A stretch of DNA of 64,000 nucleotides from Armigeres subalbatus (taxonomy: Eukaryota > Arthropoda > Insecta > Diptera > Culicidae). The notes beneath the pieces were generated by a model, which saw only the letters and a program-made list of their open reading frames with translations, did not search any database and was not told where the DNA came from. Positions 1 through 64,000 of this stretch are shown here, in pieces (position 1 is the stretch's first letter; each line of letters starts with the position of its first letter). The DNA is taken from the NCBI RefSeq assembly GCF_024139115.2, contig NC_085140.1, forward strand, positions 298,365,978 through 298,429,977, read 5' to 3'. Position numbers and translations under genes: made by a program.

Positions 1-1004
1 CCTGACACAGCATTTGATAAAAAAAATCACAGACAACAGACGTTGAATAGCACATGAACCGATAATATTGAAAAAAAAAAATCACTTGCCACGGGCGCTA
101 CTGCGTCCATGAATAAACTAGTTATTTATAAAAAAACTAGTGTATATACCCTAAGAAAGGTATAAATATGCCTTATAGAATACAGTATGTGGGTTTCTGG
201 GCCTCCTTAAAAAAGTTTTCAGCGCTCACGGCGAAACCTTTTTGAGCGCCCCTTCCGTATTAAGTAAAATAAGAGATTTATTACTCCCAATGTTTCAGTT
301 TCGATGTTTTCTTTTTATTATTGTAGCGAATTGTAGTTTTCCGAAGATTTAATGGTTTGGTGTGATAAAAGATGAATACTTCTTGCACCAAAAACAACAA
401 TCACGGTAGCTTTTAAAACGATTAAGATATTAACAAAATAATAGATTAAGAGAAATCATTGTTTTTTTGTTCGGGAGTCCATTTAATTGAAGTTTTGTAG
501 TATATCCGCGTCATTTGTTTAGTGCATGTCTTTTTGTTCCATTTCTATTGAGAAGAATTTAAGTAGTCGTTTTTTATTCAGAGATTTCTCAAACTTAATG
601 TGAGGCCTCTTTAGATTGAGGTACCGCTATTTATACCCTTCGAGAAATGGCTTATACCAACTCTCAAAGGTGCGCCCCTCAATCAGTTTCGGCTTCAACA
701 ATAAATGGGATAATAGTGATTTTGACCATGCATCGGTACTGAAGTTCAAACATATTTTTGCTTCTTCTAATGAGTAATGAATTCGTGTTTGACAAACTTT
801 GTACAGAGAGCTGATTTGGCATTTCGGAATCTCACCTTTACACAGAGTTCTGATCAGTCAGAGGGTTCAGCAGATCCACCAAATTCATATCCGCTTCTTT
901 CCTAATTAATCAGCGCTCTGGAGCTTGGAGATGCATGTCGTCGGCTTCGAAACCATTTTAAGATTAAGTTACGTTTTTATAATTTACTCCATTGACTCCA
1001 TCCA
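1..1004. other. AT-rich non-coding DNA, probably host-gene intron
   Basis: I see no coding exon, RNA gene or clear repeat here. On the minus strand this lies 3' of the last recognised exon of the Dpr-like gene, so it is probably intron; the remaining exon(s) would be beyond the window edge. Confidence 0.5.
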
Positions 1005-1180
1005 AAAGGTGCAAAAGATGGGGGTGGGTGGCTTACGTTGTCCTCTCTTGAGCCTCTTTCTATCATGTACTTCGTCTTCGACGTGTGAATGACTAGTCCA
1101 ATCCGTTAAGCTTCGCTTTTCAGTCTGACGTAGGCTTCCTCCATCCTCTCAAAAATACGTGCCATAATATCAATGTCGAC
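1005..1180 (-). mobile_element. non-LTR reverse-transcriptase fragment, inverted
   Basis: The minus-strand translation reads like the segment after the YADD motif of RTE-type reverse transcriptases: 'DIDIMARIFERMEEAYVRL' followed after a stop by 'TSKTKYM'. It is 5'- and 3'-truncated and lies head-to-head with the larger plus-strand relic that follows. It matches the end of the minus-strand relic at 5296-6440 (shared 'cgtgccRtaatatcaatgtc'). Confidence 0.6.
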
Positions 1181-1189
1181 CACGGTACG

Positions 1190-2370
1190 ACCTAAAGCGA
1201 CTGAAGCAACCTGATGTCGCCACTGCATACGCGCAGCATCTCGAGGCAGCATTGCCGGAAGAGGGTGAGCTCGATGGGGCCCCTCTTATGGACTGCTGGA
1301 ATACATTCAAAGCAGCTATTAACGACGCAGCGGAGAACAACGTCGGGTATATGGGACGGAAGTCGAAGTCGACGGAACGATTGGTTTGACGAAGAGTGCA
1401 GACAGTTTCTGGAGGAGAAGGACGCAGCATGGGCGGTTGCGCTGCAGCAAGGTACCCGGCAGAACGTGGAACGTTATAGACGGAAGCGGAGACAGCAGAC
1501 CCGCCACCTGGAAGAAGCGGAGTGCGTGGAGATGGAACAGCTTTGCCGTTCTCAAGAAACACACAAGTTCTATCAGAAGCTCAACGCATGCCGCAAAGGC
1601 TTCGTGCCACGAGCCGAAATGTGCAGAGATAAGGATGGGAACATCTTGACGGACGAACGTGTGGTGATCGAAAGGTGGAAGCACTACGAGTAACATTTGA
1701 ATGGCGCAGAGAGTACAGGCAGTGAAAGTCAAGACAGCGGAGGAGATGACTACGTCAGTTCAGCGAACGATGGAAGCCAACCAGCCCCCACCTTGAGGGA
1801 AGTTAAGGATGCCATCCAACAGCTAAAGACCAATAAAGCAGCTGGTAAGGATGGTATCGGAGCTGAGCTCTTCAAGATGGGCTCGGAAAAGCTAGCCAGT
1901 TGCCTGCACAAACTGATAGTCAGAATCTGGGAAACTGAATAGCTACCGGAGGAGTGTAAGGAAGGGGTTATATGCCCCATCTACAAGAAAGGCGACAAGC
2001 TGGAGTGTGAGAAAATTCGAGCGATCACCATCCTTAATGCCGCCTACAAAGTGATATCCCAGATCATCTTCCGACGTCTGTCACCATTAGTGAATGAGTT
2101 CGTGGGAAGTTATCAAGCCGGCTTCGTTGGCGGCCGGTCGACAAAGGACCAGATCTTTACTGTACGGCAAATACTTCAAAAATGCTGTGAATACCAGGTC
2201 CCAACGCACCATCTGTTCGTTGATTTCAAGCCGGCATACGACAGTATAGACCGCGTAGAGCTGTGGAGAATTATGGACGAGAACAGCTTTCCTGGGAAGC
2301 TTATCAGACTTTTCAAAGCAACGATGGATGGTGTGTAAAACTGTGTGAAGATTCCGAGTTCGTTCGAATC
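1190..2370 (+). mobile_element. non-LTR retrotransposon relic (EN/RT linker and N-terminal RT)
   Basis: The plus strand encodes, in consecutive pieces, a linker ('RNDWFDEECRQFLEEKDAAW') and then reverse-transcriptase blocks: 'NKAAGKDGIGAELFKMG', 'ICPIYKKGDKLE', 'AITILNAAYKVISQIIFRR', 'SYQAGFVGGRSTKDQIFTV' and 'HHLFVDFKPAYDSIDRVELW'. In-frame stops near 1690, 1940 and 2336 and loss of the YADD block show that it is dead. I assign it to a non-LTR family common in Aedes, RTE-like by motif, but the clade is uncertain. Related relics lie at 5296-6440, 28691-28815, 34766-35530 and 45850-46610. Confidence 0.8.
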
Positions 2371-2786
2371 GGGGAACTATTATAATACTTATGGCTTTAT
2401 TGTTGAGAATTCGACGAAGTCACAGAAATCTGCGAAATGAGTTAAGTTTATAGGATTAAAAAATGTAGCCCAAACAGCAATTTTGTATCCGTCATGGAGC
2501 TCAGCTCAGCTTTATTCAATCTCGCATTTATAAATTTCGACTTGCAGATCTATCCCTTGTACAACCTAGTCGTGTTGCACAAGGAAACACTGCAATCGTA
2601 ATTTTATTAACTTGCTAAAAGTTTCCCCTGAGCACGTAGCAGCAAAATTGTTATTATGCTATTATTTCGCCGTAAATCCGGACAGTAGCAGCAAACTCCT
2701 GGTGTACTACAGTGTTGGCGAAAGTGCAGTTTGCTGGTAAAGAGGTGTGAGTAAATGTGGTTCTACAAGCAGCAAAACTCGCTTAC
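2371..2786. other. host-gene intron, 3' of exon 5
   Basis: AT-rich sequence between the retrotransposon relic and the exon 5 donor site (intron begins at 2786 on the minus strand). I see no other feature. Confidence 0.6.
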
Positions 2787-3376
2787 CTTGCAGCACGTGC
2801 ACCGTGATGCTGGCCGGACGCATGTTGGACGGTGCACAAGTATAATTGCCGGCATGCTTCGAGTGCACTTCCTTGATTGTCAGGACGCTGGTGGCCGGCG
2901 AGAGGAGGTGGGAGTAGGGCAGAAAGCCACTTTGGTTTAGAGCCCACAGGTGTAGCTGCTCTTCGACGGCCGAAAAACCGGCGGTCAGATCGGTGGCCAT
3001 CAACTCGCCGGAATCCAGCAGTGGAGCATCCAGAAGGCTCATGGATCCGGCTGCTGCCGCGACTGGACTCATCAGGTCCAGCGCGTTTAGACCGAAACTA
3101 CCATCGTCGGTGTCGTCCTGCGTTGTTGGGCCTTGCGGTGGCAACCGGTGCGGGTGCTGCCGATGATGGTGATGATGATGCGGATGGTTGCGGTGGTGGT
3201 GGTGGTGATGATGACCGTGCCCATGATTGAGTTGCCCGTAATGGGTTTCATCTAACGACGGTGGGAATGGTTGATCCGCCAGTTCGTCCGTCGGAACTGT
3301 GCTATCAACCGGCTGGAATGGCGTCACCGAAAAGCCATTTTGTTGGTCGAAGTTTACCATGCTGTGCTGGTGGTAC
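2787..3376 (-). CDS. dpr-like: Dpr-like gene exon 5: second half of Ig2 with His-rich insert
   Basis: The acceptor is 'ctatcatag' before 3376 and the donor 'CAAG|GTAAGC' after 2787; the exon is 590 nt, entered after two bases of a Trp codon and ending in phase 1. It continues Ig2 with 'WYHQHSMVNFDQQNGFSV'. About 110 residues follow that normal Dpr proteins lack. They contain two runs of 6-7 His near nt 3150-3230, a Pro/Gln patch, and an acidic and Leu-rich stretch. The Ig fold then resumes with 'SVLTIKEVHSKHAGNYTCAP' and 'ASITVHVLQG'. The usual spacing between these strands is about 10-15 residues. The frame is open throughout, so the insert is translated if the exon is used whole; an unrecognised internal intron is the alternative. 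Confidence 0.88.
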
Positions 3377-6300
3377 CTATGATAGAAATTGAGAGAATTT
3401 CGTTTTAAAGTGAATTGTCTAGTTAGATAAAAGCTGTGTTAACGAAGAGTGAGTGGGTAAAAAAAGTTACTGAAATGCTTGCCACATTTCTGTAGCTACA
3501 ATGATATTTTACAGCGTTCGCATTGTTGATTTCTACAGATGTTTATATCTACATCTCATAAAGTTTATAATTTGAACAAAATCAATTAACAGTTTTGCGA
3601 GAGACTGACTAACAAACAAACACTCAACGCATAGCCTATGATGCATTAGCATGGCTTTCGATAACTCACCAGAACACGTAATCGGGATATTCCGTGGCTT
3701 GCCTCAGTTTGCACTCGAGCCGCAACGTTGAACCTTCGTCAATATGCAAATCTGGGGCTCCCACGATGTCCGCAACGGCATCTGCAATTTAGGGAAGAAG
3801 AAAGGTATAAATTATTTTCCCGGTCTGGTACGTACTGTCGGTTCCGCTCGGGCGCCGTCGTTGGCACAAACATTCACATACGTATATTCATATTAAACTG
3901 TTTTGGGAAAGTTCAATTTTCTTCCGTGGCTTATTTTCGGGGGACGTTTAGCAAACGGTGGCTATCAACCAGCGGGTCACTCATAGGTCGTTTAAGAAAT
4001 TGTGAATGATTTTAAACTAGATATGAATAAATCGTAAAAATGAGAACGGGTGGAGTAACGATACTATGTATGTACGTATGGAGAAAAAAAATTGACAACA
4101 TAGAAGCCTGGGGTCGCTTTCTACACGTTTCATTACTTAAGCGACTATTTTTATTATTATTCATATTAAACTGTTTTGGGAAAGTTCAATTTTCTTCCGT
4201 GGCTTATTTTCGGGGGACGTTTAGCAAACGGTGGCTATCAACCAGCGGGTCACTCATAGGTCGTTTAAGAAATTGTGAATGATTTTAAACTAGATATGAA
4301 TAAATCGTAAAAATGAGAACGCGTGGAGTAACGATACTATGTATGTACGTATGAAAAAAAATTGACAACATAGAAGCCTGGGGTCGCTTTCTACACGTTT
4401 CGTTATTTAAGCGACTATTTTTAGGCGAATTTTGAGATGCTCGATTTTTTAAGATAGTTTGGCTAACATAGTCGTAATTTTCTGCTTCTGTTTCTGCCTC
4501 CGTAAACAGGACTGGCGGGTCTATAGTGAGTGACGTTCAAAACCCATCACCAAATTAGGAAAGTATTAGGTTTAGATGAAACGTTTCTGATTTACGTCAA
4601 TTCGACACTAAACACGGTGCCATGAGGCACCAAAGCTCACATTCGCATGGATCACTGGTTATACGAATTCAAAAGAATTCATGGGAATATGGAAATATGG
4701 ATATTTTTATATACTTTTTTTTTTAAGGATATGATCTTTATTGAATTGATGACAATTACGTCATTTTGCTTTTAAAATATCGAGAATTGATCTCTCATTT
4801 TCCTCCAGTAACCTCAGCAACGGTTCCAGCAATCTTCGCGACGTTTCCGGCATTCTTCTTGACCCATTTCCAGGCGTTGCTCAACCATCCATTGGCTACC
4901 TCCGGATCAACTCCATTCTCCACCAGAACTCCGTGCAACTCCTTGACTAATTCTTTGGGCAGTTCCTCTTCGGCCTTGGGCATGGCAACGGCCACAGCCA
5001 CCAACATAGCGAGAACAATGACGAACTTCATTTTGATAGATTGTTTGTTGGGTTGATAACAGTCGAGTACTGAATGTAGATCGGCCTCAATGCAGTGACA
5101 TTTTATAGCGATTTCATATATGTTTGCACAAATGCGATTTATTTAAGATATCAATATTACGAAAAACTCTCTCCTAATATTTGTTTGCGTGTTTGATTTT
5201 ACTGAAATTTCATCTGTCATACATTGGAATAAACAAGTTCGAATTTCATCATGATTTTCAAGCTGTATTCTATTTGTTGTTTTTGCAATTATCGTTTATC
5301 ATCGTGCCGTAATATCAATGTCTTCGGCGAAACCAAATAGCTGAACGGACTTCGTGAAAATCTTACCACTCGTATCAATACCTGTCCTTCATATTACTCC
5401 CTGCAAAGCTATGTTGAAAAGCAGGCACGGAAGACCATCACATTGCCGTAACCCTCTGCACGTTTCGAAGGGAATCGAGAATGCTCCTGAAACTAGAACT
5501 ACGCACATCACCACCGTCGCCTTGAAATCCGTATTCGTGCATTAGCTGCCATACCTGATCTCGATCGATTGTATCATATGCGGCTTCGAAGTCGATGAAT
5601 GGATGATGTGTGGGCACAGTGTATTCGCGGCATATCTGCAATATCTGGCATACGGCGAACACTTGGTCTATGGTGAAGTGTTCGCCCATGAATCCTGCCT
5701 TGTAGTGTCCCACAAACTCTCTTGCAATTGGTGTTAGTCGACGGCATAATATTTGGGAGAGTACCTCGTAAGCGGCGTTCAGCAATGTGATTGCGCGGTA
5801 GTTGCTACAATCCACTTTACCTCCGTTTTTGTTGATGGGACACAAAATAAATTCCATCCACTCCAGCGGCAGAACCTCCTCCTCCCAAATATTGGCGATT
5901 ACCCAGTGCAGTGCTCTAGCCAGTGGCTCACCACCGTATTTAAGCAGCTCTCCTGGTAGTTGGTCAACCCTAGGGGCTTTGGATCACCTTACGCTCGTTC
6001 GTAAGAAGATTTCCGTATATGTCCTTACACATGTCAGGCTGCGGGACGTGGCCCTTACGTAATCGATTCAACGTCTGTGTGTTATTAGCGTGGTACAGTT
6101 GCTTCGTCTCTTCACGTTGTCGATCTTCCTGCTGGTGCTTTTTCCTTCGGAAGATCGATTTTTTTTCTGTTTCGCATCCGTTTGTATTCGTGCCTTATTC
6201 GCTCTGGTACGGTGTTGCAGCAATCTCGCCCATATTGCATTCTTCTCCTCTACTAACTGATCAAACTCGTCGTCATACCAGTCATTTCTCTGATCCGGAG

Positions 6301-9300
6301 GTACCGTGCCAGCTGCAGCGGTTGCGGTGCCGCCAATTTCGGATCGAATATCTCTCCAGCCATCTTCCAGAGAAGCTGCGCCTAGCTGCTCTTCCGTTGG
6401 GAGTGCCATTTCCAAATGCTGCGCGTAGCTGTGGGCTAGTCTACCGTTTGTATCCGCCCATTGTTAAGCGGTGGCGTTCGACTTTATCGCGTGTTGTGCA
6501 CCGTTGATAGTTCGTGTTGTGCCCCGAAGTATGCGTTCTGAGAAATGACCAAAAGCTGACATCAATTTTAAATCCGGAAAAAAACATCGGACACCCCTGC
6601 GCTAAAAGGCTGCCACGCAATTTTGGCCATTTTTTGGACCGATCAAATTCCTGATTAAATTTCGCATAGTTTATGCGTCGTTTCCAATCAAAATATCCAA
6701 AATAATCATTTCCGAAGTATGCGTTCTGAAAAATGGCCAAAAGCTAACATCCATTTTAAATCCGGAATAACTCCAGAACCAAGTGGCCAATCCTGGAAAT
6801 ATAGACGGTCCTTGAAATTTGGATAAATTCCGCTTTTTTGGTGAAAGTTGCGAGAAAAAATGTCGAAAGAAAAGAAAGTTACAACCAAAAAGCTTTTTAT
6901 CTTCGTTTTCAAAGGGGGGTTGGTAACATAAATAAAAAAAATGCTTTTAAATATAAAAAGCAATCAAATTGAATGATTTTGCACAGTTTTAATGATTTTC
7001 AATTTTTTTCCTTGGAAATTTTCTTATTGTTTATTGTTCTTTATTGATTTTTATTTAAAATGAGCAGACCCGATGAACTTCGTCTCGCCTTATATTGGAA
7101 CATTTCTTGTCTTCAAAAATCTGCACATGCAAAATTTGTTTTTTTTTGTTTTTCCAAAAAATCTCTGCATACACATTTTCACGATGATCGATTCAGTAGT
7201 TTCCGAGTCTATAAGGGTCAGACAGGCAGAAATTCATTTTTATGTATATAGATATTTATTTAGTAAAATAAAGTTTTATTTTTAACGTTTAAAATTGTTA
7301 ATATTTATTTATTAGCTGTATGTATTGCTACTTTAATTCGCAGCTTTTGTTCCAAACAGAAAATGGAATTACAAGTTAATAAACAGAATAATTATTTTTA
7401 TTTTTTTTAAATAAGGCAGACTTCACTTTTGGAAAAACAAAAAATCCCGCTAAATAAATTCTTGTTATTTTCTAGAAAATGATATTTCCGGGGAAAATGT
7501 AATATTCGCGAAAATGTTTTCGGGAATTTGTTTGAATCGGTCAGTGAGTTTAGAAGTTACACTAAGTTGAGTTGATCGATAACTAAACAATACCCCTCTT
7601 CCTACACCCTCCCTCTTTTTCAACAACTCTCCTATCTTTACTATAATCATCTTTTTAGGATAGTAGATTAGTATAGTATGTATACTAAATTTGGTGTATG
7701 TTGGTCTTTGGGTTCAGAAATTCAACAGCAATGTTTGATTTTCAAACAGAGCTCTCTCCACAATACCTCTGTTTCCAAAGATCAACTGCCCCCTCATAAT
7801 CACCGTCTCCTGAAGATAAAAATTAAATGTAAATTTGGTTGAGATCGGACAATGCGTCCAAAAGTTATAATTCCACTAGGATTTGATTCTTCCAGAATTT
7901 TTTTTCCGAGAATTCTTCTAGAAATACTCCAGGAAGATTTCCACGAATTTTATCGGATTTTTAAAAAATTACCTGGAACTTTTTTTACAGACATTTTCCT
8001 GAGAATTTTATTAGAATTTCCTCTGGTTATTTACTTAGAAATTTCTCCTGTAATTTTCTAGCAATTCATCCGGAAAGTAATCATGGATTTTTCTAAGCTC
8101 TTAACCTTCCGGGACTCACACCGTTGAAAAAAGTACAATACCTCCGAAAAAATCACGCTTGTCGTTCACAACAGCGGTGGGTCTGCGTGAGTGATTCAGG
8201 ACCATGCGAGTCCCGGAAGGTTAAACTCTTGAAAACTAGCACGAGAACTCTTCAGAAATTTCCTCTGATTTTTTAAAATAAATTTACAAGGAATTCCTCA
8301 AGCCTCTTCCTCTTCTTATATGCATTACATTATCCGCTGGGGCAGTTCCGCCTCGCAGCTTAGTCTTCATTCAGCTTCTGTAGTTATTAACTGCGAGGAT
8401 TCTAAGCCAAGGTACCATTTTTGATTTCGTACACCATGAGGGGAATACACTATGTTACCGCACTGCTAAGGATAGCCTCTCAAGCTCTCCACAGTAGTTT
8501 TCTCCAGAAATCCCATTGCAAACTCCTCCATGAAATCTTCCTCGCATTTCTCCAGAAATTTCAACCTTCAAAGAATATTTCTCTAAAAATCCCCTCTGCT
8601 CCGCTTTTCCAGGGAATTTCTTCAAATATTTTCCCGTTATTATGAGTGGTTTCAAATGAATTTATAGATTCGAATAGGATCGGCTGCTAGAGATTCGTAG
8701 CCAGTCACCTTTTGTATAGCATTAATTTCATGGCCGCGTGTTTCCATTAAACTACGGAGTGTCCAGGTTTTGGTTTGGGTGTATGACATATAAAATCCAA
8801 CAAAATAATACAATATTATCTGGAATGCTTTTAACCGACTGAATTCGCTAATTGGTAAGGAATAATTTTGCTTTGTATTCTACTTATACTCTTCAAAGTA
8901 ATCTTGAACAAAATACCGGCTGACCAGAAGAGAGCACAAAAAACAGAAAATGCACAAAAAACTATATTGAATGAGCATTGAGTTTTAAATCATATTGCAA
9001 AATTAATACTAAAGACGTAAATAATTCAATTAAAAATGACGTGAACTAAAATCAAAACTCTTATGTGATCGGATAGTATTTGGAAAGTAATAGGAGAGTT
9101 GTTCCGTTTTTGAATGATTTTTATTGATATATCTGTTTTGCTTTTTTTTAATAATAATTGTATGCCGGTGACGTTACATCGTTACTAAAACCATTCTCTA
9201 CTTTCCCCCGGTGACCTCAGCAACGGTTCCAGCAATCTTCGCGACGTTTCCAGCGTTCTTCTTGACCCATTTCCAGGCATTGCTCAACCATCCATTGGCC

Positions 9301-12300
9301 ACCTCCGGATCAACTCCATTCTCCACCAGAACTCCGTGCAGCTCCTTGACTAATTCTTTAGGCAGTTCCTGTTCGGCCTTTGGCATGGCGACGGCAACAG
9401 CCACCAGCATAGCGAGAACAATGACGAACTTCATTTTGGTAGATTTGTTTCACTGAGTTGATTGTCACAAGTGAGTACTGAATGTAGATTGCAATGCGGC
9501 GTCAATTTATAGCGGTAACAGGTGATAAAATATTTGTTTGCACAAATGCGATTTATTTGAGGGAGTTTCATAATTGCAAAGAATGCTTTGAACATTCGGC
9601 TTATTAAAAATCTGTGTAAACAATTTCTGCAAAAAATCTCTCTAAAGGTAAATTTTGCACAACAAGATCTGGAAGGCTATAATTTCACTTCACAATATTT
9701 CCATTAGGATTCAATATAAGTTATTAATTTTTGAACTGCAATGTAAAAATAAACAAAATCCCTTTATTTTCACAAATTTAACGATTTGCGATACTTTCCT
9801 CCGACCCGTAAGATTGTCGTTCTATCCGTTAAAACAAAACAAACAACCATGCATGCGTTCACCGTTGTTTTACATGCATTTGTTTTATTGTACACCACCA
9901 TTCGGACGTTTTGTTCCAGGCTCATTTTTGAACATATTCTAAATGTGTTAGAAGTCATCAACACTTGGTTGTTTTGAACAGGATATCATTGTGAAATGTA
10001 ACTAGTTTTGTAAATTTGCATCTACACGTTGAAATGGTTAGGAATTCTTGTTTATATTGTTGAAAACATCGAAAATGTTTAAGTAGTGCATTTTGATCTG
10101 TTATACCCATAAATTGGGATTACTGTGCCGGTGCTTTATATCGTAGCTATTTCTTACGAATACAAAGGAAATGTGTCAAAATAATAGATAGGAATGTAGG
10201 AAAAACTGAAATTTTCCACATTTTGATGAAACATCTATCATTTCGGCGAGGCAAAACGCCCTAGAGGAACTATCCTACAATGTACTCGCGTCTCCACGCA
10301 CTGTCCATACCACAATGTTGATGCGCCGACGCGTGGTACGTTGTTCCCTAAGAGCTGCTGGCTAAAAGGCGTTTTGCCTCATGAGTTTTCCGGGAACGAA
10401 ATATCACCACTTTTTTTAAATGTGAATATTATCAATATGATTGAGATTTTTTCTAATTTTAGTATGGCATCAGCTAGCTATATTGTTCAACTGTTGCGTG
10501 AGGTAGAAACACCCATGAAAGTCGTTATAGCTAAGGCATAAAAGCAGTCTATGCTTAGCTAGGGCATATTGCCCCTCCTTTCCCTATTTGTTTCGCGATA
10601 GCCCCGTTCGGGTTGGATAAAGCACCAGTCTAGCGTACTGAGGGTCGTGGGTTCAAGTCCCATCTAAGGGAAAGTGGTTACCTTCAATACATTTTTCAAA
10701 TCAATATCTTCCAAATAATGTAGGGACACGGCAGGTATTTCCGTCCTTCGTCGTAGGGGCTAAAACCAACGAAAGCAACGTACATTTGCTAGAACTCCAC
10801 TATAGCAGAACGTTTCTTCTGAGCTTACGATTTGGTATGTATGAGTTTTACAAAAAAGCGTCTCTTTTATTGGTTTTCGAGACTATGACGAACAGACGAA
10901 AATACCTGCCGTGTCCCTACATATTCACATCTGAGTTTTCAGAACATTGTAAATTAATGTCCTAGTCGGATGATTTAATCCCCGGAAAATAGGCAATTAA
11001 CTTTGATTGAACCCCCCTTTGGGTTGTCAATACTCGAAATATCAAAAAGTGCGTCTAATCAATACATTAAAATTATTTACATAAGAAAGTCAAAAGACCG
11101 ACGTCATGAAATTGTCCGTACACTGAATAGGGTAAAATGCCCAATAGTGGAACCCCTAGTATCGGAATTTTGCTCTTCCTGTCATAAGGCTTAAAAATTT
11201 TCAACATATTGACCCTGCTCTTTTTTTTTTTTCTCCCCCACACCAAAAGGCTCTGGATGAGCCTCCTGGTAATGGACACTCAATTCTCAGCCATAAAGCA
11301 AAACGCGGCAACAAAATTTAAAAAAAACTACACTAATTCAATTTTGGCTGAGAATAATTTAATTCAAAATACAAATCTACAAATGAGAGAATAATTACTA
11401 TTTATACAAAAAAATCGTGCCTCTAGTGGATTAAGCATCCCTTTAAAGAAGCACAAATGAAAAACAATTAAACAAGATAATATACTTAAAGTAATAATTA
11501 CGAATTAGTTTATGTAAATGTTGGTGACGGACTGTTAATAAAGAGATAACGATGAGGAAATGAAGAGTTTATATTAATAATTGAGGTAAGTTAGTTCTTA
11601 AGAGACGTTATATGTTGGCTTTGAAGGATAAACGATTGGTTATCAATTGAATATCTCTGGGTAAATTATTATACTTGGCAGGACCTGCGAAAGTAAACCT
11701 TTTCTGACCAAAACTTGAATGTGCACGAGACATAGCTAAATGATTACTCTGTCTTGTGTTACGTATTTGGGGTACAACCTCAAAAGTTATATTATGAATT
11801 CCGATTGGGTTATGTAATATATTATGAACCATTAGTAATGTTTGCTCCTCACACATACCTTGTAACGGCAGTATTTTGTGTGGAAAATCAGTGTATAGCC
11901 CTATGGTTGGATACAACAGAGGTAGATTAAAAATTATCTTAATACAACGATTTTGTAGTGTTTGTAGTTTTTTTAGTTTGGATTTACAGGCTCTACCCCA
12001 GACTATTATCATGTAATTCAAATGAGAATGAATATGAGCGAAATAGAGCAAAAGCATAACTTTTCGCGGGACGAAACTACTAATACGTTTCAAGACTCCG
12101 CACATGGACCAAACTTTTCCAGCAATTTTTTTAATGTGTTGATCCCAGGATAAGGTACAATCTAAAAGGATACCAAGGTATTTAAAAGCCTGTACATTAT
12201 CGATTATAACATTCCCAAGCATGAGTTCCGGTAGAATTGGAAGAGAATTTCGTGGGGATCGAAAAATCATGTATTTTGTTTTCTGCAGGTTGAGTGAAAG

Positions 12301-15300
12301 TAGGTTGTCGGAAAAATATATCTGGAGGGTTTGCAGGTCATTACTCATATTTGAAATAACTGATCTTGGATCAACATTAGGATAGAATAAAGCAGTATCG
12401 TCTGCAAACAGCCTGGGAGTGCCAATAAGTCCAATTTTCGTTATATCATTTATATATACAAGAAATAGCAGGGGTCCAATATTGCTTCCCTGTGGAACAC
12501 CAGTGGTGATTCGTTTACGACAACTTATCTCTCCATCATATGACACGTATTGAGTTCTGTTTACTAAGTAACTCTGAATTATGTTATTGCCACACCTCTT
12601 ATTCCATAGCATTCTAGCTTACGTAGTAAAATGTTATGGTTTATGGTATCGAAGGCTTTTTTCAAGTCTAAAAATAACGCTCCTACATATTTTTTTGAAT
12701 CTGTTTCTTCCAGTACTTTATCAACGAGTTCAGTTATTGCTATTGTTGTACTGCTTCCATTTCGAAATCCATATTGCATGCTGTAAAGTATATTGTTACG
12801 ATCAAGAAAGTTAACAATACGAGTTATTAATAATTTTTCGAGAATTTTAGTAAAAACAGAAAGAGTCGAGATAGGTCGATAATTGTCTGTATTCTGGGGA
12901 TCCCCTGACTTAAAAACAGGAATTACTTTGGCAACTTTTAAGCAATCTGGATAAACACCCGTTTGGATCAAAAGATTAAATATATCAGACAGAATTCGGG
13001 AAAAGGATATTGCATTATTCTTGATTGCCTTTACTGGGATACAATCAGGACCAGGACTTTTATTATTTTTCAATTGATGTATTATTGAAACAACCTCATT
13101 TGCTGATGCGGGCTGTAAAAAAATAGTATTCGAAACCGGTTCAATATGCCTTTCAGGGTTTGAACATGATGGGGTAATATTTTCTGCCAAATTTGAGCCA
13201 ATCGTTGAAAAATGGTCGTTGAAGGCTTCACATATAAGTTTACTGTCAGCTACACATTCACCATTGACATTAAGTTTTACCATTTTCTTTTTGTCTGATC
13301 TGCCGATTATCGAGTTAATATTTTTCCATAATTTTGAATGAGAAGTGTTGATCAACAAGTCTTCAAAATATCTTTTTTTGCTTGCTTTTTAGCAACATCA
13401 AGCTTTTAGATACATGCTCAAACATTTCCGCTAAACGCATGTTGCCAGGATCACGACGAGATTTCTTTAAATAATTGCTCTTAATTTTTATAAGTGTCCA
13501 TAAATGCAAGCTCATCCAAGGACATTGGGTTCCTTTAATGTTATCGTACTTTGTCATCGTTTTAGTACAATCCTTCAATAGTGCATCATATTTAGATGAA
13601 ATGTTTTGCAAACACATGTTCGCGTCCCGAACAGGCCCAAAGGTATCAATGTATCTTTCGAATTCTCTATCTAGTCTATCATGATTCACCACCGTTTTAG
13701 ATAATTTTATGCGATGAGAGCCAAGCTTTATTCTAAATTCAGATAAAATTAAACAATGGTCACTTAAGTCATGAAATACAGTGTGATTACTTAGTCGATG
13801 AACATCAGACATTTTACATAAAACATGATCCAATATGTTTGCGCTAGCAGGTCTCGTAACACATGTATTTGTACACATAAAACTGTATGACTCTAATAGA
13901 TACTTATATTTAAGCACAACGTTATTATTTGACAAATTAACAGGCACATTGATATCTCCAAAAATAAGACAAGGACGAGTAGAATTGTTTTTATTAAGCC
14001 AACTTTCCAAAGAATCGTGAAACGCATTAAAATCATAAGACGGTGGACGGTATACACAATGAATGTCAATAACTTCTCCTTTCAGCACTAGTTCAAAATA
14101 AATATGATGGAAACCCTCAATACACACGTTTTCAATTATTCTGAATTCCATATTATCTCTTATATACACAGCAAGTCCGCCAAATGATCTGTTTCTACAA
14201 GAAAATATACTATTATAGCCTTTGATGTTATACAACCACGTATCTCCATCCTTTAACCAGGTTTCCCCGACAATAATAACGTCAATCGGAGCAGTAAAAT
14301 GATCTAGTGAAGTTAATAATTTATCAAATTTGTGAAGGTCGTTTATTCCTCGAACATTCCACTGTATGACACGTAGTTGATTCGGACATATTCTATTACA
14401 CGACAAGTTAAAATCATCGATATGATTATGAAAATAATTTAGTGTTTGATACATTATTACATATATTTAAGAACACACAAACATAATTGACAATATAATA
14501 AATTAGGAATAAAATATTTGAACATAAAAAAGTTAGTTTTGATCATTCTTTTTACGCTTCGGAGATGGTGTTTGCTTAGAATTTGCAGAATATCGGTCAA
14601 TTAAAGTTTTCAGATCATCCCTAGTTTTGATTAAATCTGGCTTAGAATTTTCATCCTTTTTACCAACACACCACCTCCTCTTGCAGGCCATACAAACTTA
14701 ATCTTGAAAGATTCTTGGTATTCGCGCATTTTTCGCAGAAGTTCCATTGACAACGACGTTAATTCATCTCTTATAGTTACACGTGAAGCTCTCCCGTTAA
14801 TAACGTACGATTGATCTACATTAGTTGAAAGAATCGTGCCCATTTCACGTTTGCGGTTCAGAACCAGTTGCTTTATATTTTAACCTTGAAGGCAATCTGA
14901 ATTGGAATCGGTACATTCGGTTTGTTAGTAACATACAATCGTGAAGCTGACACGATCGAGTTTGGTGGCAAATTGATTCCAATTTGGGCAAATGTTTTAT
15001 CAACCAGGGTCAAGGTATTTTCATTCATAATGTTCGGAAGCCCTAACAACACTGCGTTAATTGAAATGGCTCTTCGATCCGACTGATCGACGTTAGCTTC
15101 CAACTGGTGAACAAAGCTAGTAAGCTCCAAGTGCGATTTAGATAAATCGTTTAGTTGCTGTTTTAGGTTTTCGTTTTCAACTTTGAGGTCTTTGAAGTCT
15201 GATACGATTTCATCAAACTTCGCAGATAAAAATTCTTGCGATTTTTCTACCGCTGTGGTAACCGAACGAACCTCAGATTTAACGTGGGTCAGCTGATCAG

Positions 15301-18300
15301 CTACCACACTAGCAACAGTTTCTTTCAATTCAGAAGCTAGTAAGCTCATCATTGACGATCTGCTATTCTGAATATCAACGATCCGCTTATATATTTCGGA
15401 ACAATTTGGTGTGCAAAAGTACATGTTAGCTTTTGCCCGGCCTATAGCGCTACCTATGATGTTCCTGCACTTAAAGTGAGCAGCGGAGAAACAATACATA
15501 CAACAGATAATTTTATTAGAATCCTGCTCTTGCTTCTTGCACACGACGCAGCAAACGATATCGTTATCCATATCAGCAGCTGTTAGTGAAAATAGAACAG
15601 AATAAAAACAATAACATGAATAGAAAGGGTCTAAAATTTATTGAAAAGTATTGACTATACAAAACATTGATCTTGGTGGATTCAAATCACAGGCTATTAG
15701 TTTGGTACAAGTTTAATATCAAGGAATACTGATAGCAAACTTAGTTTGTACTATTTGTCATGCAGAACAAAAACCACTGCTAAGCAATCAACATCTCAAT
15801 GATCCCCCGATACTACTTGAAACAAGGCTGATAATCCGTTTACTTTCATTCGGTTTTTTTACTGAATCAGTTGCTTCTCTGACCACAGCCACCTCTACTT
15901 GTATGCAACCTTTTTGAGCATAGCCGCATACAGAGAAACTGGCCCTTGCCTTCCACAACCGAAACACACGAGAGTGAATAGTGACGTACTAGAATAACTT
16001 CGATATCTATTAAACTCATCAGATTTCATACCATCATATTACTTTCGTCAAGCTGATCGATTAGTCGTTCGTTCGGTATAATCCAAAACAGTGCTTCTCC
16101 GACCAAAGCCAACTCTATAATGCATACAGACTATTTGAGCGTAGCCGCATACAGTGAGATAAGCTCTTGCCTTCCACAGCCGTACCACAAGTGTGTGCAA
16201 GATAACGTACTAGAATAGTTTCGTGATTGTACTCAGCCTAATCACTTTCCGCCAAGAGACCGCCAATGAGAGAGTAGATCTTTCAGCAGCAGCATCAACA
16301 ACAACAACAACAGCAGCAGAAGCGCTTTATCAAGGAAGCAGTACTAAAACAACTACAATTATACTATCAATCGTCACTTGATAATAAACTTATATCCAAA
16401 TTTAATCGCCAAATATCTAACGCTTGATATCTAACAACAAGCTCTGCATCCCCTCTTCACGAAACATACATAAAACACCCAAACACACGACGTTATTCGT
16501 TGAAATCAACATTTTAAAGTCTAACTGAATTTGCCCTATAGTAGACCCCCTGGGGGTCCATAATAGGAAATTGCTTCCCTATAGTCGACACTTCATTTGA
16601 TTTTCATGTCCCGTTTCGGGATGTTCTTCTTTCCTATTATGGACCCCCCAAAATATTCCTATAATGGACACTCTCGTGTTTATTTTTTATAGAATTGTTA
16701 AAAATCATCTAATTTTACTTTCCATAGCATTTCCAATGCATGTAATCAAATCATAGGACTGTAAGGTAGGTTCTCCCGATAGAATTTCATAGTAAAATGT
16801 TGACATTGTGCAGTAATAATGCAAAAATGGCTGGAGGGTCCACTATTGGTTGGGGGTCCACTATTGGGCACTTTACCCTACTTTACATAACACGAAAAAT
16901 AATCAAGAATTGTGGCAGAAGCTTGCCTGAAACAGCTGGTTTTAGTAATCTGTCGTGCTCGTCGGTACAGTACGTGATGCAAAATCAGATAACTTGTTTT
17001 GATGTTGTGAAATCGCCGATTGTGATTACTTAATTTTATATCCTTTTGGTTATTTTAACGGTTAAAATAACAAAGAAAAGAAAATGTTTACTGTGACTTC
17101 AAATCGAAAACTATTCCTGCAAAACAAAGACTAATTTGGACAATTTAGAAATCTACTGTAAAATGAGATCAAAATATATTTGAAAACAAATTATGTTTGA
17201 TGTCAAAATCAAAATATGTTTTCTATATGCTGTCATCATGTTTTCAGACTTTGCTCGGGTACTGCTCCCGGAACTGGCCGTGAGCCGAGGCTTACTGACC
17301 ATCACAACGCATTCTTATCCATGAAAATAGGCGAAAATCTAAGGTTATGTAGTGTCTCTAAGCTTGCTGATAGCTTGTTGCTGTGTGTAAACGTCGAGGT
17401 CAGGCCGGAGAGATTTTTTAGAAATTGTTTACACAGATTTCCAGTAACTCAAAAGTTCAAAGCGTTCTTTGCCATGTTGAAACGCTCTATCCGAAATAAA
17501 TCGCATTTGTGCAAACAAATATGTTATCACCTGTTACTGCTATAAATTGACGCCGCATTGCAATCTCCATTCAGTACTCACTTGTGACAATCAACTCAGT
17601 GAAACAAATCTACCAAAATGAAGTTCGTCATTGTTCTCGCTATGCTGGTGGCTGTTGCCGTCGCCATGCCCAAGGCCGAACAGGAACTGCCTAAAGAATT
17701 AGTCAAGGAGCTGCATGGAGTTCTGGTGGAGAATGGAGTTGATCCTGAGGTGGCCAATGGATGGTTGAGCAACGCCTGGAAATGGGTCAAGAAGAACGCA
17801 GGAAACGTCGCGAAGGTTGCTGGAACCGTTGCTGAGGTCACCGGAGGAAAGTGAGATAAAGATCTTTATGGCGGTGTAATGTAATTGGCATGAAATGATT
17901 ATTCGAAAAGCAAAACAGAAATAGAAATAAAAATCATAGGAAAATAAAAGCGTAACGTTACAGCATAGCATGGTATTACATTTCAGATACTATTCGATCA
18001 CATAAGAGTTTTGCTTTCATTTCATTTAAATTAAGATGAAAATCTATTTCATTGAATATGGGGCCGGATTTAGCCAAACGGAGGTCCTAGGGCCGACCAG
18101 TAGGGGGGGCAGGGGTTGCTTTTCTTACCAAAATGTACAAAAAATGTTGGTTTTGGGGCCAAATCAGGCCCTGATTGGATCCCATGTTGATCTATCACGG
18201 CTTTTTCAATTTATTAATTTACGTCTACAGTATTAGTTGTCCAGCCGGATTCAAAATTTAAATGCTTATTAGTGTTTTTGTTAAAGATTATTTTGAAGAG

Positions 18301-21300
18301 TATAATAAGAATACAGAGTAAAATAATTTCTTACCAATTGTCGCATACTGAACACGTATTTACGTTAATACCATTTTAGTTGCCGTTTGCATAAAATCGG
18401 ATGAAAAAAAGCATTGTTCTTCCTAGATAATAGTGTATTAGTTTGTTAGATTTTATATACCATACACCGAAACTAAAACCTGGACATTCCGTAGTTCAAG
18501 GGATGCCAGATACAATTTTTAAATGTCTGTGTTAATCTCAGTAAAATGTCTGTATTTGTCTGTATGGGGCTTCAGAGGTATACTGGAAATAGAAAATTAG
18601 TCAAAACCATACATTTTTGATCAAGGTTTCAATAATCTGAAATTCAAATAAGTTTTCGTTCCATGAAATAATTAATAATGTATAATAAAAGTAATTGTAA
18701 TTCATTTAGTTTCCGTTAGCGATTATCCAGCTGAGATTCAGCGCACACTGTACACCTTTCAAGTCCTTCCGGATGCACAAAACGCCAATTTCAATTCTGC
18801 GTTTTCCGCCTCAGAACTGCCTTCGCTCTTTTAATGAGTAATGGAAAATCATCAGGTCTCAATATGGTTGGTTATTTCATCATCAAAAACTTTCCCAACT
18901 CTGCCAAAATCTGGTTCTGAGGTTGATCAACCAAGCATGGTCTGATCGAATCTTTCCAGATGAATGGCGGAAAAGCCTCGTTTTACCCACCCACAAAAAC
19001 AACATTTCTTCTCGAGATGTCACAATATACCGGCCAGAGAAATTCTCTGACAAGAGGTGTCTTAAAAGCCGTGGAAAGGTTTGTAAATCAGCGGCTGTAA
19101 GTTAGTAGTCGGTAATAGGTACGGCTTTCGCGAACAAGCGTTCCGCCCAAAACACATACTTCGCATATCTGGAAGATGTACTGCACAGCGCCTACAACGA
19201 CGGCAAGCACGCGGATCTAGAACATTTCCAAGGCCTTCATCAGGACTTCTGACAGTGGCAAGAATGGGGATTTTCGCAACACCAGCCGAGTCTGCCTGTG
19301 CCGAGGTTGGCATTCTGCCTTTTTGCCACCGTGTGCTGGCAGCCATCTTCCGCTAGCCGGCTCGTTCGCCGCAGCCACTGCTGGAGAATAGAAGATCCCT
19401 ATCCTAGCTGAAGGGAGCCGGAATCGACACACTACGGCCTGCGGTGAATATAAATAGTTTGAAATTTCCGCAGGGGTGACAATTCCGTGGCTCACTAGGG
19501 GTCACTAGGATTGGTTTCACTATCTCGGACCGCCTCCCAGATTTTTTCGGCTTAAACAGCCACGGCGCCGTATTTGACCCGTCCAGGGAACCCATCCTCG
19601 TACTTTTAGACTCTGCCAGCGCCATCTCCACATTACAGGGTGATAAGCCTAAGTACAACAGGATCCAAAGCATCTTAGCGAACATTCTCTTGAACACGAC
19701 TTTCCCTTGGATCCTGGGGCACTGCGGAGTGCCTGGGAACAACAAGACGGATATCCTTGCCGAAGTCGGACATCAGGGCCAACATTTCTCGACATTCGTC
19801 CCGTTTGGTGATATCAAAACCTGCATGAAGAAAATCATTTGAGAAAACTGGGAAAAACTGGACAACTACATCCGTCTATCTCCACCATATCGGTGTGGAC
19901 ATATATGTGCCCTTTCTATACTATCTGCAATGTCTGTGACGTTAGCAACTCTGTGGAGCATTTTGTCGGCGGATGCTTGTAAAATCAAATTCTTCCATTC
20001 TTCCATTATAAAATCTTTATGAAGTTTGTACAATTATTCCAAAGAATATACATTCAAGCATATTCCAGGCTAACTTCAAGAATTCCGAACGAAAAATTCC
20101 GGGGTCCTCAGGAAAATTGATTCGATTTTCTTTGGTGTTGTTCTCTCAGGATTCCCAACGTAACGTTTTCAGAAGCACAATTAGGTTTTAATTTATACTG
20201 GAATCATCATCGGAGATTCTCAGGTTTTCATATTTTTATCTGCCTCGATTTTTCTCCAAAGATAACAAATGTCTGTAAAAGTCTGTAACATCAATCAAAA
20301 GTATGTATAATGTCTGTAATCTGCATGATGTCTGTATGCAAGTCCAAAAGTCTGTATAAATACAGACATGTCTGTATATCTGGCATCCCTGAGTTCAATG
20401 GAAAACACGCGGTTAGGAAATAAAGGCCATGTAAAAGGGGCTGGCTACGAACACTCATTTCAAACCACTCATAATTGAGTGAAAAACCCATGGGCGTAGC
20501 CAGGATTTCAAGAAGGGGGGGGCCAACTTTTTTGGTCTTCCAAATCGTAGTTTTATAGTAGTTTTATAAAAACACATGAATATTAACACATGAAACCAAA
20601 TCCAAACCAAATCGAAACAATAATGATTAAAACAATAATGGATTTAAAAATGCGTGATTTATTGCTCATCAGATATTTTTAAATAAAGTGAGAAAAATAT
20701 TAACGAACTTAGTATTCAGAAAGAATATTAAATCGGCTATAACAATTATTATAAAAATCCTGCATTCTTCCATAAGTTTAAGAAAACTAGAACCATACAT
20801 CTGAATTTCTAAACAAATCATCTCTGAAATAATATTTATTATAAAATAGGCAGAAAAATCAATATGCAAGCTTTATCCAGGAATTCCTTCGACAATTGCT
20901 CCTGGCATTCTATCCGAAATTCTATCAGGGATTCTTTAGGAATGCCTCCAGCAACTTCTTCGGCAGTGTCTTCAGGAATTCCACCATAAATTTTGCCGGG
21001 AATTGATCCGAAAATTCCACCATTATTTACTCCAAGAAAATCTTCACGAACTTCTTTATAAGTTCTGCAGAATTCCCTGCAATAATTCAAATAATTTCGT
21101 GCTGTTTCCCATAATTTTTAAGAATAAGAATATTCCGTGGAAATTCCGCAGAAAACATTCCTAAGAAATTCACGAAAAATCTTCGAATTTCTTGTGTAAA
21201 TTCCATAAAATTTTCCGTGAATTGTTTCGAATAATTTCTTGTGAAAATTTCAAAGAATTTCTCCAGAAATTCCACCGGAAATTTATACAGAAAATATATC

Positions 21301-24300
21301 GAGAATGAAATCAACAATTGAATTTTCGGAGGAGTTCCTAGATTAATTCGCAATGAAATCCTGAAAGAATTCCAGTGGAAACTTCAAGATTTCCACTGGG
21401 AGATTCTCCAGGAGTTTCTCCGAAAATTTCTCCTGGAATTCTTCCAGGAGTTCCACCGGCATTTCCACCAAGAATTTCTCTAGGATTTCCTTCGAGAATT
21501 ATTCCGGTAGTTCTATCGGCAGTTCCTCTGAAAATTCTTCCGGGAATTTCGGCAGAATTGGAATTTATTTAGGCTTCTTCAGGAATTTATATAGATTTTC
21601 CACCAGAAGCTCCTCCGAGAATTTCTCTGCGAGCTCCTCAGGAATTCTCCGGGAGGTCCTCTGATGATGATGATGGTCCAGCTACAAACCCCAACAAAGG
21701 TTTCAGCTAGACGAGATTTGTCTATAAGATGAATTCTCTTGTTTCCGAGAATGCTTCTGGTAGTTTCCTCGGGGTTCCTTTGAAAATTCTCCCGGGAGTT
21801 TCTTCAGAAATTCTTCCAGAAAATTCCTTCGAGAGTTCCTCCGGGAATTCTACCAGCAATTCATCCGGGAGTTTCTCCGGAAATTCCTCCGGGAGTTCCA
21901 CCAGAAGCTATTCCAGGAAATTATTCAGGCTTTTTTCAGGAAATCATTTAGGCTTTCTTCAGAAATTAAGCTGGAAATTCCTCCCGAAGTTCTTCCGATA
22001 GTTTCTCTGAGAGCTCATCCGGGAGGTCCTCTAGGAATTCTTCTAGGAGTTCCTCCTGAAATTCCTCCGGAAGTTCTTACAGGAGATCTTACGGGAGCTC
22101 CTCCGGCAGTTCCTTCGGGAGATCCACCAGCAGTTTCTACGAGAATCCCTCCGGGAGTTTCAACTGCAGTTTCTCTGGGTGTTTCTCTGAAAAGGAACTC
22201 CCGGAGGAACTCCCAGAGTAATTTCCGGAGGAATTCCCGGGGAATTTTCTATAGGAATCTCCGGAGAAATTATCAGAGGAATTCTCGGAGGAACTGCCGT
22301 TGGAACTTTTGGAGGAATTTAGAAGAACTACAGGAAGAATTTCCGTAGGAAATCCTGGAGGAACTCTCGTAAGAATTCTAGGATGAACTCCCAAAGGAAC
22401 TTCCGTAAGAATTCCAGGAGGAACTCCTGGAAGAATTCTTAAAAGAACCTCCCGGAGGAATTCCCGCAAGAACTCCCAGAGAAATTCTCCGAGGAACTTC
22501 TGGAGGAATTTGTAGATAAATGCCCAAAGAAATGCTAAATGAATTCCTGGAAGAAAGCCTGATTGAATTCCCGAAGGAACTACTGGTGGAACTTCAGAGG
22601 AACATCCGGTGGAATACCCTAGAGGAAGAGAAAAAATATGTCTGAAGGAACTTCCAAAATCCCATTTCCCGTGCAATTCCTGTCAAATATCGTCCAGGAA
22701 TTCCCTGTAAAGTTCCTGGAGGTATTACCGGAGAATTTCTTGGAAAAACTCCTGGAAGAACTCCCGGAGGAACTCCCATAAGCACTTCCGGAGAATTCTC
22801 ACATGGAAGTCCTGAAATAATTCTTAGAGAAGTTCCTAAAGGAATTTCCGAAAAAAAAATCTGAAGGAATTCCAATTAATGCAGAAATTCCCAGATGAAA
22901 TCCTGAAAGTATTCCCAGATTAATTGCTGAAGAAAATCTCTGCGGATTATTCCGAAGAAATTTCTGGAAGAACTCTTGGCAGATATCCGAGTAAATTCCG
23001 AGTGAAGTCCGGAAGGAATTCTAGTACACTTCCGCGGAAAATCTCCCGGAGAAATTCCTGAAGGAATTCCTGGAGAAGTACCTGAAGAAACTCCCGAAAA
23101 AAAATACTTGTAAGCATTTTTGGGGAAATACTTGGACGAATTCCAAGAGAAATTCATGAAGATATTTCTAGAGGATTTCTTGAAGGATATTCTGAAGTAA
23201 TTGCCAAAAGAATTCCAGATTGGAATGCTAGATTAGATGATTTTGCTATTGAATGTTTGGAGGTATTCCCGGAAAATTTCCTGGAAGTGATCCCGTAGGA
23301 ATTAAAGGAAGAGTTCCGAGAGAAATGCCCGGAGAAGTTCCTAGACGAATTTCCGAAGGAATTTCTTATAGATTTACAAGGGAAATTATGGAGCTAAATC
23401 GGAGGATTTCCATCAGAAATTTTTGAAGAAACTTCTGGTAGAATTTTGAGAAGAAATTCCGCATGTATTGTTGCGGGAGCTATTGGCTGGTGGCTTCGAA
23501 CCGATGCTTACAGCAAATAAAATACATACTTGTAATTCATTAGCTAAAAAGCTGAAATAATATATTTATTGATAGTTATTTATATAATCAGAAATAATGT
23601 ATAACTCACAATTTCTGTGATTTGTCTGAAGCCGATTGCCTCCTTTCCAACAGAACCTCCACACTCGCTAAACAAGAGGTTTTGTTGTCATTCCTTACAC
23701 ATCTAAATTGGTTGATTTATAGCTAGGGGTGAGTATTATGCAATGAGGTGCGAAATGTAACATGTATTCTTGACGGAACTCTCGAATGCATGCCTGAAGG
23801 AAATGCCAGATTCTTCCTGAAGAGAGAATAGCCGAAGAAATATCTAGAAGTAAATCTTGGAGAGAAGAAAAGATATCTTCAAAAAATTTCCTCGTAAATT
23901 TCCTAAAAAAATAGTTGGGGGTCTCTAGATAAGGAGGAATTACAATTAGGGGAAACCGCCAAATGTTAAACGGCTAATTGTCGCCTATTGTTGAACTCCC
24001 ATAAGAAATGCACGTGCGTTCAACAATAGGCGAAGAAATTGGCCGTTCAACATTTGGCGAATGACCCTACGTGAGAAGGATTTTCGAACGATTTTCAGAG
24101 GAATTTGGGAAATACTTTCCGGAGGAATTTAGAAGTTCCCAGGGGAGCTTCTAGAAGGATTTCATGGAGAATTTTTGAGCCCGAAATGTTTCGAGTTGTT
24201 TTGAACTTTCATATATTATGGATCCTGGATACCCTAATAAGTTTTGGGAATGTTTTGAATTTCTACCACCTATTTCTGTATATGATTGGATCGTAAAGTG

Positions 24301-27300
24301 CACATGTTTGAGGGAATTCATTTCAGTACCCGTTCAATTTTTCCACAATTTAGGGGGGGGCGACGCCCCCCCCCCTGCCCCCCCTTGGCTACGCCCATGG
24401 AAAAACCACTCATTTTCAGTAAAAGTCTGTCAACTCAAAAATACTCGTTTTTGAGAAAAGAAAAAGAGGTTTATGAATTACAGAGAAAGATTGTCTTTTT
24501 TTAAGCAGTTTCACCTGACAAATACCCAGGTTGAAATTCACAATATATTTTAAAGATATTCGTATTTTAAAATCCGACGATTTTTTTGAAAAATCATGCA
24601 AATCGATAAATTTGTCTATTTTTCAGTTCTATTGCTGAAACACATAAAACACATAAACTGTATCAACAGTAGCAGAAAGACCAGTGAAACTCGCAATAAT
24701 CACAAAAAGAGTTTCTTTTTTTGAGTCAAATATTTAATAAGCCTTTCTAAAAATTTGCAGCGTTTGAGTTGTGCCTGTATTGCACGAAACCGTCGTCGTC
24801 GTGCTGTCCGAAACATGTTAGGTACAGAACCGTTAAATCGTATGGATTTTTCTTCCTCCCTATCCCAGGCTGGGATTCCCAGCTAGCAAAATATGTTCCG
24901 GGCAGCGACGACAATTTGTGTCTGTAGTTATCAACCTTTTTTTAGAAAAGACCGTAAGATGTAAAAAATGCATGAATTCTACTCACTACTTTTCATTTGC
25001 ATTACTTTCATGCCGTGATAACATAACGAGAAGAACCAGACCGAAATTATTTCAGACTAGTATTTGAAATTAGTTTTGAAATTAAACAAGAATTTATTTT
25101 GCTCTAAACTTCATTTGAAAATACTTTTACTTCTAGAATTTCAACAGATTCTATTTTTGGAATTTATTTGAAAATAACTTTTTGGTATTTCATTTGGTTA
25201 TTCCTCCGGGAAAAACTCCTTCAAGAATTTCTCCAAAAAATTCTGCAGCCAAGTCTGAAGTCTAGTCAAGTACGAGACACTGAAGACGACCTTACTGTTG
25301 AGGTCGAAATACATATCTGTCAAAGGTATAATAAAGTAGTGGAATCTAATGGAATTGGTTCAATCAAAGTTAATTGCCTTTTTTTTTTTTTTGTGTCTTT
25401 ATTAAGGAGACTTTCAGCCCGAGGCTGGCTCGTCTCCGGAGCAAGTTAATTGCCTATTTCTGGCGATTAAACCACCCGACTTGGACATTAATTGACAATG
25501 TTATGAAAACTTATATGTGAATATGTACGTTATGTGGAAGATATTGATTTGGAAAATGTATTGGAGGTAACCACTTTCCCTTCGATGGGACTCGAACCCA
25601 TGACCCTACAGTACGCTAGACTGGTGCTTTAACCAACTAAGCTATGAAGGACCTCCGTCGGCCTTCGCAACCTAGCGGCTACGAGCTCGAGATTCCCAAA
25701 TTGGACGCATAGTCAAATCACTCGCAATCCATTTCTCAAGCCAACACTTCCACTCGTCTTATGACAAGTAAATACATTCCACTAAAAGCTTAAAATAATG
25801 TTCGTGCAGCAGTTCAAACCAGGAATTCTTCTCCTGAAATTTCTTCAGCAAATCTTTCATGAATTTCTTTGAAAGTTCCTCCTGGTAATCCAGGGCTTAT
25901 CAGCTGAAAATTGTTTTTTTTTGGTTCCTCGTCAACATACATAGTTTTATATACAGGGGATGGCCAAAATAAATGGGATAGGCAAGATTTGGGTATATGT
26001 ACTTGGATGTGCTATTATATATAATATATTAAAAAAATCTGAAAGAGTTTTTACATAAAACGTCTTAAGCAGTAAGAGATAATAAGAGATAGAGACTTGG
26101 CATCTTCAGCAAATTTGCTCGTATTACAATTTGCTACAACTTTGCGGAAGACTCTACGTGTCGATCTCGTTCTGGTGGAAAAATAATTTTCTCAACTTAC
26201 TTTTTGGGGGATTAATCATCAAACTGTTTTTATCGAAAGATGCTCTCCTAAATATCTTTAATCTTCTGTTAACAAACCCTTGTATCAAAAATCAATACTT
26301 TTCGAGTTTTTGAGTTACGATCGTGAAAATGACGAAATAAAACATTGTGCAATGGGACCGCATTTCCCGTCGAATGCAACGTGTTGCGAGTTAATCGGGT
26401 AATGCTAAGTGTGTCTACAAATTGTGTACACATACATACAGACATCACCTCAGTTCGTCGAGCTGAATCGATAGGTATATAACACTGTGGGTCTCCGGTC
26501 CTTCTTTCAAAAGTTCTTTTTTGGAGCCTTTCGGTACAACTGTATAAAAGGTAAAACTGTGTAAAAGATTTGGAAATTTTATATATCCTGAGGTATATAA
26601 CTCATATGATAGTTTCATGCGCACTTTGCGAATAAATTGTTTAATTAATATTTTTTCAACATATTGCTTTGAAACCACGAACAACTTTGTATGATACGAT
26701 AACTATAAAATTCTTACTGTTTCTGGGGTATGAATAAGTGGACTGTTGTAATTTTTACAATATCTAACTCTCGTGTTATTAAAATTGATTATAGTCCCGG
26801 AAAGTTAGCTATCCAATAACTTTAATTATTCGACCGACACACTCAAAAGTTTCAGCAAATCTGGGCATTGGTTTTCATGGGCATTCGTTATCGACTGTAA
26901 ATGTTACGAATACAAGAATACATGCTCATTCAATCAATGTTGAGAACCTCTGGTACCACCAATATTCAATAGAGAAACCAATCAGCATAATCTCCTTTGG
27001 CAGATGGACCAAACTGGCTACGACCGGTATCGTTGCTAATACTATGTCTGCTGCAAGCATAGTGAAACTGTGGCCGACATTTAAATACCTACCTACCTAC
27101 GGAACGAAACATTTAGTGGAAAGAGGGGATTCATCAGGACGAATAAATTTTCTCGAATCGACCAAAGTTTTCGACCGTATGCAACCGCAACGAGCCACAT
27201 AATCCGGGCTATATGGGGGCGTGTGAGTAATTTAATTAAAATATCCATTAAAAGGTTTAGGGTAATATCTATTGTTTGTTTTTCGGTTTCAGGAACGTTG

Positions 27301-30300
27301 GATAGGTACAATAAATTTCGATTTGATTGAATAAAAGCTCATTAAAAGCTTACAGTACTTATGGAGTTTTAACTTGTATTTCCATTTTAATAATAAAGAG
27401 TGTTTTTAGAAATCCAGTTAAAATGATTGACACCTAAATACAAACAAATAGATATTTGATGTAATTTGTCGTTTGAGTAGAACTTATAATGCAACAGTAC
27501 TCGTAACAAACATACATAACACTTATGAAAATTTCATCGTTGACGTTTGCTCACTACCGCAATCTGGTTCGTGATTTGCCTCACTTAGTTAAAACACCAT
27601 ATGTCGTTAGTGCTTGTACGACGATGAATATTCGATGTGTTATGTATGTTTGTCTGTGGTCACGATTGTATGCAATGTTTGAAAACATCAGAAGACACTA
27701 TTCGACCATTTCTCATCCGAATTTCATAGTCGCAGTTGTTCAAATAAAGCGCAATAGCTATAAAAACTGAGCCATTTTGCAGTTTAGCTACATTCAGTTC
27801 TGAACTGCGAGAGTCAACCCATCGAAAAGATATCTATCAAAATGAAGTTCGTCATTGTGCTTGCTATGTTGGTAGCCGTGGCCTTCGCCATGCCAAAGGC
27901 CGAACAGGAGCTGCCCGAAAACCTGGTCCAGGAGCTGCACGGAGTTCTGGTGGAGAATGGAGTCGATCCCGAAGTGGCCAACGGATGGTTGAGCAACGCC
28001 TGGAAATGGGTTAAGAAGAACGCTGGAAACGTCGCGAAGATTGCTGGAACCGTTGCTGAAGTAACTGGAGGGAAATAAATAATGCGAAACAATAATCCTT
28101 AATATTTGAATAAAACTATTTTGAAAACAATTTGAAACAGTTTCATTTCACTTGTAATATGGAAATTATCAAAATATCCCTCGCGTCTCTGAGCTACTAC
28201 TATTCTGAGTTACTTCTTTCTTTATGCAATTTGACAATTTGGCGATTCGCACAGGATTATTTGTGCTTTGGCATCACAGGGGACAAAAGGGGAAAGATGC
28301 AGTAGCTCAAGGCATTCTTCCGGATGTTACTCCTGGTAGTCTTGCGGAAATTCTTCTAGAAACCCCTCTAGAAGTTCCTCCACATCCAGAAAATTTTCAA
28401 GAATTTCCAAAAGTTATAAGCCACCAGCCTTCCAAGTTTCCCGTTTGTAGATGGGTGGCTTGAGCGCCACTGTCAGCAGTTTGTAGGTTTTTCGGGCCTG
28501 AGACCATTCAGAGGAATGGGTTTAGCTTTTTAGAACTTGATAAAGTACCTAACTGGCTGACGATCTAGCTGCTTTCGATTCGAAAATGGTCAAGAGCCGA
28601 TATCAGGTCGACTTACCCAGTGAATAGGAAATAGTAAACCTTCTAAAGCTACTCAACTAGTTGTTGTACATTTATTCCCGTTCGTACTCTTACTGTACAC
28701 CCGCTTGCAACTTGAAGCAACGAAAGTTAGACTGGTGGGGAGTGCATCGAAGACAACTGTGGTCATAAACAAATTTACACCCGTACCAAATGCGTCATGC
28801 ACAAAACGGATCGGTGCTTATGATCTAAGAGGTCCATGTGCAGCTGTCTTGCAAGTACCATTGCAAAGTACCCTATATAATCTGACTCTTTGGGCCAGAC
28901 ATTTAGGGATCGAGTTTTCACCGCAAAAAAACTCAGTTGGTTGTGTTTATTAGGAAGCGGTACCCAGCTCAACTGAAACTAAAACTGTTGAATGATGATA
29001 CAAAAATGCCGGAAAAGAATCAATTTTCTACGTTCTATCTCCGGAACATGGTGGGGTGCTCACCCAGAAGACCTCATCAAACTCTATAGAACGACTATTA
29101 TCTATGTTTTAGAGTATAAGTCCTTCTGCTTCCTCGCAGCAGCTGACTGCCACCTGATCAAAATGGAACGAATTCAGTATCGTTGTTCGCGTATTGCCCT
29201 TGGCTGCATGCATTCAACGCATAAAGGCTCCCCCAGACCTAAGCGATTGCATCGCCGCGACGGCGACAACTAGTCGCCGCGATTCTATCGTTGGGTCGCT
29301 GCAAGCAATTTGGTATTTACGCTTCCATATTACCGACGACAGAATCGCTGTCGCCAAGCGATAGAATCGCGTCGCAACTGTCGCATCGCGTGTGTTTGGG
29401 GGAACCTTAACATGAGCATGGAGGTGCTTGCTGGAGTCACTCCTTTAAAGCACCGTTACTGGGAGCTCTCACTTACAATACTCGTCAAATGTGGAACAAG
29501 TAACACACTTGTCTTAGATAACCTTTACTGTACCGACCTATTTTTTTCAGTAACTTTTTTTCCTTCAATCTTCTCTAACTTGGTCAAAAACCCACCGATT
29601 TTCATGCTTCTGGTATTGTTGGATCCAGAAATTCATATAGTTTTCGTTCCCGGAATTTGGAGACGGTCCGTAATATATTTCCGGAGATATTCCGGATTCC
29701 GTTGAGGTAATAGATTTTGGCATGGAAAAAATCCTTTTCTCAGCAATTTAATGATTGTAAAATATAAATTCATCGACAGATGTTATAATACTTAAAGCAG
29801 AATGACCTCATAGATTCCCTATGAATATTATACCACTTTGGAAGTACCTGGTGCCTGGTACCCTGGGGGAAGTGGCCACTTACCAACCCAATCGAAACAG
29901 GCCTTGTGACGTTTCAAACTTCACGATTTTGCAATGCAAGTGCATTCCTGGTCATTCCAGGCATTATATTTCTGTCTCTGTCCATCTGGCCATGTCTCCG
30001 GACCAGGTACCCTCGGGGAAGTGGCCACTTATCAATCCGAATCGAACAACGTCATGTGACGTATCAAACTTCATGATTTTACAATTCCAGTTCATTGCTG
30101 GCAATTTCGAATAATTTATGTCTGTGTCTTTCTGGCCATATCCCCGGATCAGGTGCCCTGGGGGAAGTGGCCACTTATCGATCCGAATCAAACAACGTCA
30201 CGCGACGTATCAAACTTCATGATTTTCCAAAACCAGTTCACTGCTGGCAATTTCGTATAATTTCTGTCTGTGTCCATTAGGCCATACCCCGGACCAGGTG

Positions 30301-33300
30301 CCCTGGGGGAAGTGGCCACTTATCGATCCGAATCAAACAGCGTCATGCGACGTATCAAACTTCATGGTTTTATAAAACCAGTTCACTGCTGACAATTTCG
30401 TATAATTTCTGTCTGTGTCCATTCGGTCATGCCTCGGACCAGGTGCCCTCGGGGAAGTGGCCCCTTATCGATCCGAATCAATCAGCGTCCTGCGACGTAT
30501 CAAACAGTTTCTTGCTGGCTTTTTGTGTTGAACTTAATGTAAAATAAAAAAAAAACACACGAATGAAGACATAAAAAAAAAGTTCCTTGCTGGCCATTTC
30601 GTATATTTTCTGTCTGTGTCCATCTGGCCATGTCCTCGGACCAGGTGCCTTGGGGGAAGTGGACACTTATCGATCCTAATCAAACAATGTCATGCGACGT
30701 ATCAAACTTCATAATTTTACAATATCAGTTCATTTCTGGCAATTTCGTATATTTTATGTCTGTGTCCTTCTGGCCATGTTCCCGGATCAGGTACCCTGGG
30801 GGAACTGGCCACTTATCGATCCGAATCAAACAACGCCATTCGACGTATCAAACTGCATGATTTTACAATAACAGTTCCTTGCTGGCAATTCCACGTATTT
30901 TCTGTCTGTCTCCATCTGGCCATGTCCCCGGACCAGGTGCCTTGGGGGAAGTTGCCACTTATCGATCCAAATCAAACAGTGTCATGCGACGTATCAATCT
31001 TCGTGAATTTTTGAATCCAAATCTTTGCTTACAATTTTGTAGAATATTATTTATCTGTGTCCGATTGTACATGTTCCGGTTTAGGTTACCTGGGAAATGT
31101 GGCCACTTATTGATCCGAGTCAAACAATTCCATGCGACATATCAAACTTCATAATGGTGTAATTGTTGCTGGCAATTTGGTATATTTTCCATCAGTGTTT
31201 ATCTTGATGTGATCCCAGGGCTGGTAGCGGTCAATGCCGCTCAAAATAGTGACTTTAGTGACCAACACTGGCGAAAAAAGGGACCAAATAGTGACTTTCA
31301 GCTGCAGAAAAAGTGACCAAATAGTGACTTTGAATTTAATTTGCAGTGACAAAAATTGACTTTTATATGAAGTTAATAAGGCCGATATAGGGTGGTCGGT
31401 ATTGACCATTTTCGACGAATACCGGTATTCGGTATTTGGTGGAGTCAATACCGGTAAAACCGGTAAAATACCGGTGTTTGTGAAAAAACAATATTTGTTG
31501 ACAAACTTTAAATGTGGAAATCATTGCGTGTTCAGCTGGGAAAAGTGAAACTTAAGTAGACATAACATACTAAGTGATTCATATCCCAATCAGCATCGGA
31601 TTTTGTTGGCAATGTTGCTAGCTGCTCAAAATGCCCTCTCTGGTACAACTGCAGTTGGACGAATGATTTCAAGTGCGTCTAAAATCATTATCAAGTACTT
31701 GCTCTTAATCCCTTCAGGTTCATAGTAGGAGAATTCTTTAAGGATTGCTTGCAAGGATTCTGGCGTCAACGTAGTTGCCACCGGCAATCCAAGTGTTTTG
31801 CTCTGATGCAGTCTCACGAATTGTTCTTCAACCAATAAACCAGAAAAATCATTTATTGAGGCATCTTCTTTGTACCAATCGTCAGGTATGGTAGTTGTTG
31901 TCGGTCGTTGTCTCAGCTTCAACGGTCGCATCGGGAATGATACAACGCTTCAAGATCTCGTCCGCTGGCTTAATCAAAATAGCTCTGGCTGTCTTGAAGA
32001 AAAAAGATAGGAACACCGTCTTCGACCAGAAGTCGTACACAGCAGGCTGAACACTTAACATCTAGCATGAGACAACGGACAGGCCACATGACACCCAGTA
32101 AACCAGTGGAGAATTTTTCGATCACGAAAAGTTTCCTCATTGCCGGGGCGGGAATCGAATCCACACTTACTAGCACATGCGTCTAGACGATGACCGCACG
32201 GTCACGAAGCCCATTATGCGATTCATGGCCAAAATGCCAAAATCGTTTCTGATCAATTGCTTTACGGCAGATTGTTCAAATAATAATTGCTCCAACATTA
32301 ATTGGAGCGCCACGTCTGCTTCATATCAAGTGCAGACTGCAGAACTCACGGCAGAGTAGTTCCACAGCAGCTTGAACAGGTTCAAGGGCATGAATTATTT
32401 TACCTACCGTCTAAATATCACCATCACTGGGGTTGAATTTCGATTGAAGCTTCAAAACGATCAGAAAGTTCTTTTCCGAATTCAGAACGGACTTATTTTT
32501 ACAACGAATCATTTCTCATAAGTGATCTCCGGAAAAGAACTACTACGGCACGTATACGTATACCTTTTTCACGCGTATAGGTATACCTTTTTCACAATTT
32601 CATATATTGCGAGAAATTTTTCGACGATGTAAACAATGTTAATTGAAGAGAAAAGAACATTCGACTGAAGGCTAATTGATGTAAGTGTCTGTTGTATACG
32701 GTGAGTCTTTACTGTCTGTAACCGCATATTTGTACTTTTTTTGCTGGATTTCCTGTCTATATGGGACAGATATGCGTTTACTATGCTGATGTGCTGTTTA
32801 GCTGACATATGTAGGTGAAAACAATTCGAGATTTTTTATACTGACAGCAAAATTTGAAATACCGAAAATACCGGTATTTTCCATCTCTAATACCGGTATT
32901 TTTGGTACTCAAAATTGGCCGGTAATACCGGTTTTACCGGTTTCGGTACTACCGGTTAGACCACCCTAGGCCGATACAAATAATTTTAAAATAATTTTTT
33001 ATTATGTCTCCCTCTTTTGGCCGAAAATATCAATTTTAAGGCGCATAAATTCCGCAAAAAATATGAATCGCCAAAACATTATTCAATAGATACGATGAAA
33101 AGAAAATTGTGTGCTTATTTAGTGGAATGTATTGGTATTAAATGGAATAGTTCGTCTTATGACAAATGAAATCTGATGAGTTTGTTATATTTTATTCCTT
33201 TTCATATATTTCTTTTTGTATTTTCGCCCTTTTCACCACTGGAAAAAGCCAATTTAGGGCAAGTCATACAAAATAAGGTGCACTAATGTTTAATATGGGT

Positions 33301-36300
33301 TCAAACTTCGAAAACGGAAAATTTTCGCTTGAGAGTGAAAATGGCACTTTTTTATGATAGAAATTTATTTGAATAATTTTTCGACATAGATACAATTTGA
33401 ATCACAAAGTTCATAAATCTGAAACCCAAGAATCATCTCGAAACTTGAATTTGTTCAAAATTCCGAAAAGCCTAAACAAGAAGTTCGAGTTACCAAAATA
33501 GTAAAAATCTTTAAAAAAAATTTCTTCGAATGTCTCGAATGTCTAAATTGAATTGTCATCACAAAATATTTTGGAAAATGTTCAAGTCTTTATCGGAGCA
33601 TATGTCGAGAGACCATTCATTTTGCTCCTTACGGAAAAAATGAAATAAACCGTTCTATGAGAGATCCCTTTCGTAAAAAATGTTCACCTCCTAAGTCCTT
33701 TGCAGAATCAAGCAGTATTTTATTTTTTCCCATTTTGTTTAAAAAGAATCTTTTGTTTCAAAATATAAAAAGTAAAACATATAGGGGAAAGGTTTGGCAC
33801 TTCATTTCATAGCTACCATTGCCATCCCATCACAAACTGAGCAATGAAAAGAAATTTGATTTGTTTATTATTTTGGGGAGGTTTTTTCAGCAGTGAGCAC
33901 GCATATTGACAAAAAGAAGCAAAGAAATTGCCGTATTTCCTTGTTTAGCGATGAAATGAATATATGTTCAGTGAGATGGAGATCGGAACTGTTCCCTTAT
34001 GTTATAAAAAAAGTTTTTTGGTTTTGGTTATGCACTAATTGGCATTAGATCAAGCCATCGTTCACTAATGATTTGCCCGACACAACAGGGAACTATCTGA
34101 AATTGTGTAGGATTAAGATGAAAATATCAGAATTTATTAAAAAGATGAATCGGAATACTCAACAGTTCAATTGATAAGGTGTAGAGTTTATTAGTTTTTA
34201 AAAGAAATTTTAGAAAAAGCAGGGTCTGTTATTAGCCTTGTGAATATATTTAGAATCTTAATTCCCTGTGTGGTCAGTGTAGTGGTCATTTTTTTCTAAA
34301 TCCACCATTTCATGTCCGTCTTGAATAAAGCAGCTTCCGACGAATAAAGTTTCAAATTTTTCATTTTTTTTACATTACGCGACGATGTTCTTAACGAAAC
34401 CGAATTGAATGTTTCAAAATAGTTGAAAATAGTGACTTTTTCCGAGAAAAAGTGACTTTAGTGACTTGAGGTCGAAAAAAAGGACTTTTTAGTGACTGAC
34501 CCGAAAAAAGTGACCAAGTCACTAAAAAGTGACTCGCTACCAGGCCTGTGATCCGGACTAGTTGCCCTGGGGAAAGTGATCACTTGGGCAGTTCAAACTC
34601 GAAAATGTTCGATAATCCCAGGTCCCATATCTGTATTAGCATCTTTTTGACATTCAAGGAGTCCTGGCAAATATTCAAGGAATTTTACAATCCCAATTTC
34701 AATCACAAAAATAAAAAAATAAAAAATAAAATCCCAGTTCAAACTTCTAGTACCTGTATAAACTAAACCAGGTCCCAACGCACCATCTGTTTATCGATTT
34801 CAAGGCGGCATACGACAGTAGAGCTATAGAAAATTATGGACGAGAACATCTTTCTTGGGAAGCTTACAAGACTGATCAAAGCAACGGTGGATGGTTTCAA
34901 AAGCTGTGTAATGTTTCGGGTGGAAACTCCAGTTCGTTCGAATCCCGCCGGGGACGATGACAAAACGATGAAGCTTTGTGCCTGTTGATCAACATCGCGG
35001 AGGGCCGGGTGTAGCAGCTGGGGTACGGTTTTCAACAAATCCAGTCACTTTATTTGTTTTGCGGATGATATGGACATTGTTGGACAAACATTTACAAAGG
35101 TTTCAGAATTGTACACCCGCCTCAAACGTGAAGCAACAAAAGTTGGACTGTTGGTGACAAAGTACATGCTAGTGGGCGGAAAAAAAGATTCACGCCCGTT
35201 CCAAATGTACCATGTACAGAACGCTCATACGGACATTAAAATTGAACCACGCTCGGAAAGCACTTTGAGGTAATTTGGTAGGTAATTTGGACTATTTGAG
35301 AGTAGAGTGCTTAGGACCATCTTTAGCGGTGTGCAAGAGGACGGTGTATGGCGGCAAAGGATGAACCACGAGCTCGCTCAACTCTACGGCGAACCCAGGG
35401 GTGGCATTGCGCACCTAGACTCGAAACGAGCAAACCATGCAAACTGTCACTGTCAAGAGTTATCGAAAGAAGATGCGCAATGGAGCCTCAGTATCCTGAA
35501 GGTAGCGAAAGCTGGAAGGGCAGTCTAAATAAATGAATGAATAAACTCAACTTGAGCTTGGTGACAGTACATTTCGTAGATGCTACTCCGTGATTGACTA
35601 GCATGAGTGAATAAACTGAACTAGTGAATAAATAATTAGTTTTTAATTGGTTTCTCATTATTCTAAGGATTTTTTCGAGTTATTTTAAGGAAATCTCTCG
35701 CGAAATACTAAGGAATTTCCTCCAGACATTTTGCGAAACTATTTTGAACAATTCTTCGCAATTTTCTCGGGAAATCTTGGGAATTTTATCAGGAAGTTTT
35801 TCAGAACTTTCATTGGGAACTCACTCGCGAGTTTTGTGAGAATTTCCCCGGGAATGCATTGGAATATCTACGGGAAATACAGAATTTTCTTTGGAAATTC
35901 CTCAGGAAATTCTATGCATGTCCCTTGAGAAATTATTGGAATATTTGGTCGGTAAATTCATTGGAACTTCCACGGAAAATGATAAGTGAGTGACCACCAG
36001 AGCACCTGGTCCAAGGCACAACCAAATACACACATAATGAAATTAATATAAAAAAAATCAGCAGGGAACTGGTATTGCAAAATCATGAAGTTTGGTACTT
36101 TGCATGACATTGTTTGATTCGAATCGATAAGTAGTCAATTCCCCTAGGGCATCTGATCCGGGGCATTGCCAGATGAGCACAGACAGAAAATACACGAAAT
36201 TGCGTGCAAAGAAATGGTATTGTAAAATCATGAAGAATGATACGTCGCATGACGTTGTTTGATTCGAATCCATAAGTGGCCTCTTCCCCCAAGGCACCTG

Positions 36301-39300
36301 GTCCGAGGACATGGCCAGATGGACACAGACAGAAAATATACAAAATTGCCAGCAGTGAACTGGTTGTGTAAAATCATGAAGTTTAATACGTCGCATGACG
36401 TTGTTTGGTTCGGATCCATAAGTGGCCTCTTCCCCCAAGGCACCTGGTCCGAAGACATGGCCGAATGGACACAGACAGAAAATATACGGAATTGCCAGAA
36501 ATGCACAGGTATTTAAAAATTATGAAGTTTGATACGTCGCATGACATTGTTTTATTCGAACCGATAAATGGCCACTTCCCTAAGGGTACCTGGTCCGGAG
36601 ACATGGCCAAATGGATACAGACAGAAATACAATGCCTGGAAAGACCAGGAATGCACTGGCATTGCAAAATCGTGAAGTTTGAGACGTCCCAAGACCTTGT
36701 TTCGATTGGGTCGGTAAGTGGCCACTCCTCCCAGGGAACCAGGCACCAGATACTTTCAAAGCGGCCTAACAATCACAGTGAATCTATGAGGTCATTCTGC
36801 ATTACGTATTATAACATCTGTCGATGAATTTATATTTTACAATCATTAAATTGCTGAGAAAAGAGTTTTTTCCATGCCAAAATAATCTATAACCCCAACG
36901 GAATCTTGAATATCTCCGGAACCATGTTACGGACCGTCTCCAGATTCCGGGAACGAAAACTATATGAGTTTTTGGATCCAACAATACCAGAAACATAATA
37001 ATCGGTGGATATTTGACAAAGTTAGAGTAGATTGAAGGAAAAAAAAGTTACTGAAAAAAAAATAGGTCGGTACAGTAAAGGATAACCTCGATAAAATGCT
37101 TGAACTGACTTGTCGTTTCCTTAGATTCCTTAGAGTCTATCTCAACTACATACACACTTAATTTTTTTCGCCGAGATCTCAGCATTGTTTGTTTATTTTT
37201 CCGAGGTGGGCACCGCCGAGTTTCATCAAACATGATTTTTGCCGAGATTTCAGTAAAAGTGACATTTCATATTTTGCTGAGAATCAGTAATAAACGAAAT
37301 TTTCTGCCGAAGTTCAGTTTGGGAATTTACTAAGCTACAGCGGTGCCCAATTTTGCTGAGCTCGAAATAGAAAAAGTTAGTGTGTATCTTCAGATCTTTG
37401 TCTTCCGTGTTATAATCTACCTCGAGTTCACATCACCAACGTCAGTTCCTCAATTGAATACGATCTGTCCATGAAACACGCTATTCAAGGAATACCAGAT
37501 CATCTTCGACAAATATCTATTCCCTCTCTTTTTTCAGAAAAATTTGAACATATCAATTGCAACAACAGATATTTCACTCATAGTTCTCGCATCAATGGAT
37601 CCACTGGCTTCGGTGTTTTGAATGTAACTTCCAGGGTTCGGATTTCTCACTCACGCACGCGACAACTGATCACTCCACCATGCATTTTATTCGGATAAAT
37701 TACAGTGCGATAAACTCCGGCACAAGCGATGGTGCGAAAAAATTGTTATCCTTCTTCCCATGCTTCATGAAAATCAAATGCCGCTTGCTTTGCCACTCCA
37801 AGCTGATTGAATCTAACGATGCGCCACGATAAGCAAAAGGTTTAATACAGGAGTTTTTCCGTTCGCTTTCAATCAATTCATGGTGGTGTGGTTTTAGTGG
37901 GCACTCTGAACATTTTAAAATTGTTTTGGGTTCGAATCCCGTTGCGGTCCTAAATTTTTGTAAATATGCTTGTAAAATTTATCCGATGAGGCGACGAGAA
38001 GGAAAATTTGTGGATTAAAATTAAATTATCCGGCGATCTGGCGCTCACGAATTTATCACCCGCCATTCTATCCGGATAAAAATGTTGTGTGAGAATACTT
38101 CCTCACAGGGGGACCATGAAAAATCACACTCCGCTAAATGGATTAATCGCAGGTTTTTATTCATATGAGTGAGAATTCCGAAGCCTGGTAACATAAACCA
38201 CCTTCCGAAAGCTTCAGGAACCGTGTTCGGTTTATGTTGCTGAGCTGGCAGAAATTAACTTCGCTTTGGGGATAATTTCAAATCAGCCCGTAGACCATCG
38301 AGGCACTCCGGTCGATGAAACCTGTTAAGCACGCATCTTACTTTCTTACAAACATAAGAGAGCAGATGCGTGTTTTGGTCGAAAGATCATTCAAGATTAC
38401 CTTTGTTTGGGTCCCATCTCACTGCTCAATCTACGGCAATGAGAGGGCAGACTCGCTGGCAAAGGTGGGCGCACAGGAGGGTGAGGTTTATGATAGACAA
38501 TACTCGAGCAACGAGTTTTTCCTATTAGTTAGTCAGAGTACTCTTCAAAGTTGGCAAAGAAATTGGACACACAATGAACTTGGACGGTGGCTATTTTCCA
38601 TAGTTCCAAAAGTTTCTGGGCGAGCGTGGTTCAGAGGTGAGGACTTAAGTCGAGGCTTCATTCGCGTGATGTCGAGACATATGTCTAATAACTATTCACT
38701 AGACGCACATCTGTACAGAATGAACCTTGTCGATAGCAACTTATGTAGGTGCGGAGCCGGTTATGATGACATCGATCACGTAGTTTGGTCCTGCTCGAAA
38801 AATGACGCCTCCAGAGAGCAATTATTGGATACCCTTGTGGCCCGAGGTAAACAACCCTTCAGGGAAGTTCGAGGTATTTTGGGGGATCGTGATGTTGTCT
38901 ATATGCAGGCCATTTATAGCTTTCTTTGTACTTCTGACATCAAAATCTAATATTTTGTTCAAAGTTTTTTTTTGTTTAATCTCTGACTTTTTGTTCCGTA
39001 GAGCTCCTTAGCTCTTGCCATCCGGAAGATGCTCCCAGTCGGAACACTCCTCGAGCACGACGACACGCCACATCGTCCCTGACGCCAAATGCCCGGATGA
39101 GAACCTGTAATTACCTGATCCCAAATTCTAAGCCCCGTCCATCCTTGAACATTGTAAGCTAACCACGAGTACGCTGGCTTCTACCTCTCTCTTACTAATT
39201 GTATTCTAAAATGATATTGATTGTATATATCACAAAAAACCATGGCTCCGTAAAGTGTTATACACGCCTGAGCCTACCAAATAAACGAACTTGAAACAAA

Positions 39301-42300
39301 TGTTGTACAGCAACCGTACAAAAATGGTGTTCGCTTCCCGGAAGGTACAAGAAGGCGTGGAGCGAAGTGAGCAAAGTTAGCTGACCAGGAACAGAACGAC
39401 TTGGTGAACATGGGGCGCAATCGAGGATAGAGATGGAGATGTAGCCTCGAACCGTGTATTGTGGTGTCACATGGTTGATTCAGCGTCATCTGTTTAGATG
39501 TAAGCTAAATATATGAAATGAAGTTTAACTTGCAGAATTGCCGTCTGTGGCAGATATTGTTTGAACATGGTTCGTCGGCAATGCTGATAAGTCGTGCAAC
39601 GCTTGATAAACTAGAGATCAAGAAAACGAAATTGTCAACCTCGTTTACAATGGCGATGTTCTTCCGTTGCACTCGAGATTGTGATAGCGAGGTTTGGCGT
39701 GCAGAAATACAGTAGTCGATCGGGACATGTGGTCCATCCATTACTTCTTAACTCTACAACATCGAAACGTGACCAGATTCAATACGCGAAAAGTCAAGAT
39801 TTTCCAAGCCATAAGAAATCGATTGATTGTTTGGAGAATTGCTCCAACTCCGGAATCCGGATGGTAAATAGGATAATAATAAAAATCCATTTTTTCATTT
39901 ACTTGTAATAAATTGGTATTTATTGATATACATATCATGTGAAGACTAAAGGAAGCTCGCAAGTGCTTTAAATAGTGCAATATTCCATTATCGTGGTTGG
40001 ACCTTAATTAGAAAGTGAGTGAGGGAGTGCGATCATTACTTTCCACCAGTGACTTCGGCAACGGTTCCAGCAATCTTCGCAACGTTTCCAGCGTTCTTCT
40101 TGACCCACTTCCAGGCGTTGCTCAACCATCCATTGGCCACGACCGGATCGACTCCATTCTCCACCAAAACCTCTTGCAACTCCTGGACTAATTGCTTTGG
40201 CAGTTCCTGCTCAGCCTTGGGCATGGCGAAAGCCACAGCCACCAGCATAGCGAGAACAATGACGAATTTCATTTTAGTTGAGATTTTAGTTGGTTGTCAC
40301 GAATGAGAACTGAATGTGGATTGTAATGATGAGGAAGCTACAATTTATATCCACTGATTGGTGTGTTTAAACAGGTGTGACTTGGGTTAGGTATCTATCC
40401 ATATACGCAGAATCAAATCTGTTATGTCTGCAAATAATTTCTGGGTTGTTTGTATATCTTTGCCAAACGATATGGTCTGTTGTGCACCTGTGTAATTCAG
40501 TATTTAAAATAGTGCAATTTTACTTTCAATTCAATCATTTGCGTCACAACTCACAATCCCACGTTCGAAGAAATGTGTCTATGGAATTATGTAATCTCTG
40601 CTGATCAACCAATCAGTTTGATAATGTGTGCACGTCTAAAAAAGGCAAGATTCCAAATATTGAAAATCGGGAAATCGTTTAATTTGATATATAGTTAGCC
40701 GTGCGGTAAGACGCGCGGTTACTACAAGACCATGCTGAGGGTGGCTGGGTTCGATTCCTGGTGCCGGTCTAGGCAATTCTCGGATAGGAAATTATCTTTA
40801 CTTCCCTGGGCATAAAAGTATCATCGTGTTAGCCTCAAGATATACGAATGCAAAAATGGTAACCTGGCTTAGAAACCTCGCAGTTAATAACTGTGGAAGT
40901 GCTCAATGAACACTAAGTTGCGAGGCGGCTCTGTCCCAGTGTGGGGATGTAATGCCAATAAGAAGAAGAAGAAGTTAGCAGCTTTGGCTAAATGTAGACA
41001 TCAGCAATCTTATGTGGTGCGAACTTTATTCGGATCGATTGAAGCATTAAAAAATCCTGCAGTGGTTGAAAACCTTGTCACGAGTTATAACATTCGTTAT
41101 TTAACGTATCACAGATAGAAGATCATCCATAACTTTTTCATCGGCGCAATGTGGATTTTTTAAAGTTTTTTTTCTCTCGTTCCCGAGCCAGTCAGCAAAA
41201 CTGATTTACGATAGCCGTACGATGTTATTTAATTGAAATCGAATGTTGACGGTTCTGCTCGTGCTCTGTCTACTCACCTACAACTTTCAGCTCGACAAAC
41301 ACCGACTGCACCGGGTGCACGGACAGTTGGCATTCGTACAGGCCCTGGTCTTCGTCCCGAACGGCCTTGATCCGCAGCGCCCAATGACCCATATGTCGGA
41401 TGTGGTGCACCAGGAAGCGCTCGTCACTGCTGTATGTCGATAGTCCTACGGTTAACAGTTGGAAGTCCCTTCGTCTCACCCAGGATACCTACGAAAGTGG
41501 GAAGAGTTGCGAAGTCAGAAAATCAAACCGAAATGTATGGCAGCGGAAGGAGGGGTCGCAGTAGCAGGGGTTTTGTTTGTTTTCTGCTACTGAAAGAGGA
41601 GTAGTCGCGAGCTCAAATGCTTACCAGGGCGGAAGTTTGTGTCAGTACGGTGCATGGCAGCAGTGCAGTGCCGCCCTTTTGTGCCGTGACTTTGGTATTG
41701 TTTCGGGTTGCAAAATATGCCTGTGACATTGCCGGTGCCAGATAGTTGTCCGACAGAGAGCTGGGATCTGGAAAGACATAATGGAAAACGTTACATTGTT
41801 GATGCAGGGAAATGACACAACCGACCTGAACAGTCAACAAGAAGTAAAATAGAATCAATTCTCAATTGGGCAATTTTTGTGTTTGTAACACTTTTGGTAG
41901 ATAATTGTTTGCTCTGATCAACACTTTTCAGTCAATTGAATTTCTATACAAAATTCATTTGATTTTTTTACGACGAATTCATCCCAATTTCAATAAGAAA
42001 TTCATTTGAATTTCTAGAAAAAAAACCCAGATTAATCCACCTAGCGGTGATGGCGCCTTTCTCGCGGAAAAAGGTAATAAATGTAGCCTTTACGCTTACA
42101 CCTCGATGATGTACAAGAAAGGCAAAACAGTTACACCGTCTAATGTTATGATAGAAAATTTACACTAGTAGACGACAGATGGCGCTGCCAAAATATTCTC
42201 TAATTTCCTATGTTCGAATTTTGACTTTCGGACAATTTCATAGTACACTGGATTTTGTTTTTACACGATTTACATTTTCTCAATTTTCCACTCATCCTAA

Positions 42301-45300
42301 ATGTTTAACGTATATTAATTGTTATGTGATTTTTCTTTGATTTATTCTGGATTTTTTGAAACATGTTGCGAAGAGATTGGTGGCAAATTGAAGTCACACG
42401 ATCAAAAATACGAGCGAAAAAAAATCGTGTAAAAACAAAATCCTGTGTACTATGAAACTCAACGAAGAGCATACTTACGCCTAAATGCGTGCAACACGAG
42501 CATCTTTATAGTACGATGAAACTCTTACTGGAAGCAAGCCACGGATAAACTTTAAAAATATTCATAGATGCAAGGCATTTTTCATAACACATTATTGTTC
42601 TATGTGACTATGTCTCATCACTATTTTAATATTATCTATTTTTTGCAATTTGCAATTATTGTGAAATTCAATAGTGATCAACAGCGTTTCAGTCTCTGTC
42701 GGATGCAACTTGTTGCAAGAAAATCGGTTAAGAGTTTCAATGTGAAAATTTGGCTAATGTTTTTTATGGCATTTTGTGCACACACACACGCACACACATA
42801 CACACACACATGCACACACGGACAGACAGACATTTGTTCAGCTCATCGAGCTGAGTCGAATGGTATATAACACTATGGGTCTCCGGGACTTCTATCAAAA
42901 GTTAGAATTTGGAGTGAAATGATAGCCTTTCGGTACAACTTAGTTGTACGAGAAAGGCAAAAACCAATCGGAGTTCAACTGAAAATTCAAATGATTTTTT
43001 TTTGTAAGATTTAAATGAATTTGAAGCAGAATTGGAAACCCATGCAAAATGAACTACTCGTGATAATTCAAATAAATTTCCCGTGAAAGTCAGTAATAAA
43101 TTCCCGCGGTAGATTGAAATAATTCTTCTTTAAAGTTTTTCCAAGTTTCCACAAAAGATCATTCAAATTTACGCAAAAAATTAATACGAAATTCTGCATT
43201 CGAGTTCTTACGAGAAATCCAACCGAAATTATATTGGAATTTTTCACTGAAATATCATTCAAGCTATCACGAAAAATTTATTTGATTTTCGAAAGGAAAT
43301 GCATTTGATTTTCCAAAGAAAGTGTATACAAAATTCGAGTTTTCGCGGATATTCATTCCATTTTTCACAGGAAATGCATTCGGATTTTAACAAGAACGGG
43401 GAATTATTTAAAGCTTCGCAAGAAATTCAGTCGAACATCCTTGGGAATTATTTTCGAATTTCTCCGGGAATTTCATTCAAGTTTTCACGGAAAGTTTATC
43501 CGAATTTTTACAACATACTTAATAATGAGGGTTATTTAATAAAAAAAAAACTGTGACCAGTAGTGTAGCTCAACAAATTAGGATATCCTATTGCAGATGT
43601 ACGCTTGAATTGATATGAAACGATTTCCGTTGTCCTTGTACGAACAAAATATCACAAGTCAGTCAAAAAGCCGCTTGGTGCGTTTTGGCTGAACCCAGAC
43701 CATTTAAGATTCGAGGAGATCATCAAATGAGTTACTGTCAGTTATGGAATTCAGGACGATGAAGTAGTATTATCCTCGGATAATTCACTGGGAATCTGTT
43801 TAGTGTCTGTTTTTGTCTGATGCCCCCTATAATTTGAAAATATTTTCAAAAGTATAACATCAAATCAATTTTCATTTTAGGAAAATGTACTAAGATTCTT
43901 GAAGACTATTGTAGGCATATCAAAAGGCTATTCCTTTTTTGCAGGGTCCCTTCAGTGTCTCATTTTGTCCAATATCCCTTATACGTTGAACCTTTTTTTA
44001 TCAATTTATCAGAACACACAAATTGAAAGCTCGAGAAAATTTTGTGAAAATCGGCGAATTATCTGGACAAAGAAATGTGACTTTTCCTAGGGGGTTGAAT
44101 AGTGTCTGATTTTGCCAAATATCCCCTATAGTTAAATGAAATTTTAAAATCAGATAGAGCAAATCAATTAATAACTCTGAAAATTATATTAGCATCCTTG
44201 CTTACTTAGTGGACATATTAAAGAGAGTTTTTTTCTTTTTTAGAGTGCATCGTCCAGTGTCTCATTCTGTCTAATACCCCCTATACATTGAAATTCTTTT
44301 AATGCACAAAAACATCAATTAAAGTTCGAGAGAATTTTGTGAATTGTGCTAATTTTAGCAAATCACTTGAATAATAAAATAAGGCCTTAGCTAATTAACG
44401 AGGAGCTGGGTAATGTCTGATTTTGGTCAATTCTTCTTCTTCTTCTTCTTATTGGCATTACATCCCCACACTGGGACAGAGCCGCCTCGCAGCTTAGTGT
44501 TCTTTAAGCACTTACACAGTTATTAACCGCGAGATTTCTAAGCCAGGTTACCATTTTTGCATTCGTAGATCATGAGGCTAGCACGATGATACTTTTTATG
44601 CCCAGGAAGTCGAGACAATTTCAATCCGAAAATTGCCTAGACCGGCACTGGGAATCGAACCCAGCCACCCTCAGCATGGTCTTGCTTTGTAGCCGCGCGT
44701 CTTACCGCACGGCTAAGGAGGGCCCATTTTTGGTCAATATCCCCTATATTTAAATGAAGTTCCAATATATAGTAGAGCAAATCAATAAATAAGAAAGAGA
44801 AGAAAAACAACTTTTCTTTAATATGTCCACTATAATACGCAAGGGTCTTGATATAGTTTTCTAAGTTATTTATTGATTTGCTCTACTATATTGGAACTTC
44901 ATTTAAATATAGGGGATATTGACCCAAATTAGAGAAATCGAACTTTAATTGGTGTTTTTGTGCATTAAAAGAATTTCAATGTATGTGGGGTATTAGACAG
45001 AATGAGACACTGAACGATGCACTCAAAAAAAAATAAAAAAAAACCTCTCTTTAATATGTCCACTAAGTAAGCAAGGATGCTAATATAATTTTCATAGTTA
45101 TTAATTGATTTGCTCTATCTGATTTTAAAATTTCATTTAACTATAGGGGATATTTGGCAAAATCAGACACTATTCAACCCCCTAGGAAAAGTCACATTTT
45201 TTTGTCCAGATAATTCGCCAATTTTCACAAAATTTTCTTGAGCTTTCAATTTGTGTGTTCTGATAAATTGATAAAAAAGGTTCAACGTATAAGGGATATT

Positions 45301-48300
45301 GGACAAAATGAGACACTGAAGGGACCCTGCAAAAAGGAATAGCCTTTTGATATGCCTACAATAGTCTTCAAGGATCTTAGTACATTTTCCTAAAATGAAA
45401 ATTGATTTGATGTTATACTTTTGAAAATATTTTCAAATTATAGGGGCATCAAACAAAAACAGACACTAAACAGATTCCCAGTGAATTGTCCGAGGATAAT
45501 ACTACTTCATCGTCCTGAATTCCATAACTGACAGTAACTCATTTGATGATCTCCTCGAATCTTAAATGTGTATCGTCTGAAGCATTTTATAGGGGGTATT
45601 AGACAAAATGAGACACTTATCCGTGTTCAAAAATATATGGGAGGCCTATTATGATATTACATGATAATACAAGTCAAGGTTTTCCCTGTCTTTTGATTGA
45701 TGCGAACATATGCATTAGCAAATTTGTCTATTTGTAGAGGAAATGGGACAAAATAGGACGCTTCCAGTATTCTAACGGCAAAGGGGTCGGCGCCATCAGA
45801 ATCTTTGGATTTTTGTGATTTTTTAAGGTAATCTCCAGATATTCACATACCGTGGTTGAATGGCCAAGTCAAGGCAGCGGAGGGGATGACTACGTCAGCT
45901 CAGCGGACGATGGAAGCCAACCAGCCCCCACCTTGAGGGAAATTAAGGATGCCATCCAACATCTAAAGACCAATAAAGCAGCTGGTAAGGATGGTATCGG
46001 AGCTGAGCTCATCAAGATGGGTCCGGAAAAGCTAGCCACTTGCCTGCACAAACTGATAGTCAGAATCTGGGAAACTGAACAGCTACCGGAGGAGTGGAAG
46101 GAAGGGATTATATGCCCCATCTACAAGAAAGGCGACAAGCTGGAGTGTGAGAACTTTCGAGCGATCACCATCCTTAATGCCGCTTACAAAGTGATATCTC
46201 AGATCATCTGCCGTTGTCTGACACCAATAGTGAATGAGTTCGTAGGAGGACGAGAACAGCTTCCTGGAAAGCTTATCAGACTGCTGTTCTCGTCCATATT
46301 TTTCCATAGCTCTACATGGTCTATACTGTCGTATGCCGCCTTGAAATCATTGAACAGATGGTGCGTTGGGACCTGGTATTCACGACATATTTGAAGAATT
46401 TGCCGTACAGTAAAAATCTGGAACGTTGTCAACGAAGCCAGTTTGATCAAAGCAACGGTGGATGGTGTGCAAAACTCTGTGAAGATTTCGGGCGAACACT
46501 CCACTCCAGACAAGGTGATGTACTTTCGTACCTGTTGTTCAACATTGCGCTAGTAGGTGTCATGTGGAGTGCCGGGTGTAACAGCCGGGGTACGATTTTC
46601 AACAGGTCTGAACTCCAGAATGATTTGGAGAACATAAAACATCTAATATTGACATCCAAACCATAAGTTATACGCAAAGCCTCTAAGGAGCTATGCGGAC
46701 ACGATGTGGGGCTATTGGTTATGTACCGAGGGTAAATAACTTTAGGTCTGAGCTCCAGAAAGATTTGAAGAACTTAGAACATCCGATTTGGATATATCTA
46801 AATCGTAAATCATACGCAAAGCTTCTAAAGACCTATGCGGACACAATGTGGTGCTATTGGGTTTGTACCGAGGGTAGTTGATGTGGTTAACACTTTATGG
46901 CTAAAATCCAGAATGATTTGGAGAACTTAGACTCGCAAACCATATTCAAAACCTCTTAGGGTCTATGCGGACACAATTCGGTGCTATTGGTTTTGACGTC
47001 GACATCAAAGACTCTTTAAGTCTGAACTCCAGAATGATTTGGAGAACCTAGAACATCTGCCAGAATATTGACAGCATCATGCTCCCCATCGTTGAAATAG
47101 TTTTTAAGATATTTTCGTTAACAAAAAAAAACAATTATAAAATCGATTTGCGCTGTATTATTATGAAATTTTCGTCCATATAAGTGGCTAACTGTCGATC
47201 CTTCCACCGGCGGTTACGGAATGTGGGTGTGGCTGATCATCAATCTTAGGTCAGTTTCGGAAATGAGCTGTCGATTTTTTGGGTATATAAACATGTAAAT
47301 TTGGCCGAGAAATGTCGGAGATAACTCAAATCCGTGTCAATATGACGCGAACATCGTAAGTGTAAGTTTTTTGAGCACTGCACAATAGGACAGCCCCTTA
47401 CAAAGGAATGGCCAAAACTACCAAAAGGCCAATTTTTGATTTGGGCGAGTAGAATGTGATGAATACATAGCTTATAACCTATATTTTTATAATCAGGACG
47501 GTTCTTATTTTTTAGATTTTTTAGGGAGGGGTGAGGGCGTTCATACTAGAAATGATATTTTTACGTTTTTTGGGAAAACGGTCATCTTTGCCATATTTTT
47601 GTCTCAAAAGTAACATATTTATATATCGTTACAAAACTCTTAAACAGATCTATGTAATAGGCTTGATGATGTAATAATAGCTTCATCCGGATTTTAGTTT
47701 TTAGTAGTTTTGTAAAGGCATATTTTACGCAATATTTAACGAACAAAACAGTTTGGTACCCCGCAGTAAAACATCATGCACTACACTATTGAACTTTTAA
47801 GCTTTGAGGACCATGAATAAAATTCTGCCCAAATGTACCATTTTGTGAGATGCATGAATTTGAAAAAAATTGCCCATTTTTGTCTTTTTCGTGTACTAAT
47901 TATATGTAGTAGCTATATGATCGCTCCAAAAGCATAAAAAAGTCCAAACACTCATAGTGTTGTATACCGATCGACTCAGTTCGACGAATTGAGGTGATGT
48001 CTGTGTGTACGTGTGTGTAAATGTCTGTATGTGTGTGAGCAAAAATGACTTACTTACTTTAAACCGATTTACTCGCAACAAGTTTCATTCGTCAGAGAAT
48101 ATTGTTCCATTGTTCCCTATTAAAAAAGGCTGGATTGGACTATGGGCTCAAAAGTTATGGCCAAAATACATTTTCTTATAATGCACGAGAAAGACAACAT
48201 TACCGCTAGGGGGATTAATCAGGTGTTTTGGTAAACTTCTTCATTTCCAATTTTTATTTGAGTTACTCAATAATGCTCCTTTAATTGAATTTGGCGCCGA

Positions 48301-50473
48301 ACACAAATTACATAACATTTTAAGGGGAAGGGTTATGTCTTAACGTTGCGCCTAATTCAAGAAAAAATCATCTATCATATAAAAAACGTTACGCAGTGAG
48401 AAGGGAAGGGTTCAAAATTTACAAATTTGACATTACTTGATTATAGAAGCGAATTATAGATTTCACCATAAAGTGTTGGATGAATAGTGTGATGAATAAC
48501 TCTTGACAAAATAACTTTTTAAAATTATGAAAGAAATCTTAATGAAATATCAAATATATGAAAAATAGGGTTTCTTACCCCATTCCCGGCCTAACATGCG
48601 TACGACTGCATTATTCAATTGATATTTATGACAGGAAGCAACTTTTCCTGAATTTTGTGGGCTGTATAATACTGCATTGGGGTTCACTTCTGCTTAAAAA
48701 TAGCTATTCGTGCTAAATATCGTTCAAGAAAGCTTTTATTTGATTTAAATTAACGAGGTGCAGCACTCATTTCAGGCATAGCGATTTCCATTCGGCATAT
48801 CACAAAACCAGTTCCCGGCCTAAGAAAAATTTCACTCAATCTCTAAACATTTCTCTATTATTCTCTCTCGGGATGATAGAAAATGCGACGTAAACAAAAA
48901 TATGCACGTTCCACGACAACAAGATGCCAGATGGTATCATTCATAATCATTTTTATTTGGTTGAGAAGATATATTTACTCATCCAATTTTTGTTCCAAAT
49001 ACTTAAAAACAATATTTTTTTCACCTTTTGAAATCGAGAAAATTATAAATAACATGATAGTGTCAACATATTAAACAGTTTTCCTATCAACGATGAAGGA
49101 TCATTTTCATTCTCCTGGCCTTTTGGCAGCACGGTGCGGCTAGAAGCTTTTGGGCCGAGGTGATTTTTTGTTCGGTTTGAGAATACATTTTTAAATGTAT
49201 TCTAATTATGTTTATATAAGTTCTAGTGATACGTTCTAGTGATTAGATTGAAGTGCGTGTGTGGAGCATTATGGTGTGGTGATTAAAAGCTTGAAGCAAT
49301 GATTGTAACGAGCACTAGGACGATTTTCAGGTAGGTGTTTATTTGATGATACCGTTTTGTAAAAGTGGAAAGAATCACTCCGGCTCAGTGGTGTGGCATC
49401 GGAGAGTGAGATTTTGAAATCTACATTTTTATTTTCTACAATTGGATCAATTAGGAGTAAAACAAGTGATTGAAAGATATTGAATATTGTGAAAAATAAA
49501 TGGGAGACTTTTTGAAAATTATCAATCATAAACCTACGGCTTCCAAACAGTATAAATCATTAGTTTTCTGTGTAGTGAGCCGGGAACCGGGTCCATAGGC
49601 CCAAGTAGTGATTTACCCTATATGAAAAATAAATGAAAATAAATAAAACTTTATTTCGTTGATGTCACAATTTGACGATAATTGAATCTGTTCTACCCCT
49701 CTTTGTTAGTTTAATAAGTTCTATTCAGTGAATTTTCAACACCAGAAGCTAATAGTGCTTTTTTGATCATTTTATCAAATGTGTGTTGCGTCCATTTGTC
49801 TGTGGCACAAATATATAGTTAATAGCTTTATATGACCATTAGTATTTTATCTAGCATCAAACAGGCTTATTGCTAGCCAAAAAGTGACCAAATTCCGTTG
49901 GTTTTGTAGAATATGGCAAAAATCGATACTATGCCGAAAATTGGTCCCATACCCCATTGAAGCCTCAAAAAAATATTTTTCTTTCCTATCTATGTTTTTA
50001 TGATGAATTCCACCATTTATTGCAGGATTCATAATTTTGGCCAAAAATACTTCCTTTTTTCCTATTGTGCACTGTAAGAAGGTTGATAAGCCCGCATAAT
50101 CTAAACAGTGATTCACTTTGATGGTAATTAAACTTGTTGATAGTTATTTTGAGCGAAATCATCTTTGTAAACATGTTCTAGTTACTAGGATCTAGCAGAA
50201 TAACGTGAAACGCTTGTTTTATTCAAGTGTGTTCCCGTGCAAATAAAATGGTTTTCATCTCGTGCAAAAACTTTCATCCCTACCTCAGTAACATATCCAA
50301 AAATAGGATTAAATAACAATTGACCCATCCGCGCCAACCGTCGCTTTGCGGGTGTCGTACGTACCTGAATGTGGAGCTCCCAGAGCAATGGTGAAAAAGA
50401 CCAGCACAGCCACTAGTTGTTTCTGATTACAGCAGCAGTTGCATCCGTCACTGCTAAAGTTTCGTCGAGCCAT
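2787..50473 (-). CDS. dpr-like: Dpr-like two-Ig neuronal cell-surface protein (5 exons, 3' end missing)
   Basis: Joining 50473-50365, 41767-41625, 41488-41278, 3781-3670 and 3376-2787 gives one open frame of about 388 residues. It has a signal peptide, Ig1 (Cys in 'ALLPCTV', Trp in 'VSWVRRRDFQLLTVG', Cys in 'GLYECQLSVHP') and Ig2 ('GAPDLHIDEGSTLRLECK', 'VFWYH', 'GNYTCAPSN'). These are signature blocks of the Dpr family, whose members pair with DIP receptors at the neuronal surface in synaptic matching and chemosensory behaviour. All introns obey GT/AG and phases match. I cannot name the paralog. The Ig2 loop holds a long His-rich insert. The C-terminal tail or GPI signal is outside the window. 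Intron lengths are about 8.6 kb, 136 bp, 37.5 kb and 293 bp; the long one hosts five other genes and many transposons. Confidence 0.9.
3670..3781 (-). CDS. dpr-like: Dpr-like gene exon 4: first half of Ig2
   Basis: 112 nt, acceptor 'aaattgcag' before 3781 and donor 'TTCTG|GTGAGT' after 3670. With the carried G from exon 3 it reads 'DAVADIVGAPDLHIDEGS', then 'LRLECKLRQATEYP' and 'VFW', the A to C strands of Dpr Ig2 including its first cysteine and core tryptophan. The Trp codon is split across the junction with exon 5. Confidence 0.92.
3886..4423. repeat. tandem duplication, two units of about 270 bp
   Basis: The unit starting 'attcatattaaactgtttt' at 3886 is repeated from 4159 (offset 273). 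The copies are almost identical to the shared 'gcgactattttta' that ends each one. It sits in the long intron about 100 bp upstream of the exon 4 acceptor. The second copy ends at 4423. Confidence 0.93.
4424..4736. other. intronic DNA, no recognised feature
   Basis: AT-rich sequence between the tandem duplication and the 3' end of the first small-peptide gene. Nothing recognisable. Confidence 0.5.
4795..5031 (-). CDS. small secreted amphipathic peptide precursor, copy 1
   Basis: A complete intronless 78-codon frame. Residues 1-16 are a hydrophobic signal peptide (MKFVIVLAMLVAVAVA). Residues 17-44 are acidic (PKAEEELPKELVKE). Residues 49-78 are basic and Trp-rich (WLSNAWKWVKKNAGNVAKIA) and end Gly-Gly-Lys. 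Hydrophobic residues W54, V57, A61, V64, I67, V71 and V74 fall with 3-4 spacing, as in an amphipathic helix. I do not recognise a named family. The C-terminus loosely resembles cecropin-like helices, so an antimicrobial or signalling role is possible, but that is inference. TATA and initiator are at 5107 and 5069; AATAAA on the minus strand is at 4742-4737. This copy differs from copy 2 by E22 in place of Q22. It lies in the Dpr-like gene's long intron, on the same strand. Confidence 0.88.
   Translation of the reverse strand: MKFVIVLAMLVAVAVAMPKAEEELPKELVKELHGVLVENGVDPEVANGWLSNAWKWVKKNAGNVAKIAGTVAEVTGGK
5069..5107 (-). promoter_or_regulatory. core promoter of peptide copy 1
   Basis: On the minus strand a TATAAAA box (5107-5101) lies about 30 nt before a TTCAGT arthropod initiator (TCAGT 5073-5069). 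The initiator is about 40 nt upstream of the ATG at 5031. Confidence 0.75.
5121..5144 (-). promoter_or_regulatory. 24-bp upstream box shared by peptide copies 1-3
   Basis: The 24-bp sequence beginning AAATAAATCGCATTTG and ending TGCAAACA on the minus strand is identical at 5144-5121, 9558-9535 and 17494-17517. It lies 14-24 bp upstream of each TATA box. The core ATTTGTGCAAAC resembles a C/EBP-type site; no factor can be proven from sequence. Copy 4 has a partial match at 27741-27755. Confidence 0.7.
5296..6440 (-). mobile_element. non-LTR retrotransposon relic, minus strand
   Basis: The minus strand reads 'RNDWYDDEFDQLVEEKNAIW' (6300s), then 'ILCPINKNGGKVDCSNYRAI', 'LLNAAYEVLSQILCRRLTPI', 'HYKAGFMGEHFTIDQVFAV', 'THHPFIDFEAAYDTIDRDQV' and, frameshifted, 'GLPCLLFNIAL' and 'FAEDIDIT'. 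It belongs to the same superfamily as the relic at 1190-2370 but is a diverged subfamily. Multiple frameshifts and a mutated D-D motif mean it is inactive. It lies in the host intron between peptide copies 1 and 2. Confidence 0.8.
6441..8100. other. AT-rich intron with degraded repeats
   Basis: No gene seen. A block 'cgaagtatgcgttctgaRaaatg' occurs at about 6524 and again at 6711 (187-bp offset), a partial tandem duplication. From about 7865 the sequence turns into the degenerate 'gaattYctccRgaa' repeat type that also fills 20.9-23.5 kb. Confidence 0.55.
8101..8224. mobile_element. piggyBac-like MITE with TTAA target duplication
   Basis: A 116-bp unit (8105-8220) has perfect 13-bp inverted ends CCTTCCGGGACTC / GAGTCCCGGAAGG. 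TTAA flanks both sides exactly (8101-8104 and 8221-8224). TTAA duplication is the hallmark of the piggyBac superfamily; the unit is too short to code. Confidence 0.85.
8306..8440 (-). mobile_element. diverged fragment of Feilai-type SINE 3' half
   Basis: It matches the body of the SINE copies at 40690, 44432 and 53799 ('gcctcgcagcttagt', 'agttattaactgcgagg', 'ctaagccaaggtaccattttt'). It has lost the tRNA-like head and is more diverged than those copies. Confidence 0.7.
9198..9434 (-). CDS. small secreted amphipathic peptide precursor, copy 2
   Basis: A 78-codon intronless frame. The signal peptide is identical to copy 1, residue 22 is Gln, and residues 49-78 are identical to copy 1. The basic Trp-rich tail (NAWKWVKKNAGNVAK) and Gly-Gly-Lys end are intact. 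TATA is at 9511-9504, initiator TCAGT at 9481-9477, and the shared upstream box at 9558-9535; AATAAA is at 9125-9120. It is the head-to-head partner of copy 3, lying in the left arm of an inverted duplication. Function is unknown; see copy 1. Confidence 0.88.
   Translation of the reverse strand: MKFVIVLAMLVAVAVAMPKAEQELPKELVKELHGVLVENGVDPEVANGWLSNAWKWVKKNAGNVAKIAGTVAEVTGGK
9477..9558 (-). promoter_or_regulatory. promoter of peptide copy 2
   Basis: It has the 24-bp shared box (9558-9535), CACCTGTTACCG, TATAAATT (9511-9504) and TTCAGT (TCAGT 9481-9477) in order. The spacing matches copy 3 base for base, so the promoter was duplicated with the gene. Confidence 0.8.
9656..10235. other. AT-rich intron, no feature seen
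   Basis: Spacer between the inverted arm and the first MITE. No coding or repeat structure is evident. Confidence 0.5.
10240..10388. mobile_element. short inverted-repeat element (MITE-like)
   Basis: GAGGCAAAACGCC near 10250 is mirrored by GGCGTTTTGCCTC near 10369. A weaker internal inverted pair (gtactcgcgtctccacgc / gcgccgacgcgtggtac) lies between them. No target duplication is clear. Confidence 0.65.
10596..11020 (+). mobile_element. tRNA-derived SINE, interrupted by a MITE
   Basis: The head (to about 10672) resembles a tRNA, with 'ttggataaagcaccagtc', 'agcgtactgagggt' and a B box GGTTCAAGTCC. The body 'aaagtggttacc' to 'ggcaattaactttgattgaa' matches the copy at 25340-25665. Bases 10723-10917 are a separate insertion. 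Confidence 0.8.
10723..10917. mobile_element. 195-bp TA-flanked MITE nested in the SINE
   Basis: Inverted ends GGGACACGGCAGGTATTT / AAATACCTGCCGTGTCCC (one base differs further in) are flanked by TA on both sides (10721-22 and 10918-19). Removing it restores SINE sequence collinear with the other copy. A TA duplication suggests the Tc1/mariner superfamily. Confidence 0.85.
11608..13358 (-). pseudogene. reverse transcriptase of the CR1/L2-like LINE, frameshifted
   Basis: The frame from 13358 carries 'NKSPGPDCIPVKAIKNN', 'AKVIPVFKSGDPQNTDNYRP', 'QYGFRNGSSTTIAI' and 'ALFLDLKKAFDTINHNI'. A 1-nt shift near 12600 moves to a second frame with 'TTGVPQGSNIGPLLFLVYIN', the catalytic 'FADDTALF', and a thumb and C-terminal region ending at a stop at 11608. 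All core RT blocks are present. Because of the shift, and another at the join with the endonuclease near 13360, no single protein could be made. Confidence 0.85.
13363..14454 (-). pseudogene. AP endonuclease domain of the CR1/L2-like LINE (ORF2 start)
   Basis: 363 codons from an ATG at 14454. Apurinic-type endonuclease motifs occur in order: 'IQWNVRGIND', 'VIIVGETWLKDGDTW', 'FGGLAVYIRDN', 'CVYRPPSYDFNAF', 'CLIFGDINVPV', 'ANILDHVLC' and 'HDLSDHCLI' (the final catalytic SDH). This domain nicks target DNA in target-primed reverse transcription. The frame ends at a stop just before the reverse-transcriptase frame begins, which I read as a frameshift in an originally continuous ORF2. Confidence 0.85.
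14534..15571 (-). pseudogene. ORF1 of the CR1/L2-like LINE (PHD-like finger, coiled coil)
   Basis: The first frame (15571-14873, 232 codons) starts with a Cys/His-rich finger ('CCVVCKKQ', 'CCMYCFSAAHFKC', 'CTPNCSE'). A predicted coiled coil follows at about residues 80-160 ('FKDLKVENENLKQQLNDLSK'). After shifts, the rest reads 'SRVTIRDELTSLSMELLRKM', 'KFVWPARGGGVLVK' and a basic tail 'TPSPKRKKNDQN' with a stop near 14534. ORF1 proteins of this kind bind the element's RNA. At least two indels break it. Confidence 0.8.
15836..16240 (-). repeat. two 5'UTR monomers of the LINE, about 221-bp period
   Basis: The block 'gcttctctgaccacagcc' with 'agccgcatacag', 'cttgccttccaca' and 'acgtactagaata' at about 15872-15995 recurs at about 16093-16215. 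Tandem 5'UTR monomers often act as LINE promoters. A short CAG/CAA-rich tract follows at about 16285-16320. Confidence 0.85.
17040..17399. other. intron spacer, no feature seen
   Basis: AT-rich DNA between the split TIR element and the right arm of the inverted duplication. Nothing recognised. Confidence 0.5.
17494..17575 (+). promoter_or_regulatory. promoter of peptide copy 3
   Basis: Shared 24-bp box at 17494-17517, CACCTGTTACTG, TATAAATT at 17541-17548 and a TTCAGT initiator with TCAGT at 17571-17575. The layout mirrors copy 2. Confidence 0.8.
17618..17854 (+). CDS. small secreted amphipathic peptide precursor, copy 3
   Basis: A 78-codon intronless frame. Its protein equals copy 2 except for Val in place of Ile at residue 67, the only change in residues 49-78 among the five copies. 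Many third-base differences from copy 4 in that region leave the protein unchanged. AATAAA is at 17926-17931. It is transcribed away from copy 2 and antisense to the host Dpr-like gene. Function is unknown; a secreted bioactive peptide is likely from its layout. Confidence 0.88.
   Translation: MKFVIVLAMLVAVAVAMPKAEQELPKELVKELHGVLVENGVDPEVANGWLSNAWKWVKKNAGNVAKVAGTVAEVTGGK
18500..20391. mobile_element. hAT-like element with a nested retrotransposon relic
   Basis: The ends GGGATGCCAGATA (18500) and TATCTGGCATCCC (to 20389) are inverted. AGTTCAA flanks both sides (18493-18499 and 20392-20398), fitting a 7-8 bp hAT-type duplication. The subterminal regions hold many 'tgtctgta' motifs, as hAT transposase sites often do. 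It has no transposase of its own; the interior is a LINE relic. Confidence 0.75.
18830..19975 (+). mobile_element. non-LTR retrotransposon relic (RT fragment and RNase H)
   Basis: The plus strand has 'LINQAWSDRIFPDEWRKSLV' and 'LPTHK' (RT finger region, about 18915-19000). After rearranged sequence, an RNase H-like segment 'PILVLLDSASAISTLQG' and 'FPWILGHCGVPGNNKTDILA' occurs at about 19590-19760. It is heavily decayed and lies inside the hAT-like element. Confidence 0.65.
20860..23470. repeat. degenerate GAATTCCTCCGGGA-type repeat field with a strand switch
   Basis: About 2.6 kb of imperfect short units near 'ggaattcctccgggagttcc'. Up to about 22190 the pyrimidine-rich form (tcctccggga) is on the plus strand. 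Beyond it the complementary form (ggaggaactcccggagg) is on the plus strand, so the field is roughly mirror-inverted. Several open frames occur by chance and read as low-complexity Ser/Gly/Pro. Traces of the same unit occur at 7865-8290, 8480-8640, 25825-25890, 28310-28400, 35650-35960 and 43000-43520. Confidence 0.75.
23949..24067. mobile_element. 119-bp hairpin MITE with TA flanks
   Basis: It is nearly a full palindrome: 'cgccaaatgtt' and 'cgcctattgttgaac' on the left mirror 'gttcaacaataggcg' and 'aacatttggcg' on the right. TA lies on both sides. It is nested inside the hAT-like element. Confidence 0.8.
24408..25339. other. AT-rich intron, no feature seen
   Basis: No gene, tRNA or clear inverted repeat was recognised between the hAT-like element and the next SINE. 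Confidence 0.5.
25340..25665 (-). mobile_element. tRNA-Ala-like SINE
   Basis: The minus-strand head at about 25652-25577 has a good A box TAGCTTAGTTGG and B box GGTTCGAGTCC. Its anticodon arm CAGT-CTAGCGT-ACTG has an AGC anticodon, as in tRNA-Ala. A SINE body follows, so this is not a functional tRNA gene. Its body is interrupted at 25380-25443. Confidence 0.82.
25380..25443 (-). mobile_element. 63-bp 5'-truncated retroelement end inserted in the SINE
   Basis: On the minus strand 'ggctgaaagtctccttaata' runs into 'aagacac' and a poly(A) tail. AAGTTAATTGCC is duplicated on each side (about 25368-25379 and 25444-25455). This is a textbook short target-primed insertion. Confidence 0.75.
25670..26330. 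other. intron, no gene; possible transposon edge
   Basis: Contains a degenerate repeat patch near 25825 and 'acaggggatggccaaaataa' at about 25955, which looks like a DNA-element end. I found no matching inverted end. Confidence 0.4.
26331..26560 (+). mobile_element. fragment of a DNA-element family also at 42.0 and 47.9 kb
   Basis: The segment with 'acatacagacatcacctcag', 'gctgaatcgataggtatata' and 'acactgtgggtctccgg' matches 42775-42960 on the plus strand and 47930-48070 on the minus strand. Confidence 0.65.
26561..27740. other. intron upstream of peptide copy 4
   Basis: No transposon was recognised in this AT-rich stretch. 27480-27740 may hold distal promoter elements of copy 4. Confidence 0.45.
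27741..27798 (+). promoter_or_regulatory. promoter of peptide copy 4
   Basis: A partial upstream-box match AAATAAAGCGCAAT (27742-27755) precedes TATAAAAA (27759-27766) and a TTCAGT initiator (TCAGT 27794-27798). The ATG follows 44 nt later. Confidence 0.75.
27842..28078 (+). CDS. small secreted amphipathic peptide precursor, copy 4
   Basis: A 78-codon intronless frame. Relative to copy 2 it has Phe at 15 in the signal peptide and changes in the acidic segment (ELPENLVQELHG: K26E, E27N, K30Q). Residues 49-78 are unchanged from copies 1 and 2. Aligned with copy 3, the last 30 codons differ mainly at synonymous third positions. AATAAA is at 28109-28114. It is antisense to the host gene. It lies outside the copy 2/3 inverted duplication, so it is an older paralog. 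Confidence 0.88.
   Translation: MKFVIVLAMLVAVAFAMPKAEQELPENLVQELHGVLVENGVDPEVANGWLSNAWKWVKKNAGNVAKIAGTVAEVTGGK
28115..28690. other. intron downstream of copy 4
   Basis: A short degenerate-repeat patch (about 28310-28400) and otherwise unrecognised sequence. Confidence 0.45.
28691..28815 (+). mobile_element. short RT fragment of the 1190-2370 family
   Basis: The translation 'LYTRLQLEATKVRLVG' followed by 'KFTPVPNASC' parallels 'LYTRLKREATKVGLLV' at 35110-35160. The piece is short and isolated. Confidence 0.55.
29225..29407. mobile_element. 183-bp Harbinger-like MITE in the LINE
   Basis: Inverted ends AGGCTCCCCCA / (T)GGGGGAACCT with a TAA duplication (29222-24 and 29408-10). Removing it restores the LINE codons around 'MHSTHNMSMEVL'. 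The interior is GC-rich with 'gcgatagaatcgc' palindromes. Confidence 0.82.
29860..31200 (+). repeat. left tandem array, nine units of ~147 bp
   Basis: The anchor 'gtggccacttatcgatccg' or a variant occurs at about 29873, 30022, 30166, 30314, 30457, 30658, 30806, 30951 and 31099. Spacing is 143-149 bp except for one 201-bp interval carrying an A-rich insertion at about 30530-30590. Each unit also has 'ccaggtgccctgggggaag' and 'tttctgtctgtgtcc'. Short open frames through it are by-products of the repeat. Confidence 0.92.
31620..31931 (-). pseudogene. hAT transposase C-terminal (dimerisation domain) remnant
   Basis: About 100 residues: 'FSYYEPEGIKSKYLIMILDA' then 'LEIIRPTAVVPERAF'. This recalls the hATC block 'RPTS..SERxFS' that ends hAT transposases. 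The frame stops right after it, and upstream it runs into the SINE-like insertion at 32000-32215. No catalytic domain remains visible. Confidence 0.6.
32000..32215 (-). mobile_element. tRNA-derived SINE-like element
   Basis: On the minus strand 'gggcttcgtgaccgtgcggt' and 'ggattcgattcccgcccc' look like A- and B-box regions of a tRNA head, followed by a unique body. It interrupts the hAT transposase remnant. Confidence 0.6.
34766..35530 (+). mobile_element. non-LTR relic (RT to C-terminus) inside the foldback element
   Basis: The frames read 'VPTHHLFIDFKAAYDS', 'DQSNGGWFQKLCNV', 'ELYTRLKREATKVGLLV' and 'GVQEDGVWRQRMNHELAQLY', the same family as 1190-2370 but covering its 3' part. A small element with ends CAGGGGTGGCATTGCGCA / TGCGCAATGGAGCC (about 35397-35491) interrupts it. 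Confidence 0.72.
35535..36054. repeat. degenerate repeat stretch
   Basis: From about 35650 to 35960 it consists of loose 'gggaaatcttgggaatttt' units of the 20.9-23.5 kb type. The rest is unrecognised. Confidence 0.55.
36055..36760 (-). repeat. right tandem array, five units of ~147 bp
   Basis: The reverse complement of the left-array unit, with the anchor 'ataagtggcc' or a variant at about 36129, 36271, 36418, 36566 and 36712. It has four fewer units than the left array. Confidence 0.92.
37151..37386. mobile_element. 236-bp MITE in the LINE
   Basis: The ends TACACACTTAA / TTAGTGTGTA are inverted, with further mirrored 'gagatctcagca' / 'tgctgagctc'. LINE RNase H sequence flanks it. The TA at each end could be the target duplication. 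Confidence 0.75.
37632..38187. mobile_element. 556-bp hAT-like MITE in the LINE
   Basis: The left end CAGGGTTCGGATTTCTCACT and right end AGTGAGAATTCCGAAGCCTG are inverted. The flanks GTAACTTC / GTAACATA are a diverged 8-bp duplication. It breaks the RNase H frame between 'GFGVLNVT' and 'FRKLQEPCSVYVAELA'. Confidence 0.75.
38315..38950 (+). pseudogene. RNase H and zinc-knuckle C-terminus of the LINE
   Basis: A 211-codon open frame: RNase H end 'ITFVWVPSHCSIYGNERADS' (catalytic-region His and Asp), then a helical region and a Cys/His knuckle 'LCRCGAGYDDIDHVVWSC', with a proper stop at 38950. The upstream RT is broken by insertions, so this is a surviving fragment, not a host gene. It is typical of I/Loa-clade elements. 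Confidence 0.85.
39297..39515 (+). mobile_element. possible retroelement 3' fragment
   Basis: A block reading 'NDLVNMGRNRG' followed by 'RTVYCGVTWLIQ' in broken frames resembles the C-terminal end of Aedes retroelement proteins. Short and uncertain. Confidence 0.35.
39516..39915. other. intron, no feature seen
   Basis: Unrecognised sequence before the 3' end of peptide copy 5. A polyadenylation signal for copy 5 lies at 39924-39919 (minus strand). Confidence 0.45.
40036..40272 (-). CDS. small secreted amphipathic peptide precursor, copy 5
   Basis: A 78-codon intronless frame and the most diverged copy: Phe15, Q27, Q30, Q33, E34 and V44 relative to copy 2. All of residues 45-78 are identical to copies 1, 2 and 4. 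Most changes remove charge from or alter the acidic segment. Its 3' region shares ATATCAATAAA with copy 2. It is on the host strand, about 1 kb downstream of Dpr-like exon 3 in the same long intron. Function is unknown; see copy 1. Confidence 0.88.
   Translation of the reverse strand: MKFVIVLAMLVAVAFAMPKAEQELPKQLVQELQEVLVENGVDPVVANGWLSNAWKWVKKNAGNVAKIAGTVAEVTGGK
40309..40349 (-). promoter_or_regulatory. core promoter of peptide copy 5
   Basis: TATAAATT (40349-40342) is followed about 30 nt later by TTCAGT (TCAGT 40313-40309). CACACCTGTT lies further upstream, resembling the TATCACCTGTT before the copy 2 and 3 TATA boxes. The 24-bp box is not evident. Confidence 0.75.
40690..40975 (+). mobile_element. 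Feilai-type tRNA-derived SINE
   Basis: The tRNA-like head 'gccgtgcggtaagacgcgcg' with B box GGTTCGATTCC is followed by the body 'gtgccggtctaggcaatt', 'ctgggcataaaagtatcat' and 'gaggcggctctgtcccagtg', and a (AAG)n tail. AGTTAGC flanks both ends. Confidence 0.88.
41278..41488 (-). CDS. dpr-like: Dpr-like gene exon 3: most of Ig1
   Basis: 211 nt, acceptor 'ttcgtag' before 41488 and donor 'GTTGTAG|GTGAGTA' after 41278. It begins 'VSWVRRRDFQLLTVGLSTYS', then 'SDERFLVHHIRHMGHWALRI', 'DEDQGLYECQLSVHP' and 'VFVELKVV'. This is the C to G strands of Dpr Ig1 and the most recognisable part of the protein. It ends in phase 1, matching exon 4. Confidence 0.95.
41625..41767 (-). CDS. dpr-like: Dpr-like gene exon 2: start of Ig1
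   Basis: 143 nt, acceptor 'tctttccag' before 41767 and donor 'GCCCTG|GTAAGC' after 41625. With the carried G it reads 'DPSSLSDNYLAPAMSQAYFA', 'TRNNTKVTAQKGGTALLPC' and 'TVLTQTSAL', covering the A and B strands and first cysteine of Ig1. It ends in phase 0, 136 bp before exon 3. Confidence 0.93.
42030..42975 (+). mobile_element. DNA element with CACCTAGCGGTGATGG end
   Basis: It begins 'ccacctagcggtgatggcgc' with 'ctttctcg' and ends 'gtacgagaaaggcaaaa', so short ends are inverted. The interior has a CA microsatellite (about 42780-42820) and 'tataacactatgggtctccg'. Related pieces lie at 26331-26560, 47890-48230 (inverted) and 62610-62660. Confidence 0.68.
42976..43700. other. degenerate repeats, no gene
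   Basis: 43000-43520 carries loose 'gaaattcattcgaatttt' units of the degenerate repeat type; the rest is unrecognised. Located in host intron 1. Confidence 0.5.
43701..45568. repeat. long inverted repeat (hairpin), arms about 730-840 bp
   Basis: The sequence from 43701 ('catttaagattcgaggagat') is mirrored at 45568 ('ctcctcgaatcttaaatg'). Homology runs inward to about 44830, apart from a SINE in the left arm. Within each arm a module of about 150 bp, 'agtgtctcattttgtctaat' followed by 'accccctata', repeats five times (near 43800, 43950, 44100, 44255 and 44413). No transposase is present. A transcript across it would fold into long dsRNA. Confidence 0.9.
44432..44727 (-). mobile_element. Feilai-type SINE inserted in the hairpin arm
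   Basis: On the minus strand: tRNA-like head with B box GGTTCGATTCCC, the standard body and a GAA-rich tail. TTTTGGTCAAT is duplicated at 44421-44431 and 44728-44738. The lack of a mirrored copy shows it came after the inverted repeat formed. Confidence 0.92.
45569..45849. other. intron with one further hairpin-type module
   Basis: Contains 'tatagggggtattagacaaa' with 'atgagacactt', one more copy of the module seen in the hairpin arms; otherwise nothing. Confidence 0.5.
45850..46610 (+). mobile_element. non-LTR relic with an internal inverted segment
   Basis: It is the same family as 1190-2370 and closely matches it: 'KTNKAAGKDGIGAELIKMG', 'KEGIICPIYKKGDKLECENF' and 'AITILNAAYKVISQIICRC'. 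After 'NEFVGG' the segment 46283-46440 is inverted. On the minus strand it reads 'QIFTVRQILQICREYQVPTH' and 'FNDFKAAYDSIDHVELW'. Forward sequence then resumes with 'LIKATVDGVQNSVKIS'-like codons. Confidence 0.82.
46611..47060. repeat. tandem repeats, four units of about 125-150 bp
   Basis: The anchor 'aactccagaatgatttggag' or a variant occurs at 46611, 46751, 46901 and 47024. 'tctatgcggacac' and 'gtgctattgg' recur between anchors. The anchor is nearly the same as that of the array at 60480-61235. Confidence 0.85.
47061..47889. other. intron, no feature seen
   Basis: AT-rich sequence with no recognisable gene or repeat. Confidence 0.45.
47890..48230 (-). mobile_element. DNA-element fragment of the 42-kb family
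   Basis: The reverse complement of parts of 42030-42975: 'gtgttgtataccgatcgact' with 'cagttcgacgaattgag', a GT microsatellite, and the end 'acgagaaagacaacattacc' with 'gctagggggattaatc'. Confidence 0.65.
48231..50364. other. host intron 1, no gene seen
   Basis: About 2.1 kb of AT-rich sequence next to exon 1. I recognise no transposon or exon. Confidence 0.5.
50365..50473 (-). CDS. dpr-like: Dpr-like gene exon 1: start codon and signal peptide
   Basis: 109 coding nt from ATG at 50473 to donor 'CATTCAG|GTACGTAC' after 50365. It encodes 'MARRNFSSDGCNCCCNQKQL' then a hydrophobic core 'VAVLVFFTIALGA' and 'PHS', a signal peptide with likely cleavage after the core. An in-frame TAG lies 14 codons upstream, so this ATG is the first usable one. 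A cysteine cluster just before the hydrophobic core is unusual. It ends in phase 1, matching exon 2. Confidence 0.82.
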
Positions 50474-53400
50474 ATTACAGAACTCTGTTGGCGCTGCAGA
50501 GTGGACCGTGCTCTAACTGTCCTGCCTTAGGCTAGTCATCTATTTATTTTATCCTCTCGGTACTGTTATGCCCCAGTTCTGGCAGCAGCCTTCCGTCCCA
50601 TATATCACGAAGAGTTCGGAGTTTCCTGTACGCTAGTTTTTCTTGTTTCACTTTTTTATTTTATGCAGAAAAGTTTCCCACGCGCTCTGGTTGTGTTTAT
50701 TCGCAAGTTTACCGCGTCGGTAGCTCCAGGCTAGCGGGTATTACACCTGGAACATTTGCTGTTGCGTCGTTGCATGTGCATTTATTATTAGTCCAGAACA
50801 AGAGCTAAATTGCAACCGGGAAGAAGGATAAAAATGGAAGTTGAGCTTTGTTTTACTGGCGACGGTGATGGGGTAAATGTTTGGGTAGGCCTTAGCATTT
50901 GGTGACAGTATGGACGTTCAGCTATTTCTGTTTTAAACTATTTGGGTGGGATACTAACAAAGTTATAGAAATTCCTGCGAGTTTAAAAATGACTATTTTT
51001 TTAAAAATTTGTTTCTTGCATTCCTAATATTAGCTTTGGAAGGAAAAGATTTTAGTTTTAACGTGTTTCAAGATATAAGTCGTTAAATGTTGACTATTAT
51101 ATATTTGACTGTGAAATTAATACAGATGGAATTTTTCCAACATTTTACACAAAGTATTCAAAATTAGAAAAGGCCAGTTGAGCTGTATCTTGAAGACAGT
51201 ACTAATCGTTATGAAAGAAAGAAACGAAATTCTACCTAGGATATTTCCAAACAGGTTCATTTACCCTATCGCTCGTCCTCACTGTCGAGTCACCCAGAAG
51301 ACAGCTGCGCCACCACCGGAAATGTTGCAGTTGTCGATGTTCACCCAACTGGCGCCGCATTGTGCAATGGCAGCGAAACATATCCACGTGACATTGCTGG
51401 GGCTGTCATTTTCCTGTTTACATAATCCGGTCGGGTGGAATTTTTTATGCCCGTGTGGGGGGAGGGGTGCGGCTTTGAATACAGTTAATGCTCAGCAGAT
51501 TGCTACTTTATGATTTTTTATGCGCTTGCTGTTGTCGCACGCCGCTGCCGTTACAAAAGATGACACAATTTTTCCAAGCACCTGTTGGACTGCGAGCACT
51601 GTTCTGGTTGAAGGCGACGATGTTATTTCTGCCGCTGGCATACGGCGGATGTGGGCTGGCATGTTCCGGAAGTGCTATTGTCGCGGATCAGGTCTGAAAA
51701 CGAGATGAGATGCGAAAGAATTGTTCATTAGTTGGCGAACGTTGTTCTGATGTATGTTGATGACTTTCAAATAAAACGGATGACATTGAGAGAATAACAA
51801 TCACACATTAAGAACAAGTGTGTTGGCAAAGTTGAAAGCATGAAATTTATGTTCCTTGCAGGACACACAAAATAATTCAATTATATTTTCACGCCATAAT
51901 AATGATGCTGAGGATGTTAGAAAGGTCATGGAAAGCTACAGCTTCCACCTCTCAACTGTGATCGGAAAAATTGAACTCCAACAGACATCCACCCAAATTG
52001 CTTCTTTACAATAGCTTTCTTCCACCCGCGTGCCTTGCTCGGGCCACGAGTGTGCCGAAGGATCCATTTGTTTCCAAATTGTCATAAATAATTTAAAAGG
52101 ATTCCGTTTGAAGAGGATGCGTTTTTTGTCCGCTGCTTCGCAAGCATTTCCAAAGGGTCACCAAAAGCGAAAAAATAGCAAAACCATGCCGAGGCAGCCA
52201 GGTCACAATTTGCATATTTGATGCGAGGCTGTTTCGTTCAAATTTGCAAATGGAATTTTGCACTCCATCGCGTAGGAAACCGGCGATCGACAATCGAAGC
52301 AGCTGGCACGAGATTCGGGTGGAAGGAATCGATTTAAAATGGCAGCAACATAAAATTTTCATAGAGAATTAAATTTTTTCCATAAAAATTAGGGAATTTC
52401 TAGTAAAGACATCAGGGTACAAGCAATAAATAAATATAAAGTATCCACAAATAATGCAAAATTTCCATAAACAAAAATAAATAAGCACGTTTAAAAGCAA
52501 AAATTGCAATTATAAAAAAAAATAACAAAAACATTAAAATGCTTCATTGAAAAAACATAAAATTTCCAAAAATAAATTTATATTAGTGATAAACAATTAC
52601 AAAATTTTCCACGGAATGATTTTTTTTCATATAATATAATTTTTGCTTTTAAAAGTGCAAATGTATTTTGATTTGGGGGAAATTCTTAAATGTTTATGGA
52701 AATTTTGCATTATTCAGGGAAAATTTTATATTTATTTATTGTTTAGGTATCCTGATTTCACGCTCAAAGCAGGCGATTCATTAAATGCCATCATCCGTTG
52801 GCCAAAAAGCCATAATAAATCGACTGCTTTGAGCGTGCTTACAGCGGCACACTAGGAGTTAACTTTCTGAAATCAGTATGGCGAAAGGCATCTAAGGTTC
52901 GATTTCTCAAAATTAAGCAATTTCATCAAAAAAATATTTGGTAGGCATGGTAGCGGACACCTTCCTACATAATCGGTACGAAATAGTTTTTCATGAAAAG
53001 TTTCTTATTTTGAGAAAACCCGCGTTAGATGACTTTCACCATACACATTTCTGCCGGTTAACTCTTGCTGGCCATTTTGCGCATATACTATAGCGCCTGG
53101 ATGTGACAGCGGCGGGTAGAAAATCAGCCACTGCCAATAATTCATTGGTCTCAATAAAAATGAGCAGTTTCAAAGTATACTGTTAATCATTACCATTATT
53201 TCAGATTCCGATTTTCGCATGAATAAAATATTCTTCACCTTTAATTACAGTCCTTCCAGTATGACCAATCCCAAAACGAATAACAAAAAAAAACATATTA
53301 AATTCCAAAAGAGCTGATTCAGATAATCAACTGTAAAATCCATCATCATCAGAAGCCATCGAATCACGCGTATCGACACGACCATTCACTGGAAACGGCT

Positions 53401-53783
53401 TATTGGATTGGCCATTCATCACGATTGTTGCGCTTATTCAGCATTTAACATTCTTCTGTCCCGTCCCGTCTGCTGCTGATGCTGCTTCATCGATCACCGA
53501 CCGACCTTGTACTGTGGTAATACTAACGAGGACAGCGGCCACCCGTCTGTCGAGCGTTTTAACAAGCTTCCTGTTGAATCGTTTCCGTCCGAATGGAATG
53601 GTGCTCAATAAATCAATCAATAAAACCGATTTGCGACGCCCTTGACGGTGCTGTATTTTCTCTTCTGGCAATATTTGTATAAGTGACTGATTGATAAATA
53701 TATCGCGGACGCAGGGCATTGAATGTTCTATGGTGAAATTTATCGATCGTAGCCGTTGACCGTCTGTTGCGGTGTATTAAAGT
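50474..53783. other. upstream region of the Dpr-like gene
   Basis: 5'UTR and promoter should lie in the first few hundred bases (GC-richer to about 50800), but I see no decisive TATA or initiator. Islands of higher GC at about 51250-51700 and 53340-53760 stand out from AT-rich surroundings and could be regulatory or untranslated exons. No coding gene is supported. Confidence 0.45.
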
Positions 53784-53798
53784 GAAGATTTGTACAAT

Positions 53799-54034
53799 CT
53801 TCTTCTTCTTATTGGCTTACATCTCCACACTGGGACAGAGCCGCCTCGCAGCTTAGTGTTCATTAAGCACTTCCAAGGCTAACACGATGATACTTTTATG
53901 CCCAGGGAAGTCGAGACAATTTCCAAGCCGAAAATTACCTAGACCGGCACCGGGAATCGAACCCAGCCACCCTCAGCATGGTCTTGCTTTGTAGCCGCGC
54001 GTCTTACCGCACGGCTAAGGAGGGCCTACAGAAA
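53799..54034 (-). mobile_element. Feilai-type SINE with 15-bp target duplication
   Basis: On the minus strand: tRNA-like head 'gccgtgcggtaagacgcgcg', B box GGTTCGATTCCC, and a body with an internal deletion relative to the 40690 and 44432 copies. GAAGATTTGTACAAT is duplicated exactly at 53784-53798 and 54035-54049. Confidence 0.93.
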
Positions 54035-54049
54035 GAAGATTTGTACAAT

Positions 54050-55309
54050 ACGCCATATATTTCAATCTCTGGGGATCTCCCCCAGTGCCGAAACATTCTG
54101 AAACTATCTGGATATGTTGCAAAATTTGATAGTTTATGATTCGGCGATACATTTTGATTATTGGTGCAAAATTTTACGGTTCATAAAAGTGAAGTGGGTG
54201 ACTTTTAGAGTTCAAAAAATGCAACGTTTGATGTATAAATATGCCCAATACCTTTTGCCGATCAAAAGTTATAATTGTTTTTCTGTCAAATTAGGTTTTT
54301 TTCAACAGTTGATATCTCTGATTGGGGCAAACCAAAAAAATATGTTTACACGGCATTTGAGAGAGACCTAATATTCAAAGAGACCTCATATTCAAAACAT
54401 TGGATATATGTTATTTTTTATCTTAAGTTTTACCAATTTTACTAATGTCATATTTTATCAAACAAAACACGCATCTTGAAAAGCCTTAAAAGATTTCAGA
54501 AGGTGACATTTGTGAAAAATAAAAAATAAAATAAGCAGATTAAAAATATTGTTTTTTGAGGGACACCCTAATTTTAGTAAGTAAAATGGCTCTAAATAAG
54601 TGAACTTAAGAGCTACAGAAAAAAGTTTATATGGCAAAGCTGATTGGAGTAAGCTGCACTACAATTTTGTAGAACATTTTTAGTCAATATTCCGCAAAAT
54701 ATTTTTTCATTTTCATAAAATGGGCCACGCTATTTTTTTATAACTCTTTAACAAGGGCCCCATTATCCGGAACAACTTTGTAGAATAAGTTTTATTTTCT
54801 TAAAAGTACAGTTTTGACGAAAATGCATCTTTTCTCGTTAATCTTACAATTTAGTGATAATGAGAAAAAGAATAAAATGTTTTGAACTGTAGATTTTTTT
54901 TTTCACGGATGTCACCCTCAGAAGTATTTTGTGGCTTTTCAAGACGCGTGTTTTGCTTGAAGACAGCGTAAGTAGTAATTTCGCAATTTCGAAAAATAAT
55001 GTGTGGAACATCCTCAAAAACATCGTTTTTTTTGTTGTGCACTCAAAATACTATTTTTAGACAAAAAAACTCGACGGGGGGGGGGTGCGGCCGTGTGGTC
55101 GTAATTGTTTTCTGATATTTGTATCGGCCTCAAATCGGCCATCAAATTTTATAATCACTATCATAATCCTCCTGATCCAATGTTTAATTCGTATTCGTTT
55201 TAATACAATATGCGTATCCATTCGTATGTAGCGAGAACCCTCAGTGAACTATTTTGGTGAAACGACTTCAACGTTGATCGAGTCAGTAAATCTATTCTGG
55301 TTTTTTTTT
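54050..55309. repeat. AT-rich region with an inverted-repeat element
   Basis: Arms at about 54462-54525 ('aaaacacgcatcttgaaaag', 'ggtgaca') and 54892-54963 ('cttttcaagacgcgtgtttt', 'tgtcacc') are inverted. The enclosed 370 bp is non-coding. The rest is plain AT-rich DNA with a G run at 55077-55086. Confidence 0.6.
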
Positions 55310-55472
55310 CTTCTAATAACTCACTAACAATCTCAACCTGCTATAGCTTCCACGGAATTGGATGTCCGGAAGATACTCCGTTATGTCGACAATTTCAAAG
55401 GACTTGATGAAGGTGGACTCTCACCATTCTTCATCAAGGATTGCTCCGATTTGCTTGCTCTACCAGCTGCAT

Positions 55473-56561
55473 TGGGGTGGCATTGCGCATCTCGATTCGA
55501 ACGTAATTCTATCGTTTGGCATTGCGGTTTTCGATTCGATCTCGAAAACGACTCATCGTTCGAGTAAGCTCGAGGAGGTACAAGAATAACGAGATGTTTT
55601 GGCATAATAGATACTCGATAGCACACTGGAAAACGACTCAAATCGAATGAAAAACACTCGTCACCTTTATAGCTTTCGAATGTTGTACGAGAGCCATTTC
55701 TTGCTGAAAGTTTTTAATTATATTTGTTATTATTCCTCTACGGGAAGAGAATAAATGTTTCATTATTGTATCTTGAAGGAAAGAATGTTATTAGTATACC
55801 TACTTTTATAGTTTCCAGACAATATGCAATTATCTCTATTTATCTAGAAATCCGCGTAAAAACGACTTCAACTAAAATCTTTTTTGTGTCTGCAGTTTTC
55901 ACGTATTTCTTGATGATTTCGATAGTTGAGTCGATAGTTGAGTCAAAAAAAAATAAGAAGGGTAAAACGCGCAAGAGATAACCCAAGTGCATTTAACTAA
56001 AACACATGGATACATCAAAGTAATTTATTATCGAATCCTTCTTTAGCTTTAAATTATTTAGCTCAAAATTCGAATAAACATAAAACTTATAATTTGTGTC
56101 GCAACAATATCTCAATTTACAAAACATATTGTATCGGCATAATGTTTTAATCGGTTGCAACTGCTCAATAAATAATATTGCTTTTTATAGTCATTGAGCA
56201 CAATTTGCTTGTTTATAAATTAACTGCCAATTCATGCCCTGAAGGATGCCTTTCCAACAGGCAACATGCTACACGCAGATGAAATTACTCTTATTCTCTC
56301 TGTTTACTCACATTCGCCATGCGCTGAAAGTTGTCTCTCCAGCGGGCGGCATACTAAACACGGAGACAGCTATCTCTTATTCTCTCTGTTTACATTTCGT
56401 TTGACAGAACATACTCGATTGAGCTAGTAAAACACCATTCGAAATCTTGTACTGTGACTGAATGAAGTCGAACGAAATACATAATGTCGCATTTTTTTCG
56501 AAACGAATGCAAAAACATACGAATCGAGTGATTCGATTCGAGAAGCACAATGCCACCCCTG
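55473..56561. mobile_element. 1.1-kb hAT-like element in the Jockey relic
   Basis: The ends GGGGTGGCATTGCGCATCTC (55475) and AGCACAATGCCACCCC (to 56559) are inverted. The right end, and a small relative at 35397, give a full CAGGGGTGGCATTG, typical of hAT elements. Removing it rejoins the RT reading. The target duplication is not clear. Non-coding. Confidence 0.75.
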
Positions 56562-57576
56562 CTTTCCAATCGCTCACTCGTCGAGAAAGCCTTCCCTTCA
56601 GCGAGGAAAAGATCCTCAATAACTCCTATTCATAAATCCGGATATGTTCACGACGTTCAGAAGTCAGAACTACAGGAGAATATCTATTCTCAGCTGCCTT
56701 GTCAAAGTTTTCGAAAGTATGATGCTGCATGTTATTCACGCAGCAGTTCAACACATCATAGTTACTGATCAACATGGATTTTTTGAGAAACGGTCGGCTA
56801 CCACGAATCTTATCCAGCATTTTACGAGCGCTAATGGCCGCCGAAATCCAACTCAGTTTTTGGTAGGGTGGAAACAGTTTGAAGTCTGGCTCGTATGACA
56901 CATAAACGATAAGTTTTCATCATCATAATGATGAATTCATGATGATGATGATCGCTGCTGTGTCATACGACAAACGTCAAATCGAATGCATCCTACCAAA
57001 AATTAATTTGTGGTTAAATTGTGGCGGCCATTACCGCATGTAAAATACTGGATAAGTCATATGTCGACAACAAATCGATTCTGTGTATGTGGACTTTCCG
57101 AAGGGTTTCAATTGAATTTGTCATCAATTTGCGGCGGAGAAGAATCGGCTGCCCTGACTGGTAAGCCTCTTGGATCGCTTCATACCTCGACAACCGTTGA
57201 TCATCTGTGAAACTCGGGACAGTTTGGTCGGTTCCTTTCCTTATAACGTCTGGGGTGCCACAAGGAAGCTACATAGGGCTTCTACTTTTCTGTGCTTTTG
57301 GTGAATGATTTCTGTAGCGAATTGAATGCTGCAAAATTGATGTTTGCCGACGTCTTGAAAATATTTCGATTTTGGTGGATTATTGCGCGTTTCAAGCAGA
57401 TAGGCTTTTGGGCTGGTGTGACAGAAATGAAATGGCAGTGAATATAAACAAATGTAACATAATCACGTTCACAAGTCTGCTCTCTCCAATAATTTTCGAA
57501 AACACTATGCACGACCTAACTTTGAACCGATTCTCGCTCGTCAAAGATTTAGGTGTTTCACTGGACAGTAAACTTA

Positions 57577-57806
57577 GGGTCTGTCTCATTTGGAGAATTA
57601 AACTTAAAAGTGACAGTTCGAAAATTAAAAAATCACCCCGTTAAAGGAATGGCTGGTGCTACCCAGCAATTCCAATAGGACATCGATGGAAAATGATTCG
57701 ATATCTGTCAAAAGTAATCTTGCTCTGCGAGCAGGGTTATTTGGTAATTATTGAAATGTCACTTTTAAGTTTAATTTCAGTTTAATTATCCAATTGAGAC
57801 AGACCC
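57577..57806. mobile_element. 230-bp Harbinger-like MITE
   Basis: The ends GGGTCTGTCTCA / TGAGACAGACCC and inner mirrored blocks 'aaacttaaaagtgaca' / 'tgtcacttttaagttt' mark it. TTA is duplicated (57574-76 and 57807-09). Excision rejoins the RT codons around 'GVSLDSKL'. Confidence 0.87.
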
Positions 57807-58484
57807 TTAGTTTTAGTGAATACCTTTCAACCACGACAGATAAAGCACAGACAAACAGACGTAACAGCCTCAACATTTTTCTGAAAAATCAATCGCTCAA
57901 CTCCTCTACCACCATCTTGTGACCATGTTACACAGGCCTATGCTATGAGCTCATGTTTAGCGTAGCCAACACCAACACCAACGCCGAGCAACGTACATCA
58001 AATCTAAAAAGCTTAACATCATAAAACATCCAAATTCAGCTTTCTTCAATATGCAACTTTTAACGGGAATATTCATTAAATATGACTAATGAGTTTAATT
58101 GATTCAAAACTTATCTACATGATCAATTTTGATTTTACTTACATGGAGAACAACAATTTGTCTTTTATTTCAAAGTGAAAAGCTTGAGCAGAATTTAAAA
58201 ATAAATTCTGCTCTTTTATTGTTGTGGATATTTTTAATTATCAAGCTACAATCATTGGTGTTGTTGACGATTGTTGACATCTCATGCAACTGACAGCGGT
58301 CTATCTGCACACTGTGCCCGGGACATGGTGGCTATTTTTAGGCTAAGGGAGTTAGATAGGGATGTCTATAGCCTGATGTTACACGAAACGATGTTTCGTA
58401 TGACATTGTCACCAGAAGGCGCTGAAGTGAAATGTCAAACTCGAAGGATTACGACCCGGGCAAAAGCCATAAACAGAATAACAA

Positions 58485-58725
58485 TACATGATATGGACTA
58501 GATTGATATAAGAGATAAAATAACAAGCATCAGTATCAAAAATTTGCACCGAAATATCATTTACATATTAAGATATGTTATGGGTAAGAACAAACTAATG
58601 GCACATGATATTGATCACTTATTACAAATAGCATAACGTGATATCCTTATGATATTTTAGTGCAAAATATTGATATTGTCGTCAGATCTTTTATCTCTTA
58701 TATCAATCATGTCCATATCTCATTT
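58485..58725. mobile_element. hairpin MITE
   Basis: 'gatatggac' and 'attgatataagagataaaa' on the left are mirrored by 'ttttatctcttatatcaat' and 'gtccatatc' on the right. The interior is also partly palindromic (about 240 bp in all). Confidence 0.78.
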
Positions 58726-59270
58726 AATCAACATTTGATATTATTGAGCTATTTTCGTATACTCGGGGACACTAACGTCTCTGTGAAATGAAATTGTGAA
58801 ATGCGCAACCAATCGAATTCAAATTGATCGTTGAAGTCGATGGTAATTTCTCTAATGCTACGTCTGTTTGTCTGTGGCTAAAGCTTTTGCTGCTTTCTGC
58901 ATTTTGGACTTCTGAAGCGCAACTCCTTCAGCGATATTTACTGCCTCGAGACGTTGTATACATCGTTGCATCGCAGCATTCTAGATTATGGCGTAGTCGT
59001 ATGGGCTCCGTACCACGTAACGCAAATAGCAAGAATCAAACATGTGCAGAAAGCTTTTATCGGATTTGCGCTTTGAAGGGTTCCCTGGCGTAATCGACGT
59101 AAGCTGCCCGGTAAGATCACCGCTGCGAACTTGTGAGTCTTCTTACTTTGAGTAGTAGGAGAATGCTTCTTCAGAGGCTCTTCGTATTTGACCTACTGCA
59201 GAACAACATCGACAGCCCTGATCTCCTGGCAAAACTCCGTTTTAATGCGCCCGACGCCCTGCATACCGTA

Positions 59271-59800
59271 TATTATATGGGCAAAAAAAACGTTTGACGT
59301 TTGTTGTAAAAGTTTTAATGTCATCAGACATTTGTATGATTTTAATTGAAGTAAAATGTTCAACTCGCGTATTAGTTTTTAGTCTACACGAATAAATTCA
59401 TAGTCGAAGACTGTAAAATAAATAAATAGACTCGTATAAATGATTCTTCCATACCAAGAAATGGGTGCTTTTATGAACATTACGCTGCTCAAATGAGTAT
59501 TAGTAGTTTGTGCAACTAGTTTCATAAAGATGATTTTTTTAGCACGAGTTGTACGTTTATCCAACGAGGCTTGTCGAGTTGGATAGATACTACGAGTGCT
59601 GACAAAATCGAGTGTTGCAATGTGTTGCATACGCTATTTTTTTGCAATGACGAAAAATGAGCTACCGATAGAATATGGATGGGTCATATATGATCCAAGA
59701 CGAAAATCAGCTGTCAAAAATCATTTTAAGAGATAGAGTATTGCTTTCTTCAGCAAAAATGTTCAAAATTAACTGCTCTATCCAGGAAAATATATATTTT
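59271..59800. other. intergenic, no feature seen
   Basis: AT-rich DNA between the Jockey relic and the first tandem array. Confidence 0.45.
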
Positions 59801-60480
59801 TATGAGCTCCACGGTACCTCGTAGCACCATTACAAACACACTACATACTTCGTTCAACATCTACGACTCTCCAAACTATTCTTGAGTACATATCTTAGTT
59901 CTCAAATCGATTAACATGAAAATCCTCGATGTCCCTACTAGTTTCATTAGTTGGAATAGCTCCACGGGACTTCAATACACCATTACAGACACATTACAGA
60001 ATTCGGTTAATATCAACGACACGCCAAATTGTTCTTGAGCACAGAACTGAATATTCAAAACGATCAACACGAAGATCTTTGATGTCTCAACTATTTCTAT
60101 GAGTTGGAATAGCTCCAAGGTACCTCGTAGCACAATTTCAGACACAATACAGAATTCGTTGAACTTCTACGATACTCCAAACTGTCTTTGAACACAGATC
60201 CTAATATTCAAATGGATCAACAAGAAGATCTACGATGTCCCCTCTATTTTTATGAGTTGGAATAGCTCCGCTGTACCTCGTAACACCATTACAGACACAC
60301 TAGATACTTCGTTCGACATCTACGACTCGCCAAACAATCCTTGAGTACAGATTTTAATATTCAAATCGATCAACATGAAGATCCTCGATGTCCCTACTAG
60401 TTTAATTAGTTGGAATAGCTCCACGGGACTTCAATACACCATTGCAGACAAACTACAGAATTCGTTCAATATCTACGAAA
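59801..60480. repeat. tandem array A, about 4.5 units of 153 bp
   Basis: The anchor 'agctccacggtacctcgtag' or a variant occurs at about 59803, 59958, 60111, 60264 and 60417. Units share 'caccattacagacacacta', 'caaatcgatcaacatgaaga' and 'cctcgatgtccctacta'. Confidence 0.9.
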
Positions 60481-61235
60481 CTCTTAATGAGTCCTTGAGC
60501 TTCTCAAACTCACATTCTCGGGAACCTATGGATTATTCTGTTGATCTTTCAGACATCCAATATATGATCTCAAAAATGCTTTGGTGTACCGTAGATGTTC
60601 TGAGAATATTATAATTTTCATATACTGGTGTAATAATGTCTCATGGGGTTTTTGCAACTGATACATAAGCTAAGTAGTCGATGAATTAATCTGTTGGTCT
60701 TATATACCCCCAAGATCTGAATTCAAGAATGGTTTGGAGTACCGTAAATATTCTGGGAAAATTGTATTTTGTATATACTGGTGTAATGATGTCCCATGAG
60801 GCTTCACCAACTAACACACAAGCTCAGAAACCTATGAATCACTCTGTTGGTCTAGTAGACCTCCAATATCTGAACTCAAGAATGATTTGGAGTACCGCAG
60901 GAACTCTGAGAATGTTGTGATTTGTGTATACTGGTGTAATGATGTCCCATTGGGTTGCTACAAATATCACACAAGCTCAGGACTCTATGAATCACTCTGT
61001 TGAACTGTTGAACTCAAGAATGGTTTGGAGTACCGTAGCTATTCTGGGAATTTTGAATTTCTTATATACTGATGTAATGATGTCCCATGGGATTTCTCCA
61101 ACTAACACACAAGCTCGAAAACCTATAAATCACTCTGTTGGTCTTGAAGATCTCCAATATCTGAACTCAAGAATGATTTCGAGTACCGGAGGAACTCTGG
61201 GAATGTTGTGAGTTGAATATACTGGTGTAATGATG
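60481..61235. repeat. tandem array B, five units of about 151 bp
   Basis: The anchor 'ctcaagaatgatttggagta' or a variant occurs near 60571, 60725, 60878, 61017 and 61169. Units also share 'tatactggtgtaatgatgtc' and 'aatcactctgttggtct'. The frames translate as repeated peptides but contain stops, so I do not call a protein. Confidence 0.9.
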
Positions 61236-61249
61236 TCCCATGGGGTTCC

Positions 61250-61532
61250 TTCAAAATGTAGTAATTTAACTACTGTTCTGATGTTGGTTTTTTATTATAG
61301 CACCCAAATGAGAGCTACAATGGATTTTTTTTGCAATTTTTGATCATAGTATCTGCTTTATAGTTCGTCTGTGAATGATAAAGCGGCCTACTTTTCCATA
61401 CCAACGGAATAGGTGCTTTTTTACCATTAGGCAACTCAAATAAGTTGCATAAAATTCATTATAGGATTCATTTGGGTACTATAATGAAAAACCAACATTA
61501 GGAGAGTAATTACATGACTACATTTTGCATAA
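61250..61532. mobile_element. 283-bp MITE abutting array B
   Basis: Left 'atgttggttttttattatag' and 'acccaaatga' mirror right 'tcatttgggt' and 'ctataatgaaaaaccaacat'. Outer 'caaaatgtagt' mirrors 'actacattttg'. Target duplication not resolved. Confidence 0.78.
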
Positions 61533-64000
61533 TTAGCTTGGGTGAGTGTTCAAATAGTGTATTCTGAGTCTAATAATAAGTGAAATTGATTGATGGACAT
61601 GGCGTCAACATTTTCGAAAGGAAAGTTCATCTATCGCTTCACGTCTTGTAGAGCTGCGGCATCTTTTAGGCAAATTAAAAAGTACAAAAAAATAATGACC
61701 AATGAATTCAAATAGAATCGCTCACTTACAAGTCATCATTGATTTGCATATCTACCGCAGACAGATTGATAATATTGGAATGAATTAGCGTACCTACATA
61801 AGACTTGACAACATGTATAATATTCTTATATATCGTAGTTTCATGGTAATCTATGATATCTCTGCGTGCAGTGTACAGAATGTAAAACATTTAACGTTAG
61901 ATGTGCTCACGTCTATATGAAGCTCAATACACAACATATTTCCAAAAAAAAAAAAAAAATAGAAACCGCCCCCATGACACTTGATTCCCATGCAAAGTTC
62001 GTGTTATATTTCAATAATAATTCGTCTACAGCCAATGGCTGTAAATTGATTTCCAAATTTGAACACGTGTCACTCAAAATTGAATTTCATAATTACTTTT
62101 CCACCCATTTGATTGCATTCCTCCGGTCTTGTGTGTTTGCTAGGGCGTATTCCGGACCCCGGAATGCGAATGATATGAATGACTAAATTTCCAGTGCCAC
62201 CCAAATCTGCTGACGCGTCGACGATGACACCATGGTGTCAAATTAATTGAACAGTCGACAATTTTATTTTCACGCGCTGACGGGTCAGATCAGAGATAAA
62301 TACGACGATGAAGGGAAAAATGTTACTTAAAAGAAAAATACGTGAGCGGCAAAAAAGTGCGAGTAGCGTGACTGAATGTTGGCACTGATGGAGATTGTTG
62401 AATTAATTGAAACTCGAAATGCAATTGTTGGAATGTCAGATAGTTGTTGTTGGGTGCTTGTTTGGATGCGATTGCGACTATTTTTTTTATCTCTTATTGC
62501 AAGTTGTACCTATAGGATTTCGGTTAGCATAATTATTAGCCGAATGATTTCTACACCTGCCTTTTCTAGAGGCGATGCATATTGGCAAACCTTGTAGCAT
62601 TCCAATACAAACCACCTAGCAGTGATGGTGACTTTTTCGTGAAAAAGTAAATGCAGTTAAAAGGGCAAACATATCACTGTTAAGATGATAGATCCACGTT
62701 TTCATCACGTTTGCATGTCTACATTGTGACTTACCATAATACGTTACAAGATTAGTTACCATGAAGTCAAAAATAAACAATCGAAATAGAAATAATAAAT
62801 AATAAAACGGCCGATAACACAAAAAGACCCTATTGGTTGATTAATCTGACACAATTTGGTAGAAGCATAAAATATCGTTTTATCCTCAAACCATGCCATC
62901 CTCTTCGGTCTCGGAGCTTGTGATTTCAGTGATCTCTCATACCAACCTCAACTAACATGCTTCAGGAAACAATAGAGACTTCTAGTTCAACAAGGAATTC
63001 ATTGCGGTTTCTGGTGTCACCATTTCCTTCCATCTCATGGCTTCTGTTATCACCACCATCCGACTATCAGACCATTAGACGACCATTATCCACATCCGAC
63101 GAGACTCAGGACGAGGAAAATAGTCAACCAACATGAATTCGGTATTTCTTTGTTATGTAATTGCAATTATCCTTGTTCCTGGGGAGGAGTGCTCTTTGAC
63201 TTGGGGTAGCCGGAATGTACATATTGTATAAAGTCATATCGTTGGTTAACGAACGTACATGTGGATTTGGCAGAAACTGTTACCCGTGCTTGTTAGAACA
63301 GAAATAGTCAAGGGCGTACTTTTTATAAGTGGAAGTCCAGGGTGCATTTCTCTTCAGCTCAGCAGTGGTATGCATATTCATTTTCCATAGAATATTTTTT
63401 TCTAAATGAAACTATAACTCGTCAATAAGATATTTTTTAAACTTTATTTCTGTGACTTTCCCAATGAAACGCAATAAAACAATACCATGCGGAACATATT
63501 TAGTTGGCTGCGAATTTGTTTTGGGGATTTCTCCGTATCGATATTTAAAAACTGTTGGCCAAAGAGCAAACAATGAAGAAACATAAATTCAATGCATTTT
63601 CATTTTGAGCTGGATCGGAATCAATATTACAATATGCCTGTCAATGTTTCATATATGTTTATATCCAGTAGTGAGGTGAGTAATTGAGCATACATGATTA
63701 CAATAAAGCAACAAATAATCCATTTGGCCTGCATGTATTCAAAAGACAATTCGCCTATGGTATTATTTGCTGTCTGTTTCCGGGTTGGAAACATTCTTGA
63801 CACCCTGGGAATAGTGTATCCATTGTACTTGCCACACAAGATACATACTCATGCAATGCACTATGGGGAAACAGGTGGCCGAAAATAAAAAAATCGACTT
63901 TCTCTTATTCGTAATTCAAGTTGACCTACTAAATGCTAATGCTTTGGAGCATTAAACCCCAGCATATCAGCACTCTAAGCCATATGGTTATCAAGATATA
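61533..64000. other. intergenic, no gene seen
   Basis: AT-rich DNA with a poly(A) run near 61945. A short piece of the 42-kb DNA-element family ('accacctagcagtgatggtg') lies at 62610-62660. No coding exon, RNA gene or further clear repeat was found. Confidence 0.5.

Follow-up and report, generated by a model that had tools for sequence, protein, structure and literature searches.

Five selected small-peptide genes within one intron of a Dpr-like mosquito gene and the possible nature of their products

Introduction

A 64-kb stretch of DNA from Armigeres subalbatus (hereafter the window) carries five closely similar short open reading frames (ORFs) inside a single intron of a Dpr-like gene, and the question that this arrangement raises is whether these ORFs are functional genes and, if so, what kind of product they may encode. 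Small secreted peptides that are lineage-restricted and locally duplicated are already familiar, as are nested genes. Our analyses indicate that the five copies are selected genes, neither chance ORFs nor dead copies, and that their products belong to a peptide family that seems to be undescribed so far.

Results and Discussion

The host gene and its intron

The exons of the host gene, all of which lie on the minus strand, were placed by tblastn with nine Dpr-like proteins (seven of them from named dipterans), and their ends were read by eye. A probable signal-peptide exon (near 50473-50363) and an immunoglobulin (Ig) exon (near 41767-41625) are followed by an exon encoding part of an Ig domain (41278..41488), whose 70 amino acids (aa) are 100% identical to the Aedes aegypti protein AAEL000103-PA. 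On the other side of the intron discussed here, the gene continues with an exon encoding part of the second Ig domain (3670..3781) and a further exon downstream of it (3376-2787); the ORF of the His-rich exon is 76% identical to an Ae. aegypti protein over 89% of the ORF length. Judged by these alignments, the host is a Dpr-like immunoglobulin gene related to Ae. aegypti AAEL000103. The intron between the two partial Ig exons spans 37,496 nt (3782..41277, minus strand), has the donor GTGAGT and the acceptor TTGCAG, and contains all five peptide genes together with their promoters. The original prediction, made from the sequence alone, had placed every copy in one intron of a Dpr-like gene, and the tblastn exons and the reading of the splice sites confirm this placement.

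Five intact copies with their own core promoters

The ORF list contains the five genes exactly where they had been predicted as intact, intronless genes of 78 codons, and each is an uninterrupted single-exon ORF encoding a precursor of 78 aa. Copies 1 (4795..5031, protein P0002), 2 (9198..9434, P0001) and 5 (40036..40272, P0005) are on the minus strand, and copies 3 (17618..17854, P0003) and 4 (27842..28078, P0004) are on the plus strand. The copy proteins are 91-99% identical to one another in the pairs compared (92-99% against copy 2), and copy 3 is nearest to copy 2, from which it differs by 7 nt. As read from the five-copy protein alignment, 9 of the 78 residues are variable: one in the signal region (residue 15), seven in residues 17-44 (22, 26, 27, 30, 33, 34 and 44) and one in the tail (residue 67). 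No sixth copy was found in the 64-kb window by tblastn with P0001, P0005 and the two Aedes albopictus relatives described below (P0006 and P0007), all other rows among the 55 obtained having E values of at least 0.24.

A TATA box, an initiator and a poly(A) signal of its own had been claimed for each gene, and a motif scan recovers TATAAA, TCAGT and AATAAA in all five. From the first T of the TATA box to the A+1 of the initiator, the core promoters occupy 5071..5107 in copy 1 (minus strand; TATAAA from 5107, A+1 at 5071), 9479..9511 in copy 2 (minus; from 9511, A+1 at 9479), 17541..17573 in copy 3 (plus; from 17541, A+1 at 17573), 27759..27796 in copy 4 (plus; from 27759, A+1 at 27796) and 40311..40349 in copy 5 (minus; from 40349, A+1 at 40311). 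Where a copy has a second TCAGT, the initiator was taken to be the one within the shared CATTCAGT context. Measured from the first T to A+1, the spacing is 32 nt for copy 2 as well as copy 3; in copy 1 (36 nt), copy 4 (37 nt) and copy 5 (38 nt) it is longer than the usual TATA-to-initiator distance of ~30 nt. The AATAAA signals are located at 4737..4742 (copy 1, minus), 9120..9125 (copy 2, minus), 17926..17931 (copy 3, plus, with a second at 17943), 28109..28114 (copy 4, plus) and 39919..39924 (copy 5, minus), that of copy 4 beginning just 31 nt past the stop codon.

The 500 nt upstream of the copies were also scanned for regulatory motifs. Sites resembling kB elements were found in 0 of 5 copies with each of two patterns, but both patterns are rare in the background as well (0.02 and 0.22 sites per 500 nt). 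Forkhead-like RYMAAYA motifs number 8, 5, 3, 4 and 2 in copies 1-5 (window mean 2.1, sd 1.8) and E-boxes 4, 8, 6, 4 and 6 (window mean 3.6, sd 2.7), both means being uncorrected for local composition.

Selection on the copies and their mode of duplication

Strong purifying selection acts on the protein, a result that goes beyond the original prediction. Nei-Gojobori (NG86) dN/dS ratios are ~0.02-0.09 in all ten pairs of copies, and the YN00 ratios, which are higher, are ~0.04-0.21 in nine pairs (copies 2/3 excluded). A binomial test on the counted changes rejects neutrality in 10 of 10 pairs, with P values from 9.3e-4 for copies 2/3, the closest pair, to 8.7e-14 for copies 4/5; the ten pairs are not independent; on a tree that matched the distances, the pairs 2/3 and 4/5 would have no branch in common. 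Within the tail (residues 45-78) the changes per pair comprise 0 or 1 replacement versus 3 to 10 synonymous changes. Chance ORFs are ruled out by the identity of the repeats and by these synonymous and replacement counts over five near-identical proteins.

Of the 10 pairs, 8 show clear relatedness over the 100 nt upstream of the genes (z 3.4 to 71), homology being weak for copies 1/5 (z 2.6) and 4/5 (z 1.8). In the five other flank bins only copies 2/3 align clearly (to -200 and over 200 nt downstream), three further cells giving weak signals (z 2.5-3.1), and blastn of the +/-3 kb flanks finds the promoter and coding region as the only sequence shared by all copies, the remainder being short repeats common to single pairs. 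Because the upstream 100 nt are related and the other flank bins mostly are not, copying took place at the DNA level with the core promoter included, and copies 2 and 3 are the only recent duplicates.

Relatives of the peptide family

A protein search over ~5.8 billion sequences returned as relatives only two unnamed proteins, the Ae. albopictus hypothetical proteins RP20_CCG004970 (P0006) and RP20_CCG004971 (P0007), which have consecutive locus tags and whose genes are probably adjacent. With a single-sequence query P0006 was the 1 candidate (E 2.1e-18, query coverage 92%); with the alignment A1 as query, which yielded 104 candidates, P0006, itself included in the query, scored E 6.5e-38 and P0007, not included in it, E 3.5e-35. 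The search would miss relatives without common 5-residue words, and within this sensitivity it returned no relative from Ae. aegypti. The five window proteins themselves were not among the sequences returned and hence seem to be unannotated. The two Ae. albopictus proteins show significant near-full-length similarity to the window copies, and with 78 and 82 aa they have an equal signal region, an acidic segment, the GVDPEVAHGWLS turn and a +4 tail; they differ in that their identity is 59-66%, the tail has another sequence and another number of 7-residue units, and there is one Trp versus three. The predicted description of the peptides as Trp/Lys-rich therefore holds for the window copies (W49, W54 and W56) and fails for the two relatives, which have W49 only. 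Between the species the best-kept block is the GVDP-VA-GWLS turn, and the tail is less conserved.

No named family had been recognised in the original prediction, and the Pfam, NCBIfam and PDB sequence searches likewise yielded no credible family (for Pfam, copies 1, 2, 4 and 5 at E <= 1 and P0006/P0007 at E <= 10). Weak profile matches to BRCA-2_helical (E 0.018-0.027), DUF4479 (E 0.036-0.14) and DUF5826 (E 0.044), as well as three in NCBIfam, among them ATP synthase subunit B (E 0.021), fall far short of the curated cut-offs. Searched against PDB sequences, the family profile matched best the bacterial UPF0352 protein 2jr2 (residues 19-63), at an E value of 0.0082 that exceeds the limit of 0.001, and no PDB fold match reached E <= 0.001 among 58 matches at E <= 10 (best Foldseek E 1.3). 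Viral and prokaryotic contigs gave no relative (91 pattern stretches from IMG/VR and 47 from GTDB). In the open-access literature, a body of text that excludes most subscription journals and all preprints, none of the papers listed concerns the peptide family, as judged by title and opening of the abstract.

Anatomy of the predicted precursor

Residues 1-16 form a hydrophobic helix (2-16 in the AF2 model) with an AxA end, in which A14 and A16 are present in 7 of 7 proteins; this is a predicted signal peptide, and secretion is probable. An acidic segment followed by a basic amphipathic tail had been proposed, and both are borne out. Residues 17-44 have a net charge of -4 to -6 in window copies 1, 2, 4 and 5 (-4 to -8 when both Ae. 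albopictus proteins are included), and the tail carries +4 in the six proteins run (of the seven in the family, copy 3 was omitted). The predicted secreted chain of 62 residues has a net charge of 0 to -2 in copies 1, 2, 4 and 5, and of -4 and -3 in the Ae. albopictus proteins. In shuffle tests, a maximal hydrophobic moment as high as that of the P0001 tail (0.53) occurred in 36 of 5000 shuffles and one as high as that of the P0007 tail (0.48) in 103 of 5000; the amphipathicity of the acidic segment is not unusual (933 of 5000 shuffles as high).

Two features extend the original prediction, viz. 7-residue repeats in the tail and a conserved turn joining two predicted helices. For copies 4 and 5, Tandem Repeats Finder independently detects among the tail codons a tandem period of 21 nt, copies 1-3 being below its listing threshold, and this period corresponds to units of the type KNAGNVA/KIAGTVA, or x-x-A-G-x-V-A in general form, of which the Ae. 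albopictus tails have, by eye, two (P0006) and three (P0007). The turn GVDPEVAxGWLS is conserved, with V in place of E44 in copy 5. AF2, given the seven sequences, predicts helices at 26-38, 43-59 and 61-75 (mean pLDDT 69.9, pTM 0.50); the best region is residues 31-50 around the turn (block pLDDT 83) and the end of the tail is poor. The model of P0007 is weaker and similar (helices 26-38 and 43-80, mean pLDDT 62.4). The peptide has no cysteines, and dibasic KR/RR convertase sites are absent from all seven proteins. The sole KK occupies residues 58-59 of the window copies and residues 55-56 of P0006/P0007, a register that differs between the species.

Possible nature of the product

The explanation that we favour is that small single-exon genes, which form a lineage-restricted family, were duplicated at the DNA level until five copies lay inside the Dpr-like intron, every copy carrying its own core promoter motifs. 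The pre-peptide would consist of a signal (residues 1-16), an acidic part with one predicted helix (17-44), the GVDPEVAxGWLS turn, and an amphipathic +4 part (45-78) whose helix is partly built of the 7-residue units; the acidic segment may keep the product soluble and harmless until the tail contacts a membrane or is freed. The split of charge, together with an amphipathic tail of Lys/Ala/Gly/Val repeats, is as expected of a helical peptide that acts on membranes and is shielded by its acidic segment, and we regard a secreted, helical, membrane-active product of the host-defence type as a possibility with not quite an even chance of being correct. Transcription, secretion, processing, membrane activity and an antimicrobial role of the peptide are inferred here from its sequence. 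Since the secreted chain is near neutral, a cationic action would require cleavage or segregation of charge, and the lack of a clear convertase site, the low AF2 confidence, the acidic part of no unusual amphipathicity and the absence of kB-like sites upstream speak against a membrane-active product of the host-defence type. The weak upstream homology of copies 1/5 and 4/5 and the higher YN00 ratios likewise count against the favoured explanation as a whole.

The near-neutral chain, the missing convertase site and a turn that is kept better than the tail leave space for a small folded protein, and the conservation of the turn between species may suit a folded domain equally well. According to this somewhat unlikely explanation, the whole secreted chain of ~62 residues would be a small helical protein that binds a partner or a lipid, rather than a precursor. 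The confident AF2 block at residues 31-50, the GVDP-VA-GWLS block that is best kept across species and the want of a convincing cleavage site fit such a protein; however, the chain has no cysteines and no PDB fold match at E <= 0.001, the pTM is 0.50, and the tail repeats vary in number among the relatives.

Seminal and salivary secreted proteins are often encoded by small, lineage-restricted, locally duplicated genes, and the copies could encode signalling peptides of a particular tissue, such as the salivary or male accessory glands, that were duplicated in a lineage-specific manner. Single-exon duplicated salivary genes restricted to Aedes are described in the accessible part of one report (PMC1790711), but no sequence feature of the present genes indicates a tissue and their five tails are nearly identical (1 of 34 residues variable), unlike diversifying arrays, and we consider this origin unlikely. 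The several retrotransposon ORFs in the window and the occurrence of copies in both orientations would suit mobile-element copies or functionless retrocopies. Replacements are nevertheless strongly depleted in every pair, the flanks hold no sequence common to all copies beyond promoter and coding region, and the promoter region, which retrocopies would lack, is duplicated alongside the genes; this last explanation is very improbable.

If the peptides are expressed and active, they would constitute a family of secreted effectors that has escaped notice in mosquitoes, and whose relevance to mosquito immunity, saliva or reproduction depends on the tissue. Small intronic genes escape annotation easily, which makes a case for re-examining long mosquito introns. 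A broader proposal, which we put forward as decidedly speculative and doubtful, is an undescribed mosquito effector-peptide family in which the active tail would gain and lose 7-residue units in the course of evolution around a fixed helix-turn core, with a private cluster in a Dpr-like neuronal-type intron and a possible coupling of host and peptide regulation.

Comparison with known systems

Prohormone and neuropeptide precursors have peptides flanked by KR/RR sites, an arrangement seen in none of the seven proteins. Precursors of the frog dermaseptin type consist of a signal, an acidic propiece and a cationic, amphipathic tail rich in Trp/Lys/Ala/Gly, a layout like that of the present family. 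The family differs from them in having no Pfam match and no KR site, and in that its interspecies conservation peaks in the turn, the tail being divergent. Where the secreted chain is expected to begin, X-P/X-A dipeptides (MP-KA, MP-QP and MP-KP) resemble the pro-pieces of cecropins, and the works-like resemblance to insect cecropins extends to a small, probably secreted precursor that bears a cationic amphipathic helix. In the present family, however, the cationic part lies at the C-terminus, behind an acidic part of 28 residues, and in place of a highly cationic mature peptide there is a tail of only +4 in a near-neutral predicted secreted chain (net charge from 0 to -4 across six proteins); the available portion of a report on the cecropins of Ae. 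albopictus characterises these as highly cationic, with +9 for those listed there (PMC13267129). No cecropin match was obtained in Pfam (four window copies at E <= 1; P0006/P0007 at E <= 10) or among the PDB matches at E <= 10.

The Aedes-only small salivary proteins (9-kDa 'WWW', 'basic tail' and 7.8-kDa) annotated as secreted in the accessible part of PMC1790711 are, by description alone, similar in being small, secreted by annotation and recorded only in Aedes; they differ in that the peptide-family search returned no Ae. aegypti protein. The family's sequences are not printed in the accessible parts of PMC13267129 and PMC1790711. With the class of linear amphipathic antimicrobial peptides, the family shares an amphipathic cationic helix, as suggested by the hydrophobic moment of the P0001 tail and by the AF2 helices, whose confidence is low in the tail.

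Upstream block and repetitive elements

Upstream of three of the five 78-codon genes for a small, probably secreted peptide (copies 1-3), we have identified a shared block, TCGCATTTGTGCAAACA, which starts ~106-117 nt 5' of the ATG, and looser counterparts of this block are found upstream of copies 4 and 5. As judged by eye, the block contains a putative E-box adjoining a putative forkhead-like site.

The intron of the Dpr-like gene that hosts the five copies also contains a non-LTR retrotransposon (11608-15571, minus strand) with a PHD-like/coiled-coil ORF (a weak match, under the Pfam cut-off) and endonuclease and reverse-transcriptase ORFs. An extra ORF of this element in a different frame (12579-13283) is RT-like in appearance, by eye only. 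The same intron carries a tRNA-Ala(AGC) gene or tRNA-derived element (25577-25651, minus strand; Rfam 48.9 bits; ARAGORN).

Two arrays of a ~146-nt tandem unit (29857-31155 and 36059-36740) lie ~5 kb apart in mutually inverted orientation, with the inverted arms extending to 29555 and 37045, and arrays of ~153-nt tandem units are located at 59805-61255. The 248-nt inverted arms at 43994-44241 and 45031-45278, which are 97% complementary and spaced 789 nt apart, possibly represent a fold-back or terminal-inverted-repeat element.
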